DNA from: Liolophura sinensis | Lineage: Eukaryota > Mollusca > Polyplacophora > Chitonida > Chitonidae | Assembly: GCF_032854445.1 (NCBI RefSeq) | Contig: NC_088300.1 | Location: 36,313,608-36,377,607, forward strand | Direction of reading: 5' to 3' | DNA: 64,000 nucleotides | Notes under the pieces: model-generated | The model's input: the letters and a program-made list of their open reading frames with translations, nothing else | Told to the model about the DNA's origin: nothing | The model's database searches: none | Shown here: piece by piece, positions 1 through 64,000 of the stretch | How positions within the stretch are numbered: the stretch's first letter is position 1 | How the letters are laid out: each line of letters begins with the position of its first letter | Program-made: the position numbers and the translations under genes

Positions 1-215
1 AGGAAACATGATTGGTTGGCCCGGTGTCATTATAATGTGACTGGGTTGGGTGTCATGTCTGGTGTTTTCAGTGGCGGCAGCACTTTGGCGGCAAGGACTC
101 GCCCAGCCGCGAGAAAACACAATATATGTACACGCACCTACTGACTCCTCGTAGTCATATGACTGAAAAATTATTAAGTAAACCCCAAACATTCATTCAA
201 TCATTCCTCACTTGG
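1..215 (+). repeat. SINE-B2 element, 3' part (5' end outside the window)
   Basis: The segment carries the same 3' end as the tRNA-derived elements near 41.5 and 56.1 kb: the motif GTCATATGACTGAAAAAT followed by a TAAACCCCAAAC-type end and loose TCATTCAATC repeats. The upstream body (CCGGTGTCATTATAATGTGACTGGG and the GGCGGCAGCAC block) matches the reverse complement of copies near 51.0 and 56.4 kb. The 5' head would lie before position 1. Confidence 0.6.
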
Positions 216-2449
216 CACCGAAGCACTAATCCGCCTGGTGTCAGTATGCTGGTGCACCAGTAGAGTGTTTTCCGCACAGTGTTTTAGTGAGTCAGGTCAA
301 TAAATGTATCAGCTTTGAAACCGGTCTGACTCACAACCACGGTGGTACTGTCGAGATATATCCGAAAAATGGTAAAAACGGTGATAAGGGAAATGAGCAG
401 ATAACAGAAAAAAGGTTTTGAAACAACTGGACTTTTCACGATGTATCTGCTACAATCACTTTGGTTTAAGACGCTATTGTAACTGAGCCAAAGACCGGAG
501 CAAAAGATTACAGTATCCTGATGTATGTACTTAGAGTTATGTACCGGACTGAAAAAAAAATGTAGTGTAAGACTAGCCTCTGCGGGAAGTTGTCCGGTTC
601 ACACCTCAGTCAGAATCCATATATCTGAATGTGGTTGGTAGATTTCACATTGAAGCTTTGGACAGTGGCGATTTTCAGCTGGTTGCGTATCTACTGAACG
701 CGGCGATCGCAAATTTTGCAAAAGACATATTAAAAAGAAATCTCAATATGAATATAATCTGACGTTTTACTTAATTTTTGGATGGGTGCTTAACTCCGCA
801 CAATTTTCATTTATACAGCATGTACAGGAAGACCAGCAAATGTGAGATTTGCGGATGGAGGAAAGTGGAATCCCAGGAGTAAAGCCACAGTTGATCGCAG
901 AGTACCTGATAAATACCATGACTCAAAGCGAGAACAGAGCTTGCAAGGAGTGGGCCCACTTGCACGAATCCCTCTTAACGTTAAGAGCTCGTAAATACCG
1001 TGACTATCAGCACTGTAGGCATAACGTCGCCATGGTAGTTACGTGTTCTTAATGTTAAGGGCTTTGTGTGAGTGGGCCTGAACTGGAGGTCGAAATCTCT
1101 TCTGTCACAAGAACAACGCTTTGCAGACTAGCCAACGCCCCAGTAACTACATACAGCATCAGCGCTTCCCAAAGTCATTTATATGTTCAGTCCTGCAAAA
1201 GGTTTCCTGTTGAGGTATATAGCGATGTTAACAATGTGAACAGGCCGTGGTTCTTTGAAATTATTATACACATAAAAGGCAGGTCACAGATTTAACTATT
1301 CGTAGGTTTTGTAGTTTGTGAGAGGTTTAATTCATAAATGACATGGTTAGATTCATGGGTGGAGGGAACCTGCCAGGAGTATAAGAGGATGGTTACATTT
1401 ATGAGTGGAGGAAACCTGCCAGGATTAACCACTAACCTGACAAATTACAGAAAAACTGTCCGACATACAGATATGCACATCACAAAGGACCTAGTATACA
1501 CTAAGGTGGAGTATCGGCCCTGGAGTGCCGCGATAAGGAAGTGTAAATTTCTAAATCCCAGCACAGTCCTGTAAATATCCGAATCAGGAGTATAAAACTT
1601 AGTCAAAACACACACAAAACTTATGTGGCCATAATAGAGATGGTTGCTTATTAGTAATAACCCTCTAAACATGATCAAATCTTTTCGTTCAAACGAATTA
1701 TGGTGTTTTTAATTTACAGCATGAAGATCAGCGTTAATATATCTTTACTTAAACTTTCATATGTGTATTTATAGGTGCTGTCAAAGTTTCGGTAGGGCGT
1801 AAAACACCAATCACCTAAGTAAAAGTTTCGTTTTGATTAATGATTGTCTTCATATGTTCAGTTGTTCAGTTTTACCATATTTTGGAATGTTTGAAATCCG
1901 TATTTCTAACGTAGACCTGAGGCATACTTCCCAGTGCAGTAGTTTAACGAAATCATTACTGACGGCAGGTTCCATCACCAGGAAGAATTCGAATCTTACA
2001 TTTGATATATATTTATTTAATCCATTGGTGAATTTCTTTGTGCTTAAGAGTTTTTCAGAAAGTTACATTTGTGGTGCAGTGATTTTCCTCACTCTACGGG
2101 GTTTGATGCCAAAAAAAAAAAAAATTAAACATATTTGAGTGTGACGGGAGCAGGCTACCATTTTCCCACTTTATGACCTATACATCCCTTCACTGCATGT
2201 TTGAATCCTTATGAGTCGCACGTTCATCATATAACAGGAAAAAGAAGAGTAATACAAAAAGTGAAAAAAGAAGTAGCCTTTCGAGTGTGTCAGCAGCTGT
2301 CACCCAAAGCTATTGTCAGTTTCGCTTCTTGAAGAGCACAGTATCTTGTACTGGTGACCGATTCACCGCCTTACCATATCACGCAGTCAAAATTTTAGTC
2401 ATTAAAATCGGTATGTTCCTTTTTTCTATTTTAGATCTTTTTTTTTACA

Positions 2450-2580
2450 GGGACTTGCAAAGAATTTGCGTTGTCAAGCAATATTTTGACCTTGTTACTT
2501 AAGAAATAACAATTTTAAAGTAATCTGAAATGTTGACTTAAGTCTAAGATCTCTTCGTGATCCCGGGGACTTGGTGCTTT
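2450..2580 (+). repeat. Dispersed repeat, copy 1 (second copy 56900-57017)
   Basis: The order of blocks GTTGTCAAGCAAT, AAATAACAATTTTAAAGT, TTGACTT and GATCCC.GGGACTGG-like sequence is shared with 56900-57017 over about 115 bases with scattered substitutions and small indels. It has no open frame of note. Its class is unknown. Confidence 0.55.
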
Positions 2581-3474
2581 TCTGGTACACCCGACACACA
2601 AGCAGTTAGAGCGGGGGAATCTCCAGATCAATGTCAACGTACCGCTTTGAACCCTCCCCATGTATGTCTAAGAGATTCATAACCAACCAGCGACGGCACA
2701 CTCACATCAGTCACTGTAGAACACCAAAATGGTAAATGTTCATACAACATAGCGCTATGAAGTTTACGTTGTTACTTAAGTCGTGTGTGGACTTCCGACA
2801 TAAGCCATTATCGTCCGGTCAGCTCTTTCAGAATACAGTCTATCCAGACAAGTAACATACCGTTAGAGCTTTTATACCACATCCTGAAAAATGCCTAAAA
2901 AGAACAGCCAAGGATTAAATGACCTGAGTGGAGAATATGTAATTCACATGTGTATCTCTGTCTATACCTGTTCTTTGACTACAATGGGAGAAACGGTTTT
3001 TTGCTAAAGCTAATGAATGTCTTCATGCATTAGTGGTGAGATGAGGTACGTCTATATCAAGGAACGTGCTAACAAACTACTATAGGGTTTACATGTACGC
3101 ATATATGTCAAATGAAACGCTGAAAACAATGATTCTGAAAATTATCCAAGGCTAAGTGTAGAATTATAAATATCTGAAATCGTTCACTTATATGGCTTTC
3201 TTAAAAATTCAGTATTGAGAATTTCCTCATAAATTAAAGCACTTATTTCCTTACGTATGTATTTGGTTACGTAAGGAGTTTCCTTACGTAAGAGTATATC
3301 TCGATTCCTTAATCTATTTTGTCTCACAAACCACCGATTTCACTGAACAAACTTTGATCAAGGTAGATTGTCAATGACTAGAATATCATAGTCCGTACCA
3401 GGGACAATAAACTCTTTCATGTGCTAGGTTACAGGTCCAGATGTTTTTAAAATCCAAAAACATTTAAATCTTAT

Positions 3475-3706
3475 GACAGCAGATATCAGAACTAATCACC
3501 AACGGAAGAATTTACTGATTTATTCCGTAATAACTAAGAAAATTTAGATTCTACTACATTAATGGTTGCGGTATATTCTATCTGCACAGCAAACGTCAGA
3601 TTGTACGTTTGTTATTATCTGTTGACAGCAGATATCAAAATTAATGACCAATGGAAGAATTTACTGATTTATTCCGTAATAACTAAAATGATTTAGATTC
3701 TTCTAC
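3475..3706 (+). repeat. Two-copy direct repeat, spacing about 149 bp
   Basis: GACAGCAGATATCA at 3475 and again at 3624 begins two near-identical blocks of about 80 bases, both containing GAAGAATTTACTGATTTATT. The blocks are separated by about 70 bases of unrelated sequence. Confidence 0.75.
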
Positions 3707-4455
3707 GGAAATTCCTTTTATTGGAGGCTACCACAAATGGCGCTAGGCATGAGATAAAATTAAGCATCGATCCTTATATCAACGCATTGTCAGGGAGGCT
3801 ACTGTTGTAGAGTTGATTCTGAAAGTGAAATATATGCGGGGTGGGTCAAGTCCGAATGATTAAGATGCCTTCTTTCAAACACTTTCAGGGTAAACGAGGT
3901 GTTGGTTATATCCCAGATCAGAATCGTAGAGATTTCCCCCTCTCTAATAATGCTTTCTTTATGGGTGAAAACCTGTCTGTCACATTACGACGACCAGAAG
4001 GATAAACCTGAGGTGATTTCTTATAATTTAATAAATAACACTGTATGTTTTGGTGTTCTATGGAATGTTCAAGAATGCAAGAGTATATATGTATAAAATA
4101 CAATAAAGACAAAAATTAATTCCCGAGATAAAGAATCATTACAAAGCACTTTTAGAGTTTTCGTAAATTTCTTAATAATTTACTTTCATCGATTAGGAAT
4201 AACTCAGTAAACAAGACTTAACTGGAGTTACATGTAGGTGTAAATTTACTTTTAAATTGCTACATTCATGCAGCGTCTCTAAAACGAATAATCACTCATC
4301 ACAAGAAATTAAAGAGTATATTGAGTCTTGCCAAATTTAAAAAAAAATGCTTGAATAATTTGGATAACGTAAAGGACCAAATCTTGAACAACGTAACAGA
4401 TGGTTTGGTTTACACGGTCCTTAACAGCAAGATCAGGGACTGAAGAGACTCTCTC

Positions 4456-4464
4456 TATATATAG
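4456..4464 (+). promoter_or_regulatory. TATA box, candidate core promoter of S1
   Basis: TATATATAG sits 50-58 bases upstream of the S1 start codon at 4514. With a start of transcription about 30 bases downstream, the 5' UTR would be only about 25 nt. No other TATA-like element of this quality lies closer to the gene. Confidence 0.55.
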
Positions 4465-4513
4465 GCTAACCTAAGGTCAGTTGTTGCGTTAACTGAACAT
4501 TTGGAATTTCAAC

Positions 4514-7500
4514 ATGTTGCTGTATTTGGGATTAGCGTTGATCCTGTGCCAATCTAATGCACTGTTCTTTGGTAATAACGGGGGTGAGTATACAATATGA
4601 TCATATAAGGAACATAAGGATATAGTTTAAGATTGTGTAATTTCATATAATAACATTTTGTGTGTTTTAACTCGTGTATATATATATTATTATGTTTGTC
4701 CATGTTCAGGAACCTGTTTTGAAGCGAGCAGCCACATATACATACAAGCGTGCCCTGAAACTTATTTTCAATTTTAAACATAGGTTAACGATACAGATAT
4801 AATTATGAAAAGAGGACGTGTTCTGTGTAAGAGATGAGAATTTCTTTTTCACCAGGTACCGTCCAAACAACCTGGTTAACTACTCTGGATATAACGCTGA
4901 TATGTGTGACTCCTAAACATGGTTTATCGCTTCCATTCATGTACATGGATCAGTGCTTGCCCGTTTCTATATTTATACTACAGAGAAAGTCTTTGGTTGT
5001 ATTTAATTTTCATCTAACAAACATATACAACTTACAAGTTTTACATTTATTGTACTTAAGAACGTAGATGTGTGTTAAAAATGCCTGAACATCCACTTTC
5101 TCCTTTTCAGACAAATGGGACGCTCTTAAGGGTAAGTCAATCCTTATGATAGTCAGAGAGATGTACATGGTATTGTCAATTTGGATGCTTTGAGTGACCT
5201 AATCTCTTTTCAGCCTTGGTCAAAGATTCACCAGAACCGAGTCATCTACCTGGCTAAGCTGTCTATGGAAATATTATGAAACCAGACGGACGATGATGAA
5301 AACACACAAAACTCCCTTGATATCCCTTATGTAGCCAATTCCCAGAGATGAAAACTGAAATAGCTATATAAACCTAGTTAATCCGCAGTATGCCTAACCT
5401 TGACCTTTTATACCCCGGGTAGATACAGGTAGATGGTAATGGATAAATAACATCACTGTCATTTCTCATCGTTGAAACTTCAGATGTTATCGAGTACTGT
5501 ACACTTCGAGTTCGATGAGAGTCATGTGTGGCACTGGTCGATTCAAGCTTGTATCTAGCAGATTCAGTGTGCATGATCGAGGACGTGGAGATTTTTGAAT
5601 CCTTTTCAGCAATGACTGAAGAAAAATGGAGATTACCTCAATTCTAGCCACAATGTCCACCCTTATCTGCAGTTGGCGCCCTGTGGCAAAGACAAAGGCG
5701 TTGTTGGACGCCATGGACAAAGAACTGTTCTAGGCGTGGTATAAATATAAGCGTCAAGTCCGACATTCCTAAAGCCGTCAACCAAAATAAAGGTTCCGGG
5801 TCAGTAATCGTGCGATCAGTTTCCAAAACAACGTTTAGCACAAGCCACATATATCAAAAGTATATATACAGTAAGAAATTAATATAAGACGGTTTCATGC
5901 AAAAAGAAGCTGTCAACAGTTTCCAATGCTCATGAAAAGACGCAAGGATTGTTCCAGGTGTATCTATTAAAGACATAAATTGTTAGAGATTCAATTAAAG
6001 ATTCATTAGGGACAAATAATTATTTGATTTGTTGTCTCCGGGCAGTTACATGGGACATCAACCCTCTCAGCAGTTTTGCCTTCGCTAGCATGCCTAGGAC
6101 GGTGGGTGAGGCGAGAAACGAGGGATTCACACAAGAGACGTCCAGATGTGAAGGTGAGTAACAGGATTCTCACAAGAGACGTCCAGATGTAAAGGTGAGT
6201 AACAGGATTCTCACAAGAGGCGTCCAGATGTGAAGGTGAGTAACAGGATTCTCACAAGAGACGTCCAGATGTAAAGGTGAGTAACAGGATTCTCACAAGA
6301 GACGTCCAGATGTGAAGGTGAGTAACAGGATTCTCACAAGAGACGTCCAGATGTAAAGGTGAGTATCAGGATTCTCACAAGAGGCGTCCAGATGTAAAGG
6401 TGAGTAACAGGATTCTCACAAGAGGCGTCCAGGTGTGAAGGTGAGTAACAGGATTCTCACAAGAGGCGTCCAGATGTGAAGGTGAATAACAGGATTCTCA
6501 CAAGAGACGTCCAGATGTAAAGGTGAGTATCAGGATTCTCACAAGAGGCGTTCAGATGTGAAGGTGAGTAACAGGATTCTCACAAGAGGCGTCCAAATGC
6601 GAAGGTGGGTAAGATAGAATTCACACAAGAAACAATCAAATACGAAGGTGAATAACATATCCAAAAAATTCCCACGAAATTATCCATTGTTTATCTTAGT
6701 ATAACTGTAAAATTGCCAGGCTTAGAAATTATTATACCCAGACCCAAATTTATTAAATAAATAAATGTATGAAATGAGTGTATGATAAACCATATTTATT
6801 AAAATAATAGCATGGTCTTAAAGATAACCACTGGAAGGAATACCCTTGAGCATAACAAGAATTAATATATGGAGTAATTGGTAACAAATCGTATTTTATG
6901 ATCTTCGTTTAGCATCAGCTTCTAAACCCTTCCTCGGCAGTCGTTACCTGAAGGACGGGGACAATGCAGTCATGTTGTTATATGATCGCCATGGTTACAT
7001 TGCCGGCATCCAAGTTGGTGTGAGTATCCACGTGATTTCAAAAGTAACCCACAGTTTATACATTGTGTTAATCACAACGAAAATGACGTAGACTAGACGT
7101 AGACTGCTTGGTCAGCAGTGGGTGAACAGATACGTTGCTTAGGTAAATATAAGGGAATTCCGAATGACTTAATGATGTCTTCTCATCGCATTTATGGCAA
7201 TAACGCTCGACGCATATGTATACTATAGACAGTCTTCTATATCAGCTCTGTACTTTGGAAGGGGTAATCGCAGGTCAATTGTTTATTAAGGTATGGACGT
7301 CGCCTCTATAATTTCGTCTAGAAGTTTCATTTCGATAATTTTGAAAAGCTTCCACATAATCTGGATAGGAAAGGCTTTAACATCAGATCTATACTTTCTA
7401 GAGGTTAAAACATCAGCTCGATACTTTGGAAAGGCTAAAACATCAGTTCGGCGATACTTTGGAAAGGATAAAACATCAGCTAGATACTTTGGAAAGGCTA

Positions 7501-10500
7501 AAATATCAGCTGGAAACATTGGAAAAGCTAAAACATCATTCCTATGCTGTGGATAAGCTAAAAGATCAGCCTGATACTTTAGAAAGGCAAACATCAGCCC
7601 GATACTTTGGAAAGCCTAAAACATCAGCCCATTGCTTTTGAAAGGTTAAAATATCACCTGCTTTAGAAAGGAATGTATGATATAACGTGCAAAAATCAAA
7701 CTTGTAACTAAGGTTTATGTTGAACGTTGTTTTGGAAATTGGCTTCGCTATTTTTGAATACCGGAACTTTCATTGTGGTTGACGTCTGGTACACGAACGT
7801 CTGTATCGATGCCAACATTTAAACCCCGAGACAAACCATCACAATACGTCAGTGTGTCGTGTTTCGCTCACTAAAACTGTAAGGAAGAATAGAGGAAGGC
7901 GTGTCAGCGGATCACGACCTAGTGTTATGTATCTTGTACCCTCTCTCTCACACCTGGTATTTGTTATACAGTAGACTGGCCTCAACATGCACAAAGACAA
8001 GAGGATTTTCTCAATTCACACCTATCTGCAACAAAATTTTCTTTATGGAATTAACACAACTTATTATGCCGCATTTTACCAATTACATTTGACCATTTGG
8101 CAACGAACACGTTGTTGTTGCTGTTCCGGTTTTGCTCTCCATGCATGTAATCTTTTACATAGACTAATTTGAGTATAACCCCATCTGTATCACACTATAT
8201 GATATTTTCTAAATATCATTTCTCTACATTCTTTGGAGAATGCTTTTGATACTTTTAGAACTACGTAAGTAGATATTGCTAGCATAAAAGCAAACAAGTC
8301 TTTCTTACTCTCGTATAATACATTCCATTAACTGAGCCTTCTTGTTTTGGAAAATCTTGCGAGTGTCAATATTAAGTTAAAAATAAACCGCAGAATGAAG
8401 TTGTTAAAACGATTCTGACAGTTAAAAACAAATTATTAACAACTTTACGTGGGCCCAGTAGTTGGATGTTAATTCTTTTCCTCACAACTGATACATAAGT
8501 CACGTGTTTTGTTCTGTAAAACTATACGGAAAAAGGTAATTCAGTTCAGCACCCACCTTGTATTCTATTTCGACCCCCTCCCCCATCCCTACTTCTTACA
8601 CCTGTTGTTTTTCTGAAGTCACGGGTCAAGCTACGGGTCAGAAAGAAGGCTGACCTGAAACATGCACCCAGATAATGTACTACCTGATATACTCCTACCT
8701 ATCATTGATTATAGCACGAAAAACCGTTATTAGAAGACTATGTTTATTTCACAAAGCGAAAACATCTGTTAAATAGGTCATTAATCTAGATCATAAAATT
8801 ACAGAGCACATTGCATTTTTAAGAGCCGTAGATTGATTGGACATAGAGGCATATGATGCTTTGTTATATAGTTTACTTATGTTATGAAACTCTCCCATTA
8901 ACATACTACAAAACCAACAAACTTTTTATCTGAATATAGTTTCAACATTCTCCTTTACAAAAATTTATTTTCCTTTAATAAAAATCCTTTATTGGCAATA
9001 TTGGGTTTGGAAGCACATTTTGAAGCCAATAGGACGCTAAAGAAAATATAGTCATTCCATCGAGTCTCCGCCATGGATGTTTCCACTGAGGTCTGCATTT
9101 ATAGAAAAGGTCCGGATATAAACATCCAGTCTAATGACCTGGTCCTATATTCCATCTAAACTAATCACCAGTGTACTATTTTCATGAATAGGAAGTCAAA
9201 TACTTGTCCACAGAGTATGAAAGTCAGTTTGCATTATATAGTCCAGTGTTAAATCTGTGTAGTATACTACCGCCGTAAACCATATCAAATCCAGTTTTCA
9301 TTATATAACCCATTTGTTAAATCTGTGTAGTATACAATCGCCATAAATCATATCAAATCCAGTTTTCATTATATTGTTCAGTGTAAAATCTGTATAGTAT
9401 ACAACCGTCGTAAATCATATCAAATCCAGTTCTCATTATATAGCCCATTTGTTAAATCTGTATAGTATACAACCGCCATAAATCATATCAAATCTAGTTT
9501 TCATTATATTGTCCAGTGTTAAATCTGTGTAGTATTCAACCGCCATAAATCATATCAAATCCAGTTTTCATTATATTGTTCAGTGTAAAATCTGTATAGT
9601 ATACAACCGCCGTAAATCATATCAAATCCAGTTCTCATTATATAGCCCATTTGTTAAATCTGTGTAGTAAAAAACCGCCATAAATCATATCAAATCCAGT
9701 TTTCATTATGTTGTCCAGTGTAAAATCTGTATAGTATACAACCGCCGTAAATCATATCAAATCCAGTTTTCATTATATAGCCCATTGTTAAATTTGTGTA
9801 GTATACAACCGCCATAAATCATATTCTGTTAGGTAAATTCGTCCTGTACCACACGGAATATCGTAAGCTCTCTCTTGTCCTTGGCCAAATTGGCAATACT
9901 TGATGCAGTGCCGGTCATTCTGGTATAACACATGTGTACTACCAAATACTGCTTCCTGATAATTTCCATGTACCTCAGAATAAACTTTATTGTAAATGTT
10001 CATATAAATGCTTACATAATGGCAACTTATACACCCCTTAGCCTCATGGCGTAAGCATTTCTATTACGTAGAAATGCTTAAATATGCGAATAATATGCCT
10101 TCAGACATCAACCTTGTAAGAGCGTCTGATATTTGAGGAAAGATTCGATATTCAGAGTCAGGGTTTTGTCATTGGTGATTTTCACGTGTTATTATATGAA
10201 GGACAACTGCATGAAGAGTTCAACTACAACAACGACGACACTGGGATAGCCATGTTATATACTGTACATGTATTTGAATTTTGCATGCACAGCCATGTTT
10301 CGACCCTTACATTAAAATTTCACATGGTTTTCACACCAAGTTTACACAAAGGCTTCATTTTTAGAACAACTGAACCTGTCAGTCGTCTAAGATTTGAAAC
10401 CTTCGTGAATAACTCTTTTCAAAGACAGGACTGAACGTACGTACCTTGTACTATTTCCAGATTCCGAAAGGCCTTCCTCGTAACTACCCATCCTCCATGA

Positions 10501-13328
10501 TGACTCCTCCGTGGATCGCTGAAGGGAACAGATATATCCTCACGGCCTATTTCGTTGATCCAGGTAGTTTAATCATAATAAATAACTATTTATTTATTTA
10601 TTTGATTGGTGTTTTACGCCGTACTCAAGAATATTTCACTTATACGATGGCGTCCAGCATTATGGCGAGCGGAAACCGGGCAGAACCCGGGGGGAAAACC
10701 CACGACCATCTGCAGGTTCCTGGCAGACCTTCTCACTTACGGCCGGAGAGGAAGCCAGCATGAGCTGGACTTGAACTCACAGCGACCGCATTGGTGAGAG
10801 GCTCCTTGGTCTACGCTGCGCTGGCGTCATAAATAACAATTCAGGTTTATTATGATCGATAAAATATTACCGAAGACAAATTTGCTCGGTGCCAGTCTCT
10901 TTTGAAGCACCATTAAGCTTGAATTAGCTTTAGGTTTGAATCACACAAAAGGTCAACGTAATCAGAAGTAAGGGAAGAAACTCATTATGGATACAATGTG
11001 CTGGCAAATGTCAGTTACATACATATATGCATGTACATACAAAACAAAGCGCCAAGCATCTTCCAAAATCTGTGATTGTACATTGTAAGTACTGAATGGT
11101 GTGTTTGGTAAAATTTCAAATATTTGAATGGAGGCGCTTGACGTTTTATAACGTATATAGATTTAAATTCATGTCCGTGTTAATATAACTGGCTTATGTA
11201 ACTAAAGACGGTTTTCTTCATTCCGGTTTGTTTATTTAGCTTCAATCTGCACCTCTGGTCGTACTTCGGCAATGTACGAATCCCAGGGCACAGGAACTGG
11301 ACTTTACATTCAGAATGGAACTGACCCAGTACACAATGTCTTAAGCATACCCCATCAAGAGGCCGCAATAGCCAACACAAAGTGGACAAAAGGAAAATGC
11401 TTCAAGACGATGGGTAAGATTATGGTATTATTCTACACAGAGAATGAATGAACGATTATGCCTTAACGCCTCAATGGGTAATGGGTAACTTTACGCATAG
11501 AAAAGACAGCCTTTTACTTTAGTTCGTGCATGTACTTATAATTCTTATAATGGAATAGACAGTTATAGCCTTAAATAGAATAGACAGTAACAGTCTTACA
11601 GTCGAATAGGCAGTTATAGTCTTATAGCCAAATAGACAGTTATAGTTTTATGGTCGAATATACAGTTGCAGTCATATGGTAGAACAGACATATGGTCGGA
11701 GAGGCTTCCTCTCCGGCCGTGCATAGGAATGTCTGCCACCAACAGTCGTGGATTTCCCCATGGCTCTGTCCAGTTTCCTCTCACCATATTCTTGAGTCAA
11801 ATAAACAAATCGCAGAATAGACACTTATAGCCCCATGTCGAATACACAACTATTATAGTCACACAGACAGTTATAATCTTGTGGTCAAATGAATAGTTAT
11901 ATTTCAGTAATAGTCTTACAGTCGAATAGACAGATATATGCCTATTGAGGAACAGACAGTGGGCTGTGACAGGGTGGTAATTGTGATGACCATTAAAATC
12001 GGTCGCCAAAGGCACCCGGTTTTCTCTAACCATAAAACTGACCGCCATCCTACCAGTGAAAAATTCTTAAGTGTTATGCAAAACATCAGTAGAATCAATA
12101 GATAGACTTAACAGATCAATAATATTAATAAATAAATATATGTGAAATATCCTTCGTGTTCCGCGTTAAATACCAATTAATAGATCAATAATAACAAAGC
12201 CTTACACTGAACAGCTAATTCTAATAATAAGCTAAATAATTTGGGCATGCACTGGTTTTGTAGGAATGCACTACTGGTACAATCTTCGTGAGGACATGAG
12301 TTGTGACGACTTCCAACCAATCTTCCTTCTCTATAATAACGGGAAATTGAACGCCTTCGGATGGGCCATCAATGCGGATCTCCAGTCACACCGCTTCGAG
12401 CATCCTCCACTGGCGTCTATTGGGGTATGGTTTTTAGCTGGATTCAATACGTTTGAAATGTTTTATTTATTTATTTATTTGATTGGTGTTTTACGCCGTA
12501 CTCAAGAATATTTCACTTATACGACGGCGGCCAGAATTATGGTGGGGGGTGTGTGTGTGGGGGGGGGGGGGACCGGGCATCGCCCGGGGGAAACCCCACG
12601 ACCATCCGCAGGGTGCTGAGAAACCTTCCACGTACAACCGGAGAAGAAGCCAGCATGAGCGGGACTTGAACTCACAGGGACCACATTGGTGAGACGCTCG
12701 TGGGTCATTACGCTGCGCTAGCGCGCTAACCAACTGAGCCACGGAGGCCCCGTTTAAAATGACAAAAAGAGTGCCAGAAAGTTATATACCACTTAATCAT
12801 ATAAATACTAAGTAAATACTAAGTTGTAAATAACACTTCTTTTCACTAGCGGTTCTGCAAATAACACAGTCTTTTATTATACTTAGAATAATAAAAGACT
12901 GAAAACATAGAGAGTAAAACCACAGCAGCGACGACAATGAACAGGTGATAATAGTAACAAATTACACGCTTCCCGCACCATGGCTGAATGGTGCGAAACA
13001 GACAAGGGAAACTGTGCTGGTTAAGGATTCAGCTGGAAAAAAACTATCAAGAGCATCACTAGCCAGTCAACGAATACAGTTGGAAAAAAAACTACGAACA
13101 GCATTACCAGTCAGTGAAAGAATTTAGCTGGAAAAAACTATCAACAGCATCACTAGTTAGTCGGGTTACTAAATAAAGGAACCTCACCCAGCTGAGTCAA
13201 ACATTTGCTGTGACTTTTTATTCCAGGCGTTCATGGAGGTTCCGCCTAAGTGTCTGGCATCTCAGGGACGTTTGTCCACCATGCACATCTATATGACAGA
13301 CAACCCTGTCCTGCACGACTGGTGCTAA
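4514..13328 (+). CDS. S1: secreted cysteine-rich protein of unknown family, 8 exons, 281 aa
   Basis: Exons: 4514-4583, 5111-5131, 6046-6153, 6913-7019, 10461-10563, 11240-11413, 12264-12424 and 13227-13328. They total 846 nt; every junction is GT-AG and phases agree (1,1,1,0,1,1,0), giving an open frame of 281 codons ending in TAA. The protein starts with a hydrophobic signal peptide (MLLYLGLALILCQSNA), then DKWDALK from a 21-nt microexon, a MPRTVGEA block, an AVMLLYDRHGYIAGIQVG block, a TAYFVDP block, GTGTGLYIQNGTDP with one N-glycosylation sequon, GMHYWYNLRED, and a C-terminus ending in DWC. Six cysteines remain after the signal peptide, suggesting three disulfides. I do not recognise the family and assign no enzymatic role. 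Exon 1 could instead end at the GT in GGTAAT at 4571, 12 nt earlier in the same phase. Exon 3 ends in a splice donor that is tandemly amplified. A partial, broken copy (S2) follows. An AATAAA lies 57 nt after the stop. Confidence 0.82.
6117..6657 (+). repeat. Minisatellite of exon end plus splice donor, 41 bp x about 13
   Basis: The unit, about AGGATTCTCACAAGAGACG / TCCAGATGTGAAG / GTGAGTAAC, is the last 37 nt of S1 exon 3 plus its 5' splice site. Copy 1 is the real exon end (donor GT at 6154-6155). Copies 2-12 are nearly identical, alternating GACG/GGCG and GTGAAG/GTAAAG. Copy 13 (6616-6657) is diverged. Most copies keep GTGAGT; one has GTGAAT and one GTGGGT. Reading past the first donor meets TAA in frame at 6159-6161, so only the first donor gives a full-length product. 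The matching exon in S2 has a single donor and no array. Confidence 0.9.
7370..7672 (+). repeat. 30-bp minisatellite in S1 intron 4
   Basis: About ten units of the type TAAAACATCAGCTCGATACT / TTGGAAAGGC with substitutions and small indels. Because the unit is a multiple of three, it gives repetitive open frames on both strands. These have no splice context or codon signal and I do not treat them as genes. Confidence 0.85.
9220..9830 (+). repeat. 68-bp tandem repeat, about 9 copies, in S1 intron 4
   Basis: Units run from TCAAATCCAGTTTTCATTAT through TTAAATCTGTGTAGTATACA to CGCCATAAATCATA. Two variants largely alternate, one with ATAGCCCATTTGTTAAATC and one with TTGTCCAGTGTTAAATC, suggesting a higher-order unit of about 136 bp. 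Confidence 0.88.
10587..10828 (-). repeat. SINE-A copy in S1 intron 5
   Basis: On the + strand the element begins with its TTTA-rich tail, then TTTGATTGGTGTTTTACGCC, and ends in a head-proximal GACCGCATTGGTGAGAGGCT block and GCTGCGCTGGCGTC. The tRNA-like head lies to the right, so the element is on the minus strand, with the head truncated. Flanking direct repeats ATAAATAAC at 10578-10586 and 10829-10837 are a target-site duplication. Confidence 0.82.
11575..11955 (+). repeat. Degenerate roughly 30-bp repeat in S1 intron 6, interrupted by a SINE-A piece
   Basis: Loose units of the type GAATAGACAGTTATAGTCTTA occur at 11575-11696 and again at 11812-11955. The gap is filled by a rearranged SINE-A fragment on the + strand. 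Confidence 0.65.
11697..11812 (+). repeat. SINE-A fragment, rearranged
   Basis: GGCTTCCTCTCCGGCCGTGC, GTCGTGG.TTTCCCC, GTTTCCTC.CACCATA and ATTCTTGAGT...AAATAAACAAAT are SINE-A blocks in + orientation with internal deletions. Confidence 0.65.
12461..12751 (-). repeat. Full-length SINE-A with tRNA-like head, in S1 intron 7
   Basis: This is the most complete copy, about 290 bp. Read on the minus strand it begins GGGGCCTCCGTGGCTCAGTT with GGTTAGCGCGCTAGCGC (A-box-like), has GAGTTCAAGTCCCGCTC (B-box-like), a body, and a TAAATAAATAAA tail. Flanks GTTTGAAATG (12451-12460) and GTTTAAAATG (12752-12761) are a 10-bp target-site duplication with one mismatch. It starts 36 bases after the exon 7 donor. 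The body also holds an expanded G run near 12558. Confidence 0.92.
12909..12960 (+). repeat. R3 dispersed repeat, short fragment
   Basis: GAGAGTAAAACCACAGCAGC and GACGACAATG...GTGATAAT match the first 50 bases of the R3 copy at 23010. Confidence 0.5.
13027..13165 (+). repeat. Three-copy repeat of about 55 bp in S1 intron 7
   Basis: Three units share TTCAGCTGGAAAAAAACTA, then TCAACAGCATCACTAG and CAGTCA, with substitutions. Confidence 0.75.
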
Positions 13329-13384
13329 GTCTCCAGATCGTAGAACACCGACCAGTCTGTATAAGACAATATCTCATGTAAATG

Positions 13385-13390
13385 AATAAA
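13385..13390 (+). other. Polyadenylation signal of S1
   Basis: AATAAA 57 nt downstream of the S1 stop codon, the first canonical hexamer after the stop. Confidence 0.6.
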
Positions 13391-14147
13391 AATGGAGTTA
13401 CCAACATTAAGTCGGCGTTTGTTTCATTTGTGCTTATGTTTGACCCTGGCACTTACATATAATACGGCGCCATGATCATAAACATCATTGTTTCATGCTA
13501 GAGAATCGTGATGAAATGTCGGGTTCGAACGATCTTCCTGGAGTACCTTTAAAGGTGAAGGTATAAATGAATTAAAACTGTTTTGAGGTAAACCAAGTAC
13601 ATGTATAACGTGTGCTTCATGTAGCGCAACACGCAATTCACGTGCTATCATTGGGCTTACAGCTATATGCTTCCGGCTTTAACCTCAGGCTTTAACCTCA
13701 TCAGCTAGTCAGCAAGACTTCATCAATCTTTTGATCGGATTTAATTTCACAGTTAGGCCAAACATGTAAATTAGGGTGGAATTATTGTTTCAGCTGTTGT
13801 AGCTACAAGGACCCATGGCACTAAACCTTTTAGTCAGTTTTGCTGTAGCTAATTTAGATGTTTTCAGGTTAGACAGGTGTTAATATGTTGGCTTTTGCTC
13901 TGCTGTTAGCTGTGCCGCTGACATGTAATGCTGGTTTGTTTGGTAAGTAAAGGCTTTACTTACTTCAAATTCGGACAATATCTAGGAAGCAAGGTTTTTA
14001 TTTTACCCTTGACTGTAAGGGACTTAAATTACGCATAGTATATACCTAATCTATTTTTAATATATTTCGATATTGTTTTACACCATATGCCATTTAATCA
14101 CGTCCAGCTAATATTAGAAGGTTGATGACATAATTTTTTGATTCTTT

Positions 14148-15180
14148 AATAAGACAGAGGCGTGGATTAATAAATAAGTCAGAGGCGTGGATTACTAAAT
14201 AAGACACAGGCGTGGATTACTAAATAAGACACAGGCGTGGATTAATAAATAAGACACAGGCGTGGATTACTAAATAAGACACAGGCCGTGGATTAATAAA
14301 TAAGACACAGGCGTGGATTACTAATAAGACACAGGCGTGGATTACTAAATAAGCCACAGGCGTGGATTACTAAATAAGCCACAGGCCGTGGATTAATAAG
14401 CTAGAAACATGGATTAATAAGTTAGAAGCATGGGATAATAAAAAAAGTGAGAAGCATGGAGTAATCAGCCAAAAGCATGGATTAGTAAAATAGAAGTATG
14501 GGATAATAAATAAGTGAGAAGCATGGAGTAATCAGCCAAAAGCATGGATCAATAAGCTAAAAGTGTGGTGATAATAAATAAGTCAGAAGCATGGATTAAT
14601 CAGCCAAAAGCATGGATCAATAAGCTAGAAGTGTGGGATAGTAAATAAGTCAGAAGCATGGATTAATCAGCCAAAAGCATGGATCATAAGCTAGAAGTGT
14701 GGGATAGTAAATAAGTTAGAAGCATGGATTAATCAGCCAAAAGCATGGGTCAATAAGCTAGAAGTGTGGGATAATAAATAAGTCAGAAGCATGGATTAAT
14801 CAGCCAAAAAGCATGGATTAATAAGCTAGAAGCGTGGGATAATAAATAAGTCAGAAGCATGATTAATCAGCCAAAAGCATGGGTCAATAAGCTAGAAGTG
14901 TGAGATAATAAATAAGTCAGAAGCATGGATTAATCAGCCAAAAGCATGTGATCAATAAGCTAGAAGTGTGGGATAGTAAATAAGTTAGAAGCATGGATTA
15001 ATCAGCCAAAAGCATGGATCAATAAGCTAGAAGTGTGAGATAATAAATAAGTCAGAAGCATGGATTAATCAGCTCAAAAGCATGGATCAATAAGCTAGAA
15101 GTGTGGGATAGTAAATAAGTTAGAAGCATGGATTAATCAGCCAAAAGCATGGACTAGTAAGCTATAGGTGTGGGTTAAAT
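14148..15180 (+). repeat. Composite minisatellite of about 1 kb in S2 intron 1
   Basis: The first part (to about 14395) is a 25-26-bp repeat of the type AATAAGACACAGGCGTGGAT / TACTA. It passes into a longer unit of about 63 bp built from related subunits (AAGTCAGAAGCATGGATTAA, TCAGCCAAAAGCATGGATCA, ATAAGCTAGAAGTGTGGGAT) repeated about ten times. All subunits share a GTGGAT or ATGGAT core. Confidence 0.9.
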
Positions 15181-16587
15181 GAACAAGCATGGATTCAGTG
15201 ACTTAACTGGGCACAACTACGTTCCATAAAATTAAAAATCTATCTTATGGACGACTGGCCTAAATCGGTCTCACAACAAAACATTGGTCAGTTGGGTCGC
15301 TTAGCCAGATCTTCTTTTGTATGGATTAGCAAGGATTCCGTTTTTATTTTAAGAACCTTTGTAGGGGACAGGATTATCCAATTTTAGAACCACATGCCCG
15401 GGCACATTTGATTGAAAAACACTATAGCCTCTGAGAGACAACAAGTTAGTTTGAAACCTGTTGTTGTGCAATGCTCGTCTGGTGGGAGTATATTGAAGAA
15501 AATATTTTGAAAAACTCTCAGCTAATCAAAAACTATGACTTTCTGCAATATTTTCTCATCGATTTCATGTATTATTTTGGTTCAGTCCTCAATTTGTGTC
15601 TGATTTTTGAAAGAATATCATTCACTGGTATGCATAAATTAATGATAAAATTAACACCAAATGCTTTGAGATTCTCCCTGAAAAGTTTTCATTTTGTTTA
15701 ATTCAGACAAATGGAATGATGTACAAGTTAAGGATATTCTTTTATATGTAAGCTGTCATCAACAAAACGTTTGTCTGCAGTTTTTATGGCGCGTTAAACA
15801 CGTTGAATGTTTGAGCATATACTGTGGGCAGTTTTATACTGTAACTAATCCAGCCCCGACAATTTTACTCACATTTGCAAGATATCACTTTTAATATAGA
15901 CACACACACTTTCATGAACACACATGCTGGGAGTGTTTTACTGTGTGCCGACATTCACATGGGTTCCATTTAATGGCGTCCATTTTGACAGTATGCCCAG
16001 AACACACTAGGATGCTGTGGACGAGGGTTTCATACTGAACCCGGCTTCTTGCGAGGGTAAGTATAGAACGCCGTATCACGTTCACAAAGCAACAGGAAAT
16101 ATGGCGAGTCTATAAAACCCTTGTCCAAAGATAACAGTATTGAATTACACATGATGTAAATTTTGAGGAATTTTAATTCCATGAAAGAAACGCCTTGTCA
16201 ACTTTCTGTTTTATTACATTCCGAATGTTACAAAGGATGCATATACATATTAAGCTAAAGGACCGCGTCTACTTGACGTCACGAACACACATGGCGACGT
16301 GGCGACGTCATGGCGACGAAATTGCACAAAGTGCTGGTTGTCATGGTAGTTACACGTCTTTAGCGACAAGTGGGCTTCACGCAAATGGCCCTGGATGTTG
16401 GCATACACGTTACTATACAAGTGTGTTTTTGTTGCTCTGCACAGTTGGTGAAGATCACTCACATGTTTATTGACCAATGTATTGGTGTTGCACATTTGGT
16501 AGACTTGGCAATAAGATAATAAATGGCTTCAAGCACAGAGAGTAGAGCAACATGAGTTTTACACTTGGAATATCCTAGCTCAATATA

Positions 16588-16850
16588 AAAAAAAACAGCA
16601 ACGACAATGTGATAACCCACAAATGGTCTAACGTCACTGGTGAAGTGCGGCCTCGTGTCAATTTACCTCAGTTTGGGCTTTATTCTATCTGATAATGTAA
16701 ATGTTTTATTAGAAGAAACTCACACGCCCGTTGCACACTGGGTTTAAAATATCACTTTAGAAAAAATGGACTGTAGTTCGAACTATCTTTAGACTAGAGG
16801 CGTTATACAGAGAAACATTAAAACAACATAAAGATGAATGGAAACTACAG
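16588..16850 (+). repeat. R3 dispersed repeat
   Basis: Shares blocks with 23010-23330 and 43692-43995 in the same order: CAGCAACGACAATGTGATAA, AATGGTC..AC..TCACTGGTGAA, TCAATTTACCTCAGTT, TTTATTCTA and GATAATGTAAATG, ending in AACATTAAAACAA. No open frame and no tRNA-like head are seen. Confidence 0.6.
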
Positions 16851-17344
16851 GTAGTGTTGTCAACCTTTGCACTGCTGTTATCTCATCAGCTTCATCATCA
16901 AAGCCTTTCCCGGGACATCACTAGGTAAAAGATGAAGACACTTCTGTCATGTTGTTGTTTGATAAAAATGGATACATCGCCAGTATACAGGTCGGGGTAG
17001 GTCACAATTTCACAGGTAAATAATGGCAAGGCCTGGCGCGCTGCCCCACTTGAATGGTTGCGGATATAAAAGAAAAGAAGACAATACCAACAACTGTGTC
17101 TACATGTATGTATGTTTGGGTTTTTACATAGTATCTAACAATTTTGAGTCATATAACGATAAGATGTGTGCACGTAAACTGTGTCTTATTGGGGCAATTC
17201 ATACCGCAAAAGTGCTACCAGCCCGTTAAGGGTTTAATCTCGGGCATGCCTACATCCAAGCCGGATATCCAACCACTAGACTAACGAAGCGGTTAGTCAA
17301 CAAGTGCGCATGCATTTATCCAAAGAATTTGTACAGGAAATAAC

Positions 17345-17450
17345 AGCAGTGCGGCGCAATGACCCAGGAACCTCCCACCAATATGACCACTGCGAGCTCA
17401 AGTCCAGCTCATGCTGGCTTCCTCTCCGGCTGTACGTGGGAAGTACATCA
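17345..17450 (+). repeat. SINE-A fragment
   Basis: GTGCGGCGCAATGACCCAGG, then GAGCTCAAGTCCAGCTCATG and CTGGCTTCCTCTCCGGCTGT, match the head-proximal half of SINE-A in + orientation. It is truncated before the tail. Confidence 0.7.
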
Positions 17451-18299
17451 TCGCATAAAGTGGCAAATACAAATCGATTAAAAAATTATGAACGAAATCA
17501 ACTGATATATCAAATTCGGTACGAATTTATTTGGTACATTAGAAATACATTTCTTATCTTATGTGACGAAGGGTTATAGCTTTGAAGAAGACAGCGATTG
17601 TACTTAGTAGGAGTATAGGATAGAAAATGTTTTGGTGAAATACAATAAAATTAGACCAAAGCTACGGCTTCGAACGACCCTGTTCAATCCAGTTTTATGC
17701 ACTGAAAAAGCGACCGCTATAGTATAAATGAAACAACTATGATGAATATGGCACTGAACAACAGTCAAATGAAAAAATAACAAATAAATTGTTTGAAGGA
17801 CAGGTGAAATTTTAAAATCTCAAATTATGTTGTTAAAAATTTCGTTCAGACAAAATACATAGGGCCTATATCTGATTGCCATAATGGGCTACCAGTTCAT
17901 ATTCATCTTGAAAATAAATATTCGTTTACTTTACAGCGGAATATAAAACAAAGCCTTTCGCTGCCTTGAAAATTGTGGTTATTCTCATTGCTTATTGATA
18001 TGTGCCTTGTTTATGTGTATGCATATAGACATATATTGTTGGTAAAACAGTGACGAAATGGCACACGTTTTTCTGTTGTACAACAATCTCAGGCTGGTTG
18101 ATCCAATTGGATTTGACAAGCTCGGCATGCACGAGATACATCTGTGTTCACAGTTATGTAAGGGCTCGCGTGTGTGTGCGTGTGTGTAGGTGTGGGTGCG
18201 CGCGCGTTCACGCGTGTGTGTGTTTACGCGTGTGCGTGTGTGTATTTACAGTATGTAGGGATGTGCGATATGCTTAGGTTACTTACATCGTGCATAACA

Positions 18300-18495
18300 A
18301 TTTTTTCATAAAACGACGAAGATTCATTGTGCTCCTATACTGTGTTTTCTTGTGGCAGGGCGGGTCCATGCTGACAAATTAAAGTGCTACCGCCACTGAA
18401 GTGTCATTCCGAAGGCATCAGGCACAAAATCTCACACAGTCACATTTTGCTGATAGAGGGCCAAACAGCCCTTGTCCTCACTCTAATCCCTGAGA
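18300..18495 (-). repeat. SINE-B2 copy, diverged
   Basis: GTGTTTTCTTGTGGCAGGGC, GCTACCGCCACTGAAGTGTC and CAGTCACATTTTGCTGA parallel the minus-strand copies at 50860 and 55930. Confidence 0.55.
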
Positions 18496-20086
18496 GCAAA
18501 ATCTCCGAATATCAGGATGGACGGTCTTACGACTGGATCATCGAAGCGGTTTTTACAATAACGAACAACGAATTTAATATTGGCACACTCAAACATACTT
18601 GTTTAGAGCGAAGTTAAATTGCGGTGACCGAGCCTGCGCTCCTCATGAGACATAAATCTCGTGGGTGTTGGGTTGAGTACATAACCGATATACGAAGAGA
18701 ATCTATAGCATGCACAGCAACATGGACAAAAAGAATAGCAGAAAAACAGATAATTACTAAAGTGATCATATCTGTCCATTTCCGATATAGTGTGTTAATA
18801 TAGTTGTCATCGCTCAGCATTCCCGCGTATACAATCCGGTTTGCAAACAGTGTAAAAGAAATGACTTATTTTAGGCGAGTATAATGTTGCCTATTAGTAT
18901 TGCTGCCACATAGCTAGTGCAGTTCGACCTGCGTCCATTTTCACCTCTGGCAGGAGTTTATCTTCCCGTTCATGATAACGTACAACTTATAACGTCCATT
19001 AATCATATAGCCTCAATCAACTGACATGGACGGAAGTTTAATTAAGGTTTGTAAATTCCACAGATAAAAATCAAAACTTTCTCGCGGAAACACACCATAC
19101 AAAAAGGTTCTGAACAACTGATGCATACAAATAACCAAACGATATGCATTACTGCTGCATACAAATAACCAAACGATATGCATTACTGCGCAGAATGTTT
19201 CCACACTGACGACCGCATACAAATCGTAGTTCAAAATATTCAATAAATTGCGACAAACTGAACGTTTGCTGTATTGCTTCTTGTTTTTTTTTTTGTTTTT
19301 GTTTTTTTTTTTTGTTTTGTTTTGTTTTTGTTTTTTGTTTTTTCATCTACATACGTCTCTGCGTGTTTTGAAGAGGGAAAGTGAGGGAAAATGAATGCAC
19401 GGAGACATTTAGATCCCACCTTCGTGTTAAGCAGCATTTTACTCTGAATGGTTTTGTTAAACTAGAATATGGATGTATTTCAGGAAGCAGAACTTCCACA
19501 GACGAACAAATCATAACGTCAAAATAATTCTAACGACTGACGGTAGCCACTGAGAGGGAATCCCATTCAACCGAATGTTCTATTCGGTGGAGCAGTCATG
19601 CAAGATTTCACTGAACCGTGAAGTAAATGAGAGTGCAACTGACCATGGTCCGCTTTACTGGAGGCGTGACTGTGTACCCTTATTAATCTTAATCAAAACG
19701 CAAAAAAAGTAAACGTGATCGATGATAAAGACACAAACATTAATTCCGTCCACTGAATTCACAGAACCTGCCAGATCCTTCCCTTTTAATGAACAGATTT
19801 TTGCTGCATCTTCACAGCTATGAAAGGCCATCGCACGGAGTAGTCTTGGTCCTTCTTGTACGTGTATTATCCTAGAACAAAATCAAAACTACACGTCACT
19901 CAGCACGTAAATGCTATTAACGGGAACGTTTTAATCAGTTAAGATACGTATTTGTCCATTTTGTTCGTGTGATTTGCTGAACAACCGGTGAAGACCCTGC
20001 TTGGCCGATCGTATACGTCCATAACCAAGTGGTCTGATTGATCAAGGCCTGTACAGCGATACTACTTTAAAGAAGCTACTGACGAT

Positions 20087-23000
20087 ATGCCTCACCCTTG
20101 GTAAGTTGTAGTTGAATGAGTAACAAATAAGATGCAAGTTCCCTACTAGGATTTACGATAAAAGTTTCTGGAATTTCATTGCTAATAGAGAAAACAAAAA
20201 CAGAAATGTAACATGAGATACGCATTAATCTAACGAAGATGGTGTTAAAGGCTTACGTTGAGGTGCACAGCACGCATACTAGCACTGAAGCAGAGATAAG
20301 AGGCAAAGGGGCATTTGTTAGACTCCGCGTGTTCTCACTGTTTTTATAAATCATAAATATATATTTCTGCATCCTGTCTCATTGTAAATAATGGAGGCAA
20401 TCCTGTATCTTTCATTCAGGCAAAAGGCTTTGCCTTGTGTACCTGGTGCGATGCGATGCATAAATATTAAACAATATCTGATTCATCCGCATAGAATACA
20501 AAAACAGGACTGCATAAATGTAATGCGGTATTTCTATCACACATTATAGTTATCAAAAGATATACATGTTTTACAGGAGTGTTGGTCTGCGTCTTACGTG
20601 TCTGGTTGCCTTGGTAATCTCTGGTTGCTATGGGGCAATGTCGGAGCCGTCCTTTGAGACACTGGATACATTATTTGATGTAGAGGATAGGGTAAACATA
20701 AGATTTCTCAGAGGTAATGTCAGCGTGTTCTTCCTTTTGCAGCATGATGTTCTATTGTAAGTACACATGCATTCAACGATTTAGGCCAATAAACTTCCAG
20801 TTTAAATCTATTAGTTACTACCTACGTTATTGGTTTTGTTTTAACATTTTTCTTGGTTTCGTCCTGGGTGAAAAACAGTTTTCACCCGGGAAAAAACAAT
20901 TTTCCCCTGGCGACAAAGGGCACTGTAACTACATGCATATTAATTAACAGCTTGGATATGAAAATATATGATATTTGGTCTTACAACACTTACCTGATCA
21001 TCTTTCCCTTCATCTTTTCGACTCCTTCACAGTTTCAATCCTGATGATAACATTTATCAGTTCAGTGAAACTCTTTTCACCCATGAGATAACTGTTTCGA
21101 CACAGATTAAAATTATTTTCACCCATGTGAAAAGCAAAGAAAAAATCTCGCACCTTAAGACTTAGATGTTGTGTGTCGTACTTTAGTCCTTGTTGATCAC
21201 AAAATACAATTAACAGAAAACTTTTTTTCCTGATGTTTTAATTTTGCATTGTGCGTGACAAGCTGAGATGCATACCATGTGGCGTGCAGAGTAATGTCCC
21301 TTTGTCCCTATTCTCACTGCCAACAGGCTGAATGCCGTCATAAAACATATTCTATTTTGCCAAGTGTATAGCATTTATGAAATGTTTATTGAATGTCGCA
21401 GTTGTAAAAGAGGCATTTTTCATTCCCATTGTTTCAGATCCTGTGCCTTTACACAGGAAGGATCTTGGAGCTGATTCCATCTCTTACTGGCAGTTTACCG
21501 TAAACGACAACGAATACATCATCATATCTGCGTCCCCAAATACAGGTAACAACAGAACAAACAGTGAACTAATTCATGGAAGACGGATGAGGCAAATCTC
21601 CAGTAGAATTTTAGTCTCGCGTTTTTGTGCTCTCGAGTCCTGCTTAATACCGCAATTTACACCCTTACTGATATATTTGTTGTTGTTTAGAGAAAACTAT
21701 GGGCCTTTGGCAAGTTACTGACGAATTTCCCCTCTTGTGACGTACAGGTATGCACACCACATTAGTAAGTGGCCCTCCGCGAATTTAAGACTGCAGAAAC
21801 GGCCACACATGACACCCTTTACTGTCACTACGAACCGTCAAAAGAACTGAATGCAAAGGAATCTACAAATACGGGGCCCAGTACGGGGCTTGAACCCGCA
21901 GGCCTGTATCGTGTATCACCGGCATTGAAGGACAAGTACCTCTTACCCCAGACCACGGCCCGTGCCCTAACTGGCCCATTAAATTTATTTATTTATTTAT
22001 TTATTTGATTGGTGTTTTACGCCGTACTCAAGAATATTTCACTTATACGACGGCGGCCAGCATTATGGTGGGTGGAAACCGGGCACAGCCCGGGGGAAAC
22101 CCACGACCATCCGCAGGTTTCTGATAGTCCCCCGCCCCATTAAAGGAGCTAATCTTGCCAAATTTTAATGTAATCAGAATGTTTTTCTAATCACGATTAC
22201 AGAAAGGGCCCGGGATTGGTACTTTTTTCAAGTTTTTCAGCTACCTGTAGCTTATATTAGCAGGTGCAACCAGTGAAATCTATCTTTTGACCTGGAAAAT
22301 TCATTTGAAATTTATTATGGATTTCGTTCATGACATCATTTCCTTTTGTTGTTTTTTTCTGCAGTGTGCTAGGAATAAATCTAGTGTCTTTTGGCATTGA
22401 CGAATGTTATATAGCAATGTTAAAGTCTATTTTGCTTAACTTTCTGAATGTTTGTATCTGTGTCATTTGCTATCAGTTTTTCTTTACATTTTCAAATAAT
22501 TTTTTGGGCGACTTTTGCTTTTCAAAATAAGAGCAGTAAACTCCCAAAGAGTTGTTTTCGATCAAAGGCCTCCATAGTTTCAAGTTTCTGTAGTATACAA
22601 ATAAATCGATACACCAGATTTGTCAGGTACCTGTTAAAAATTGGTATGGTCTGCACCAACCATAAGCCCATAATGAATACGGTATTAAATAAACTGTATC
22701 CTCTACTCTTCCTTTTTTATATTAATTTCCACAGGAGACTACAAATTGGTGTTTCAAGGTCCTTTACCCAGTATGACTGAGCTACTTGATCAGTCAGCTT
22801 GGGTGCGTGCGCAGAAATGTAGCAGATACTTCATGCTATCTCCTGACGTGACATTAGTGTGTGAAGATGAAAACAAGGAAGTCATTGCAACGACCAAGGA
22901 TCACTACCTAGATTACAAGGTATATTCGCACGAGTACAAAAACGTGCTGGTTATATCTTGATTGCTGAAAAGGTGTTAGTTGTATAGTTGGAATATAATA

Positions 23001-24891
23001 TAAGAGTTAAACAATAGAGAGTAAAACCAGAGCAGTGACGACAGTGTGATAATTGGAAAATGGTCAACAGTAACCGGTGTAATCTGGCCTTTTATAAGGG
23101 TAACTCAGTTAGTGTTCTATTCTAATTGATGATGTAAATGCTTGAACTACACATTATATCCCCCGAGCACTATTGCTTAAGTGGAATAAGGTAAAAAAAA
23201 TACAGCGATGTTGATTGTAATTTATTAGGCGTCTCTGATGTACAATTACTCAAAACGCTGTATTGTCGTCACATTTAACATGCGATAACATTAAAACAAT
23301 GCAAAAGTACCAGACATGCCAGTCTTAACCTGATTAAGTATGGTACGCATCATAATTATTGGAAATTATAATTATTTAGTTTATCATTTAAAACCAGCTT
23401 CTTTGTACCATTTTTGGTGGTGTGGGTTAGGGTGGGGTGGGATGTGTTGGGGTACGAGTTAATTGGTTCCAGTGAGCTCATTCATGTTGCCTAAATTTTT
23501 GCCTTCTAAGTTTTATTGCCACTCAGAGCTTTCCAGGGCTGACACGCATAATGACTTCTTCCAGAAAACGCCCTAGTTCTCCACGCTGCAATGAATTACA
23601 TGTAGCATGTGAGAACCTAGCGTCTGCTCTGTCGTTGTCTTAATTCAGGGTTCCGCTGTAAAAACATATAAATGCAATCGTTCTGCTTCGATTTCAGTCA
23701 ATGAATTCTCAAGACCCTACGCTACGGTACCGCTTTACTGAGGAACATTTCAAAAAGCTTGAAACTGACTGGGCAGACCGGGTTCGAGACATTGAAGAAG
23801 ACGGTATCTGGAATGGCCTGAGCGTGATACCGGCCGAGATGATACCACATGTCGACCAGGAGGAGTTACAAGGGGGACAACCCTTCATCCTTCGCCGTGG
23901 TCAGACCGTCAAAATAGCATTCACTGGAAGAGAGGAGATCAGATTTCACAGTCTTGATCACGCGGAACAACAGCTTTGTAACATATTTAACGTTTGTACA
24001 AGAGACAGGGAAGGACTTGTAAAGACGAGCTTAGCCCAGAAAACTTCCTACGGAGTCTCGTACATTGCACTCACCGTTCCGGTGTCGCTGCGAGGAGAAA
24101 ACATCCGCTTTAATGTTCACGTGAGGACGGATCTGGGTCTGGTGATCAAGCCCTTTATTATAGACCTCAGCAGGCGGTCTAAGAGGGCCACGTACAGCGA
24201 CTGGACGGAAATTAGTATTGGTAATGAGGAGCTTTTCCCGGACTATCGTCAGTTTGATATTGACGGATGTTCCGTTGGTTGCGGGGCTGTAGCTTGGTCA
24301 ATGATATTCGGCTACTTGGACAGGCGGTCTCATTTGCAAGAAAGCATATACGGAAACGGAAGCCAAGGTCTTTTCCGTTGTGACATAGACGGTACCTCCG
24401 GAGACAACAACTGCACGGCGCCAGCAAACAACAACAACGCTTTGGAACGGTACATGTATGTGCTGCGAGGCGTGCTTAAAACTTTCTGCCTGTTTGGCGA
24501 GGGAGCAACCACACAGGGTAACATGGATAACATCGAAGGCTTTTTCATTGATAGACAAACAACGGGCGCTCCTCGTATCACGTCTCACAAGCGGTTAGTG
24601 CTGAGCTTCCTTGGGGCTTACAGTTCTGACATCAGGGACACGGGTTTAGCAGCACTGAGGGCTGGTTGGCCAATTATTCCCGGCATTAAACTTAGTGGGC
24701 TCTTCTCTCAGCACTACCCCGTTGCCACCAAGTACAGATCCAGGGTAAAAACGTACAAGAAATGTTTCCTATGGATTTGCAGCGACAAGAGAACAACCGA
24801 ATACGAGATGTACCTTCATATGGGTTTCGGAGGCATTCAAAATGGTTGGAGAGCTGGGAAAATGTTTTTTGTTACGTATGCTAAATACTAG
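20087..24891 (+). CDS. P1: secreted papain-like (C10/C39-like) cysteine peptidase zymogen, 5 exons, 545 aa
   Basis: Exons: 20087-20100 (proposed), 20577-20713, 21438-21545, 22735-22919 and 23698-24891; 1638 nt with consistent phases (2,1,1,0). Exon 1 (ATGCCTCACCCTTG|GTAAGT) is placed by analogy with P2 and P4, whose second exons also start at an acceptor followed by G. An in-frame ATG at 20566 overlaps that acceptor and is the alternative start. The protein has a signal peptide (LRLTCLVALVISG core), the conserved SFETLDTLFDVEDR, a propeptide-like region, RSKR at residues 308-311, GCSVGCGAVAW with the likely nucleophile Cys343, SQHYPVATKYRSR with the likely catalytic His487, and YLHMGFGGIQNGW near the end. 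The Cys and His motifs resemble C10 and C39 peptidases; this is motif-level evidence only. P1 is the most diverged member: it has GCGAVAW where the others have GCGPVAW, and HMGFGG where the others have HMGWG. AATAAA follows at 25090. Confidence 0.8.
21745..21983 (-). repeat. SINE-C, a third tRNA-derived element, in P1 intron 3
   Basis: Read on the minus strand it begins GGCCAGTTAGGGCACGGGCC and has CAGGCCTGCGGGTTCAAGCC (B-box-like), followed by an unrelated body. A SINE-A is inserted next to its head end. Confidence 0.6.
21984..22135 (-). repeat. 5'-truncated SINE-A in P1 intron 3
   Basis: Tail TTTATTTATTTATTTGATTG then the standard body to CCACGACCATCCGCAGGTTT, where it stops; the tRNA head is missing. 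Flanking CCCATTAAA at 21975-21983 and 22136-22144 is a 9-bp target-site duplication. Confidence 0.82.
23010..23330 (+). repeat. R3 dispersed repeat, longest copy, in P1 intron 4
   Basis: About 320 bp from GAGAGTAAAACCAGAGCAGT to GATAACATTAAAACAATGCA. Copies or pieces occur at 12909, 16588, 35717, 36990 and 43692, all in the same orientation. It lacks a tRNA-like head and an open frame. Confidence 0.65.
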
Positions 24892-25089
24892 CCCGCCTTT
24901 CGATACTTTTTTTTACTGCTAAGCGCAGCATGTACAACTCACTGCAGCAAACTGCATGTACTTTAAATTACTGATTCCTCCACATTCACCACATTACTTT
25001 TCTACTTTTCCATCTATGTAGTTTGTTGGCATTAAACATCACATACTTATGTTCAAAAGAAAAGTTAACCATTTACAAATGTATACGTA

Positions 25090-25095
25090 AATAAA
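25090..25095 (+). other. Polyadenylation signal candidate of P1
   Basis: AATAAA within AAATAAATAAAT, about 200 nt after the P1 stop, is the first canonical hexamer downstream. Confidence 0.45.
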
Positions 25096-25404
25096 TAAAT
25101 ATGCATGCAATATAATCTGACAATTTAGTTGGTCATAAGATCTTGTCATTGTTTATACTTGCTCAGAAAGGCTTTCTCTGGGAGCTTTGAATATCTCAAA
25201 ATAATCTCCTGGGAAATGTTTCCTTTCTAAATCAGTTTAGCATCTGTAAAGGCAAGTGAGAGTGTTCCGAACAAAGAAAAGACGAACTAAAACCGCCCAG
25301 TATAAGTCAGTGCTTTGTTTTCATCTTTATCTGACATATTGGTGTAAAGCAAAAAAAAATTTGTTGCTTGATCCTAGCTTTTGAGCCCTAAACGGGCATT
25401 CCGT

Positions 25405-25595
25405 TCCTTTTTAAATTATTCTTATTGCTGTTTCACGTCGCTCTCAAAAACTTTTCACTTGTACGACGGAGGACAGGTTAATGGTTGAGGTACGTGGAAA
25501 ACCTGTTGACTTACAGCCGTAGTCGAACAACCCACCGCTGGATTCGAACTCGTGGCACCAATTGTCGGGAACCCCACTCCAACTGGTCCTCCCAT
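25405..25595 (-). repeat. tRNA-derived SINE related to SINE-A, diverged
   Basis: TTCACGTCGCTCTCAAAAAC, TTTTCACTTGTACGACGGAG and a B-box complement (CTGGATTCGAACTCGTGG) in the order expected for a minus-strand element. Confidence 0.6.
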
Positions 25596-26871
25596 TTTAT
25601 GTTCAGAATAAAACCCGGATTGAGGTCAACACTTCAGAGGCTCGATTTCACCGGTTACGTGATATCATTTACTATATATATCACACTGCTGTCGCTGCTC
25701 TACATGGCTTTACTCTAGTTTTATCTGCATAGAGTTCGTTTAGAATTTGTCCTACGAAATACTGAAAGATATAGGTCACGCAAGTGGTTCATATTTATTC
25801 TCTTTCATGAACTGTTCGTTTATTAGTATATTCACCAAATGTACAACCAGACTGATATAGCATTCAGTATACATGCAACATTCAGTTGTACGTTGTATAA
25901 CAACATTTCACTAATGGGATAGCAAGATCAATGGTAAAGAGTCCTTTATCCTGAAGGTCGTCTATGTCATGGAAAATAAGATGTATACATTCGTTGTAAT
26001 TCTTTATCTTCTGCTATACACAAAAGATTTCCTGAAATCTAAACCACATCTGTAAGAATTTAAGCTAAGTACATTATTCTCAGAACTCCGTATTTTCAAG
26101 CATTTACTGTTTTATGAATAGATTTTTGACTCACTTGTTCAAAAATATGAAAGTCACGTTCTCTTTTTGATAGTATGATTTTTGAGAACGGTCTTTTTAT
26201 TAATGAGAATTAATAAATCCTCGCTTTAAAATTATAAATGATGTTTCTGAATAACTGAATTAAATATTGTTCAAAAGATGTAAAGGTGTCAATATCTAAA
26301 CGAATACAACGAGCCAGGGTCATTTCCAAGAAACATTGTGCTCAAAAGTTTCTGTGTAAACACTGTCCCTGTTGTAGACATGCCCTGACTAAAGAAATGC
26401 GCGTACGAAGATTAAAGTAAAAGAAAACATCACACAGACACCTGAAAACTATGTGTACAAATACTTCGATTTATTTTTCAGATTTTTTTTCTAAAGTGTT
26501 GAAAGACATTCAGATATTTCAATACAATGGTGGGCTTTATGAGCAATTCTAACGGTTTCTAGGAACTTTTCTCACTCTTTTTTCTGTAGGTAATGAAAGA
26601 ACTGAAAGTAATTTCATTTCGTAAATTTTGCCTAGTCACCTACAGCAGCAGACGTTACGTATTCCTTCCTGGGTGATCTCCCTAGCAACATTGTTCCCTG
26701 GCTAAAGCATCCACTTGTAGCGCATGGCACACAAATGTGTTACTTCTTAGAACAGTGTTACTCGGTATAAGCTAAACCTTTTAAATTAATGTCAATAATG
26801 TAATGTTTCCTGCGCGATTTGCCCTTACTTAACTTACCCTGATCTAGCACTAATCAAAAATACATGGTCAA

Positions 26872-27060
26872 TTTATTTTTTAATTTAATTTTGCCGTAGT
26901 CAAGAATTCACGGCCATCCTCAGGTTGCTGGTAGACCTTCCCACGAACGGCAGTGGAGAAATCCAATATGAGCTGAACTTAAACTCACAGCGACCGCATT
27001 GGTGAGAGGCTTTTGGGTCATTGTGCCATGCTGGCACAATAACCAACTCGACGATGTTTT
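26872..27060 (-). repeat. SINE-A copy with internal deletion
   Basis: GCCGTAGTCAAGAAT joins directly to CACGGCCATCCTCAGGTTGC. It then continues through CAGCGACCGCATTGGTGAGA to GCTGGCACAATAACCAACTC near the head. About 60 bases of the body are missing. Confidence 0.7.
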
Positions 27061-28279
27061 CAAAAAATTTCCATTACCGAAGAAAATGATTTCAAAACAT
27101 CAAATTTTAGGGTGGTCTGGAGGTAACCATAGGGTAATAGTGACGTCACATCCATATTTTTTTGCTTGAAATAGTTCGTTCCAAGGTTCATTCGGCGAAT
27201 GCATTCACGGATCTATATGTATATTCAGTTTGAATCAACCTATGTGTGTTTCAGTAACAAAAACCTGATGTGATGTCACTGGTTCCAATATGATCACATA
27301 AGGCCACCGTGGAATCCAAAGAATCCGAGGTTCAAAAAATGAATTGAAAAATGAATTGAACTATTTTTTGAGAGTGTTAATGGCCTTTCATCTGACACAT
27401 ATTTCACGTTAGTGTTTTATTCACATTCAACAGTCTTACCTGAACTACATGTAGATTTCAGTGTATACAAATGTTAACACTGTAGAATAGAAGGTACAAG
27501 TAAATGTAACACCAACGCGAAGACGTACATTTATATAAGCCAAGCGTTTCGATCTCTGAAAGCAATGTCAATGTGTTATTTGGACTACATACATCTGTTT
27601 TACACAACATTAATGGAGCACAGCGTAACAACATGCCTGAATAAAGTAACGAGTACACAAATATGATTTATAGCAAATTTACCTGCAGTGTCCTTGACCA
27701 GATAGCAAAAACAAAAAAATTGCTGGTCAGATCGCCTATTTGTCCACCCATCCGTAACGAGGAGTATGTAATATATGCCACTCGCTACCTTGTATTTCAT
27801 TCATGTCACTACAACCGTTACAACATGAAACTATCTCGTTTACTATTCTCACCAACCTTGTGGTCATGGTAAGCAGTGCTAAGGCATGCATATAGCAGAC
27901 TTTCAAGTGTAAACATACTTTACCTTGTATATACTGACACAAATTTCTCAAGGCTTAAGTTTGCGGATGGTATTCTGACAATAATTATCGGAGTTTGCCA
28001 CCTGTTACGACTGAAAAAGGAAAAGTATTAGAATGATCGAGGAAAGGACATTACAGAAGGAATCAGTAGATGTGAGATGTGATGGCAGTCTTCGATAGCA
28101 ATTTAGATCTATCTACGGGCATTCTGCTCGCCAACGTTTCTGTTGGAGGTTGAAATCGCTCTCAGCATTATTTTGGCTGTAGTATGGAGGTATGTGGTCG
28201 AAGGAAGCCAGTCACTTATGCCCAACATATTTATACATTCGTATCAAAGCTCTTCCTCTGGGATGTTTGCACATACCCA

Positions 28280-28445
28280 AATTTATATATTTATTTATTT
28301 GATTGGTGTTCCCCGGCGTACTCACTCACAGCAGTATGGTAGGAGCAAATCGGATAGAGCCCACGTTAAACCCAGGGCTATCTGCAGGTTACTGGCAGAC
28401 CTTCCCACTGCAGAGGAAGCCAGAACGAGACAGCATTGACTCAGT
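28280..28445 (-). repeat. SINE-A copy, truncated and diverged
   Basis: ATTTATTTATTTGATTGGTG, GGCGTACTCA, GGCAGACCTTCCCACT and GAGGAAGCCAG follow the SINE-A order; the tRNA head is missing. Confidence 0.65.
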
Positions 28446-28654
28446 CGCATATTCCCCTTTAAAATCAGTTTAACATACATCTGTAGAGCAAAGTGGGGGT
28501 GTTGTGAATAAAGAGGAGGCGACCTAAATCCCTCTCTCATAAATTGGTGCTTCTTTTTGAAAACATTTGCTGAAAAGTGGGAAAAACAAGTGTTATTGAC
28601 TTTGTTAGATTCTGCTTTTGGGTCACAGGTTGAAGTTAGTTCGCCTTTATACTG

Positions 28655-28800
28655 TTTTCATTCGTACTTAACGTCGCACTCAAGACATCTTCCACTTGTA
28701 TGACCGAGTGAGAGCTGGATTTTAACACGCGATCTCACCGGTCAAGGACCGCACAGAAAGTCGCAGTTTGCCAGAGCGCTATCCATCTGAGCCTCCCCAC
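28655..28800 (-). repeat. tRNA-derived SINE, same type as 25405
   Basis: CGTACTTAACGTCGCACTCA and CTTCCACTTGTATGACC are followed by a head whose reverse complement starts TGGGGAGGCTCAGATGGATA / GCGCTCTGGCA, an A-box-like tRNA start. Confidence 0.6.
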
Positions 28801-29114
28801 TTTGTACTTAGTTATGCTATTTTGACGTAACTTCATTATTTGTCGTCATTCTTGGCAGATTAACCATTGATGTGAGTAGGTTTGCTCTTACTGGGAGAGG
28901 TTAGTTTACTGTAAGATTCACTTTTGTTTCAAATCTCCATTTCATTTCCTTCGTACAGTCATTGATAACCTTTGATAACCAAAAATATCCATTCTAGCGA
29001 GGGAAGAGCCTGGGCTACAAACGGACCAAGCTTATAGATGTGTACCTTTTTTGAGAATTTAAAATGCTAACTGTTTCCAGTCATTTTGATATAGATATAT
29101 AAAGGCTTCAAACT

Positions 29115-29165
29115 GTGATAGTATGGCGTAAAACATCAATCAAATAAATAAGTAAATAAAAAGAT
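29115..29165 (+). repeat. SINE-A tail fragment
   Basis: GGCGTAAAACATCAATCAAA followed by TAAATAAGTAAATAAA is the 3' end of SINE-A in + orientation. Confidence 0.6.
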
Positions 29166-29591
29166 AAATCAAACTCAGTTTATTATTGATAGGTTGTGGG
29201 ACGCTTTTCCCTTTCTGTTGAGAAATCTGCTGTCATGCCTAAAACATCTCGTGCTTTGTGTTTAAAGCGTCGAGTTCCGTTTACATTATACTCATATCAA
29301 ATGATGCATATATCGATATAATTAGCATATGAAATGAGTGCCCCTCTCAGGACGACGCCCGGTCCCACGCAGGTTGCTGTTTCACTTGTCTTGTTTGTGT
29401 TTTCACTCATTCGTATCCCGACTCTGAATGGCTCCCGCTCCCGACCAATCGTTCACTCCAATGTTTCTTTTCATTAGACATCCAAAGGCAAACACGGTTT
29501 AAAGACACTAAACAGTTCTGAGAAGAAAGAGCTCATTTCAGTTCTGGCGAAAGTTCGGATCCGGAATCTCACAGTGGATGAGTTCTTTTGT

Positions 29592-29629
29592 CCAATTCCA
29601 ATCATCACTATTCATCTAAGGCTATATAA
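29592..29629 (+). promoter_or_regulatory. Core promoter of P2: two CCAAT motifs and a TATA box
   Basis: CCAAT occurs at 29592-29596 and 29598-29602, and TATATAA at 29623-29629. The proposed P2 start codon is at 29703, leaving a 5' UTR of roughly 45-50 nt if transcription starts about 30 bases after the TATA box. Confidence 0.55.
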
Positions 29630-29702
29630 CGTGATCCACAAACACCTATACTCAAATGCAAGTTCATTTCTACAACGGTTCGTGAAGCACATACACCACA
29701 GC

Positions 29703-32700
29703 ATGTTTGGGTAAGTACTAATAGTACCTCAGTGTTAATAAGTTTGAAATTTGCAAGCTACAAGTATGTGTCAAATATTTTATGTGTTTGCTTAATTTCC
29801 GAGGCTCTTGTCCAAACTGTTTGAATGTTGACTGCAAAATTTACAAATTTAATGCGTAAAATAGTTGAAAACAACAATATAATTCCTTGTAAACTGAATC
29901 TCACACTCCTGAAATTCAAAGGTCAAATCACGTTAATACACTTCCAAAATGTAACTTTACGAAATTTACTTTAATCTTATCATAAAATCTGTTTCTTCTA
30001 CCCATGTTGAGATGTTACATTCACGTTAAATTCACATTTATATGATGTTTGGTAATGAAGAATCTTTCGAGAGCAACCGATCGTATATTGAATGAATCGA
30101 ACATGAAATTCGTAAACTACACAAAATAATAATTTACGGTAATATTTCTGCAGTAATCACTCTAATATTTCCATGGTATAAACGCTTTTGAAAAATTTTC
30201 AATTTTCTTTCAAACGTAAATCGTAGCATTATTGACTGTAAATTTATTTGTAATAATTGTAATATTTGTAAATTTACATCTACTAAATTAAGAAAACCTG
30301 TAAATTTACGCATGCAAGTATCTGCTTATTTACAAAATCCCTATTGTAAATGAGCGTATAAAATTGAAATATAAACATAGTAAAAATTGCTCACCCACAG
30401 TTGCAATATTTTGGATATATATAAACAGTGAATAAACTTTAAAGAAAACCAGACTTTTTTAAATTTATAAAAACATTTTACAATATACAGTACGCTCTCA
30501 TTGGACGTGGGGCCATGGTAACAAAAAGTCATCAATGAAGACCACTTATTTTCCAAGTGCACACGTTATGACGTCATATGTGAAAACTTCGCCATTGTTT
30601 AGTTTCCTCCGTCCAAACTGACCCCGATCGAATTCTTGAGTACGGCTTTAAACAAGTATCAAATAAATAAATCCATAGAGCAAAGGCGATGAAAACAGAT
30701 ATTCTAATAAAAACAAAGTAACATATGCTTGAACCAGGAGATATGTATTGCAGAAACTTGGAGTATGGCATGAAGTGTTGGAAAGAACAGCAACATATAC
30801 AGTTGGTATTCATACATGACAATCTGTTTTTCAGCGTAACTTATAGCGTAACTCAACATAGCCCGTACTGATCCGCCCTCCGTTAGTCGGTTTTCTTCAC
30901 TTACGGCGATCTTGTATTTCAGGAGTTCGGGTTTGTTGTACGTGTGCATGGTTGCCTTGGTAACGAGCAGTGGTACTAGAGCGGAACCAGCGCCGTCCTT
31001 TGAAACCATAGATAACCTGTTCGATGTAGAGGACCGCGTCAAAGTTCATTCTATTAAAGGTAAACTATCTAAAAGTGTATTTCTGGCACTTGTGAATGCT
31101 TGTTTTATATACCAGGATGTAAGGTTAAATAGTTTGTATGGTTCCCAAAGGCCGCTATTATACAGCATTTGTAAGGAAAACTTTTGTCAAGTGCCCATAA
31201 ATAATGTGCTTTTTGTAAGGGACTACGAAGTGACATTTCAATTCACACTGACCAATAGAGGAGACAACAACATTCGATGTTAAACGTGCAAAGGCGTGCT
31301 TAAATTAGCACCATAATGACTTCAAGAGTTAGTACACTGTATACGGTGCATAAACGCATGATCTGGGCGAAACGCAAGGGTATGCACATTTTTACTGGGG
31401 CCAGCATCAGATATGTAGTTTTCACTGCTTTCAAATGCTTTTCACTTGCATAAAGTACCAGAAAGCAGTGAGTGTTTAAAAAGGGTAAGCTCCGTGTTAA
31501 AAAAAGGAACGCCCATGCTGTGGGCGAATAGTGCAAGTTTCGTGGTTACCCTTAAAGCCTATTTCTTCTAAAAAGGACACCTGGTCTGCTCACTTTAGCG
31601 GGTATCTATAAAATTTTAGCAGGAATACTGAGTTTCTTGAGTTTCTCACATCGTTAGACCATCCAATGAACAACACTCTCATCTTTACTTTTCCAAAAGG
31701 CTGGTAAAGAAATGTAATATTCTACTTTCAACACTACTAATATCTGTCCCAAATCTTAGAAGGATTAGAGTAAGTGTTTAAGCAGACACAGCTGTGACAT
31801 AATTACATTTAATTGCCCTGGCAACACATCTATATTTCTCTTGACATATTTATCAACATTAGTTAATCACTTATGAGTGCGGCGTAAAATAAATAAGTAA
31901 ATAAATAAATAAACTGAAAGTTTTTTGTATATGTGATTTATCCGTGTGTTTTTTTTTTTGTATTTTTTTTGTATTGGACATGTAAGATATTGAAGTTGTA
32001 ATGGATTCTCCTCGAGAAGTATAATATATAATATTTGGGTCGCACTATGATAAGAAGACTAAATGTTGTTTAACCTATGGCTGATCCAGCCATTACGACT
32101 TTATAATGGTCACAGTTTGATGAAGGTGGGCACTGACATCGTAACATGATATATATATTACCAGGATTTGATGATGACAACTTTGACTTAACTCAAAGCC
32201 TGCCAGTGGGGACAAGAGGGTTAAAGAGTTAATTCATCAGAAATCAGAATCAGAATGTGACGACACATTAAACTTCAAGAATAAAACCAAACTCCCTTGA
32301 CTAGCGCTGAACTCACTACAGAAATTCCATGAGATGTCGCAGGATAATACTAAATTCTGTCAAAATCAAATCAAAAGCAAAAAAAAACATACCTTACTTT
32401 AATATCATTTTTAATCTTATGTTCCTGATTTTTGTTTCCAGATCCTGTCCCAGTGTATAGGAAAGATCTTGAGGATGACTACGTGGCTTATTGGCAGTTT
32501 ACAGTGAATGGTGACGAGCAGCTTATTGTCTCGGCTGGCCCTCACACAGGTAACTACTAAAAGATACTATTCGCGCATTCTGATTTTCACAACAGATACA
32601 TGCGCCACGATAAGTTCCTTAGAAGGGGATTTTCATTACATTTGGTGACCCATTATGGCGAAACCAGTGATAAATCCCAGAGACTTGATTTTATGGTTGG

Positions 32701-34426
32701 CTATTTCCAGGAGACTACAAACTGGTTTTCCAGGGTAAATTACCCACCATGACGAGCATACTTGATCACATCGCCTGGGAAGGTGGTCAGCAATGTAACA
32801 GATACTACATGCTGTCTCCTGACGTCACCTTAATGTGCGAGGATGGAAATGGTCGAGTGATAGCAACAACCAGAGATTCCTACATTAAACATCAGGTAAT
32901 ACATGTGTCCTTCATGTACATCTACATGTAATTCAATGTTTCACTGAGTCGAATCAATCCATACCAACGCTTGGGGATGTCATGTTTAACCATACATGCC
33001 ATTTACTTGAATTTCCTGAAGACACAATGCTGGCAACAGTTTGAACTCAATAAGGGTTGGGGCAAGATCAAGTCACGTTCATTTTATATTTATACTGATT
33101 TAACAATCAGTATAAAGTATATTCAGCGCGTGCTGCACTCTTTATGATCTAGTGGCGACATCTGCATGAGAAATGCTAGGTGACTTTCCCTTTACAATTA
33201 ATATAATTGCTAATTTCTTTTTGTTTCAGCCAAAACATTCGAACGACACGTCTTTGCGGTACAGATATATCGAGAAGAATTGTCATAAGGTAAAACAGGA
33301 CTGGACTGAGAGAGCAAAGGAAGTGGGAGAAGACGGGGTTTGGGACGAAATGAGCTTCATACCTAAGGAGGCAATACATCAAACTGATGAAGACGACTTG
33401 GAAGCTGACGGACTCTTCATCCTTCATCGCGGACAGACAGTTAAAATTCCATTCACAGGTAAAGAAAGAGTTAAGCTTTTCAGTCCAGACCACAGTGAGC
33501 ACAGACTTTGTGAACTCTTCAATATCTGTACAGCTGACAAAAGAGGGAACGTGGACACGACTATCGCTCAAAAGAACTCTTATAACATATCCTATATCCC
33601 ATTAACCGTCCCTGAATCCATGCATGGGAAAGACGTTCGGTTTAGTGTCCGTGTGTACACAAGTCTAGGCTTGGTGATCAAGCGGTTTTATATCGACCTT
33701 AACACTCGATCAAAACGACAAACATACACTCCTTGGGTGGAGGTTAGTATTGGACACGAATCCATTTTCCCAGACTATCGTCAATTCAAAATCGAATCTG
33801 GTTGTGCGGTGGGCTGCGGACCTGTAGCATGGGCAATGATATTCGCCTACTTCGACAGGCGTTCTCATCTGCAGGCGGCTGTGTACGGAAGCGGAAGCCA
33901 GAATCTCTTCCGGTGCGGCGCAGACGGTACGGCCGGAGCAGCTTCGTGTGTGGCCCCGATTTCAAACAACAACCAGGTGGAGGAGTACCTTAAGGTATTG
34001 CGAGGCATCTTGAGGACCTTCTGTATAAGAGGAGAGGGAGCAACCCTTCAACGCCGCATGGACGACGTGGAGGGGTTTTTTAAGGCACGTCAATCCTCTG
34101 GATCCCCAGATGTAATTTCTCACAGAGTTCCCCTGATAGGCTTCTTTGGGGTTTACAATTCCAGGGTTAGGAGCAAAGGACTAGCTGCGCTGCGAGCTGG
34201 TTGGCCAATCATACCGGGCATTCGTGTGGGCGGCCTTTTCTCTCAACACTACCCTGTGGCCACGAAGTACAGATCGCGAGTAAAAACACAGAGGAGGTGC
34301 TTTTTCTGGAAATGCTGGAACAAACGGACGACCGAGTACGAGATGTATCTTCATATGGGCTGGGGGGGCAATCAAAACGGTTGGCGTTCTGCTAAGATGT
34401 TTTTTGTTACCTATGCAAAGTATTAA
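29703..34426 (+). CDS. P2: secreted papain-like (C10/C39-like) cysteine peptidase zymogen, 5 exons, 544 aa
   Basis: Exons: 29703-29710, 30923-31059, 32442-32549, 32711-32895 and 33230-34426; 1635 nt, phases 2,1,1,0, ending in TAA. The 8-nt coding part of exon 1 (ATGTTTGG|GTAAGT) supplies MF and two bases of a Gly codon. Exon 2 encodes the hydrophobic core (GLLYVCMVALVTSS), probable cleavage after GTRA, then SFETIDNLFDVEDR. Exons 3-4 contain the YWQFTVN and MLSPDVTLMCEDGNGRVIA blocks. The single large exon 5 carries the rest of the pro-region, RSKR at residues 306-309, and the mature domain: GCAVGCGPVAWAMIFAYFDR with likely nucleophile Cys342, SQHYPVATKY with likely catalytic His486, and YLHMGWGGNQNGW. 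The spacing of Cys, Ala and aliphatic residues parallels C10 peptidases (GCVATA-type) and CGP of C39. Substrate unknown. Exon lengths match P1 and P4, and intron edges match P3 and P4, so duplication is recent. Confidence 0.87.
30632..30672 (+). repeat. SINE-A tail fragment in P2 intron 1
   Basis: ATTCTTGAGTACGGCTTTAA followed by ATCAAATAAATAAATC matches the SINE-A 3' end in + orientation. Confidence 0.6.
31870..31915 (+). repeat. SINE-A tail remnant in P2 intron 2
   Basis: GAGTGCGGCGTAAAATAAAT followed by AAGTAAATAAATAAATAA resembles the tail of SINE-A. It is too short for certainty. Confidence 0.45.
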
Positions 34427-34636
34427 CACGTGCAGAATTTGATCCATTATTTTGCTGTATTGGTTAAGGGAATATTTTCAAATTAGTAATTCATAAAATA
34501 TATTGTGCAAGGAGTTTTGCTACAGACGTCAGATAACCACCAAGACTACCTTGATCGATCAACAATTTTTGTTAATTGGAAATTGGACATTTCTGTGAAG
34601 GTACTGTTTCTTACAAAAACGGCGTACTCATCTTTA

Positions 34637-34642
34637 AATAAA
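34637..34642 (+). other. Polyadenylation signal candidate of P2
   Basis: AATAAA about 210 nt after the P2 stop codon. Confidence 0.45.
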
Positions 34643-35530
34643 CAGAAATATGCATGAATAAGTTCTTGTGTTTGAGTTTGATAAAATTTGAAATGATGCA
34701 TTGCTTTCTAGTCTCTTCACTTCAATGATGTTTTGTCATGCCATAAATGATTAGACATTGCTTGAGAATCTTGCTGTCTGCCTGTTGTCTACCTAGGATA
34801 TAGTGTTCTCACTTGGGCTTGTCACTAAAGCCTCTTCAAACTATAGTGTTGAGGGGTGACCCTGATACTACAAGTAAAGTTAAGCTTCAGGGAACCTATT
34901 TTTATAGGTTACGTTGACAAGAAACCAAGTATAATCTTTGTTGATCACGTGACTTTTATCACCTTTGATGTTTAAGATTGTATTTCAAAAATTAGTTTAC
35001 CAATCATTAGTTTAATTTCATAACCAGTGAAAAGGTGTTGCTGAGAGAGACGAAAAAGGGGATAGGATGATAAAGAATGGTGATAACTATATTTATAGAA
35101 TGCGATTGTAAAGCGTCAATGGTTTTTCAACTATGGGAACAAATCGAGGTTAATGTACGTCATGTTTTATGAATTATAATTTTGATTCCAATTTAAGCAT
35201 AGGCATTACTATATTTTGGAAACGATCAAATAGTATTTCTAACACTACGGCTATGATTTCACAGTCGTATATGGTTTTTGAACCGAACACACCAAAAGAT
35301 AGTGATAGTGATAGTTTGAAAACAATCAGACGTAAGTGGCGAAATCCAGTTTATCAATTTACCCATGGCTTAGGGCTAATGTTGTTGTAAACGCTTAAAC
35401 AGTTGGGTTCCCTGAACCCCTTAACGTGTTTAATTAAGAGTGTTGACACACTTCCGTATTGCGCAACCTTTGCTGGCTTCGCCTGCGCTCTAAAAGATGC
35501 CCAAACTACATACATTGTATAAACCACTCA

Positions 35531-35716
35531 GAACTGTTTGAATTTAATCTAACTCTTTCAGGTTCATTCATTGTCAGTCGTTTTCACTTTGTATACCAGC
35601 CATGCATACATCAAAGGCAAAGGGCAAAATACACCAGAGCACAAAGACTCACCATCTCGAGTTTAGGTTTCACCACAATGAATGAATGACAGAGTTAGAT
35701 TAAATTCAAACAGTTC
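35531..35716. mobile_element. Short inverted-repeat element, MITE-like, 186 bp
   Basis: A 26-bp arm at 35531-35556 (GAACTGTTTGAATTTAAT / CTAACTCT) is the exact reverse complement of 35691-35716. Inside both arms, CATTCATTGT continues the symmetry imperfectly. There is no open frame and no obvious target-site duplication. A non-autonomous DNA transposon is the likely class. Confidence 0.6.
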
Positions 35717-35885
35717 GTGTAAATGTTTAAAAAGTAGAAACTTATATCCTATATCAAAGCCTCAAAGGAATTAGATTTAAAAATTCAGCGATGTTAAATG
35801 CATTTATTGCATCTACGTCTAGAAATACTCAAAATACTCTGTTGTCATCACATTTAATGAACATTTACACGAAACACCCAATCTA
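35717..35885 (+). repeat. R3 dispersed repeat, 3' part
   Basis: GTGTAAATGTTTAAAAAGTA, TCAGCGATGTTAAATGCA, CTAGAAATACTCAAAATACT and GTTGTCATCACATTTAATGA match the second half of the R3 copies at 23010 and 43692. Confidence 0.55.
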
Positions 35886-36102
35886 ATGCTCAGTGGGGCC
35901 ATTCTTACACGTGTGTACAATGTTATCTCCAATGCGATATCAAACATTTTCTTTTCGACTATGTATATTTTAACGATATTAGAAGAACTTTCTACACAGT
36001 CGACTTTATGGCATATAGTCCTGTCACTGGCGCGAGGAGTCCATATTAGTGATGTTATAATAAGGCAAAAAGATATAGGAAGGCCAATTATAAAACAATT
36101 TA

Positions 36103-36213
36103 TTTGATTTATTTATTTGATTTGTGTTTAACGCCGCACTCAAGAATACTTCACTTATACGAAGGCGGCCAGCATTATGGATTTTTATCATTACGCTGCG
36201 CTAGCTCGATAAC
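36103..36213 (-). repeat. Internally deleted SINE-A with perfect 14-bp target duplication
   Basis: The tail and first body block (to GGCCAGCATTATGG) join to the head-proximal ATCATTACGCTGCGCTAGCT, skipping the middle. Direct repeats TATAAAACAATTTA at 36089-36102 and 36214-36227 are identical, which indicates a young insertion of an already deleted source copy or a deletion after insertion. Confidence 0.82.
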
Positions 36214-36989
36214 TATAAAACAATTTAGAAAGCTCACATCTGTTTATAAAGATGTTTATAAACATTAAAGTTTTTAATGACCCATGAACAAATTTTACAA
36301 ACAGGAGACCAGGGAGATGAATTTGCATTTGAAAATTAATGTAAAAGTAGTTAGCCATCAGCTCATATGTACATGATATGCGTCTGATTAATATAATTGC
36401 GACTATTATACCTCTTGTTTTTCTTGGTTTCCATTGGTCAGTTCACTTTCACAGAGACATCTAGAGCCACTGCGGTGGAATACATAGTTGTGTATATACA
36501 GTAGGAAAGCAGCTAATAAAGGTCATACCTGATTGCACAAAATGCGTTGTAACAGTTGTTCATGTTGTATTGGTTTTTAGGCCAACTGCACTTTGCCTGC
36601 CAGAGTAGCCCCCCTTCATTTTCTGAAGTTTTATCCTCTTTACTTTTCATTTCAGACTCTAAGAAGAGTAGACTATTACTGTGTCTGTGATACAATGTGC
36701 CAAAACTTAAAACTATTTAAGTAAGAAAGTTTAGACTTGATTATAGAAATCAGTTTTATTGTATGACCACAATGCAAATACAGTAATAAATGTTTCCCGG
36801 GGTTATCTATAAAATAGATCACCACAGTTACTGTATGATTCATTGATAAATGCCAAACTGTTCTGTACTCTTTTCACATTTAATAAGGGATGAAGGCCTT
36901 TCATGTAGTGTCTTTGAAATTGACATTAGTTTTTAAACCAGAGGCATTTGATATATTTAAATCAGGCAAATTACTTTTATCAATATAAA

Positions 36990-37200
36990 AGACTAGGAGA
37001 TTAAAATCAGAGAAGCAACGACAGTGTTGCTTTTGGCATGGTCATACATCACTGGTGAAATCCGGCCTCTTTAATTTAACTTAACTTAAACTTAACCTTT
37101 AATTTAACTTAACTGTTCATGTAAATGATTAAACAGTAGCAAGTTATACAACTACTTATACAAACTTTATAGCGCTATGGCTTAAACAAAATTAGGTTTT
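36990..37200 (+). repeat. R3 dispersed repeat upstream of P3
   Basis: GAGATTAAAATCAGAGAAGC, CAACGACAGTG, CATCACTGGTGAAATCCGGC, TGTTCATGTAAATGATTAAA and GCTTAAACAAAATTAGGT align with R3, with a local expansion of TTAACTTAAC-type repeats. Confidence 0.6.
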
Positions 37201-37302
37201 AAAACATGACAGCTATGTCACAATAATGTTGGTCGCCGCTGTATAAGTGAAATATTCTTGAATACTGCGTATTCAAACATCAATCAAAAAAATAAATAAA
37301 CT
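37200..37302 (+). repeat. SINE-A tail fragment
   Basis: GTCGCCGCTGTATAAGTGAA, ATATTCTTGAATACTGCGTA and ATCAATCAAAAAAATAAATA are the SINE-A 3' end on the + strand. Confidence 0.65.
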
Positions 37303-37417
37303 ATCTGGAATAACAAGCTGTATGCAAAAAAGCATACACGTTTGTGTTAGTAAGTATCAGTTCCAACTATAGGATTTAAAACCATTTTTAGTCGTATGTT
37401 CGTGATTTTTGATGTAG

Positions 37418-40064
37418 ATTCTGTACCAGTGTACAGGAAAGATGATGACTACGTGGCCTGTTGGCAGTTTACAGTAAATGAGTTTACAGCAACTCATTGT
37501 GTCGGCTGCAGATCGTACAGGTAACTGGCCTTTAATCAAAAAGCAGGGAAGTTTTGAGTTAGAACTCTTTGTCACTAAAGGTGAAAATAGCCCTTCTGTA
37601 TCATGTAAATTACCGATCACCTGTCTCGTTATTTTCTGGATAGACCACTGACAACGCTTTTTTCTTGAAAGTTCACAAAGGCTCAGTTCATCAAATGTTT
37701 CCATTGTTCGTTTTCAGGCACCCATGCTATAGTAAATGTAATCAAAAATAGTTGCCTAACATTTCTGACAGGTCACGTGGTACAGTAGAACGTTTTCTGC
37801 CTTTAGCGATAACAGAGTGCAAACTTTAAAATCCCATCTTGTAAACATTTCCTGTTGCATTTCGTAGGAGACTACAAACTAGTTTTTTAGGGTAAATTAC
37901 CAACTATGACGAGCATACTGGATCGCATGGCCTGGGAAGGTGGGCAGCGATGTAACAAATACTTCATGCTGTCTCCTGACGTCATCGTAATGTGCGAGGA
38001 TGGAAATGGTCGAGTAATAGCAACAACCAGAGATTCATACATGAAATATCAGGTAATACATCTGTCCTTCATGTACAGCTCATTCAACAACCATTAAAAT
38101 GAATTTAGCAAATCGGTCATATTTGACCATGCAAGCTTCCTAGGCCGTTTAATAATCAATCAAAGGTTGGGAAGAGAAAAAAATATCTATGGTGAATAAA
38201 CTCCCAGTGTTATAGCGAAGGTTTCCCAAATAAACATTTTACCAATTTTTGTGATTGTGTGGTTTGTAAAAGAACATCAATCTAAACAATGAGCAGTACA
38301 AAGTATATTCAGTTCTTGTGGCAATCAATACAACCTAGAGTTGAGATATTATGTTTGTAAAAGCATCCTTCATGAGGACATTCCCAGATCAAACTGGCCC
38401 TAATAACTCTCCTCTGACTGTCAAACGTCAAATATTGATGGGCATGCCGTGCTCTGTAAACATTAATTTATTGTTAAGTTTCCATTACCATAGTGATTTA
38501 AAAGAGGTCTACAACGCTTTTAATTTTTGCCAAAACTACTACCAAGAAGTTTCTCCTGTTGTTGCATAAGATTGTGGAATTTTCTAAAAAATGGTTCAAA
38601 TATTATATATTTTAGTATAACTCTTCGAAACTCTCCATCGTAACGTATTATGGCTAATGTCTATAGCTTACTCCCAACTGTTTTCAAGGTGTGGCCGTTG
38701 ATGATGTTTGTCATTCATGTTTAAACAAAACAAAACAAACAAACAGTCTTTGTGACGTTATTGACTGACAGGTGAATGGGCCAGTTTTATGTCACGGCGT
38801 TCTAAAACCCAAGCTATGACCACTTGAACAAATCACAGACTGTCCAAAATTTGTCCGATATATTCCTGACCGAACACGAGCTACAGATTGCATACCCTTC
38901 CTATAAAAAGTATAGATAAAAAAAATATAAAAAATGATCGCAATCGTCACCTTGTGCTTACACTGATAATTTTCAGTTCTAGATCAAAAGTTTTGGAGTT
39001 CACTTTAAAACTTGCTGAACCATCGCAATGACTTGACTGCCCGAGCAACGTTTGAGGAATAATATGGAGTTTGGGACAAAAGGAGCTTCATGTCCAAACA
39101 AGCCATTCAGCGGACTCTTCATCCTTCACCGAGGGCATACTGTGAAAATTCCATTCACTGGAAAAGAAAGAATCACACTGTTTTGTCCAGACCACAGTGA
39201 GCACAGACTTTGTGAACTCTTCAATATCTGTACAGCTGACAAAAGAGGGAATGTGAACACGAATATTGCTCAGAGGAACTCCTATAGCATGTCCTATATT
39301 GCCCCTGAGTCCCTGAATCCATACAGGGGAAAGGCGTTCGGTTTAGTTTTCGTGTGTACACAACATCAGGTTTGGTCATAAATCGTATTTACTTCGACCC
39401 AAATAGTCGATCAAAATGAGGTGTAGTAAATGCCCCTTGGAAAGTAGTCAGTATTGGGCATGAAGCCATTTTTTCAGACTATAGGCAGTTCAAAATCAGG
39501 TCCGGCTGTGTTGTGGGCTGCGGGCCAGTAGCATTTGCAGTGGTATTCGGCTACTTCGACAGGCGTTCTCATCTTCAGACGAATGTCTACAGAAAAGGAA
39601 GTCCGAATCTTTTCCGGTGGGAAAAGCCGCTTGAGTGGCCCCACGTAAAAACAACAACAAAGTGAGGCAGTACATACAGGTTTTTCGAGGCACCTTCTGT
39701 CTAACTGGGGATGGAGCAACACCACAAAGTCGGATGGACAACGTTCAGGGATTTTTTCCCAAAGAGCTCTGATGGGAGGATTCTTTGGGGCTTACAGTTC
39801 AAAGGTAGGGACAACGGACTGGCGGCACTGAGAGCTGGTTGGCCAATGATTCCGGGTATTCGTGTGGGCGGACTTCTCTCCCAACACTACCCTGTGGCTG
39901 CGAAGTATAGATCACGAGTGAAAATACAAAAAAGTGCTCTCCCTGCAAATGTTGAAACAAAGGGATCACCGAGTACGAGATGTTTCTCAATATGGGTTGA
40001 AGAGGCCAGGAGAACTGTTGCTATCCTGCTAAGATGTTTCTTGCCTATGGTAAAAATTAACCTA
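37418..40064 (+). pseudogene. P3: disabled copy of the P-family peptidase gene (exons 3-5)
   Basis: Exon 3 counterpart 37418-37520 is 103 nt against 108 in the intact genes, so the frame is lost. Exon 4 counterpart 37868-38052 keeps 185 nt and both splice sites but has TAG at 37888-37890 where the intact P genes have the Gln codon of VFQG. The exon 5 counterpart starts only near 39055: its first 35 or so codons are gone. A frameshift follows the PES block near 39320. TGA at 39417-39419 replaces the last Arg of RSKR. The GC.VGCGPVAF motif and FSQHYP-like segment remain recognisable, and a stop falls within the HMGWGG counterpart. I found no exons 1-2. Introns are retained, so it arose by DNA duplication and not retroposition. 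Intron edges resemble those of P2 and P4. Confidence 0.88.
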
Positions 40065-40130
40065 CAGATTTTGAAGGCATACTTTTATGCATTGATTGAG
40101 GAAATATATATTTTAATTTATAAGCTATAA

Positions 40131-41021
40131 AATTTTCCGTCAAGCGTTTCTTTTACACCAAGACATCTTGTACTTGTCGACAATGTATATAGATGGACTT
40201 AAATTGTAACATTTCTGCGCCGATACTACTGTGTATAATAACGCTTGTACAGTCTATACCGAAACGTCGCTCTTCAAATATAAGAGATCATCATGAAAGT
40301 TGTTCAGTTTCCTGAAATTTTCCAAAAATCTTTGTTAGAGTATATTGTTCTTTCCCCTTCACTGCATGGGCTCTTTTTTCCCTCCACGTCTTGCTATCAT
40401 ACATTTAACACCTAAACTTGTCCTATTGCTTTTCAAATTTTAATTAATGGAATTGTTGTTCATGTTCCAAACGACCTACGTTTTAACTTAAAAAAACTCT
40501 TTGTGAATGAACGCCTTCAATTAATAACCAGTAAATAGCTGTTGTTGGCAGATGAAGAACAGTGGAAGGTTGATAAGGTCAATGATTCAAGGTTTCAGTT
40601 TAATTTCTTTTAATAAAGGAATTGTGTAACAAATCAAGATTATTCTGCAGCAGTTTGTCTAGTTTAACCTTGGCGTGTACTGCTGCTGTACACGGAATTA
40701 TCTGACACCACGTACAAGGTTGCGCTCCAATGCAGAATGGGTTTTTTCTTTCGGCTTTTTCTATTTAACTCCAAGTTTAACATTGGCGCGTACTGCTTCT
40801 GTACAAGGAATTATCTGACACCACGTACATGGTTGCACTCCAATACAGAATGGGTTTTTTTCTTTCGAGTTTTTCTATTTGACTCCAAGTTTAACGTTGG
40901 CGCGTACTGCTTCTGTACAAGGAATTATCTGACACCACGTACATGGTTGGATTCCAATAGATACTGGAGTTTTTTCTTTTGGGTATCATGAATAATCTTC
41001 TCCTCCTATGTCTGCCCGGTT
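40131..41021. other. Region downstream of P3, no gene seen
   Basis: Contains AT-rich sequence and a tandem repeat (listed separately). An open frame of 84 codons at 40737-40991 is produced by that repeat. Confidence 0.5.
40668..40985 (+). repeat. Tandem repeat of about 116 bp, nearly 3 copies
   Basis: Units contain TTGGCGCGTACTGCTTCTGT, GGAATTATCTGACACCACGT, CAGAATGGGTTTTTTCTTTC and CTATTTGACTCCAAGTTTAA, starting near 40670, 40783 and 40898. Confidence 0.85.
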
Positions 41022-41100
41022 TCCTCCCACCATAATGCTGGCCACCGTCATGTGAGTGAAATATTCTTGAGTACGGCGTAAAACACCAATCAAGAAAAAA
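41022..41100 (+). repeat. SINE-A 3' fragment
   Basis: GGTTTCCTCCCACCATAATG, CTGGCCACCGTCATG, then ATATTCTTGAGTACGGCGTA and AAACACCAATCAAGAAAA: the 3' half of SINE-A on the + strand. Confidence 0.75.
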
Positions 41101-41459
41101 TAGCAGTAGTAGCGCCCCTGCCTACGCGATATTTCCGAATAACATCAGTCAAAATAGCATTCATTTCAACTGCAAAATACAAGATCGCATTCTGGAAAGC
41201 TTCAATGGCGATAGTAGCTATCACCAGAGCACGGACACATATTGTATACAGGAATTGCCCATCCCCCTTAAATATTATAGCACAATCAATGGACTCAAAG
41301 ATATTTTTGTTTTCAGGGTAAAACCCACATTTGTCTAATAAATTACTTGATATGGTTACTGGTTTTACATCTTACTATATTTGGTCAATTTCAAACGCTG
41401 AATCTATTAATCTTTTACTTGCATAAAAATCTACTTATCCTGGTGTCTTCTCTGATGAG

Positions 41460-41818
41460 ACCGGCCAGGATGGCACAGTTGGTAGAGCGTCCGCTTCGGG
41501 ACCGGTAGATCCAGGATCAATCCTTGATCGAGTCACACTTAATACTTTAAAAGAGGAAGTTGTAACTTCCTCGCTTGGCGTTCAGCATGAAGGGGATAGT
41601 GCAATGACTGGTTGACCCGTATCAGTATAATGGCCCGGGCGGGGCGGCTTACTTGCCATCGGTAAGTCGTCTCAGTGAAGCAGCACTAAATAAAAGAGCG
41701 GTGGAAATCCGTCCTGCTACTAGGGGGTACATTACACGTACATGCACCCTAAGTCATATCGTCGTCATATGACTGAAAAATTGTTGAGTACGACGTTAAA
41801 CCCCAAGCACTCACTCAC
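41460..41818 (+). repeat. Full-length SINE-B with 11-bp target duplication
   Basis: The tRNA-like head reads CCAGGATGGCACAGTTGGTA / GAGCGTCCGC with GATCAATCCTTGATCGAGTC as B-box-like region. A body of about 250 bp follows, ending in CGTCGTCATATGACTGAAAA and a CACTCACTCACTC-type end. TCTCTGATGAG at 41449-41459 and 41819-41829 is a perfect target-site duplication. Confidence 0.88.
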
Positions 41819-42420
41819 TCTCTGATGAGCATAGCGCTATATTTGACCTGTAACAGTCGTGTTGTTGAAAACTATTATAAACCGACACACTGAACTAAAC
41901 AAATCACTAATCGTGTTTCGACTGTTCACGTTTCGATGTCTTTCATTTTGTCACAAAGCTGAATTGAAGGCCCGAGAAGTTACCGAAAGGTATATAAATA
42001 AATATGGTGTTTGAATCAGCAAATCCTCTATTACCCCAAATTACATGTATACTGGAGATATTTGGTAACATTGGTGAGGACAAATGCTGCCCTTTTTTGT
42101 TAAACGTGTGTGCGTTTTCGTATGAATACGACTCTCTATTATTTAAGATTAATCTTTATCAAGCTCAATCTCTCTCATTCACTCGACGATGTATTGCTGA
42201 TCTGTTAGCTTTAAATAATCCTTTTTTAACAATGGCTGGGAAAGAACTGCGTACACCCTTACCGTCCAGGCGCTACTTCTTGCTTAGACATATCTGGACA
42301 AAGGCAATGTCGGTTTCCTATCACACTGATTATAAACAAGAAACAGTTTCAGTTTTGATATTTTTAATTATCCTTATTTGAATAGTATTGATATATCGAA
42401 GGCTCTCGTGTGTCATGTTT

Positions 42421-42631
42421 TATTTATTTATTTGTGTCTTACGTCATACTCAAGAATATTTCAATTATACGACGGCGACCATCATTATGGTGGGAGGAAA
42501 CCAGGCAGAGCCCGGAGGAAACCCACAACCATACACAGGTTGCTGTCAGACCTTCCCACGTACGACCGGAGAGGAAGCCAGCATGAGCAGGACACGCACA
42601 GCGTCAGCATTAGTGAGAGGCTCCTGGGTCA
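42421..42631 (-). repeat. 5'-truncated SINE-A
   Basis: TATTTATTTATTTGTGTCTT then the body through ACCGGAGAGGAAGCCAGCAT to GTGAGAGGCTCCTGGGTCA; the tRNA head is absent. TGTCATGTTT at 42411-42420 and 42632-42641 is a 10-bp target-site duplication. Confidence 0.82.
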
Positions 42632-43247
42632 TGTCATGTTTTGATATCTCAGCTTGCAGCATTCCTTAGAATTGCTCCTATATGTTGTGTGACAAGCAAC
42701 GTGATAAGTTAGCTAGGACAATTACACAATAAATATAAGTGTTTCGTTTTAAACACATTTCTGTTACGGTTTAGAAACGCGCCCCAATGTTTAGTCATAA
42801 AATGTCGATATTTAGAAACTAAACACAAATAGTCCAATAAAGATATGTGTATATTGTGCGTAAAATGCCGATGAACATGGAAATGTGTTCATGTAGCATA
42901 GGTATGAGGCTTAGAAACGTTGCGCTAAATACGTGTAGTCATCGCTGTTATACTAGTGGTTACTATTGTATCAGCAGGTTTTTGATCAGCTGAACTTTGC
43001 CTAGGAGAGTAGCCCCCCCCCCCCCCCCGCCCCACTCTCCCGCCCTCTTTTTTTCGCTCAAATTTCTTCTGCTTTATACATTTGCTCTCAGACCCTCGGT
43101 ATATTGGCCGATGAGTTTATCTGTAGTATGGTTGATTAAAATCTATGTAAATAGACAAGGTTATATTGCGTCAGAAATTAGCTGACAAACATGATGCATA
43201 TACATCACTATTTCTTCCCGCGCTGATTAGTGGGATAAAGAGTCTTC

Positions 43248-43255
43248 TATATAAA
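43248..43255 (+). promoter_or_regulatory. Orphan TATA box, possible distal promoter of P4
   Basis: TATATAAA followed by CGGATCACAAG resembles the P2 promoter core TATATAA followed by CGTGATCCACAAA. No P-type start exon follows within 100 bases. A spliced 5' UTR joining the acceptor-like TTTTTCAG ending at 45875, just before the P4 start codon, is possible. Confidence 0.3.
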
Positions 43256-43691
43256 CGGATCACAAGAGTTTCCGAACGATCTGTTTACAATCAGGAACAA
43301 ACGTCGTCTAAACGAAGTCTATCTAATTGATTTCCCTTTTTTCTACGGGTTTTCTTCTACGGGTAACTGTTATTTTTTGTCTCTGATCTGTTACAAGGTA
43401 AATATTACCCTCAGTCAACCTGAAAATACTTTGGCTAGTCCTTCTAAAATTTATTTACACCGGGTCAATCCACAACTGAACCACAAATATAAATAATATT
43501 GAAGGCCCGGATATCCTCTCAGGCTGTACCTCCGGTAACCTCTCTGTTACGCCTTGACACTAACTAGGAAATCCGAATCTACAGTTTCATTTACTTTGGC
43601 ATATTAGATACGACTGAAAGGATTTACTAAAGGAAGATCTTTTGCCGATACCTTTAATTTAAGTATATCCACAAAATATAAACGACTTATA

Positions 43692-43995
43692 GACAGCAAA
43701 TCCAGAGCAGCGACGATAGTGTGCTAGCTGGCAAATGGTGGATCTAACACGTAAAATATGACCTTTTGTCAGTTTACCTCGGTTAGGGTTTTATTCTAAC
43801 ATGTTCATGTAAATACTTGAGAGGCAAAATACGCGTCCCTAGCACCTTGGCTTAAGCAGAATTAGGTAAAAAAAATACATTGGTTTAAGATGCAATATCT
43901 TAGACGTTATTGATCTAGAATTATTCAAAAATGCTGTGTTGTTACCACATTTAATATGCAATCACATTAAACAATGAAAAAGGGATGCTTGAACC
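43692..43995 (+). repeat. R3 dispersed repeat upstream of P4
   Basis: CAGAGCAGCGACGATAGTGT, CAGTTTACCTCGGTTAGGGT, TGTTCATGTAAATACTTGAG, GGCTTAAGCAGAATTAGGTA and CACATTTAATATGCAATCAC match the copy at 23010 in order. Confidence 0.65.
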
Positions 43996-45915
43996 ACCAG
44001 AAATATACTGGCGATACTATACAATACTACTATATACTATACTACTATACAATACACCACGCTTCTCCATTTTAAAGAAAATAGCTCTACACAGAAATAT
44101 TTAGGCGTACAGAAAGTCCATTCTGTTTGCATTTGTAAGCAGCATCTCAATTGCTTAACAATCATTCTTGATTGACGTTGACAGAGGTAGAACAATTATA
44201 TCTCAAAATAATTTTCCATTGTTGATATTAAAATTACAAAGCGTAAAAAAGGCTTAGAAGAGCACTCAAGAGCTCTCGTATATAAGTTGAATGTTGATGT
44301 TTCAAAGGTTTGTCAGATTTAATTTTAAATGAACATATTCCTCAGTGTAGTTCCATCTAAAGGGCAGTGTCACAAAACTTAAGAACACAAAAAAGTTAAA
44401 TGTGTGTAATGTATCTTCTTTTTGAACTTGCTTTAGCTATGGGAGTGATGGTTGTATATATAGGAGTGAGTCACTTTTAATTTTTATATACCTTTGCTTT
44501 TCAAAGCCTTGAAATCTTACATTTCGCTGTGATAATTATGTGATTTATCATTTTCCTCAATTAGAGCGCTGTTCTAGAGTCTAATTTCATGCTCTCGGTG
44601 TGTCTAACGTAGCCGTTCTCCACAGTCGAACAGTTTACACTTATAGTTTTTGCATCTGCGTTTTATTTGAAAGTAAGACATGTTGTTTATCATGACATCA
44701 CCAGAGACTATGGTGGCTTCGCCTCGAAAACAAACTTATGAAGTTCACCATTATTCAATAAAAAGCAGTCAAAGCGCATATTCTTTGCAATAACATGAAC
44801 GTCCTGCATATAGATATTTAGATCTTATAGGCAGCTTTTGTTCATGAGCATAAGTGATTTGACAGAGACGAATATAGGCAAATCGTTGAAACAAAGACTA
44901 TTGTGTGGTAGCTTTGGCTTTGAACCAGGTTAGAAGATTATGCATTTTCATTTTATTCACTATATAACAGTAGTATACACATGTACACCAGCTTCCAGAG
45001 AGAGTGAAGTGAACTTGTTCTATCCAAAACTCAGGAAGCTTTACATTTTTTTCATAATTCTGATATGCAATAATAACGTAGGATAAAGCACAGGAATCAA
45101 ACCGTTAGTTAAGAAGTAAATGACCTGTCACTTTAGATTTGAAGGGTGATGCAGAATTGATAGATTTTATGCACAAGGATATCATCTTCCTTAAGATGCT
45201 ACACTCTTCACTTTTTACCAGCAACATGTCAACGTACATTTGGACAAGAGCTCTCATGCAAAATATCCCCGATCTTATAACTGGGCTGTCATTACTCATA
45301 TTAACTTGGATATTATAAAATCAAATTGGCAGTTTCAGCTGCTGTTCATTTTCTTGATAAAAAGCTCTCTCTAAAATTTCCAGATAATCGCTAACTTACA
45401 CAGGTGTGGCTTTGTTATTCCCTACTGGATTCTAACCTAATTTCTTGTATAGTACTTAAAGTGTCGAGTTTCCCTTTCTTTGTCAATGTTTCTTTTAGGA
45501 CTGTGCAGGATACATTCTTCCGCCGAGGCGAGACATAAAAGGGCGTTATTCCGAACAACATACAAAGATATAGATACAATATTCCTCTATGTGCTTTTAT
45601 TCAGCTCCTTGCAGGTTTCACGTGATCATAGGAGTAGATTTACCCAAGCTGTTTATCTTTTCATAAAACATCCACGGGGGTTTGAGTGGGCAAAGTTCAT
45701 GTGGGTCTGATAATAACTGACCTAATTCAGTTGGAACTTGGGTTTGTTTACGTCCGGGATCTGACGGTAGATGTCCCCCTTTGTCGTATAGTTTCAGAAA
45801 CAACCAATCATTTCAAGCTTTGTAACGTAGGCCGAGACTTTACAGTCTTTTACAGTCTTACAGAGACTTTTTCAGTGTATGGCCTGTACATCAAGCACAC
45901 ACAAACAGAATCAAC

Positions 45916-48900
45916 ATGTTCGGGTAAGTACTTAGCTTGAATTAGTTGGTGAAACGCCGTGAATTTATTTCTTACTCAATATTTCATTATGATTTGATTT
46001 ATTTGAATTGATTGGTGTTTTACGCCGTACTCAAGAATATTTCACTTATACAACGGCGGCCAGCATTATGGTGAAGGTAAACCGGGCAGAGCCAGGGGGG
46101 AAACACACGACCATCCGCAGGTTGCTGACAGACCTTCCCACGTACGGCCGGAGAGAAATATTTCACTTTGTATTACAGCATCGTTAATACAGGTTAAGTA
46201 ATGTATTTACAATAAATGCTGAAAGGTTGAGTAACAAACTGACTTCAATTCTCGGAGTTTCACTCACTAATATGAGGTTTAACAATAGTTAGCTTTTACA
46301 TGTCAAGATCATGAAATCAACGATTCATTAAGACCTTTGCCTGTCGTTCAGTAATCAGTAATACTTCGACAATAATCAATCGAACACATATCCAGCCATG
46401 CGTGACCAAAGTAATGGTTTCCAAATTTCAAGTTCATGAATATTAATCGCACATATTGGCGAAAAAATATCGAAAAGATATGAAGTGTCTTGGTGGCACC
46501 TGAGAGATACCCGAGAACATCTATACAGTTAATCCTCAATGATGTCAATATATTTCCAGTGGTTTATTTCTTCTAAATTTTATGGGAAAGGAATATTTAA
46601 AAAGTATAAGTAGAAAGACCATTAATATTTTGTCCCATTTTTATGTTTGAATGGTAATGTGCGACAAGGCGAATCTTACTTCAAATTCCTGTTCTGTGGA
46701 TATACAAAAAGCGGGTGCAACATCAGTGACGACATGCGTTATCAATATGGCTCATAAAGCCACCTTAAATATGCCAAATACTTGACTGGATTTATTTCAG
46801 TGAAAGAAAAATACAAAAAATATAACTAAAGGTATTTTCCGTTACAGATTTTAATGGCCTTTCTACTGATGCTTTCTAATGAATTTATAATATTTTTTCT
46901 CTTTAACACTGCCTCTTCAGATAAGAGGATAAGGTATTATGCCCTTGTGTTTTCATTTATCACAATTTCCAGGAAATCAAGTCTGCTTTATGTGTGTCTG
47001 GTTGTCGTAATTACCATCAGTTTTCTTGCTGCGGAGCCACACATGTCCTTCGAGGCAATAGACTCGCTGTTCGATATAGAGGACCGGCTGGAAATTCATT
47101 CTCTGAAAGGTAAACTCTCAGTGGATGAATGTGGCATATTGTGGAGGCTTAACTAAATAATGTGATGCCTTTGGTTTAAATACATGATGTGCCGGCTCAA
47201 ATGCGGCTCTGAACGGAGAACTTGTATAATCTACCGCTCTCACTGTTTGACAATAAACAGTTGACGACATATGGGTGACGTTTTGTGCAGTTTGACTTTT
47301 ATTGAAGACCATTTATCAACATAGTGTGTATATCAAGATATTAAATATCCACTTCAGGGCCAGATTTATGTTTGTTCTGTCCTGCCGATTTTATTTCTTG
47401 ATATATAAGTGTATTTTTCTTCCAACAATATGGTGCATGTGTCTGTACATCACAAGTGAGAAAGTTGGTCAATAACTCAAAGGTCAGTGGTTTAGCCGCG
47501 GACTTCGGTTTCATCCACTCAGTTCAAGGATCTACATTGTATAAGTGAATAACTCTTAACTCCCAGGAATTCTTAACTCCTGATGTAAAGGGCTTTGCTC
47601 TATAAATTGGACTGTTTTTCGTTGGGTAAATAATCGTTGTAAATAATTATCCGGTGCCGAATGAAACCTTTTTGAGAATAGTTGTGAGTAGTAGAAACCC
47701 TGGCTGTTTCGGCTGTAGTCTGACCTTCAGACTTTGCCAGGTATCCGGTGAAGGTCATTGACTAACTTCATGCACTCCAGATCCCCATATCCATCGACCT
47801 GACTGCGCATAATGTATTGGAAGTGAAAAAGAAGGCGTTGAACACCTGTCAATTATTCCCTGTAAACGGTGACTTTTTATATATTTGCCAGCAGCTTCAC
47901 CTTCTTCTAGTCGTATGTTTGTGACTTCTGTTTCCAGACCCTGTTCCACTGTATAGAAAGGATCTCGATCATAGATACGTGGCCTACTGGCAGATTACTG
48001 CAAATGATGACGATCAGCTAATTGTGTCCGCTGGCCCTCAGACAGGTAATTGGAAAACTATACTTTCGTTCACATTCCAAATTTTACAGCTGTCTTAATT
48101 CAACTTTCGCGGAAATGCACTCAGTGTTTTGAAAGCGTGAAAATCACGATATATTGTGAATTTGGCGACATGAACTAATGCTGCAAAAACGAAAACTTTT
48201 TGAGTTCGTTGTGTTGCTATTTTATGATGATGTGGTGGTGATGATGGTGATGATGGTGGTGTTCGTTTTCATTTTGTGGCGGCTTCATTCTGTCTGGTGA
48301 GCAGTCGTGTTTTCCTGTCAGTGAGTGACCCCACTGTTATACGCCGAATACTTAAACATTTCCTTTTCGCTTTCCGCAGGAGACTACAAACTGGTTTTCC
48401 AGGGTAAATCACCCACCATGACGAGCATACTTGATCACATCGCCTGGGAAGGTGGGCACCGATGTCAAAGATACTACATGCTGTCTCCTGACGTCACCCT
48501 AATGTGCGAGGATGGAAATGGTCGAGTGATAGCAACAACCAGAGATTCCTACATTAAATACAAGGTAATAATCTGTCCTTCATGTACAGCTGATTCAACT
48601 GGGACTGTTGTATTTGACCACCCGAGAGTGGAATGTCCTGAAAATTATTTACCCACAAGAGCTTGAAAACTTGTTTCATATGACAATTATAAACAATTAT
48701 ACTTTTTTTCAACTCATTGTCTTCTCACCTGCATTATAATACACGCCATTTCCAGGATGCAGGTTTGTAATTTTTTCCCCTTTATTTTAGCCAATTTCGA
48801 ACGACACGTCTTTGCGGTACAGATTTATCGAGAAGAACTGTCACACCCTGAAAATGGACTGGACTGAGAGAGCGAAGAAAGTGGAACAAGATGGGGTTTG

Positions 48901-49984
48901 GGACGAAATGAGCTTCATACCTAAGGAGGCAATATATCAAGCTGATGAAGACGACTTGGAAGCTGACGGACTCTTCATCCTTCATCGCGGACAAACAGTT
49001 AAAATTCCATTCACAGGCAAAGAAAGAATCACACTGTCCAGTCCAGACCACAGTGAGCACAGACTTTGTGAACTCTTCAATATCTGTACACCAGACAAAA
49101 GAGGGGTTGTGGACACGACTATAGCTCAAAAGAACGCTTATGGGATGTCCTACATCGCTATAACAATACCTGAATCCATGCACGGGAAAGACGTTCGGTT
49201 TAATGTTCATGTGTACACAAGTTTAGGTTTGGTGATCAAACGGTATTACATCGACCTGAACAGTCGATCAAAGCGACAAACATACACACCTTGGACGGAG
49301 GTCAGTATAGGGCACGAGTCCTTCTTCCCGGACTATGGGCAGTTCGATATTGAATCTGGTTGTGCGGTGGGCTGCGGACCTGTAGCATGGGCAATGATAT
49401 TCGGCTACTTCGACAGGCGTTCTCATCAACAGACATCGGTCTATGGAAGCGGAAGCCAAAACCTCTTCCGGTGCGGCGCAGACGGTACAACCGGAGCGGC
49501 TTCATGTGAAGCCCCGCCTTTAAACAACAACCAAATACAGGAATACATCAAGGTTTTGCGAGGCATCTTGAAGACCTTCTGCCTAGCAGGCCAGGGAGCA
49601 ACACCACATTTTCTCATGAACAGCATCGAGAGCTTTTTCCAGGAACGGCAGACCACTGGATCTCCAGATATCGTTTCGCATGAACGTGGTTTCCTGAGCT
49701 TCTTAGGAGTTGACAGCTCAACTATCAGAGACAAAGGCCTGGCTGCCTTGAGAGCTGGTTGGCCAATAATTCCGGGTATTCGAGTCAGCGGAATATTCTC
49801 TCAACACTACCCCGTGGCCACGAAGTATAGATCGCGCATGAAAATACAGAGGAGGTGCTTTTTCTGGAAATGCTGGAACGAACGGACGACCGAGTACGAG
49901 ATGTATCTCCACATGGGCTGGGGAAGCTTTTACAATGGTTGGCGTTCTGCTAACATGTATTTTGTCACATATGCCAAATATTAA
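45916..49984 (+). CDS. P4: secreted papain-like (C10/C39-like) cysteine peptidase zymogen, 5 exons, 543 aa
   Basis: Exons: 45916-45923, 46973-47109, 47938-48045, 48380-48564 and 48791-49984; 1632 nt, phases 2,1,1,0, stop TAA. Exon 1 (ATGTTCGG|GTAAGT) mirrors P2, including similar sequence just upstream (CAAGCACACACAAACAG against GAAGCACATACACCACAG). The signal peptide has the core SLLYVCLVVVITISF with probable cleavage after LAA. MSFEAIDSLFDIEDR, the YWQITAN block and MLSPDVTLMCEDGNGRVIA follow. Exon 5 carries RSKR at residues 305-308, GCAVGCGPVAWAMIFGYFDR with likely nucleophile Cys341, SQHYPVATKY with likely His485, and YLHMGWGSFYNGW. It is closest to P2 by eye throughout, including intron edges. 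An in-frame ATG at 46854 is unlikely to be the start because it would read through the acceptor region of exon 2. Likely a secreted zymogen activated at RSKR; substrate unknown. Confidence 0.87.
45991..46150 (-). repeat. 5'-truncated SINE-A in P4 intron 1
   Basis: GATTTATTTGAATTGATTGG, GTTTTACGCCGTACTCAAGA and the body to CCCACGTACGGCCGGAGAG. AATATTTCA at 45979-45987 and 46157-46165 may be the target-site duplication, at a few bases' distance from the element on both sides. Confidence 0.72.
48222..48264 (+). repeat. GATGGT-type microsatellite in P4 intron 3
   Basis: TGATGATGTGGTGGTGATGA then TGGTGATGATGGTGGTG is a simple trinucleotide-like tract. Confidence 0.75.
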
Positions 49985-50001
49985 CACCTCCAGCTATTCT
50001 A

Positions 50002-50024
50002 AATAAATGCTTTGTGAAAATAAA
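50002..50024 (+). other. Polyadenylation signals of P4
   Basis: Two AATAAA hexamers, at 50002-50007 and 50019-50024, only 18-35 nt after the P4 stop codon. They are much closer than the candidates of P1 and P2, implying a short 3' UTR. Confidence 0.5.
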
Positions 50025-50144
50025 ATAGTATAAAACAATGGTCCAGCAAGATTAAAAACTGCATTTGTCTTAATGAGATGTATTTCAGTGCATGAAATGT
50101 ATTTGGCTACCAGTAAATGTCTGCTGCACAGTCGTTCTGGACGA

Positions 50145-50518
50145 AGAGACTGAGAGTATGAAGCTCACACGTCCATAAAGCCTTGTCTACATTAAGGTTC
50201 ATACACGGGTATGGAGCTCACACGTCCATAAAGTCTTGTCTACATTAAGGTTCATACACGGGTATGAAGCTCACACGTCCGTAAAGCCTTGTCTACATTA
50301 AGGTTCATACACGGATATGAAGCTCACACGTCCATAAAGCCTTGTCTACATTAAGGTTCATACACGGGTATGAAGCTCACACGTCCATAAAGCCTTGTCT
50401 ACATTATGGTTCATACACGGGTAAGAAGCTCACACATCCATAAAATCATTTAAGGTTCATATGTATAAAGCTCACACAGCCATAAGACCTTGTCTACATT
50501 AAGGTTCATACAGCTTGT
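50145..50518 (+). repeat. 53-bp minisatellite, about 7 copies
   Basis: Unit: GTATGAAGCTCACACGTCCA, TAAAGCCTTGTCTACATTAA, GGTTCATACACGG. The first five copies are nearly identical; the last two are shortened. Confidence 0.9.
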
Positions 50519-50854
50519 AATAAACTTTTTCTTATCGTTTGGGCTCTTTTCTTTCAAATTTCCTGATTGTGATAAATAAGTTTTTGCTAAAGACAATCTC
50601 ACTTTGTCGCGTTAAATGCAATAACGTTCAAATCCGTCCAGATTTTTAATGAGCTTGCTTAACGATCTCATTACTGCCTTCTGTCGTAGTAAGAATCGAA
50701 TCTTTAGATGATTTATTTTGAACACGATTCAAATGGTGACGGTAGCAGGTTAAGTGGTACTTTACTTCTTTGAGACTCATGTTGTTTTCCTACATGAGTG
50801 GACATATATGTCTAGAATACTTTCTCGATGGTTTCAGTTTACCACTATACCTAT

Positions 50855-51085
50855 ATTAACGTCGTAATCAACAATTTGAGTCATTCGACGACGAGGAGTC
50901 ATTAAGTGTGTGCATATACTGTGTCATCTTGTGGCAGTCCTGGCCCCATTGATGACTACACCAGATATGATCCCCCCCCCCCCCGCCACTCCCAGTCACA
51001 TGATACTGACACCGGGTCAACCAGTCATGTTTTCTTGCTCTAACTTCTCAGTGCTCAACGCCAAGCGAGGCAACAACAGCTACCA
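50855..51085 (-). repeat. SINE-B2 copy
   Basis: Starts on the + strand with the complement of the family's 3' end (AACGTCGTAATCAACAATTT, GACGACGAGGAGTCATTAAG) and runs through CAGTCACATGATACTGACAC and TTCTCAGTGCTCAACGCCAA. An internal C run near 50973 has expanded. Confidence 0.65.
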
Positions 51086-54000
51086 TATCTTTGGTAATAC
51101 CCGACCCGGGCAGTGGTATAGATAAAATATTCTGTTAAAAAGGTAAATATGTAAGAAAACATCTTACACAGGCCAGCTTGACCAGCGAGTTAAATGAAAT
51201 GAGATTCACTAATCAATTAAATGCCGTCAAATTAAGGCGTTTTTATAAGAGATTGGGTAAATAACCCTCCTGTTATACCAATGTACCACAACGTTTAATT
51301 GGTTCGCACAATATACATAAAATCGCCATTCAAAAATATCTTCCTGGTTCAAAGAGGCACACAACCTGAAGTCACGTGGCATAGCTGTACGCTTTACAGG
51401 ATAGCTGTACGCCCCTTATACAATCTTGTACTAAGAAAACAGGCGACAGTATCACAAATGGCAGGGGTAAAAAAAACACTCTAGTTCTCAAATGTTTCAC
51501 TGTTAATTTAATAGCAAGAATTCATCCGTGGCCAGTATGGGGCCGTCCGATCGTTCCGATATTAATCTGTGCTGACTTACTGAAACGCAGTATAGATATT
51601 CTTATATATACATCCGATTCTGGATTTATCACAAGTTTAGGTACCTAAACCAACACATATGCTTGAAAACCACAAATATAAAATGACATTTATTTGTTAA
51701 AAAATATATTTGATACAGTGAAATTTCTAAAGATTCGAAGACACTCCTATGGAAATGAACGGTCGCGGTTTACTAAGTAATAGGGTGCATTTCTCGGTTC
51801 CAGTACGTGTAAAACGCACCTCTCTCCTCTGTCACGCTACAGTGCTTGGGAACTACCGCTTTGCTTTACAAGCACAAATACACAGAAACGGCCACTTGTT
51901 ACAGAACAGAACAAATGGTTACGCCTCTTACCACCGGCGAGTAGTGACAAAACCTGTTTGAGCTGTATATCCAGGTAGCGCTGTCGCCTTTGACCTCATT
52001 TTGTATGTCTATATCGTATAACGACCGCAATCTGACCTGTGATCTGCGGGAACGGATTTCGTGAACCTTCTAGTAAATTACTTGAGGAAGCGGCATTTTT
52101 TTTATCCCAGCATGGAGTGTTTCGCGAAAAAGCTTTAGTCAAACACAACATAGAACTGGAGTTCAACCTGGTAATACACACGTGCTCACGTGTTTGCACA
52201 TAAACATAAACCTACCTATGTAACACAAGAGAACATCGAGAAGTACATCAGGTACCTGGCGAAGATGGACGGTTTACTGCGGCCACACCGTTTTTCTTCA
52301 GGCATTCACATGAAGGTCGCCATATACATCAGAGAACAATTCTTGAGCATGAACCACCATACAGTCAATAAATCAAGAAGACATTCGCTGGATCACTGAG
52401 TTAGAAGAAAATATAGCACTAGACTAAAGGTACATATGTATCGATACAGTATCCTAGATCAGGGAATACTTTTAGGTTTCAAATAATGCATCTAAAACAG
52501 GCAAAATTCTGATATATTTTTAACTATGTACAAAATAACACTGCAGACGTTTATAGTCATGATAATCAACCAACAACTTATTATGTCTGTGTGGCAGTAT
52601 TATCCAGTCAGTGCCCCAACACTTTTCGGTTCGGAGGCAAATGAATATCAGTAATTATAAAATATCGTATCTTATACACCGACCGTATCGGACTAAAATA
52701 ACCTATATACAGTGACAATGACATAGTCTGTCCTAGTAAAAGTGTGGAGATAAGCCTGTGAGGACATAGGCTTATATAATTCACATTCAGTATTGTACAT
52801 TATTGTATATATTGTATCTCATGGGCTCGAATCGGCAAGTTCAACGTCGGCTATTATTCAGAAAAATCATACTTTTCATACAGGTTTATGAGCCTTTGAA
52901 AATCGAGGTATTCCAGATAACAGATGCTCCACAGTGCAAATTTTCCAATAACAGTTCGGAGTTACCTCCCCTGTTCCAAGGACATTTTAGGTCCAGTGCA
53001 GTTTACCGATTTTGTACTACTGCTCCTGTTTGAGTGGATGAGACATTTTCATGTCAGATCCCATAAAGCTGAAGCTGTAAACTTATCCAGAGCACATTAT
53101 TCTTTGAGAACAATTCATACAGTATTATACCTATGCTAAGAGAGTGTGGACGGGAATCCTGTCTGGTTAGAAATTCTGCGCTCTTGCTTTGTTAGCGAAA
53201 TGACAGTCTTTTTTTTCTGTTCTAAGGACAACATTAAAATCAGGCAATGCCTAGGTCGAGTGAGTCCGATAGTGAGAATGCCATTATATGTTTCATGTAC
53301 AAGCACGTAAACCTGGCTAAAAATATAAATTCATGTGGCAGATCTGTTTGAGGACAGCCAGTAAGAAAACGACATGAGCATAACACGAAGAATAAACATT
53401 ACTGTACTTTTGGCAGATGTTTAGTATATATCGATAATAGCGACAGTGATGAATACACTCTCAAAAAATAATCTGATTAAATTTAACGGACAGGAATTAG
53501 GATGGAGAAGCGGTCAGCAGTTTTCAATAATGCTGAAAGACAAAATGATTTAATTCAATCAATAGCTATAAATCGTACATCATGTTGATTTATAAGTTGT
53601 TCACACAGTTGAATCCGTAACATATATCCAATATGGCGGTATTAGTCAGCACTTTTTTTCTAACCGCATAAACCCCAATATGTTTCCTTGGCGTAAACCA
53701 TAACAGGGGTGTAGACGCCAGAGTATATATTTTATAGATACTTCACATAGTTGTATCACTTTTTATGAGACACTTGACAATAGACACTTGTTCAAATCAA
53801 ATTCTGTCTAAAACCCTCGCCATTGCTTACTTACATGTCTATGTGGGGAACGAATAGCAAGGTAAATGAGTAAAAATTAAAAATACGGATTTGAAAACTG
53901 TCAAAAATCACATTATAAAGTTTATGTTTTATATATGAAGACAAACGTTAATCAAAACCAGACTTTGACACCATCTGGAAATACATACATAAAACTTTCA

Positions 54001-55530
54001 GTAAAAATATTTTTTCTGGTTAACGTTGATCTTTATAATTTAAATTTCGATTGAACGAAAAATTTTCGAGTTTTTCATCGAGAGTGCATTTATATCGGGT
54101 TATTACATCTCTTTTATGGTCATATAAGTTTTATGGGTGCTGTGATGAAGGCTTATACTTCCGATTCGAAAGTGTACAGAATTGTGCTGGGATTTTGTAA
54201 GGCGGGGAATCGGCGCCAGTGCAAGAAACTGTGGACCTCGAGTAGCGAAACTGACTATAGCTGTGAGTGACATCTGCTGGCACACTCGTTAGGCTACTTC
54301 TTTTTTTTGCACTTCCGTTTTACTCGTCTTTTCCTGTTGGGAAGCATGCGGCTTATAAAGCTCCAAACATGCTCTGAAGCGATGTATAAGCCATACAATC
54401 GAAAAATTATAGCCGGCTCCAGTCACACTGAAATATCTTTATTTTAAATTAGACACTTTAGAGTTATGAAAATCACTGCACTACAAACGTACATTTCTGA
54501 AAAATTCTTGAACACGCTGTTATGCACCAGTCAATTAAATATATAACAAATATAACTTTCACCCTTACACTTCCTCTACGCATAACACGCTGAAGTTAAT
54601 GATAGCTAGTGGAAAACATGTGTTCTCAACCAGGATTCTCGTCCCCATCAACGAGATCACGTATTCTATCTCGAAGCTAGCAACTTAAATATAATTCAGT
54701 TTGAAAATCATTAGAGTGATCAAAATTGATGATCTCGTCATCTCACGAAAATGACATTCTCCTGAAAGGACAAATTAGTCAAAAAACTTAAAATTTCGCC
54801 ATACAGTTGACATGCATAAACAAATCAGTATATTTTTAGTTTTCGATAGGATGATAAATATTGTAATAATTAAGGTAAAATTCCAGTAAAATAAAATCTT
54901 TCGGCGCTGCCAAATGAAAATGTCATTTTGCCCCAGATGTGACTTTGTAACACTTTACACAATTCTCGAGAAGTCGATCACCAACGACCCGTAAGCATTT
55001 GCTTGCTCTTTTACCGGTGTAGGACAAGCTTCATAAGCCTAGGGCAAGAACTGGACGACGGCGACATAACTTGAAGAAGAAATTTAACTGCACTAATATT
55101 TCAGTGCCGCGAGAAGAGAACTCTCATCCACTCACCACGTAGGTTAGTATAGCTGACGATATGACAAAAGTGAAGTCAAGAAAAATTAGATGTCTTGAGA
55201 AAAAAAAAAGGATGTTCAGCACAAAAAGCGAGGCGGTGTCTATGATAGGTAATCGATGGACTATTGAGATATTGTCTCAGAATATTTTTACTCCCCGCTG
55301 TAGGGTCTTCTGACAATTATTCGTTCAACTGTTTTGTTTTTATTTGTTTTATTTTTTTGTTTTTTGCTTGTAGTGAAAGCAAGTTTTTCTCACAACCATG
55401 AAGATATTTTTCATTGTGTCCGTCTAATAGGACAGGTCACAAAGATGCGAAATCATTTTTTGTTGGTCACGTGTGTGGTAATTTTTGGATCAAATCTTTT
55501 ATAACAATGTATACCAAATGACCCAAATAT
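51086..55530. other. Region without a supportable gene
   Basis: AT-rich sequence with only short open frames (at most about 76 codons), none matching the S or P families and none with coherent splice sites that I could join. Confidence 0.45.
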
Positions 55531-55636
55531 AGTGGATATACACTACACGTGATCACGTGATCTGCCTTCGTGCATTTTAGTGGCTCTGCCGTGTTTCGTA
55601 TACCTACAAATCTTACAGCTGTAATATAAGGTGAAC
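55531..55636 (+). repeat. Dispersed 106-bp repeat, copy 1
   Basis: Starts AGTGGATATACACTACACGT, contains the palindrome CACGTGATCACGTG, and ends TACAGCTGTAATATAAGGTG. It is nearly identical to 57501-57606. Confidence 0.8.
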
Positions 55637-55924
55637 CTCTGACTTGTTCATCACTGAAACATACACTGAGGTTAGATCGAACGGAATGATCAGTTTCAGT
55701 TTATTACAGTTCGTCGCGGATATTGATTTTGACATATCAAAATTATTACACGCAATCCTTCCCAAACCCTGTCTTTTTTATTCAGGTATTTAGTGATGAT
55801 TCATTTAATCTCAGACGAGTAATTCTACAGATTGTGAAATAATTTTCCAAAATAATGGTATCAATATCAAGACAAGTTTGTATGACTGCCTCGAGGATTA
55901 CGTATACATGTGTATATGTGTGTG

Positions 55925-56490
55925 GTTGAAGTTTTACGTTGTACTTAACAATTTTTCAGTCATATGACTACGAGGAGTCATCCGATCCATACCATCAAAA
56001 TGCTACCACCACTGACGCATCACGCCAAAGACACCAAACATTGATACCTTACTCAACCACACTACATTGACCGGCTCCGCTAGCACAGTTGGTACAGCGT
56101 CCTCTTCGGGAGCGGTAGATCCAGCGTCAATCCTTGCTCGAGTCACACCTAAGACTTTAAAAGAAGTTTCATCTTCCTCGCTTGGCGTTCAGCATTAACG
56201 GGATAGTGCAACTACTGGTAGTGTAATGACTCGGGCGGGGCTGCTTACTTGCCTTCAGTGAAGCAGCACTACATACAAGAGCGGTGGAAATCCGCCCTGC
56301 AACAAGGAGTCACATCACATGCATTCTAAGGATTCCTTCGTCGTCATATGACTGAAAAATTGTGAAGTAAGACGTTAAACCCCAAGCACTCACTCATCTC
56401 ACATTACACTGACACCGGACCATCCTGTCCTCTTTCTAACCTCTCAGTGCTGAGCAACACACGAGACAGCAACAAAGAGCATTACGTATG
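55925..56490 (-). repeat. SINE-B2 copy split by a SINE-B insertion
   Basis: The left part (55925-56070) and right part (56413-56490) join into one minus-strand SINE-B2 when 56071-56412 is removed. The rejoined order (CACATTACACTGACACCGG) matches that at 50998-51016. Confidence 0.68.
56071..56399 (+). repeat. SINE-B nested in SINE-B2
   Basis: The tRNA-like head CCGGCTCCGCTAGCACAGTT / GGTACAGCGTCC, then a body and 3' end like those at 41460. Flanking CACACTACATTGA (56058-56070) and CACATTACACTGA (56400-56412) form a 13-bp duplication with two mismatches. Confidence 0.8.
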
Positions 56491-56899
56491 TTCTTGTATA
56501 TACGGTTGCATAGATGTTAATCATGCCGGAAATTTAGTCAGCTGCATGAACAATATAAATACGTTATAGAACTGGATATGGCCTTATTTTCTTGGAGATA
56601 CTGTAACTGTGAACTGTTTAAATAAACAGCGATGAAGAGATTCCCAAATTCCTTGTTAGTAAAGGTAGAGAACAGATAAGTCTTTATTGTTTTCCACATG
56701 TAAACAGAAGAGAGATAAATACCCGAAGCCATACACAACTCGAATGAGAAAATTAGCTTGGGTAATTTCCCCAGATACTTATGGATTTGCCTGGCACCGG
56801 GATCACGAAGCGAACTTTGCCCTAAGCCAAAACTTCAATCATTAAACATGTCATGTTTCTTTCTGTCATTTTAGTTGAAGTTTGATTTACAATAACTTA

Positions 56900-57017
56900 C
56901 CCAGAATTTTGGTTGTCAAGCAATAATTTGAAAGAATAAATAACAATTTTAAAGTGATCCGAAATTTTGACTTCAGCCTAAGATCACTAAGATCACTTTG
57001 AGATCCCAGGGACTGGA
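56900..57017 (+). repeat. Dispersed repeat, copy 2 (first copy 2450-2580)
   Basis: Shares GGTTGTCAAGCAAT, AATAACAATTTTAAAGT and the GATCCCAGGGACTGG end with the first copy. Confidence 0.55.
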
Positions 57018-57500
57018 GTACTGAATAGTTCATGTGTGGCTACTTCACTCGCTATCCTTCTTTGTATGTCAAAGTTGTCGCCCTTTGTTCATTTGCATCT
57101 CAAATCGAGTATAATGTGACAATACATATCGTATTCGGAAAGTGAATCAGCAGCGTTGACCATGCAATTGAGGTACATAGCCTCAATTGCTAGCCTCAGT
57201 CTCTGGTAACGGCCACCATAGGCTGTTCTTTGTAAATAACGTCTCACTTTGTTAAATCTTTTATATTTTGCTCAGTAGTACTCTATGAAAAAGGCTGTGT
57301 ACAAATTTGCACATCCACTGTGACAAGTGTATCAGCAGAACACATACATAGGCCTACACAAGTCACTGTGGATGTGTTACATAAATTACACAATGTCTGT
57401 ACTGCTGGTACACAAAATGGTGTGGATGTGCATTTTTGCCACAACACTGTGTACCACTAGTCCACAGAGTATAAGTCATCTGTCATGAACATAATTTTAG

Positions 57501-57606
57501 TGTGGATATACATTACACGTGATCACGTGATCTACCTTCGTGCATTTTAGTGGCTCTGCCGTGTTTCGTATACCTACAAATCTTACAGCTGTAATATAAG
57601 GTGAAC
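57501..57606 (+). repeat. Dispersed 106-bp repeat, copy 2
   Basis: Copy of 55531-55636 with few substitutions; its 3' end (GTAATATAAGGTGAAC) runs straight into the minisatellite that follows. Confidence 0.8.
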
Positions 57607-58178
57607 AAGTTACCATTGTAATATAAGGTGAGTACTTTGCCGTTGTAATATACTGTAATTTAAAATTGGCAAAACATTGTTGTAATCTAGTAACGTGAGT
57701 GACATACATGTGTAATATAAGGTTAGTATTAACTTACTGCTGTAATATAAGTTGAGTAAGATACCTATGGAATATAAGGTGATTAACTGACGGTTGTAAT
57801 ATGAGGTCAGTAACTGACGATTGTATTATGAGATCAGTAACTCACGGTTGTAATATGAGGTCAGTAACTCACGGTTGTACTATGAGGTGAGTGACTTACC
57901 ATCGAAATATAAGGTGAATGACCTACCGTTGTAATATAAAGTGAATGATCTACCGCTGTAATACGGGGTGAGTTACATACTTTTGTAATATAAGGTGAAT
58001 AACTTACCGTAAGTTGTAATATTAGGTAAAGAACTTACCGTTCATTGTAATATAATGTGAATAACTTACCTTTGTAATATAAGGTGAGTAACTTACAGTT
58101 GTAATATAAGGTGAATAACGTACCGCTGTAATATAAAGTGAGTAATTTACCGTTGTAATATAAGGTGAGTAACGTATC
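57590..58178 (+). repeat. Minisatellite of about 27 bp, roughly 20 copies, with donor-like motif
   Basis: Unit: about GTTGTAATATAAGGTGAGTA / ACTTACC, quite variable. The core GGTGAGTAACTTACC is close to an inverted palindrome. The unit is the terminal sequence of the adjacent dispersed repeat. Confidence 0.85.
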
Positions 58179-61100
58179 AAGCATGATTTACCTTACACCC
58201 ATATACATAATTCAGTCAATCAGTTACTTCATTGATTACATTCGACCATATGTTGTCAGAAATGAACGCTGTAATTTCTTACCCTTCAGTTGCACATTTC
58301 AGCTCGTGCCTAACTGACCTTTCAGTAACTGACCTAATTTGTCCGGCAAATCTCGAGCATTCCCCCCTCGGCGTTGCAGATATATCGGAAACTCAGAGCG
58401 TACACACTAAATACCCTCAAGCCATATGACCCGATCAGGTGGCCAGCCTTCTGAAAGTGATACAAAATGATAGTTATTTATAAAGCCGTTCTGATTGTGC
58501 GGTTCATTTACGTACATCGATTTTGGACAAAAAAATATCAGTGACTCCGTGGACAATCCTCTTGTCCGGGTCATGCATGTGAAAAGCCCACCTTAAGCAG
58601 GTCGGAAGACTTTCCTGCTTGGGAGTGATTTCAAATTTGGATAACATCTTTATCTTCTTTAGATCAAAGTAGAATTTATCAGAGTTTGCAAATTATTTGT
58701 CCTACTTCCCCGAAGTCGAATAAAGCAGTCTACCATATAGACCGGACGTCATCTGTGCACATATGTAGGCAAATTATTTCGGTTGGAGGGAAATTAAAGT
58801 GAAATTTTATATTTTCAGAGGATCATTTTAGCTGATTTTAATTTAAAAGATTCAATGGTACGGACGAAAAAAAGAAATTATAGATGTTAAATTCGACCAT
58901 TTAGTTATCACGTTTCCGAGTATTTGGGTACTACATTAAAACATAATTAGCAAATAAATGGAATTCATACCCTTAGAAAAAGGTTTGTGTGTTTAGAGAA
59001 ACATTTTCACATCATTCAGAACAAACTGAAGACCCAAAACAGCAACATATCGTCGAATTAACAAGCAGGGTTTCTATCGTTCGTCTTCAACATCTTCAGC
59101 GAACGAAGACATCACCTGTGCTCACAATATGTGTCCTGGCTGGCCGATTGTTAAAAAGCGTCGCTCTCGAAGAATCAGATAAACTTTTTGACCAATGAAT
59201 TGTATGCTGGAAACCAACTTTCGCTGGTTCCGCTGCAGTTTTGAGTCAGGAGTTTGCCAGATACCTGACAAAAGGGGTAGTTTACTCGAGGTGCCCCTGG
59301 TCGAGGTCATAAGCTCATTTTTACAGTTTTGATACTATAGCTATATGTACATTTACCCGAATCGCTTTTGGCTTTAAACTCACTAGTTCAAAACACTAGG
59401 AGTAATTAAAATACAAGTTTTTAATCAAACACTAAGAATAGGGCATATAAAGACAGAAAGAAAAACAGAATCTAGCAAAGAAAAACTTCTTTCACGGTCG
59501 CGTCTCCAGAGCAAGACAAAAACACTATGCATACATGAAATTAACAAATTCCTCTGACTTTTTGTCACAAAATAAAAAATTATATGCCACACATATGGTA
59601 AGCCATATCTACCTTTTTTTTTAGAAAAAATACTATATGGAATATGTGTTTCTCTTCACAAGGCAGTGCCCACGGGGTATTTAAATTAGCTCACATCAGT
59701 TTTCACAGCCAACATTTTTAATTTAATTGCTGCCCGACTAAGCTAATAAAACAGATAAGTTGCGCGTACTACAAAACAATGAATTGGGCCATGGATTACT
59801 TTTTATTGCAAATGGACGCGTGAAATCACTGGGTTGAACTGAACCATATCCGGTATATGTATGGCTGAATCTCGTGAGATCGTCACATTGTATAAACGCG
59901 TCTGTTTCCCACAAAAGCCATTAAATATTTGCGCTAACGAATACGTTTCCCCTCCTGCAACCCATTAGTGACATATGTCACGGCTACATTATAGGCTGGC
60001 AATAGTTTTGTTCTTATCATACATCAATAACAAATAATCGTAAACACCTCCTGCTTTAACAGCGAGTTATATTTGTGAGTAACCGGAAGTAGTGGTCATG
60101 AAGGCGTCTGCAGCTCTGAATAGCTCTGGTGTAAGTCTAATGACGTCGTGCTGATCTCACATATATAAGCCCAGTCACCTCACCGAGTGACCCGGAGTAC
60201 CAATGAAATATAAAGATTGAAATTTTTAAAGTCATAACTACATGACCAGGTTGGCGTGTAATCCCTAATCCTTGGATCACGAAGTTGCCGTAAACTAACC
60301 TCAAATCTGTTTAGACCTAACTTCAAAACAGTTTACTGCATTGCATTTGAAATATAACCCAGTGAGAAAGGAGATCGAATCCATATTTCATCTATCTTTG
60401 TATACATTATTTTCATCTTTTCGTCGCTCTACATCTGTCATGTTGTATAGGTGACCTGTGGTATGTCTCTAAAGTTTCCTCCTACTGTAAAACTAGTCAC
60501 AGTCACAGTAACGAAATTTACCGGAATATACAGCGCAAATTACCAAAAGAATAATGGTGAAAGATACAGGCACCTTTGAAATATTATGAAAGGAATTTCC
60601 TGGGTTATATTAAAAAACAAAGATAGGCGTATATACACAACCTGTAATTTAAAATTTTAAAACAATGAAAATTAAAACGTAATATATGTAAAGTCCTTAC
60701 ATTTGTATGATTGGGCGGAGAATTTACGTTAATGCCGGAGCTATCTTAGCTCGACCTATTGCGACCAGGGTGATAGCAGCTTGGTGTTAGGGGGGTGGGG
60801 TGTATACGATTTAAGAGAATAACACCACCAGGGCTATTCCCTGAGACTTCGCCGAGGAGCGAGATGGAGAACACGGGGTTATTTCCTTTTTCAAATTAAT
60901 TGATATAAGGCGAGAATAAAGTCCCAGGTACTTCTATCCCTAACTCATAAGTAACAATTAATGGATGATGATGATACATCCTTGGTGACGAACGATAAGA
61001 AAAGAATTGATATATTATCAAAAACTCACAGAAAAAGAAAAGGGTCATTATGAACACTTACAGCTAAGTTAAATATACAGTCGTATGAGGTGATGAAATT

Positions 61101-64000
61101 TGTAATTTATGTATACTGTAGAGAGCCACAAGCATATATACATTTTCATATATCCGCAGTATACCAGTCACGTATAGTCGCGCATCAGTTAAGTTGCATT
61201 CTAAATGCCGAAATATATGCAGCACTGATATATACAGCCGTAATAAAAAAATATCCGAAATGTCCGTATATTCCATGCGTCCCTGATATGGGCTAACTCG
61301 CCATCCTTTATACGTTTATATCTTTACCTTAGAAAATGTTATAACGAGTATTTATTTTGTGTTCGACTTCTATTTTTGACTTCCCATTTGATTAGTGACA
61401 TACCTGTAAATCTGGATTATGTTTTATAGCTGAACATTCAGCTAACTGCTAAGACATTACATCGCTATATATACACGAAAACTATTAGATGCAGATTGTC
61501 GTTTCGCATCGGAAAACATCTTAATTGTTTTAAACGCTAATAGATTCAGGGCTCATTTCATTTTCAGATATCACCTGTTTTGAATAAAAGATTATCGCTC
61601 TTCAGTCCGTGTGTAATTCTTCTGGATATTTGATCAATTATTCAATCAAGCACGCATTCCAGTATTGATGCCTTATTAGTCCATTTCCATGCTTTTTAAA
61701 TGAATTTCTCTTTACTCCAGATGTTTCATATACACACTCTTCTCTCGTATTCTCATCTGCTTACCTAATTGTGGATCACGATTACAGTCATTCTATTCTC
61801 TAATTCGTTTTATTTACTCGAAAATGACCAACACACAGGCAGGCCAGTAAATACGGTATACCAGTAAATACTGTGTCCCAAATTATGTGCAGAGTATAAT
61901 ACTTTTTTGAAAAAGAAGTTTTACAAAGAATAAAAGATAATAAAGTACTTCAGAAGATGTTATAAAAATCTAAAAAATATAAAAAATGATTTGAACAAAC
62001 GTATGTATGTGTATGCTTGAATTGTTTTTCATATCGTTATGAGGTGTCAAGTCGACGAATATTAGCATGTGCTCCTAGAGTGAAGGATGACTTGACCTAA
62101 ATTCCATCAACCATGAAATAGGAGATAACGTTAAGTTTTTAATTGACTTAAGCTATTTATATAATATAACGAATAATTTCGTGAGACGAAAACTGTGCAT
62201 GGAGGCGTAACACCATGCCTTAAGTTTTAATTCTCAAGCGGAAATCCGACACATACTCTGTCGATGAATCGATTTGCCAAAAAGCCGTGTAAAATACCCC
62301 TGTTTTCTACTACTTCCCTCGAGACATGATCAGGTCGCTTGATGGGGAGTTGTTCATGAAACAGAACCACTCGTGGTAAGTGACGATGACTGGCACAGTT
62401 TAAGGAAAGGCTAATGACGTCAGCCAAAGTTCCCGCCTACCGTCTGGATTCTGACCACTCAGGTCGCTTCATCGCTCGCCATGGTTTCCTATAAAGCTTG
62501 AGAGAGATGAAACTTTAATCCATATAGCGATATCAGAGGAAATACCATCGCATAAAGGTAAGCATTTATACGCTTTCTAATATAGTCAACTTTCTCTGCT
62601 GATGTATATACGTTCAGGTAATGCTGAGTATACTTCTAAGGACATTTCGAGATGTTTTTTTCAACGGCATTCTGGCAGGTAAGTGAACCAGCCAAGTGTT
62701 TCTTCATACAGAGAAGTCAGTGGTTTTATGCCAAATTTTTTATGCTAAATGGGAATAATTTTACTTCTATCATGTAAGATGTCATTATGCCTAATTCAGG
62801 CAGTCCGATAAGCTGGAAGATTGTAGCCACCCAGCTTCTCTAGCATTTGTTTAAATACATTTCACAGATATATATCTCATCAGAAGGCCCCTCTCTCTGA
62901 CAGACAGATAGAGCTACCTCCGACGTCTTCACGTTAAAGTGAACGAGGTTTTTTTTTTTTAAGATAATCTAGGCCTAGAGAACTACACGCTTGGGCGGGA
63001 TCCGTCATGCGACTATGTAACACGGATGCTGGGTGGAGTGTGTGTATATTTAGATATAGACCTATATACAACGCCTGCAGGCATCGGCTTTATCAGCCTC
63101 AGATGACGCATGTATGGACAGATCCATGACAAGGATTTCAAATGTATATTTAACAAACATACGGCCCTATAATCTGAGACACACAACGCTGGGATGAATG
63201 TGGATTCAAAGTGATTTGTCCAAGTATCGACGTAATACTAATTAGTCGTAATTTGTATAGCTTAACAGATTGAACTTTGATCAAGCCTAAAACTCCAGGC
63301 TAAATATGGTTATAGGCCTAATATAATCATTCAGATGGTAAATAAAATTGATCGCTGGTCAAAGGAGTCTTTGTCAATTTACCGAGCGATTGTAGGAATC
63401 ACTGGACTTATTTTACCAATTTTAAATCTGCAAAAATTGAATTACACTATATACAAGGGTATATAGACAACGTTTTAATTTGAAAGATCGTTTAATGAGC
63501 ACAGTGACCTTACATGCTAATTGCGACATTAATTACATTTCTTTACCCACGACGTTCAAATACAGTTTTGTAGTTAGATTCAGGTTCTTGGTTCTAGGCC
63601 TTACGCCGTTCATATGTAGGTAAATTCAACTGTGTAAGGTGGATTTGATGTTCACGCGCAGTCCATGTGCACACATCAAGGGCGATTTTATTTCTAGCCG
63701 CGGGACGTGTTCTTTTTTTAAGTCGCTAAAAATATGCTACACGATTTTCTTTTTTTTTCTTTTTTGTTTTTCTTTTCTTTTTTTTTCTTTTTTGCCATTT
63801 ATCACCTCTGCGTCATGTTTTTTTTACCACAAAAGGAAAAATAAAACAGGATGTTTTATTATTCTGTTACTAGATCTAGATTTAAACTCACGCTTAATAA
63901 GAATATTATTGAATTTATCAGAATCGATACATGATCAAACTTTGCCCCGAAAACATAAATGTAAATATTTGTGTGGTGCGCTTAAAATGATATCCCTCAG
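58179..64000. other. Region without a supportable gene
   Basis: No open frame over 70 codons, no SINE of the families above, and simple T-rich tracts near 62950 and 63745-63795. TATA-like elements at 60163 (CATATATAAGCCC) and 62492 (CCTATAAAGC) could mark first exons of genes outside the window; the second is followed by a donor-like AAAGGTAAGC near 62557. Confidence 0.4.

Follow-up and report, generated by a model that had tools for sequence, protein, structure and literature searches.

Streptopain-type (C10) peptidases have been described mainly in bacteria, so a tandem array of genes in an animal genome whose products carry C10- and C39-like motifs raises the question of what these genes encode. 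The best explanation for the locus described here, to which we give a probability of roughly 0.7, is that they would encode secreted, convertase-activated zymogens of cysteine peptidases, in a family related to the C10/C39-like branch of clan CA.

A tandem array and a fifth gene

When the window (the whole stretch of DNA analysed, 64,000 nucleotides) is read from stop to stop in all six frames, only three reading frames of at least 150 aa are found. All lie on the + strand and are similar to one another, and they correspond to the large last exons (409, 418, and 397 aa) of three genes, P1, P2, and P4. Gene models rest on a comparison of the array's four repeats together with the splice borders read from the sequence; in each of the three genes this gives four exons with GT/AG at every internal border, two middle exons of 108 and 185 nt, and a readable protein of 540-544 aa. 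The window occupies positions 36313608-36377607 of contig C6 in a 609-Mb genome, and by these models the array extends from 20566 to 49984, all on the + strand. P1 (20566-24891) has a start codon and a hydrophobic, signal-like segment in exon 1 (20566..20713), pro-region sequence in exons 2 (21438..21545) and 3 (22735..22919), and the remaining pro-region, the RSKR site and the peptidase-like domain in exon 4 (23698..24891). The first-pass annotation had placed the start of the array at 20087, a position that the P1 model, beginning at 20566, does not support. P2 (30923-34426) is arranged in the same order, with a hydrophobic-segment exon that lacks a start codon (30923..31059), two pro-region exons (32442..32549 and 32711..32895) and a last exon comprising pro-region, RSKR and peptidase-like domain (33230..34426), as is P4 (46973-49984), where the corresponding exons are 46973..47109 (again without a start codon), 47938..48045, 48380..48564, and 48791..49984. 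Between P2 and P4 are the remnants of three exons, P3 (about 37375-40061, + strand): two degraded pro-region exons, the second of them interrupted by an in-frame stop (37375..38080), and a last exon broken by several stops and frame breaks (39037..40061). Because of these interruptions we regard P3 as a pseudogene, and the original count of three intact genes and one pseudogene stands.

Comparison of the P2 last exon with the whole genome returned eight best-candidate places. Three are the genes of the window and four are fragments of P3, and the eighth is an intact exon on a different contig, C13; as this search scores best candidates only, further, more distant copies may exist. The exon on C13 belongs to an intact but diverged fifth member of the family (570 aa, last exon 40% identical), which makes the family one gene larger than had been stated. 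Its exon order matches that of the window genes: a first coding exon that contains an ATG and encodes a signal-like segment, and whose donor site was chosen by best consensus, is followed by two pro-region exons upstream of the last exon. On another contig of the same genome, C8, eight haemocyanin beta-sandwich domains are encoded in a row; this domain is molluscan, and the earlier assignment of the DNA to an animal can thus be narrowed to a mollusc. A run of eight such domains would suit a gastropod.

The intact frames and matching exons of the three window genes and the C13 gene are a point in favour of the zymogen reading, as is the pattern of substitution. Of 12 dN/dS estimates, five were numeric and seven saturated, and three of the five numeric ones had dS >2 and are therefore unreliable, so that only the P2-P4 pair was used. 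For this pair dN/dS is 0.30 in the pro-region and 0.205 in the mature part; P2 and P4 have diverged under constraint.

Protein layout and the putative activation site

All four intact proteins share one layout, in which a hydrophobic segment at the N-terminus is followed by ~300 residues of pro-region, a single R-X-[KR]-R motif and a mature domain. When hydrophobicity is taken over stretches of 11 residues, its maximum is N-terminal in each of the four, as would be expected of a secreted zymogen. Of the signal peptide proposed in the first-pass annotation, the hydrophobic segment is present in every protein; a start methionine accompanies it in P1 and the C13 protein and is missing from the P2 and P4 models. 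Among the window genes only P1 has an in-frame ATG (20566) ahead of the segment. In P2 and P4 a splice acceptor directly precedes it, and translation of these two genes must start further upstream, in another exon. The R-X-[KR]-R motif occurs exactly once per protein and at the same aligned place (4/4), reading RSKR in P1, P2, and P4 and RDRR in the C13 copy; the motif has thus been retained while its letters changed. This conservation lends support to the dibasic activation site proposed earlier, at which cleavage is putative.

The mature domain that follows the site is 234-235 residues long in the window genes and 248 in C13, and relative to P2 its identity is 77% in P4, 67% in P1 and 50% in C13. 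The VGCG, SQHYPVA, YLHMG, and NGW motifs are invariant across the four proteins; the three motifs that had been reported alongside RSKR (the nucleophile region, the His region and YLHMG[WF]G) are all present in the window genes. Seven Cys are also invariant, the putative nucleophile and six others, a further point in favour of the zymogen reading; the six, being even in number, would suit disulfides, with the pairing itself a prediction. The putative catalytic residues are Cys342 and His486 in P1 numbering. These numbers had been attributed to P2, where the equivalent positions are about 339 and 483.

The proteins could instead be secreted with a C10/C39-like fold that has lost catalysis, acting as binding proteins or inhibitors. 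The GWGG loop is kept in P2 and C13, whereas it reads GFGG in P1, with F replacing the W, and GWGS in P4, with S replacing the last G; these substitutions could be read in this way, the more so as the peptidase activity of the family is itself predicted. Against this, none of the four intact copies has lost the Cys or the His, even though identity between the mature parts of C13 and P2 is just 50%, and the activation site has been retained as well. We consider loss of catalysis improbable.

Comparison with known peptidase families

No Pfam family exceeds its cut-off in any protein or part scanned. When the C13 mature domain was searched against 24,736 Pfam models, the only matches were Peptidase_C10 (PF01640; E 0.0078) and Peptidase_C39_2 (PF13529; E 0.17). 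The C10 scores, 16.9 bits for C13 and 13.8 bits for P2, fall far under the curated cut-off of 26 bits, which counts against the peptidase assignment, and C39_2, matched by one of the four members at 12.9 bits, falls under its cut-off of 24 bits; the mature domains of P1 and P4 have no Pfam match. Two pro-region matches were rejected, phloem protein 2 on P4 (E 0.018, under cut-off) and DUF4841 on C13 (E 0.19), each seen in one of three proteins. The last exons of the three window genes gave no NCBIfam family over cut-off, PHROGs gave no match, and the PDB, searched by sequence and by profile, gave no peptidase match, a further point against. Among the matches listed from the open-licence literature, titles and the opening of abstracts mention no animal C10-like peptidase. 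Our best reading is that the family is new to Pfam.

Searches for relatives outside the animal were similarly unproductive. Translated searches (tblastn) of plasmids and phages returned four and six records, all at E 0.5 or worse, and the two plasmid records inspected contain no related frame. Pattern searches found 1 and 14 stretches in viral contigs and 89 in genome contigs, with none confirmed. A profile search of 1471 prokaryotic genomes in four groups (395, 282, 396, and 398) gave matches at E <=0.1 per genome in 34 genomes, the best at 0.00119, which is not above chance expectation. Thirty of the 34 were inspected. One of them, L103 (E 0.064), can be recognised as a C39-type protein and is matched at its Cys helix, and the remaining 29 lack any related frame; apart from this weak C39-type match there was no real relative in these genomes.

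We therefore turn to profile-profile comparison, in which the four-sequence alignment of the mature domains (P1, P2, P4, and C13) was aligned by hhalign to profiles built here, with column shuffles as controls. The C10 profile comprises nine sequences from two bacterial genomes (nine of ten loci, a short one being excluded), a narrow base that is a point against. The score against it is 28.9, compared with 14.6+-2.8 for shuffles, and none of 200 shuffles reaches it. The alignment covers 189 columns, in which the Cys, the His and the GWGG loop each meet their C10 counterpart, in order. Cys35 of the mature P2 fragment falls on the C10 catalytic Cys in five of five hhalign settings and His179 on the catalytic His in four of five, the His being unreached without realignment; Trp217 pairs with the Trp of the C10 GWGG, and opposite the Asn of NWGWGG stands the invariant YLHMG His. 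Two features argue for caution: the hhalign probability is 16% in local and 63% in global mode, and the raw Viterbi path is confined to 50 columns around the Cys, so that the His pairing requires posterior realignment or global mode. The C-terminal part alone scores 21.65, on the GWGG loop, and exceeds all 120 shuffles, albeit narrowly (highest shuffle 21.3). For scale, C10 scores 52.0 against C39_2 and 34.5 against C1.

The C39_2 profile was built from 13 of 21 loci (15 were cut out, two of them mis-cut and dropped, and six weak ones were never cut). Here the score is 37.4 against 12.8+-2.3 for shuffles, again with 0/200 reaching it, but the match lies mainly in the Cys helix (GCGP...M...Y, 38 columns), and this confinement is a point against. 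His179 does not take up the C39_2 His register, pairing with S171 in three of five settings, where the alignment is forced to extend further, and being unreached in two; the C-terminal part scores 18.9 on 15 columns (0/120 shuffles). As the C10 alignment spans the whole domain and that to C39_2 mainly the Cys helix, C10 is the better whole-domain template and C39_2 the stronger local match. Neither of two other profiles performed comparably: papain C1 (PF00112; 13 of 14 loci, one being mis-cut, with L167 lacking its first 38 residues) scores 19.4, which 9/120 shuffles reach, and NlpC/P60 (PF00877; 10 of 15 loci, five being mis-cut near contig ends) scores 10.9 with the whole mature domain and 10.96 with the C-terminal part, the latter reached by 66/120 shuffles. 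The profile-profile comparison thus raises C10 and C39_2, but not papain C1 or NlpC/P60, above shuffles, and the C10/C39 resemblance noticed by eye in the first-pass annotation is borne out by this comparison and, under cut-off for both families, by the independent Pfam scan.

Together these scores support a distant relationship to C10 and C39. Strict membership of either family is not supported, since no curated cut-off is passed; for C10, the exact NWGWGG motif is also lacking, the loop beginning with HM in the mollusc proteins. That the family is unrelated to clan CA and shows the GC...H...GWGG pattern by chance is, in our estimation, very improbable. The weak absolute scores, the lack of a PDB peptidase relative by sequence and the prokaryotic profile search, with a single weak C39-type match, are what would be expected of a chance likeness. 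Column shuffling speaks the other way, with neither the C10 nor the C39_2 score reached in 200 trials and the C-terminal part alone ahead of all 120, if narrowly; NlpC/P60 and papain C1, moreover, do not produce stand-out scores.

It is somewhat easier to imagine a non-peptidase enzyme with a papain-like fold, for example a Cys/His enzyme of transglutaminase, ligase or deamidase type, secreted and convertase-activated in the same manner. An invariant His, and not Asn/Asp, occupies the third active-site position and the family scans place no peptidase over cut-off, but the best matches are nevertheless two peptidase families, C10 and C39_2. According to the C10Pred paper (PMC9455582), streptopain itself has no Asn/Asp equivalent to that of papain and its catalytic residues are Cys and His; to that extent the missing Asn is no argument against a peptidase, and an invariant His at this position is compatible with a C10-like enzyme. 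We regard a non-peptidase enzyme as unlikely, and see in the family a new variant that probably belongs to the C10/C39-like section of clan CA.

A proposed zymogen and its nearest counterparts

For the convertase-activated zymogen favoured here, a plausible sequence of events can be outlined from the protein layout. The N-terminal signal would take the protein into the secretory route, where the ~300-residue pro-region would fold with the enzyme and block it until cleavage by a furin-type proprotein convertase behind RSKR, or behind RDRR in the C13 protein. This would free a domain of 234-248 residues, predicted to have a papain-like fold, to cut peptides by means of the VGCG Cys (Cys342 in P1) and the SQHYPVA His (His486 in P1). 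The invariant YLHMG His (His521 in P1) may take part in catalysis, possibly in the place of the Asn of papain.

The pro-region offers a suggestive further link to the bacterial enzymes. At least five of the nine bacterial C10 genes encode Inhibitor_I69 over the Pfam cut-off, all five being from one genome and the other four lying outside that search. The mollusc pro-regions have nothing over cut-off in Pfam, I69 included. Against I69 profiles built first from nine upstream pieces and then from eight (six of seven I69 loci, the seventh having yielded an empty piece, and two from C10 loci), they show a weak likeness, the score being reached by 1/100 and 4/400 shuffles; full-length global comparison of the mollusc and I69 pro-regions gave no alignment. 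One conceivable history is that a mollusc ancestor long ago acquired from bacteria a zymogen of the streptopain type (I69 and C10), which then gained introns, an enlarged pro-region and activation by a host convertase, and founded an animal C10-like family now on two contigs, with tandem expansion on one of them. We put this forward tentatively, as a rather doubtful origin. The family would open a direct test between a bacterial origin and a branch of clan CA that has been overlooked in eukaryotes, and would name genes that Pfam leaves blank. If the zymogen reading is true, it would also show how the secretory pathway of an animal can make use of a streptopain-like enzyme while keeping it safely in check.

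Among known systems, some NlpC/P60 members use a His as third residue, which the mollusc proteins might have in common with them, although similarity at the profile level is absent. The C1 papain enzymes are zymogens, as is proposed for the mollusc proteins, and the order of Cys then His is alike at the level of the clan. With C39_2 the nucleophile helix aligns strongly, but the match is local and the mollusc His lies off the C39_2 His. The likeness to C10 takes in a VGC(V/G) nucleophile helix, the His and a GWGGxx[ND]G[YW] loop, in that order and with a pro-region in front, at ~18% identity over the aligned columns and under the Pfam cut-off. Within these motifs, C10 has N-W before GWGG where the mollusc proteins have H-M, and its GGH becomes SQH, so that the GG is not kept. 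Unlike C10, the mollusc proteins have a two-Cys loop between the His and the GWGG motif, together with a much longer pro-region and a convertase-type site, all encoded by a spliced animal gene.

Dispersed and tandem repeats in the window

The window contains six copies of an interspersed repeat roughly 135 bases long (10593-10727, 12470-12604, 21996-22130, 36108-36242, 42418-42552 and 45999-46133), one of which lies within an intron of P1, an intact gene of the putative C10/C39-like cysteine-peptidase family. When the copy at 21996 is taken as the reference, the identity of the copies to it is 64-83%. The repeat probably represents a short interspersed element. At the gathering cut-off, the window gave neither a tRNA nor an Rfam match.

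Tandem arrays are also present. A 41-base unit is repeated in twelve copies at 6123-6612 (93% matches), and two arrays spaced about 5 kb apart, at 9225-9824 and 14389-15178, have near-equal periods (67 and 68 bases, respectively) and differing consensus units. A 53-base array (50156-50512) begins about 170 bases after the stop codon of the family member P4.

Haemocyanin domains on another contig

Elsewhere in the source genome, eight consecutive haemocyanin beta-sandwich domains span about 11 kb (G000:C8:37880506-37891931), in open frames of 429-529 amino acids.

The 5′ end of the diverged relative

The diverged fifth family member (loci L004 and L149) lies on the minus strand of G000:C13, near 18450709-18461899. 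In its first coding exon, a sequence resembling a splice acceptor stands immediately 5′ of the ATG, a pattern that looks as if an intron sat within the 5′ untranslated region. The acceptor in P2 and P4 abuts the hydrophobic, signal-like segment with no intervening ATG.
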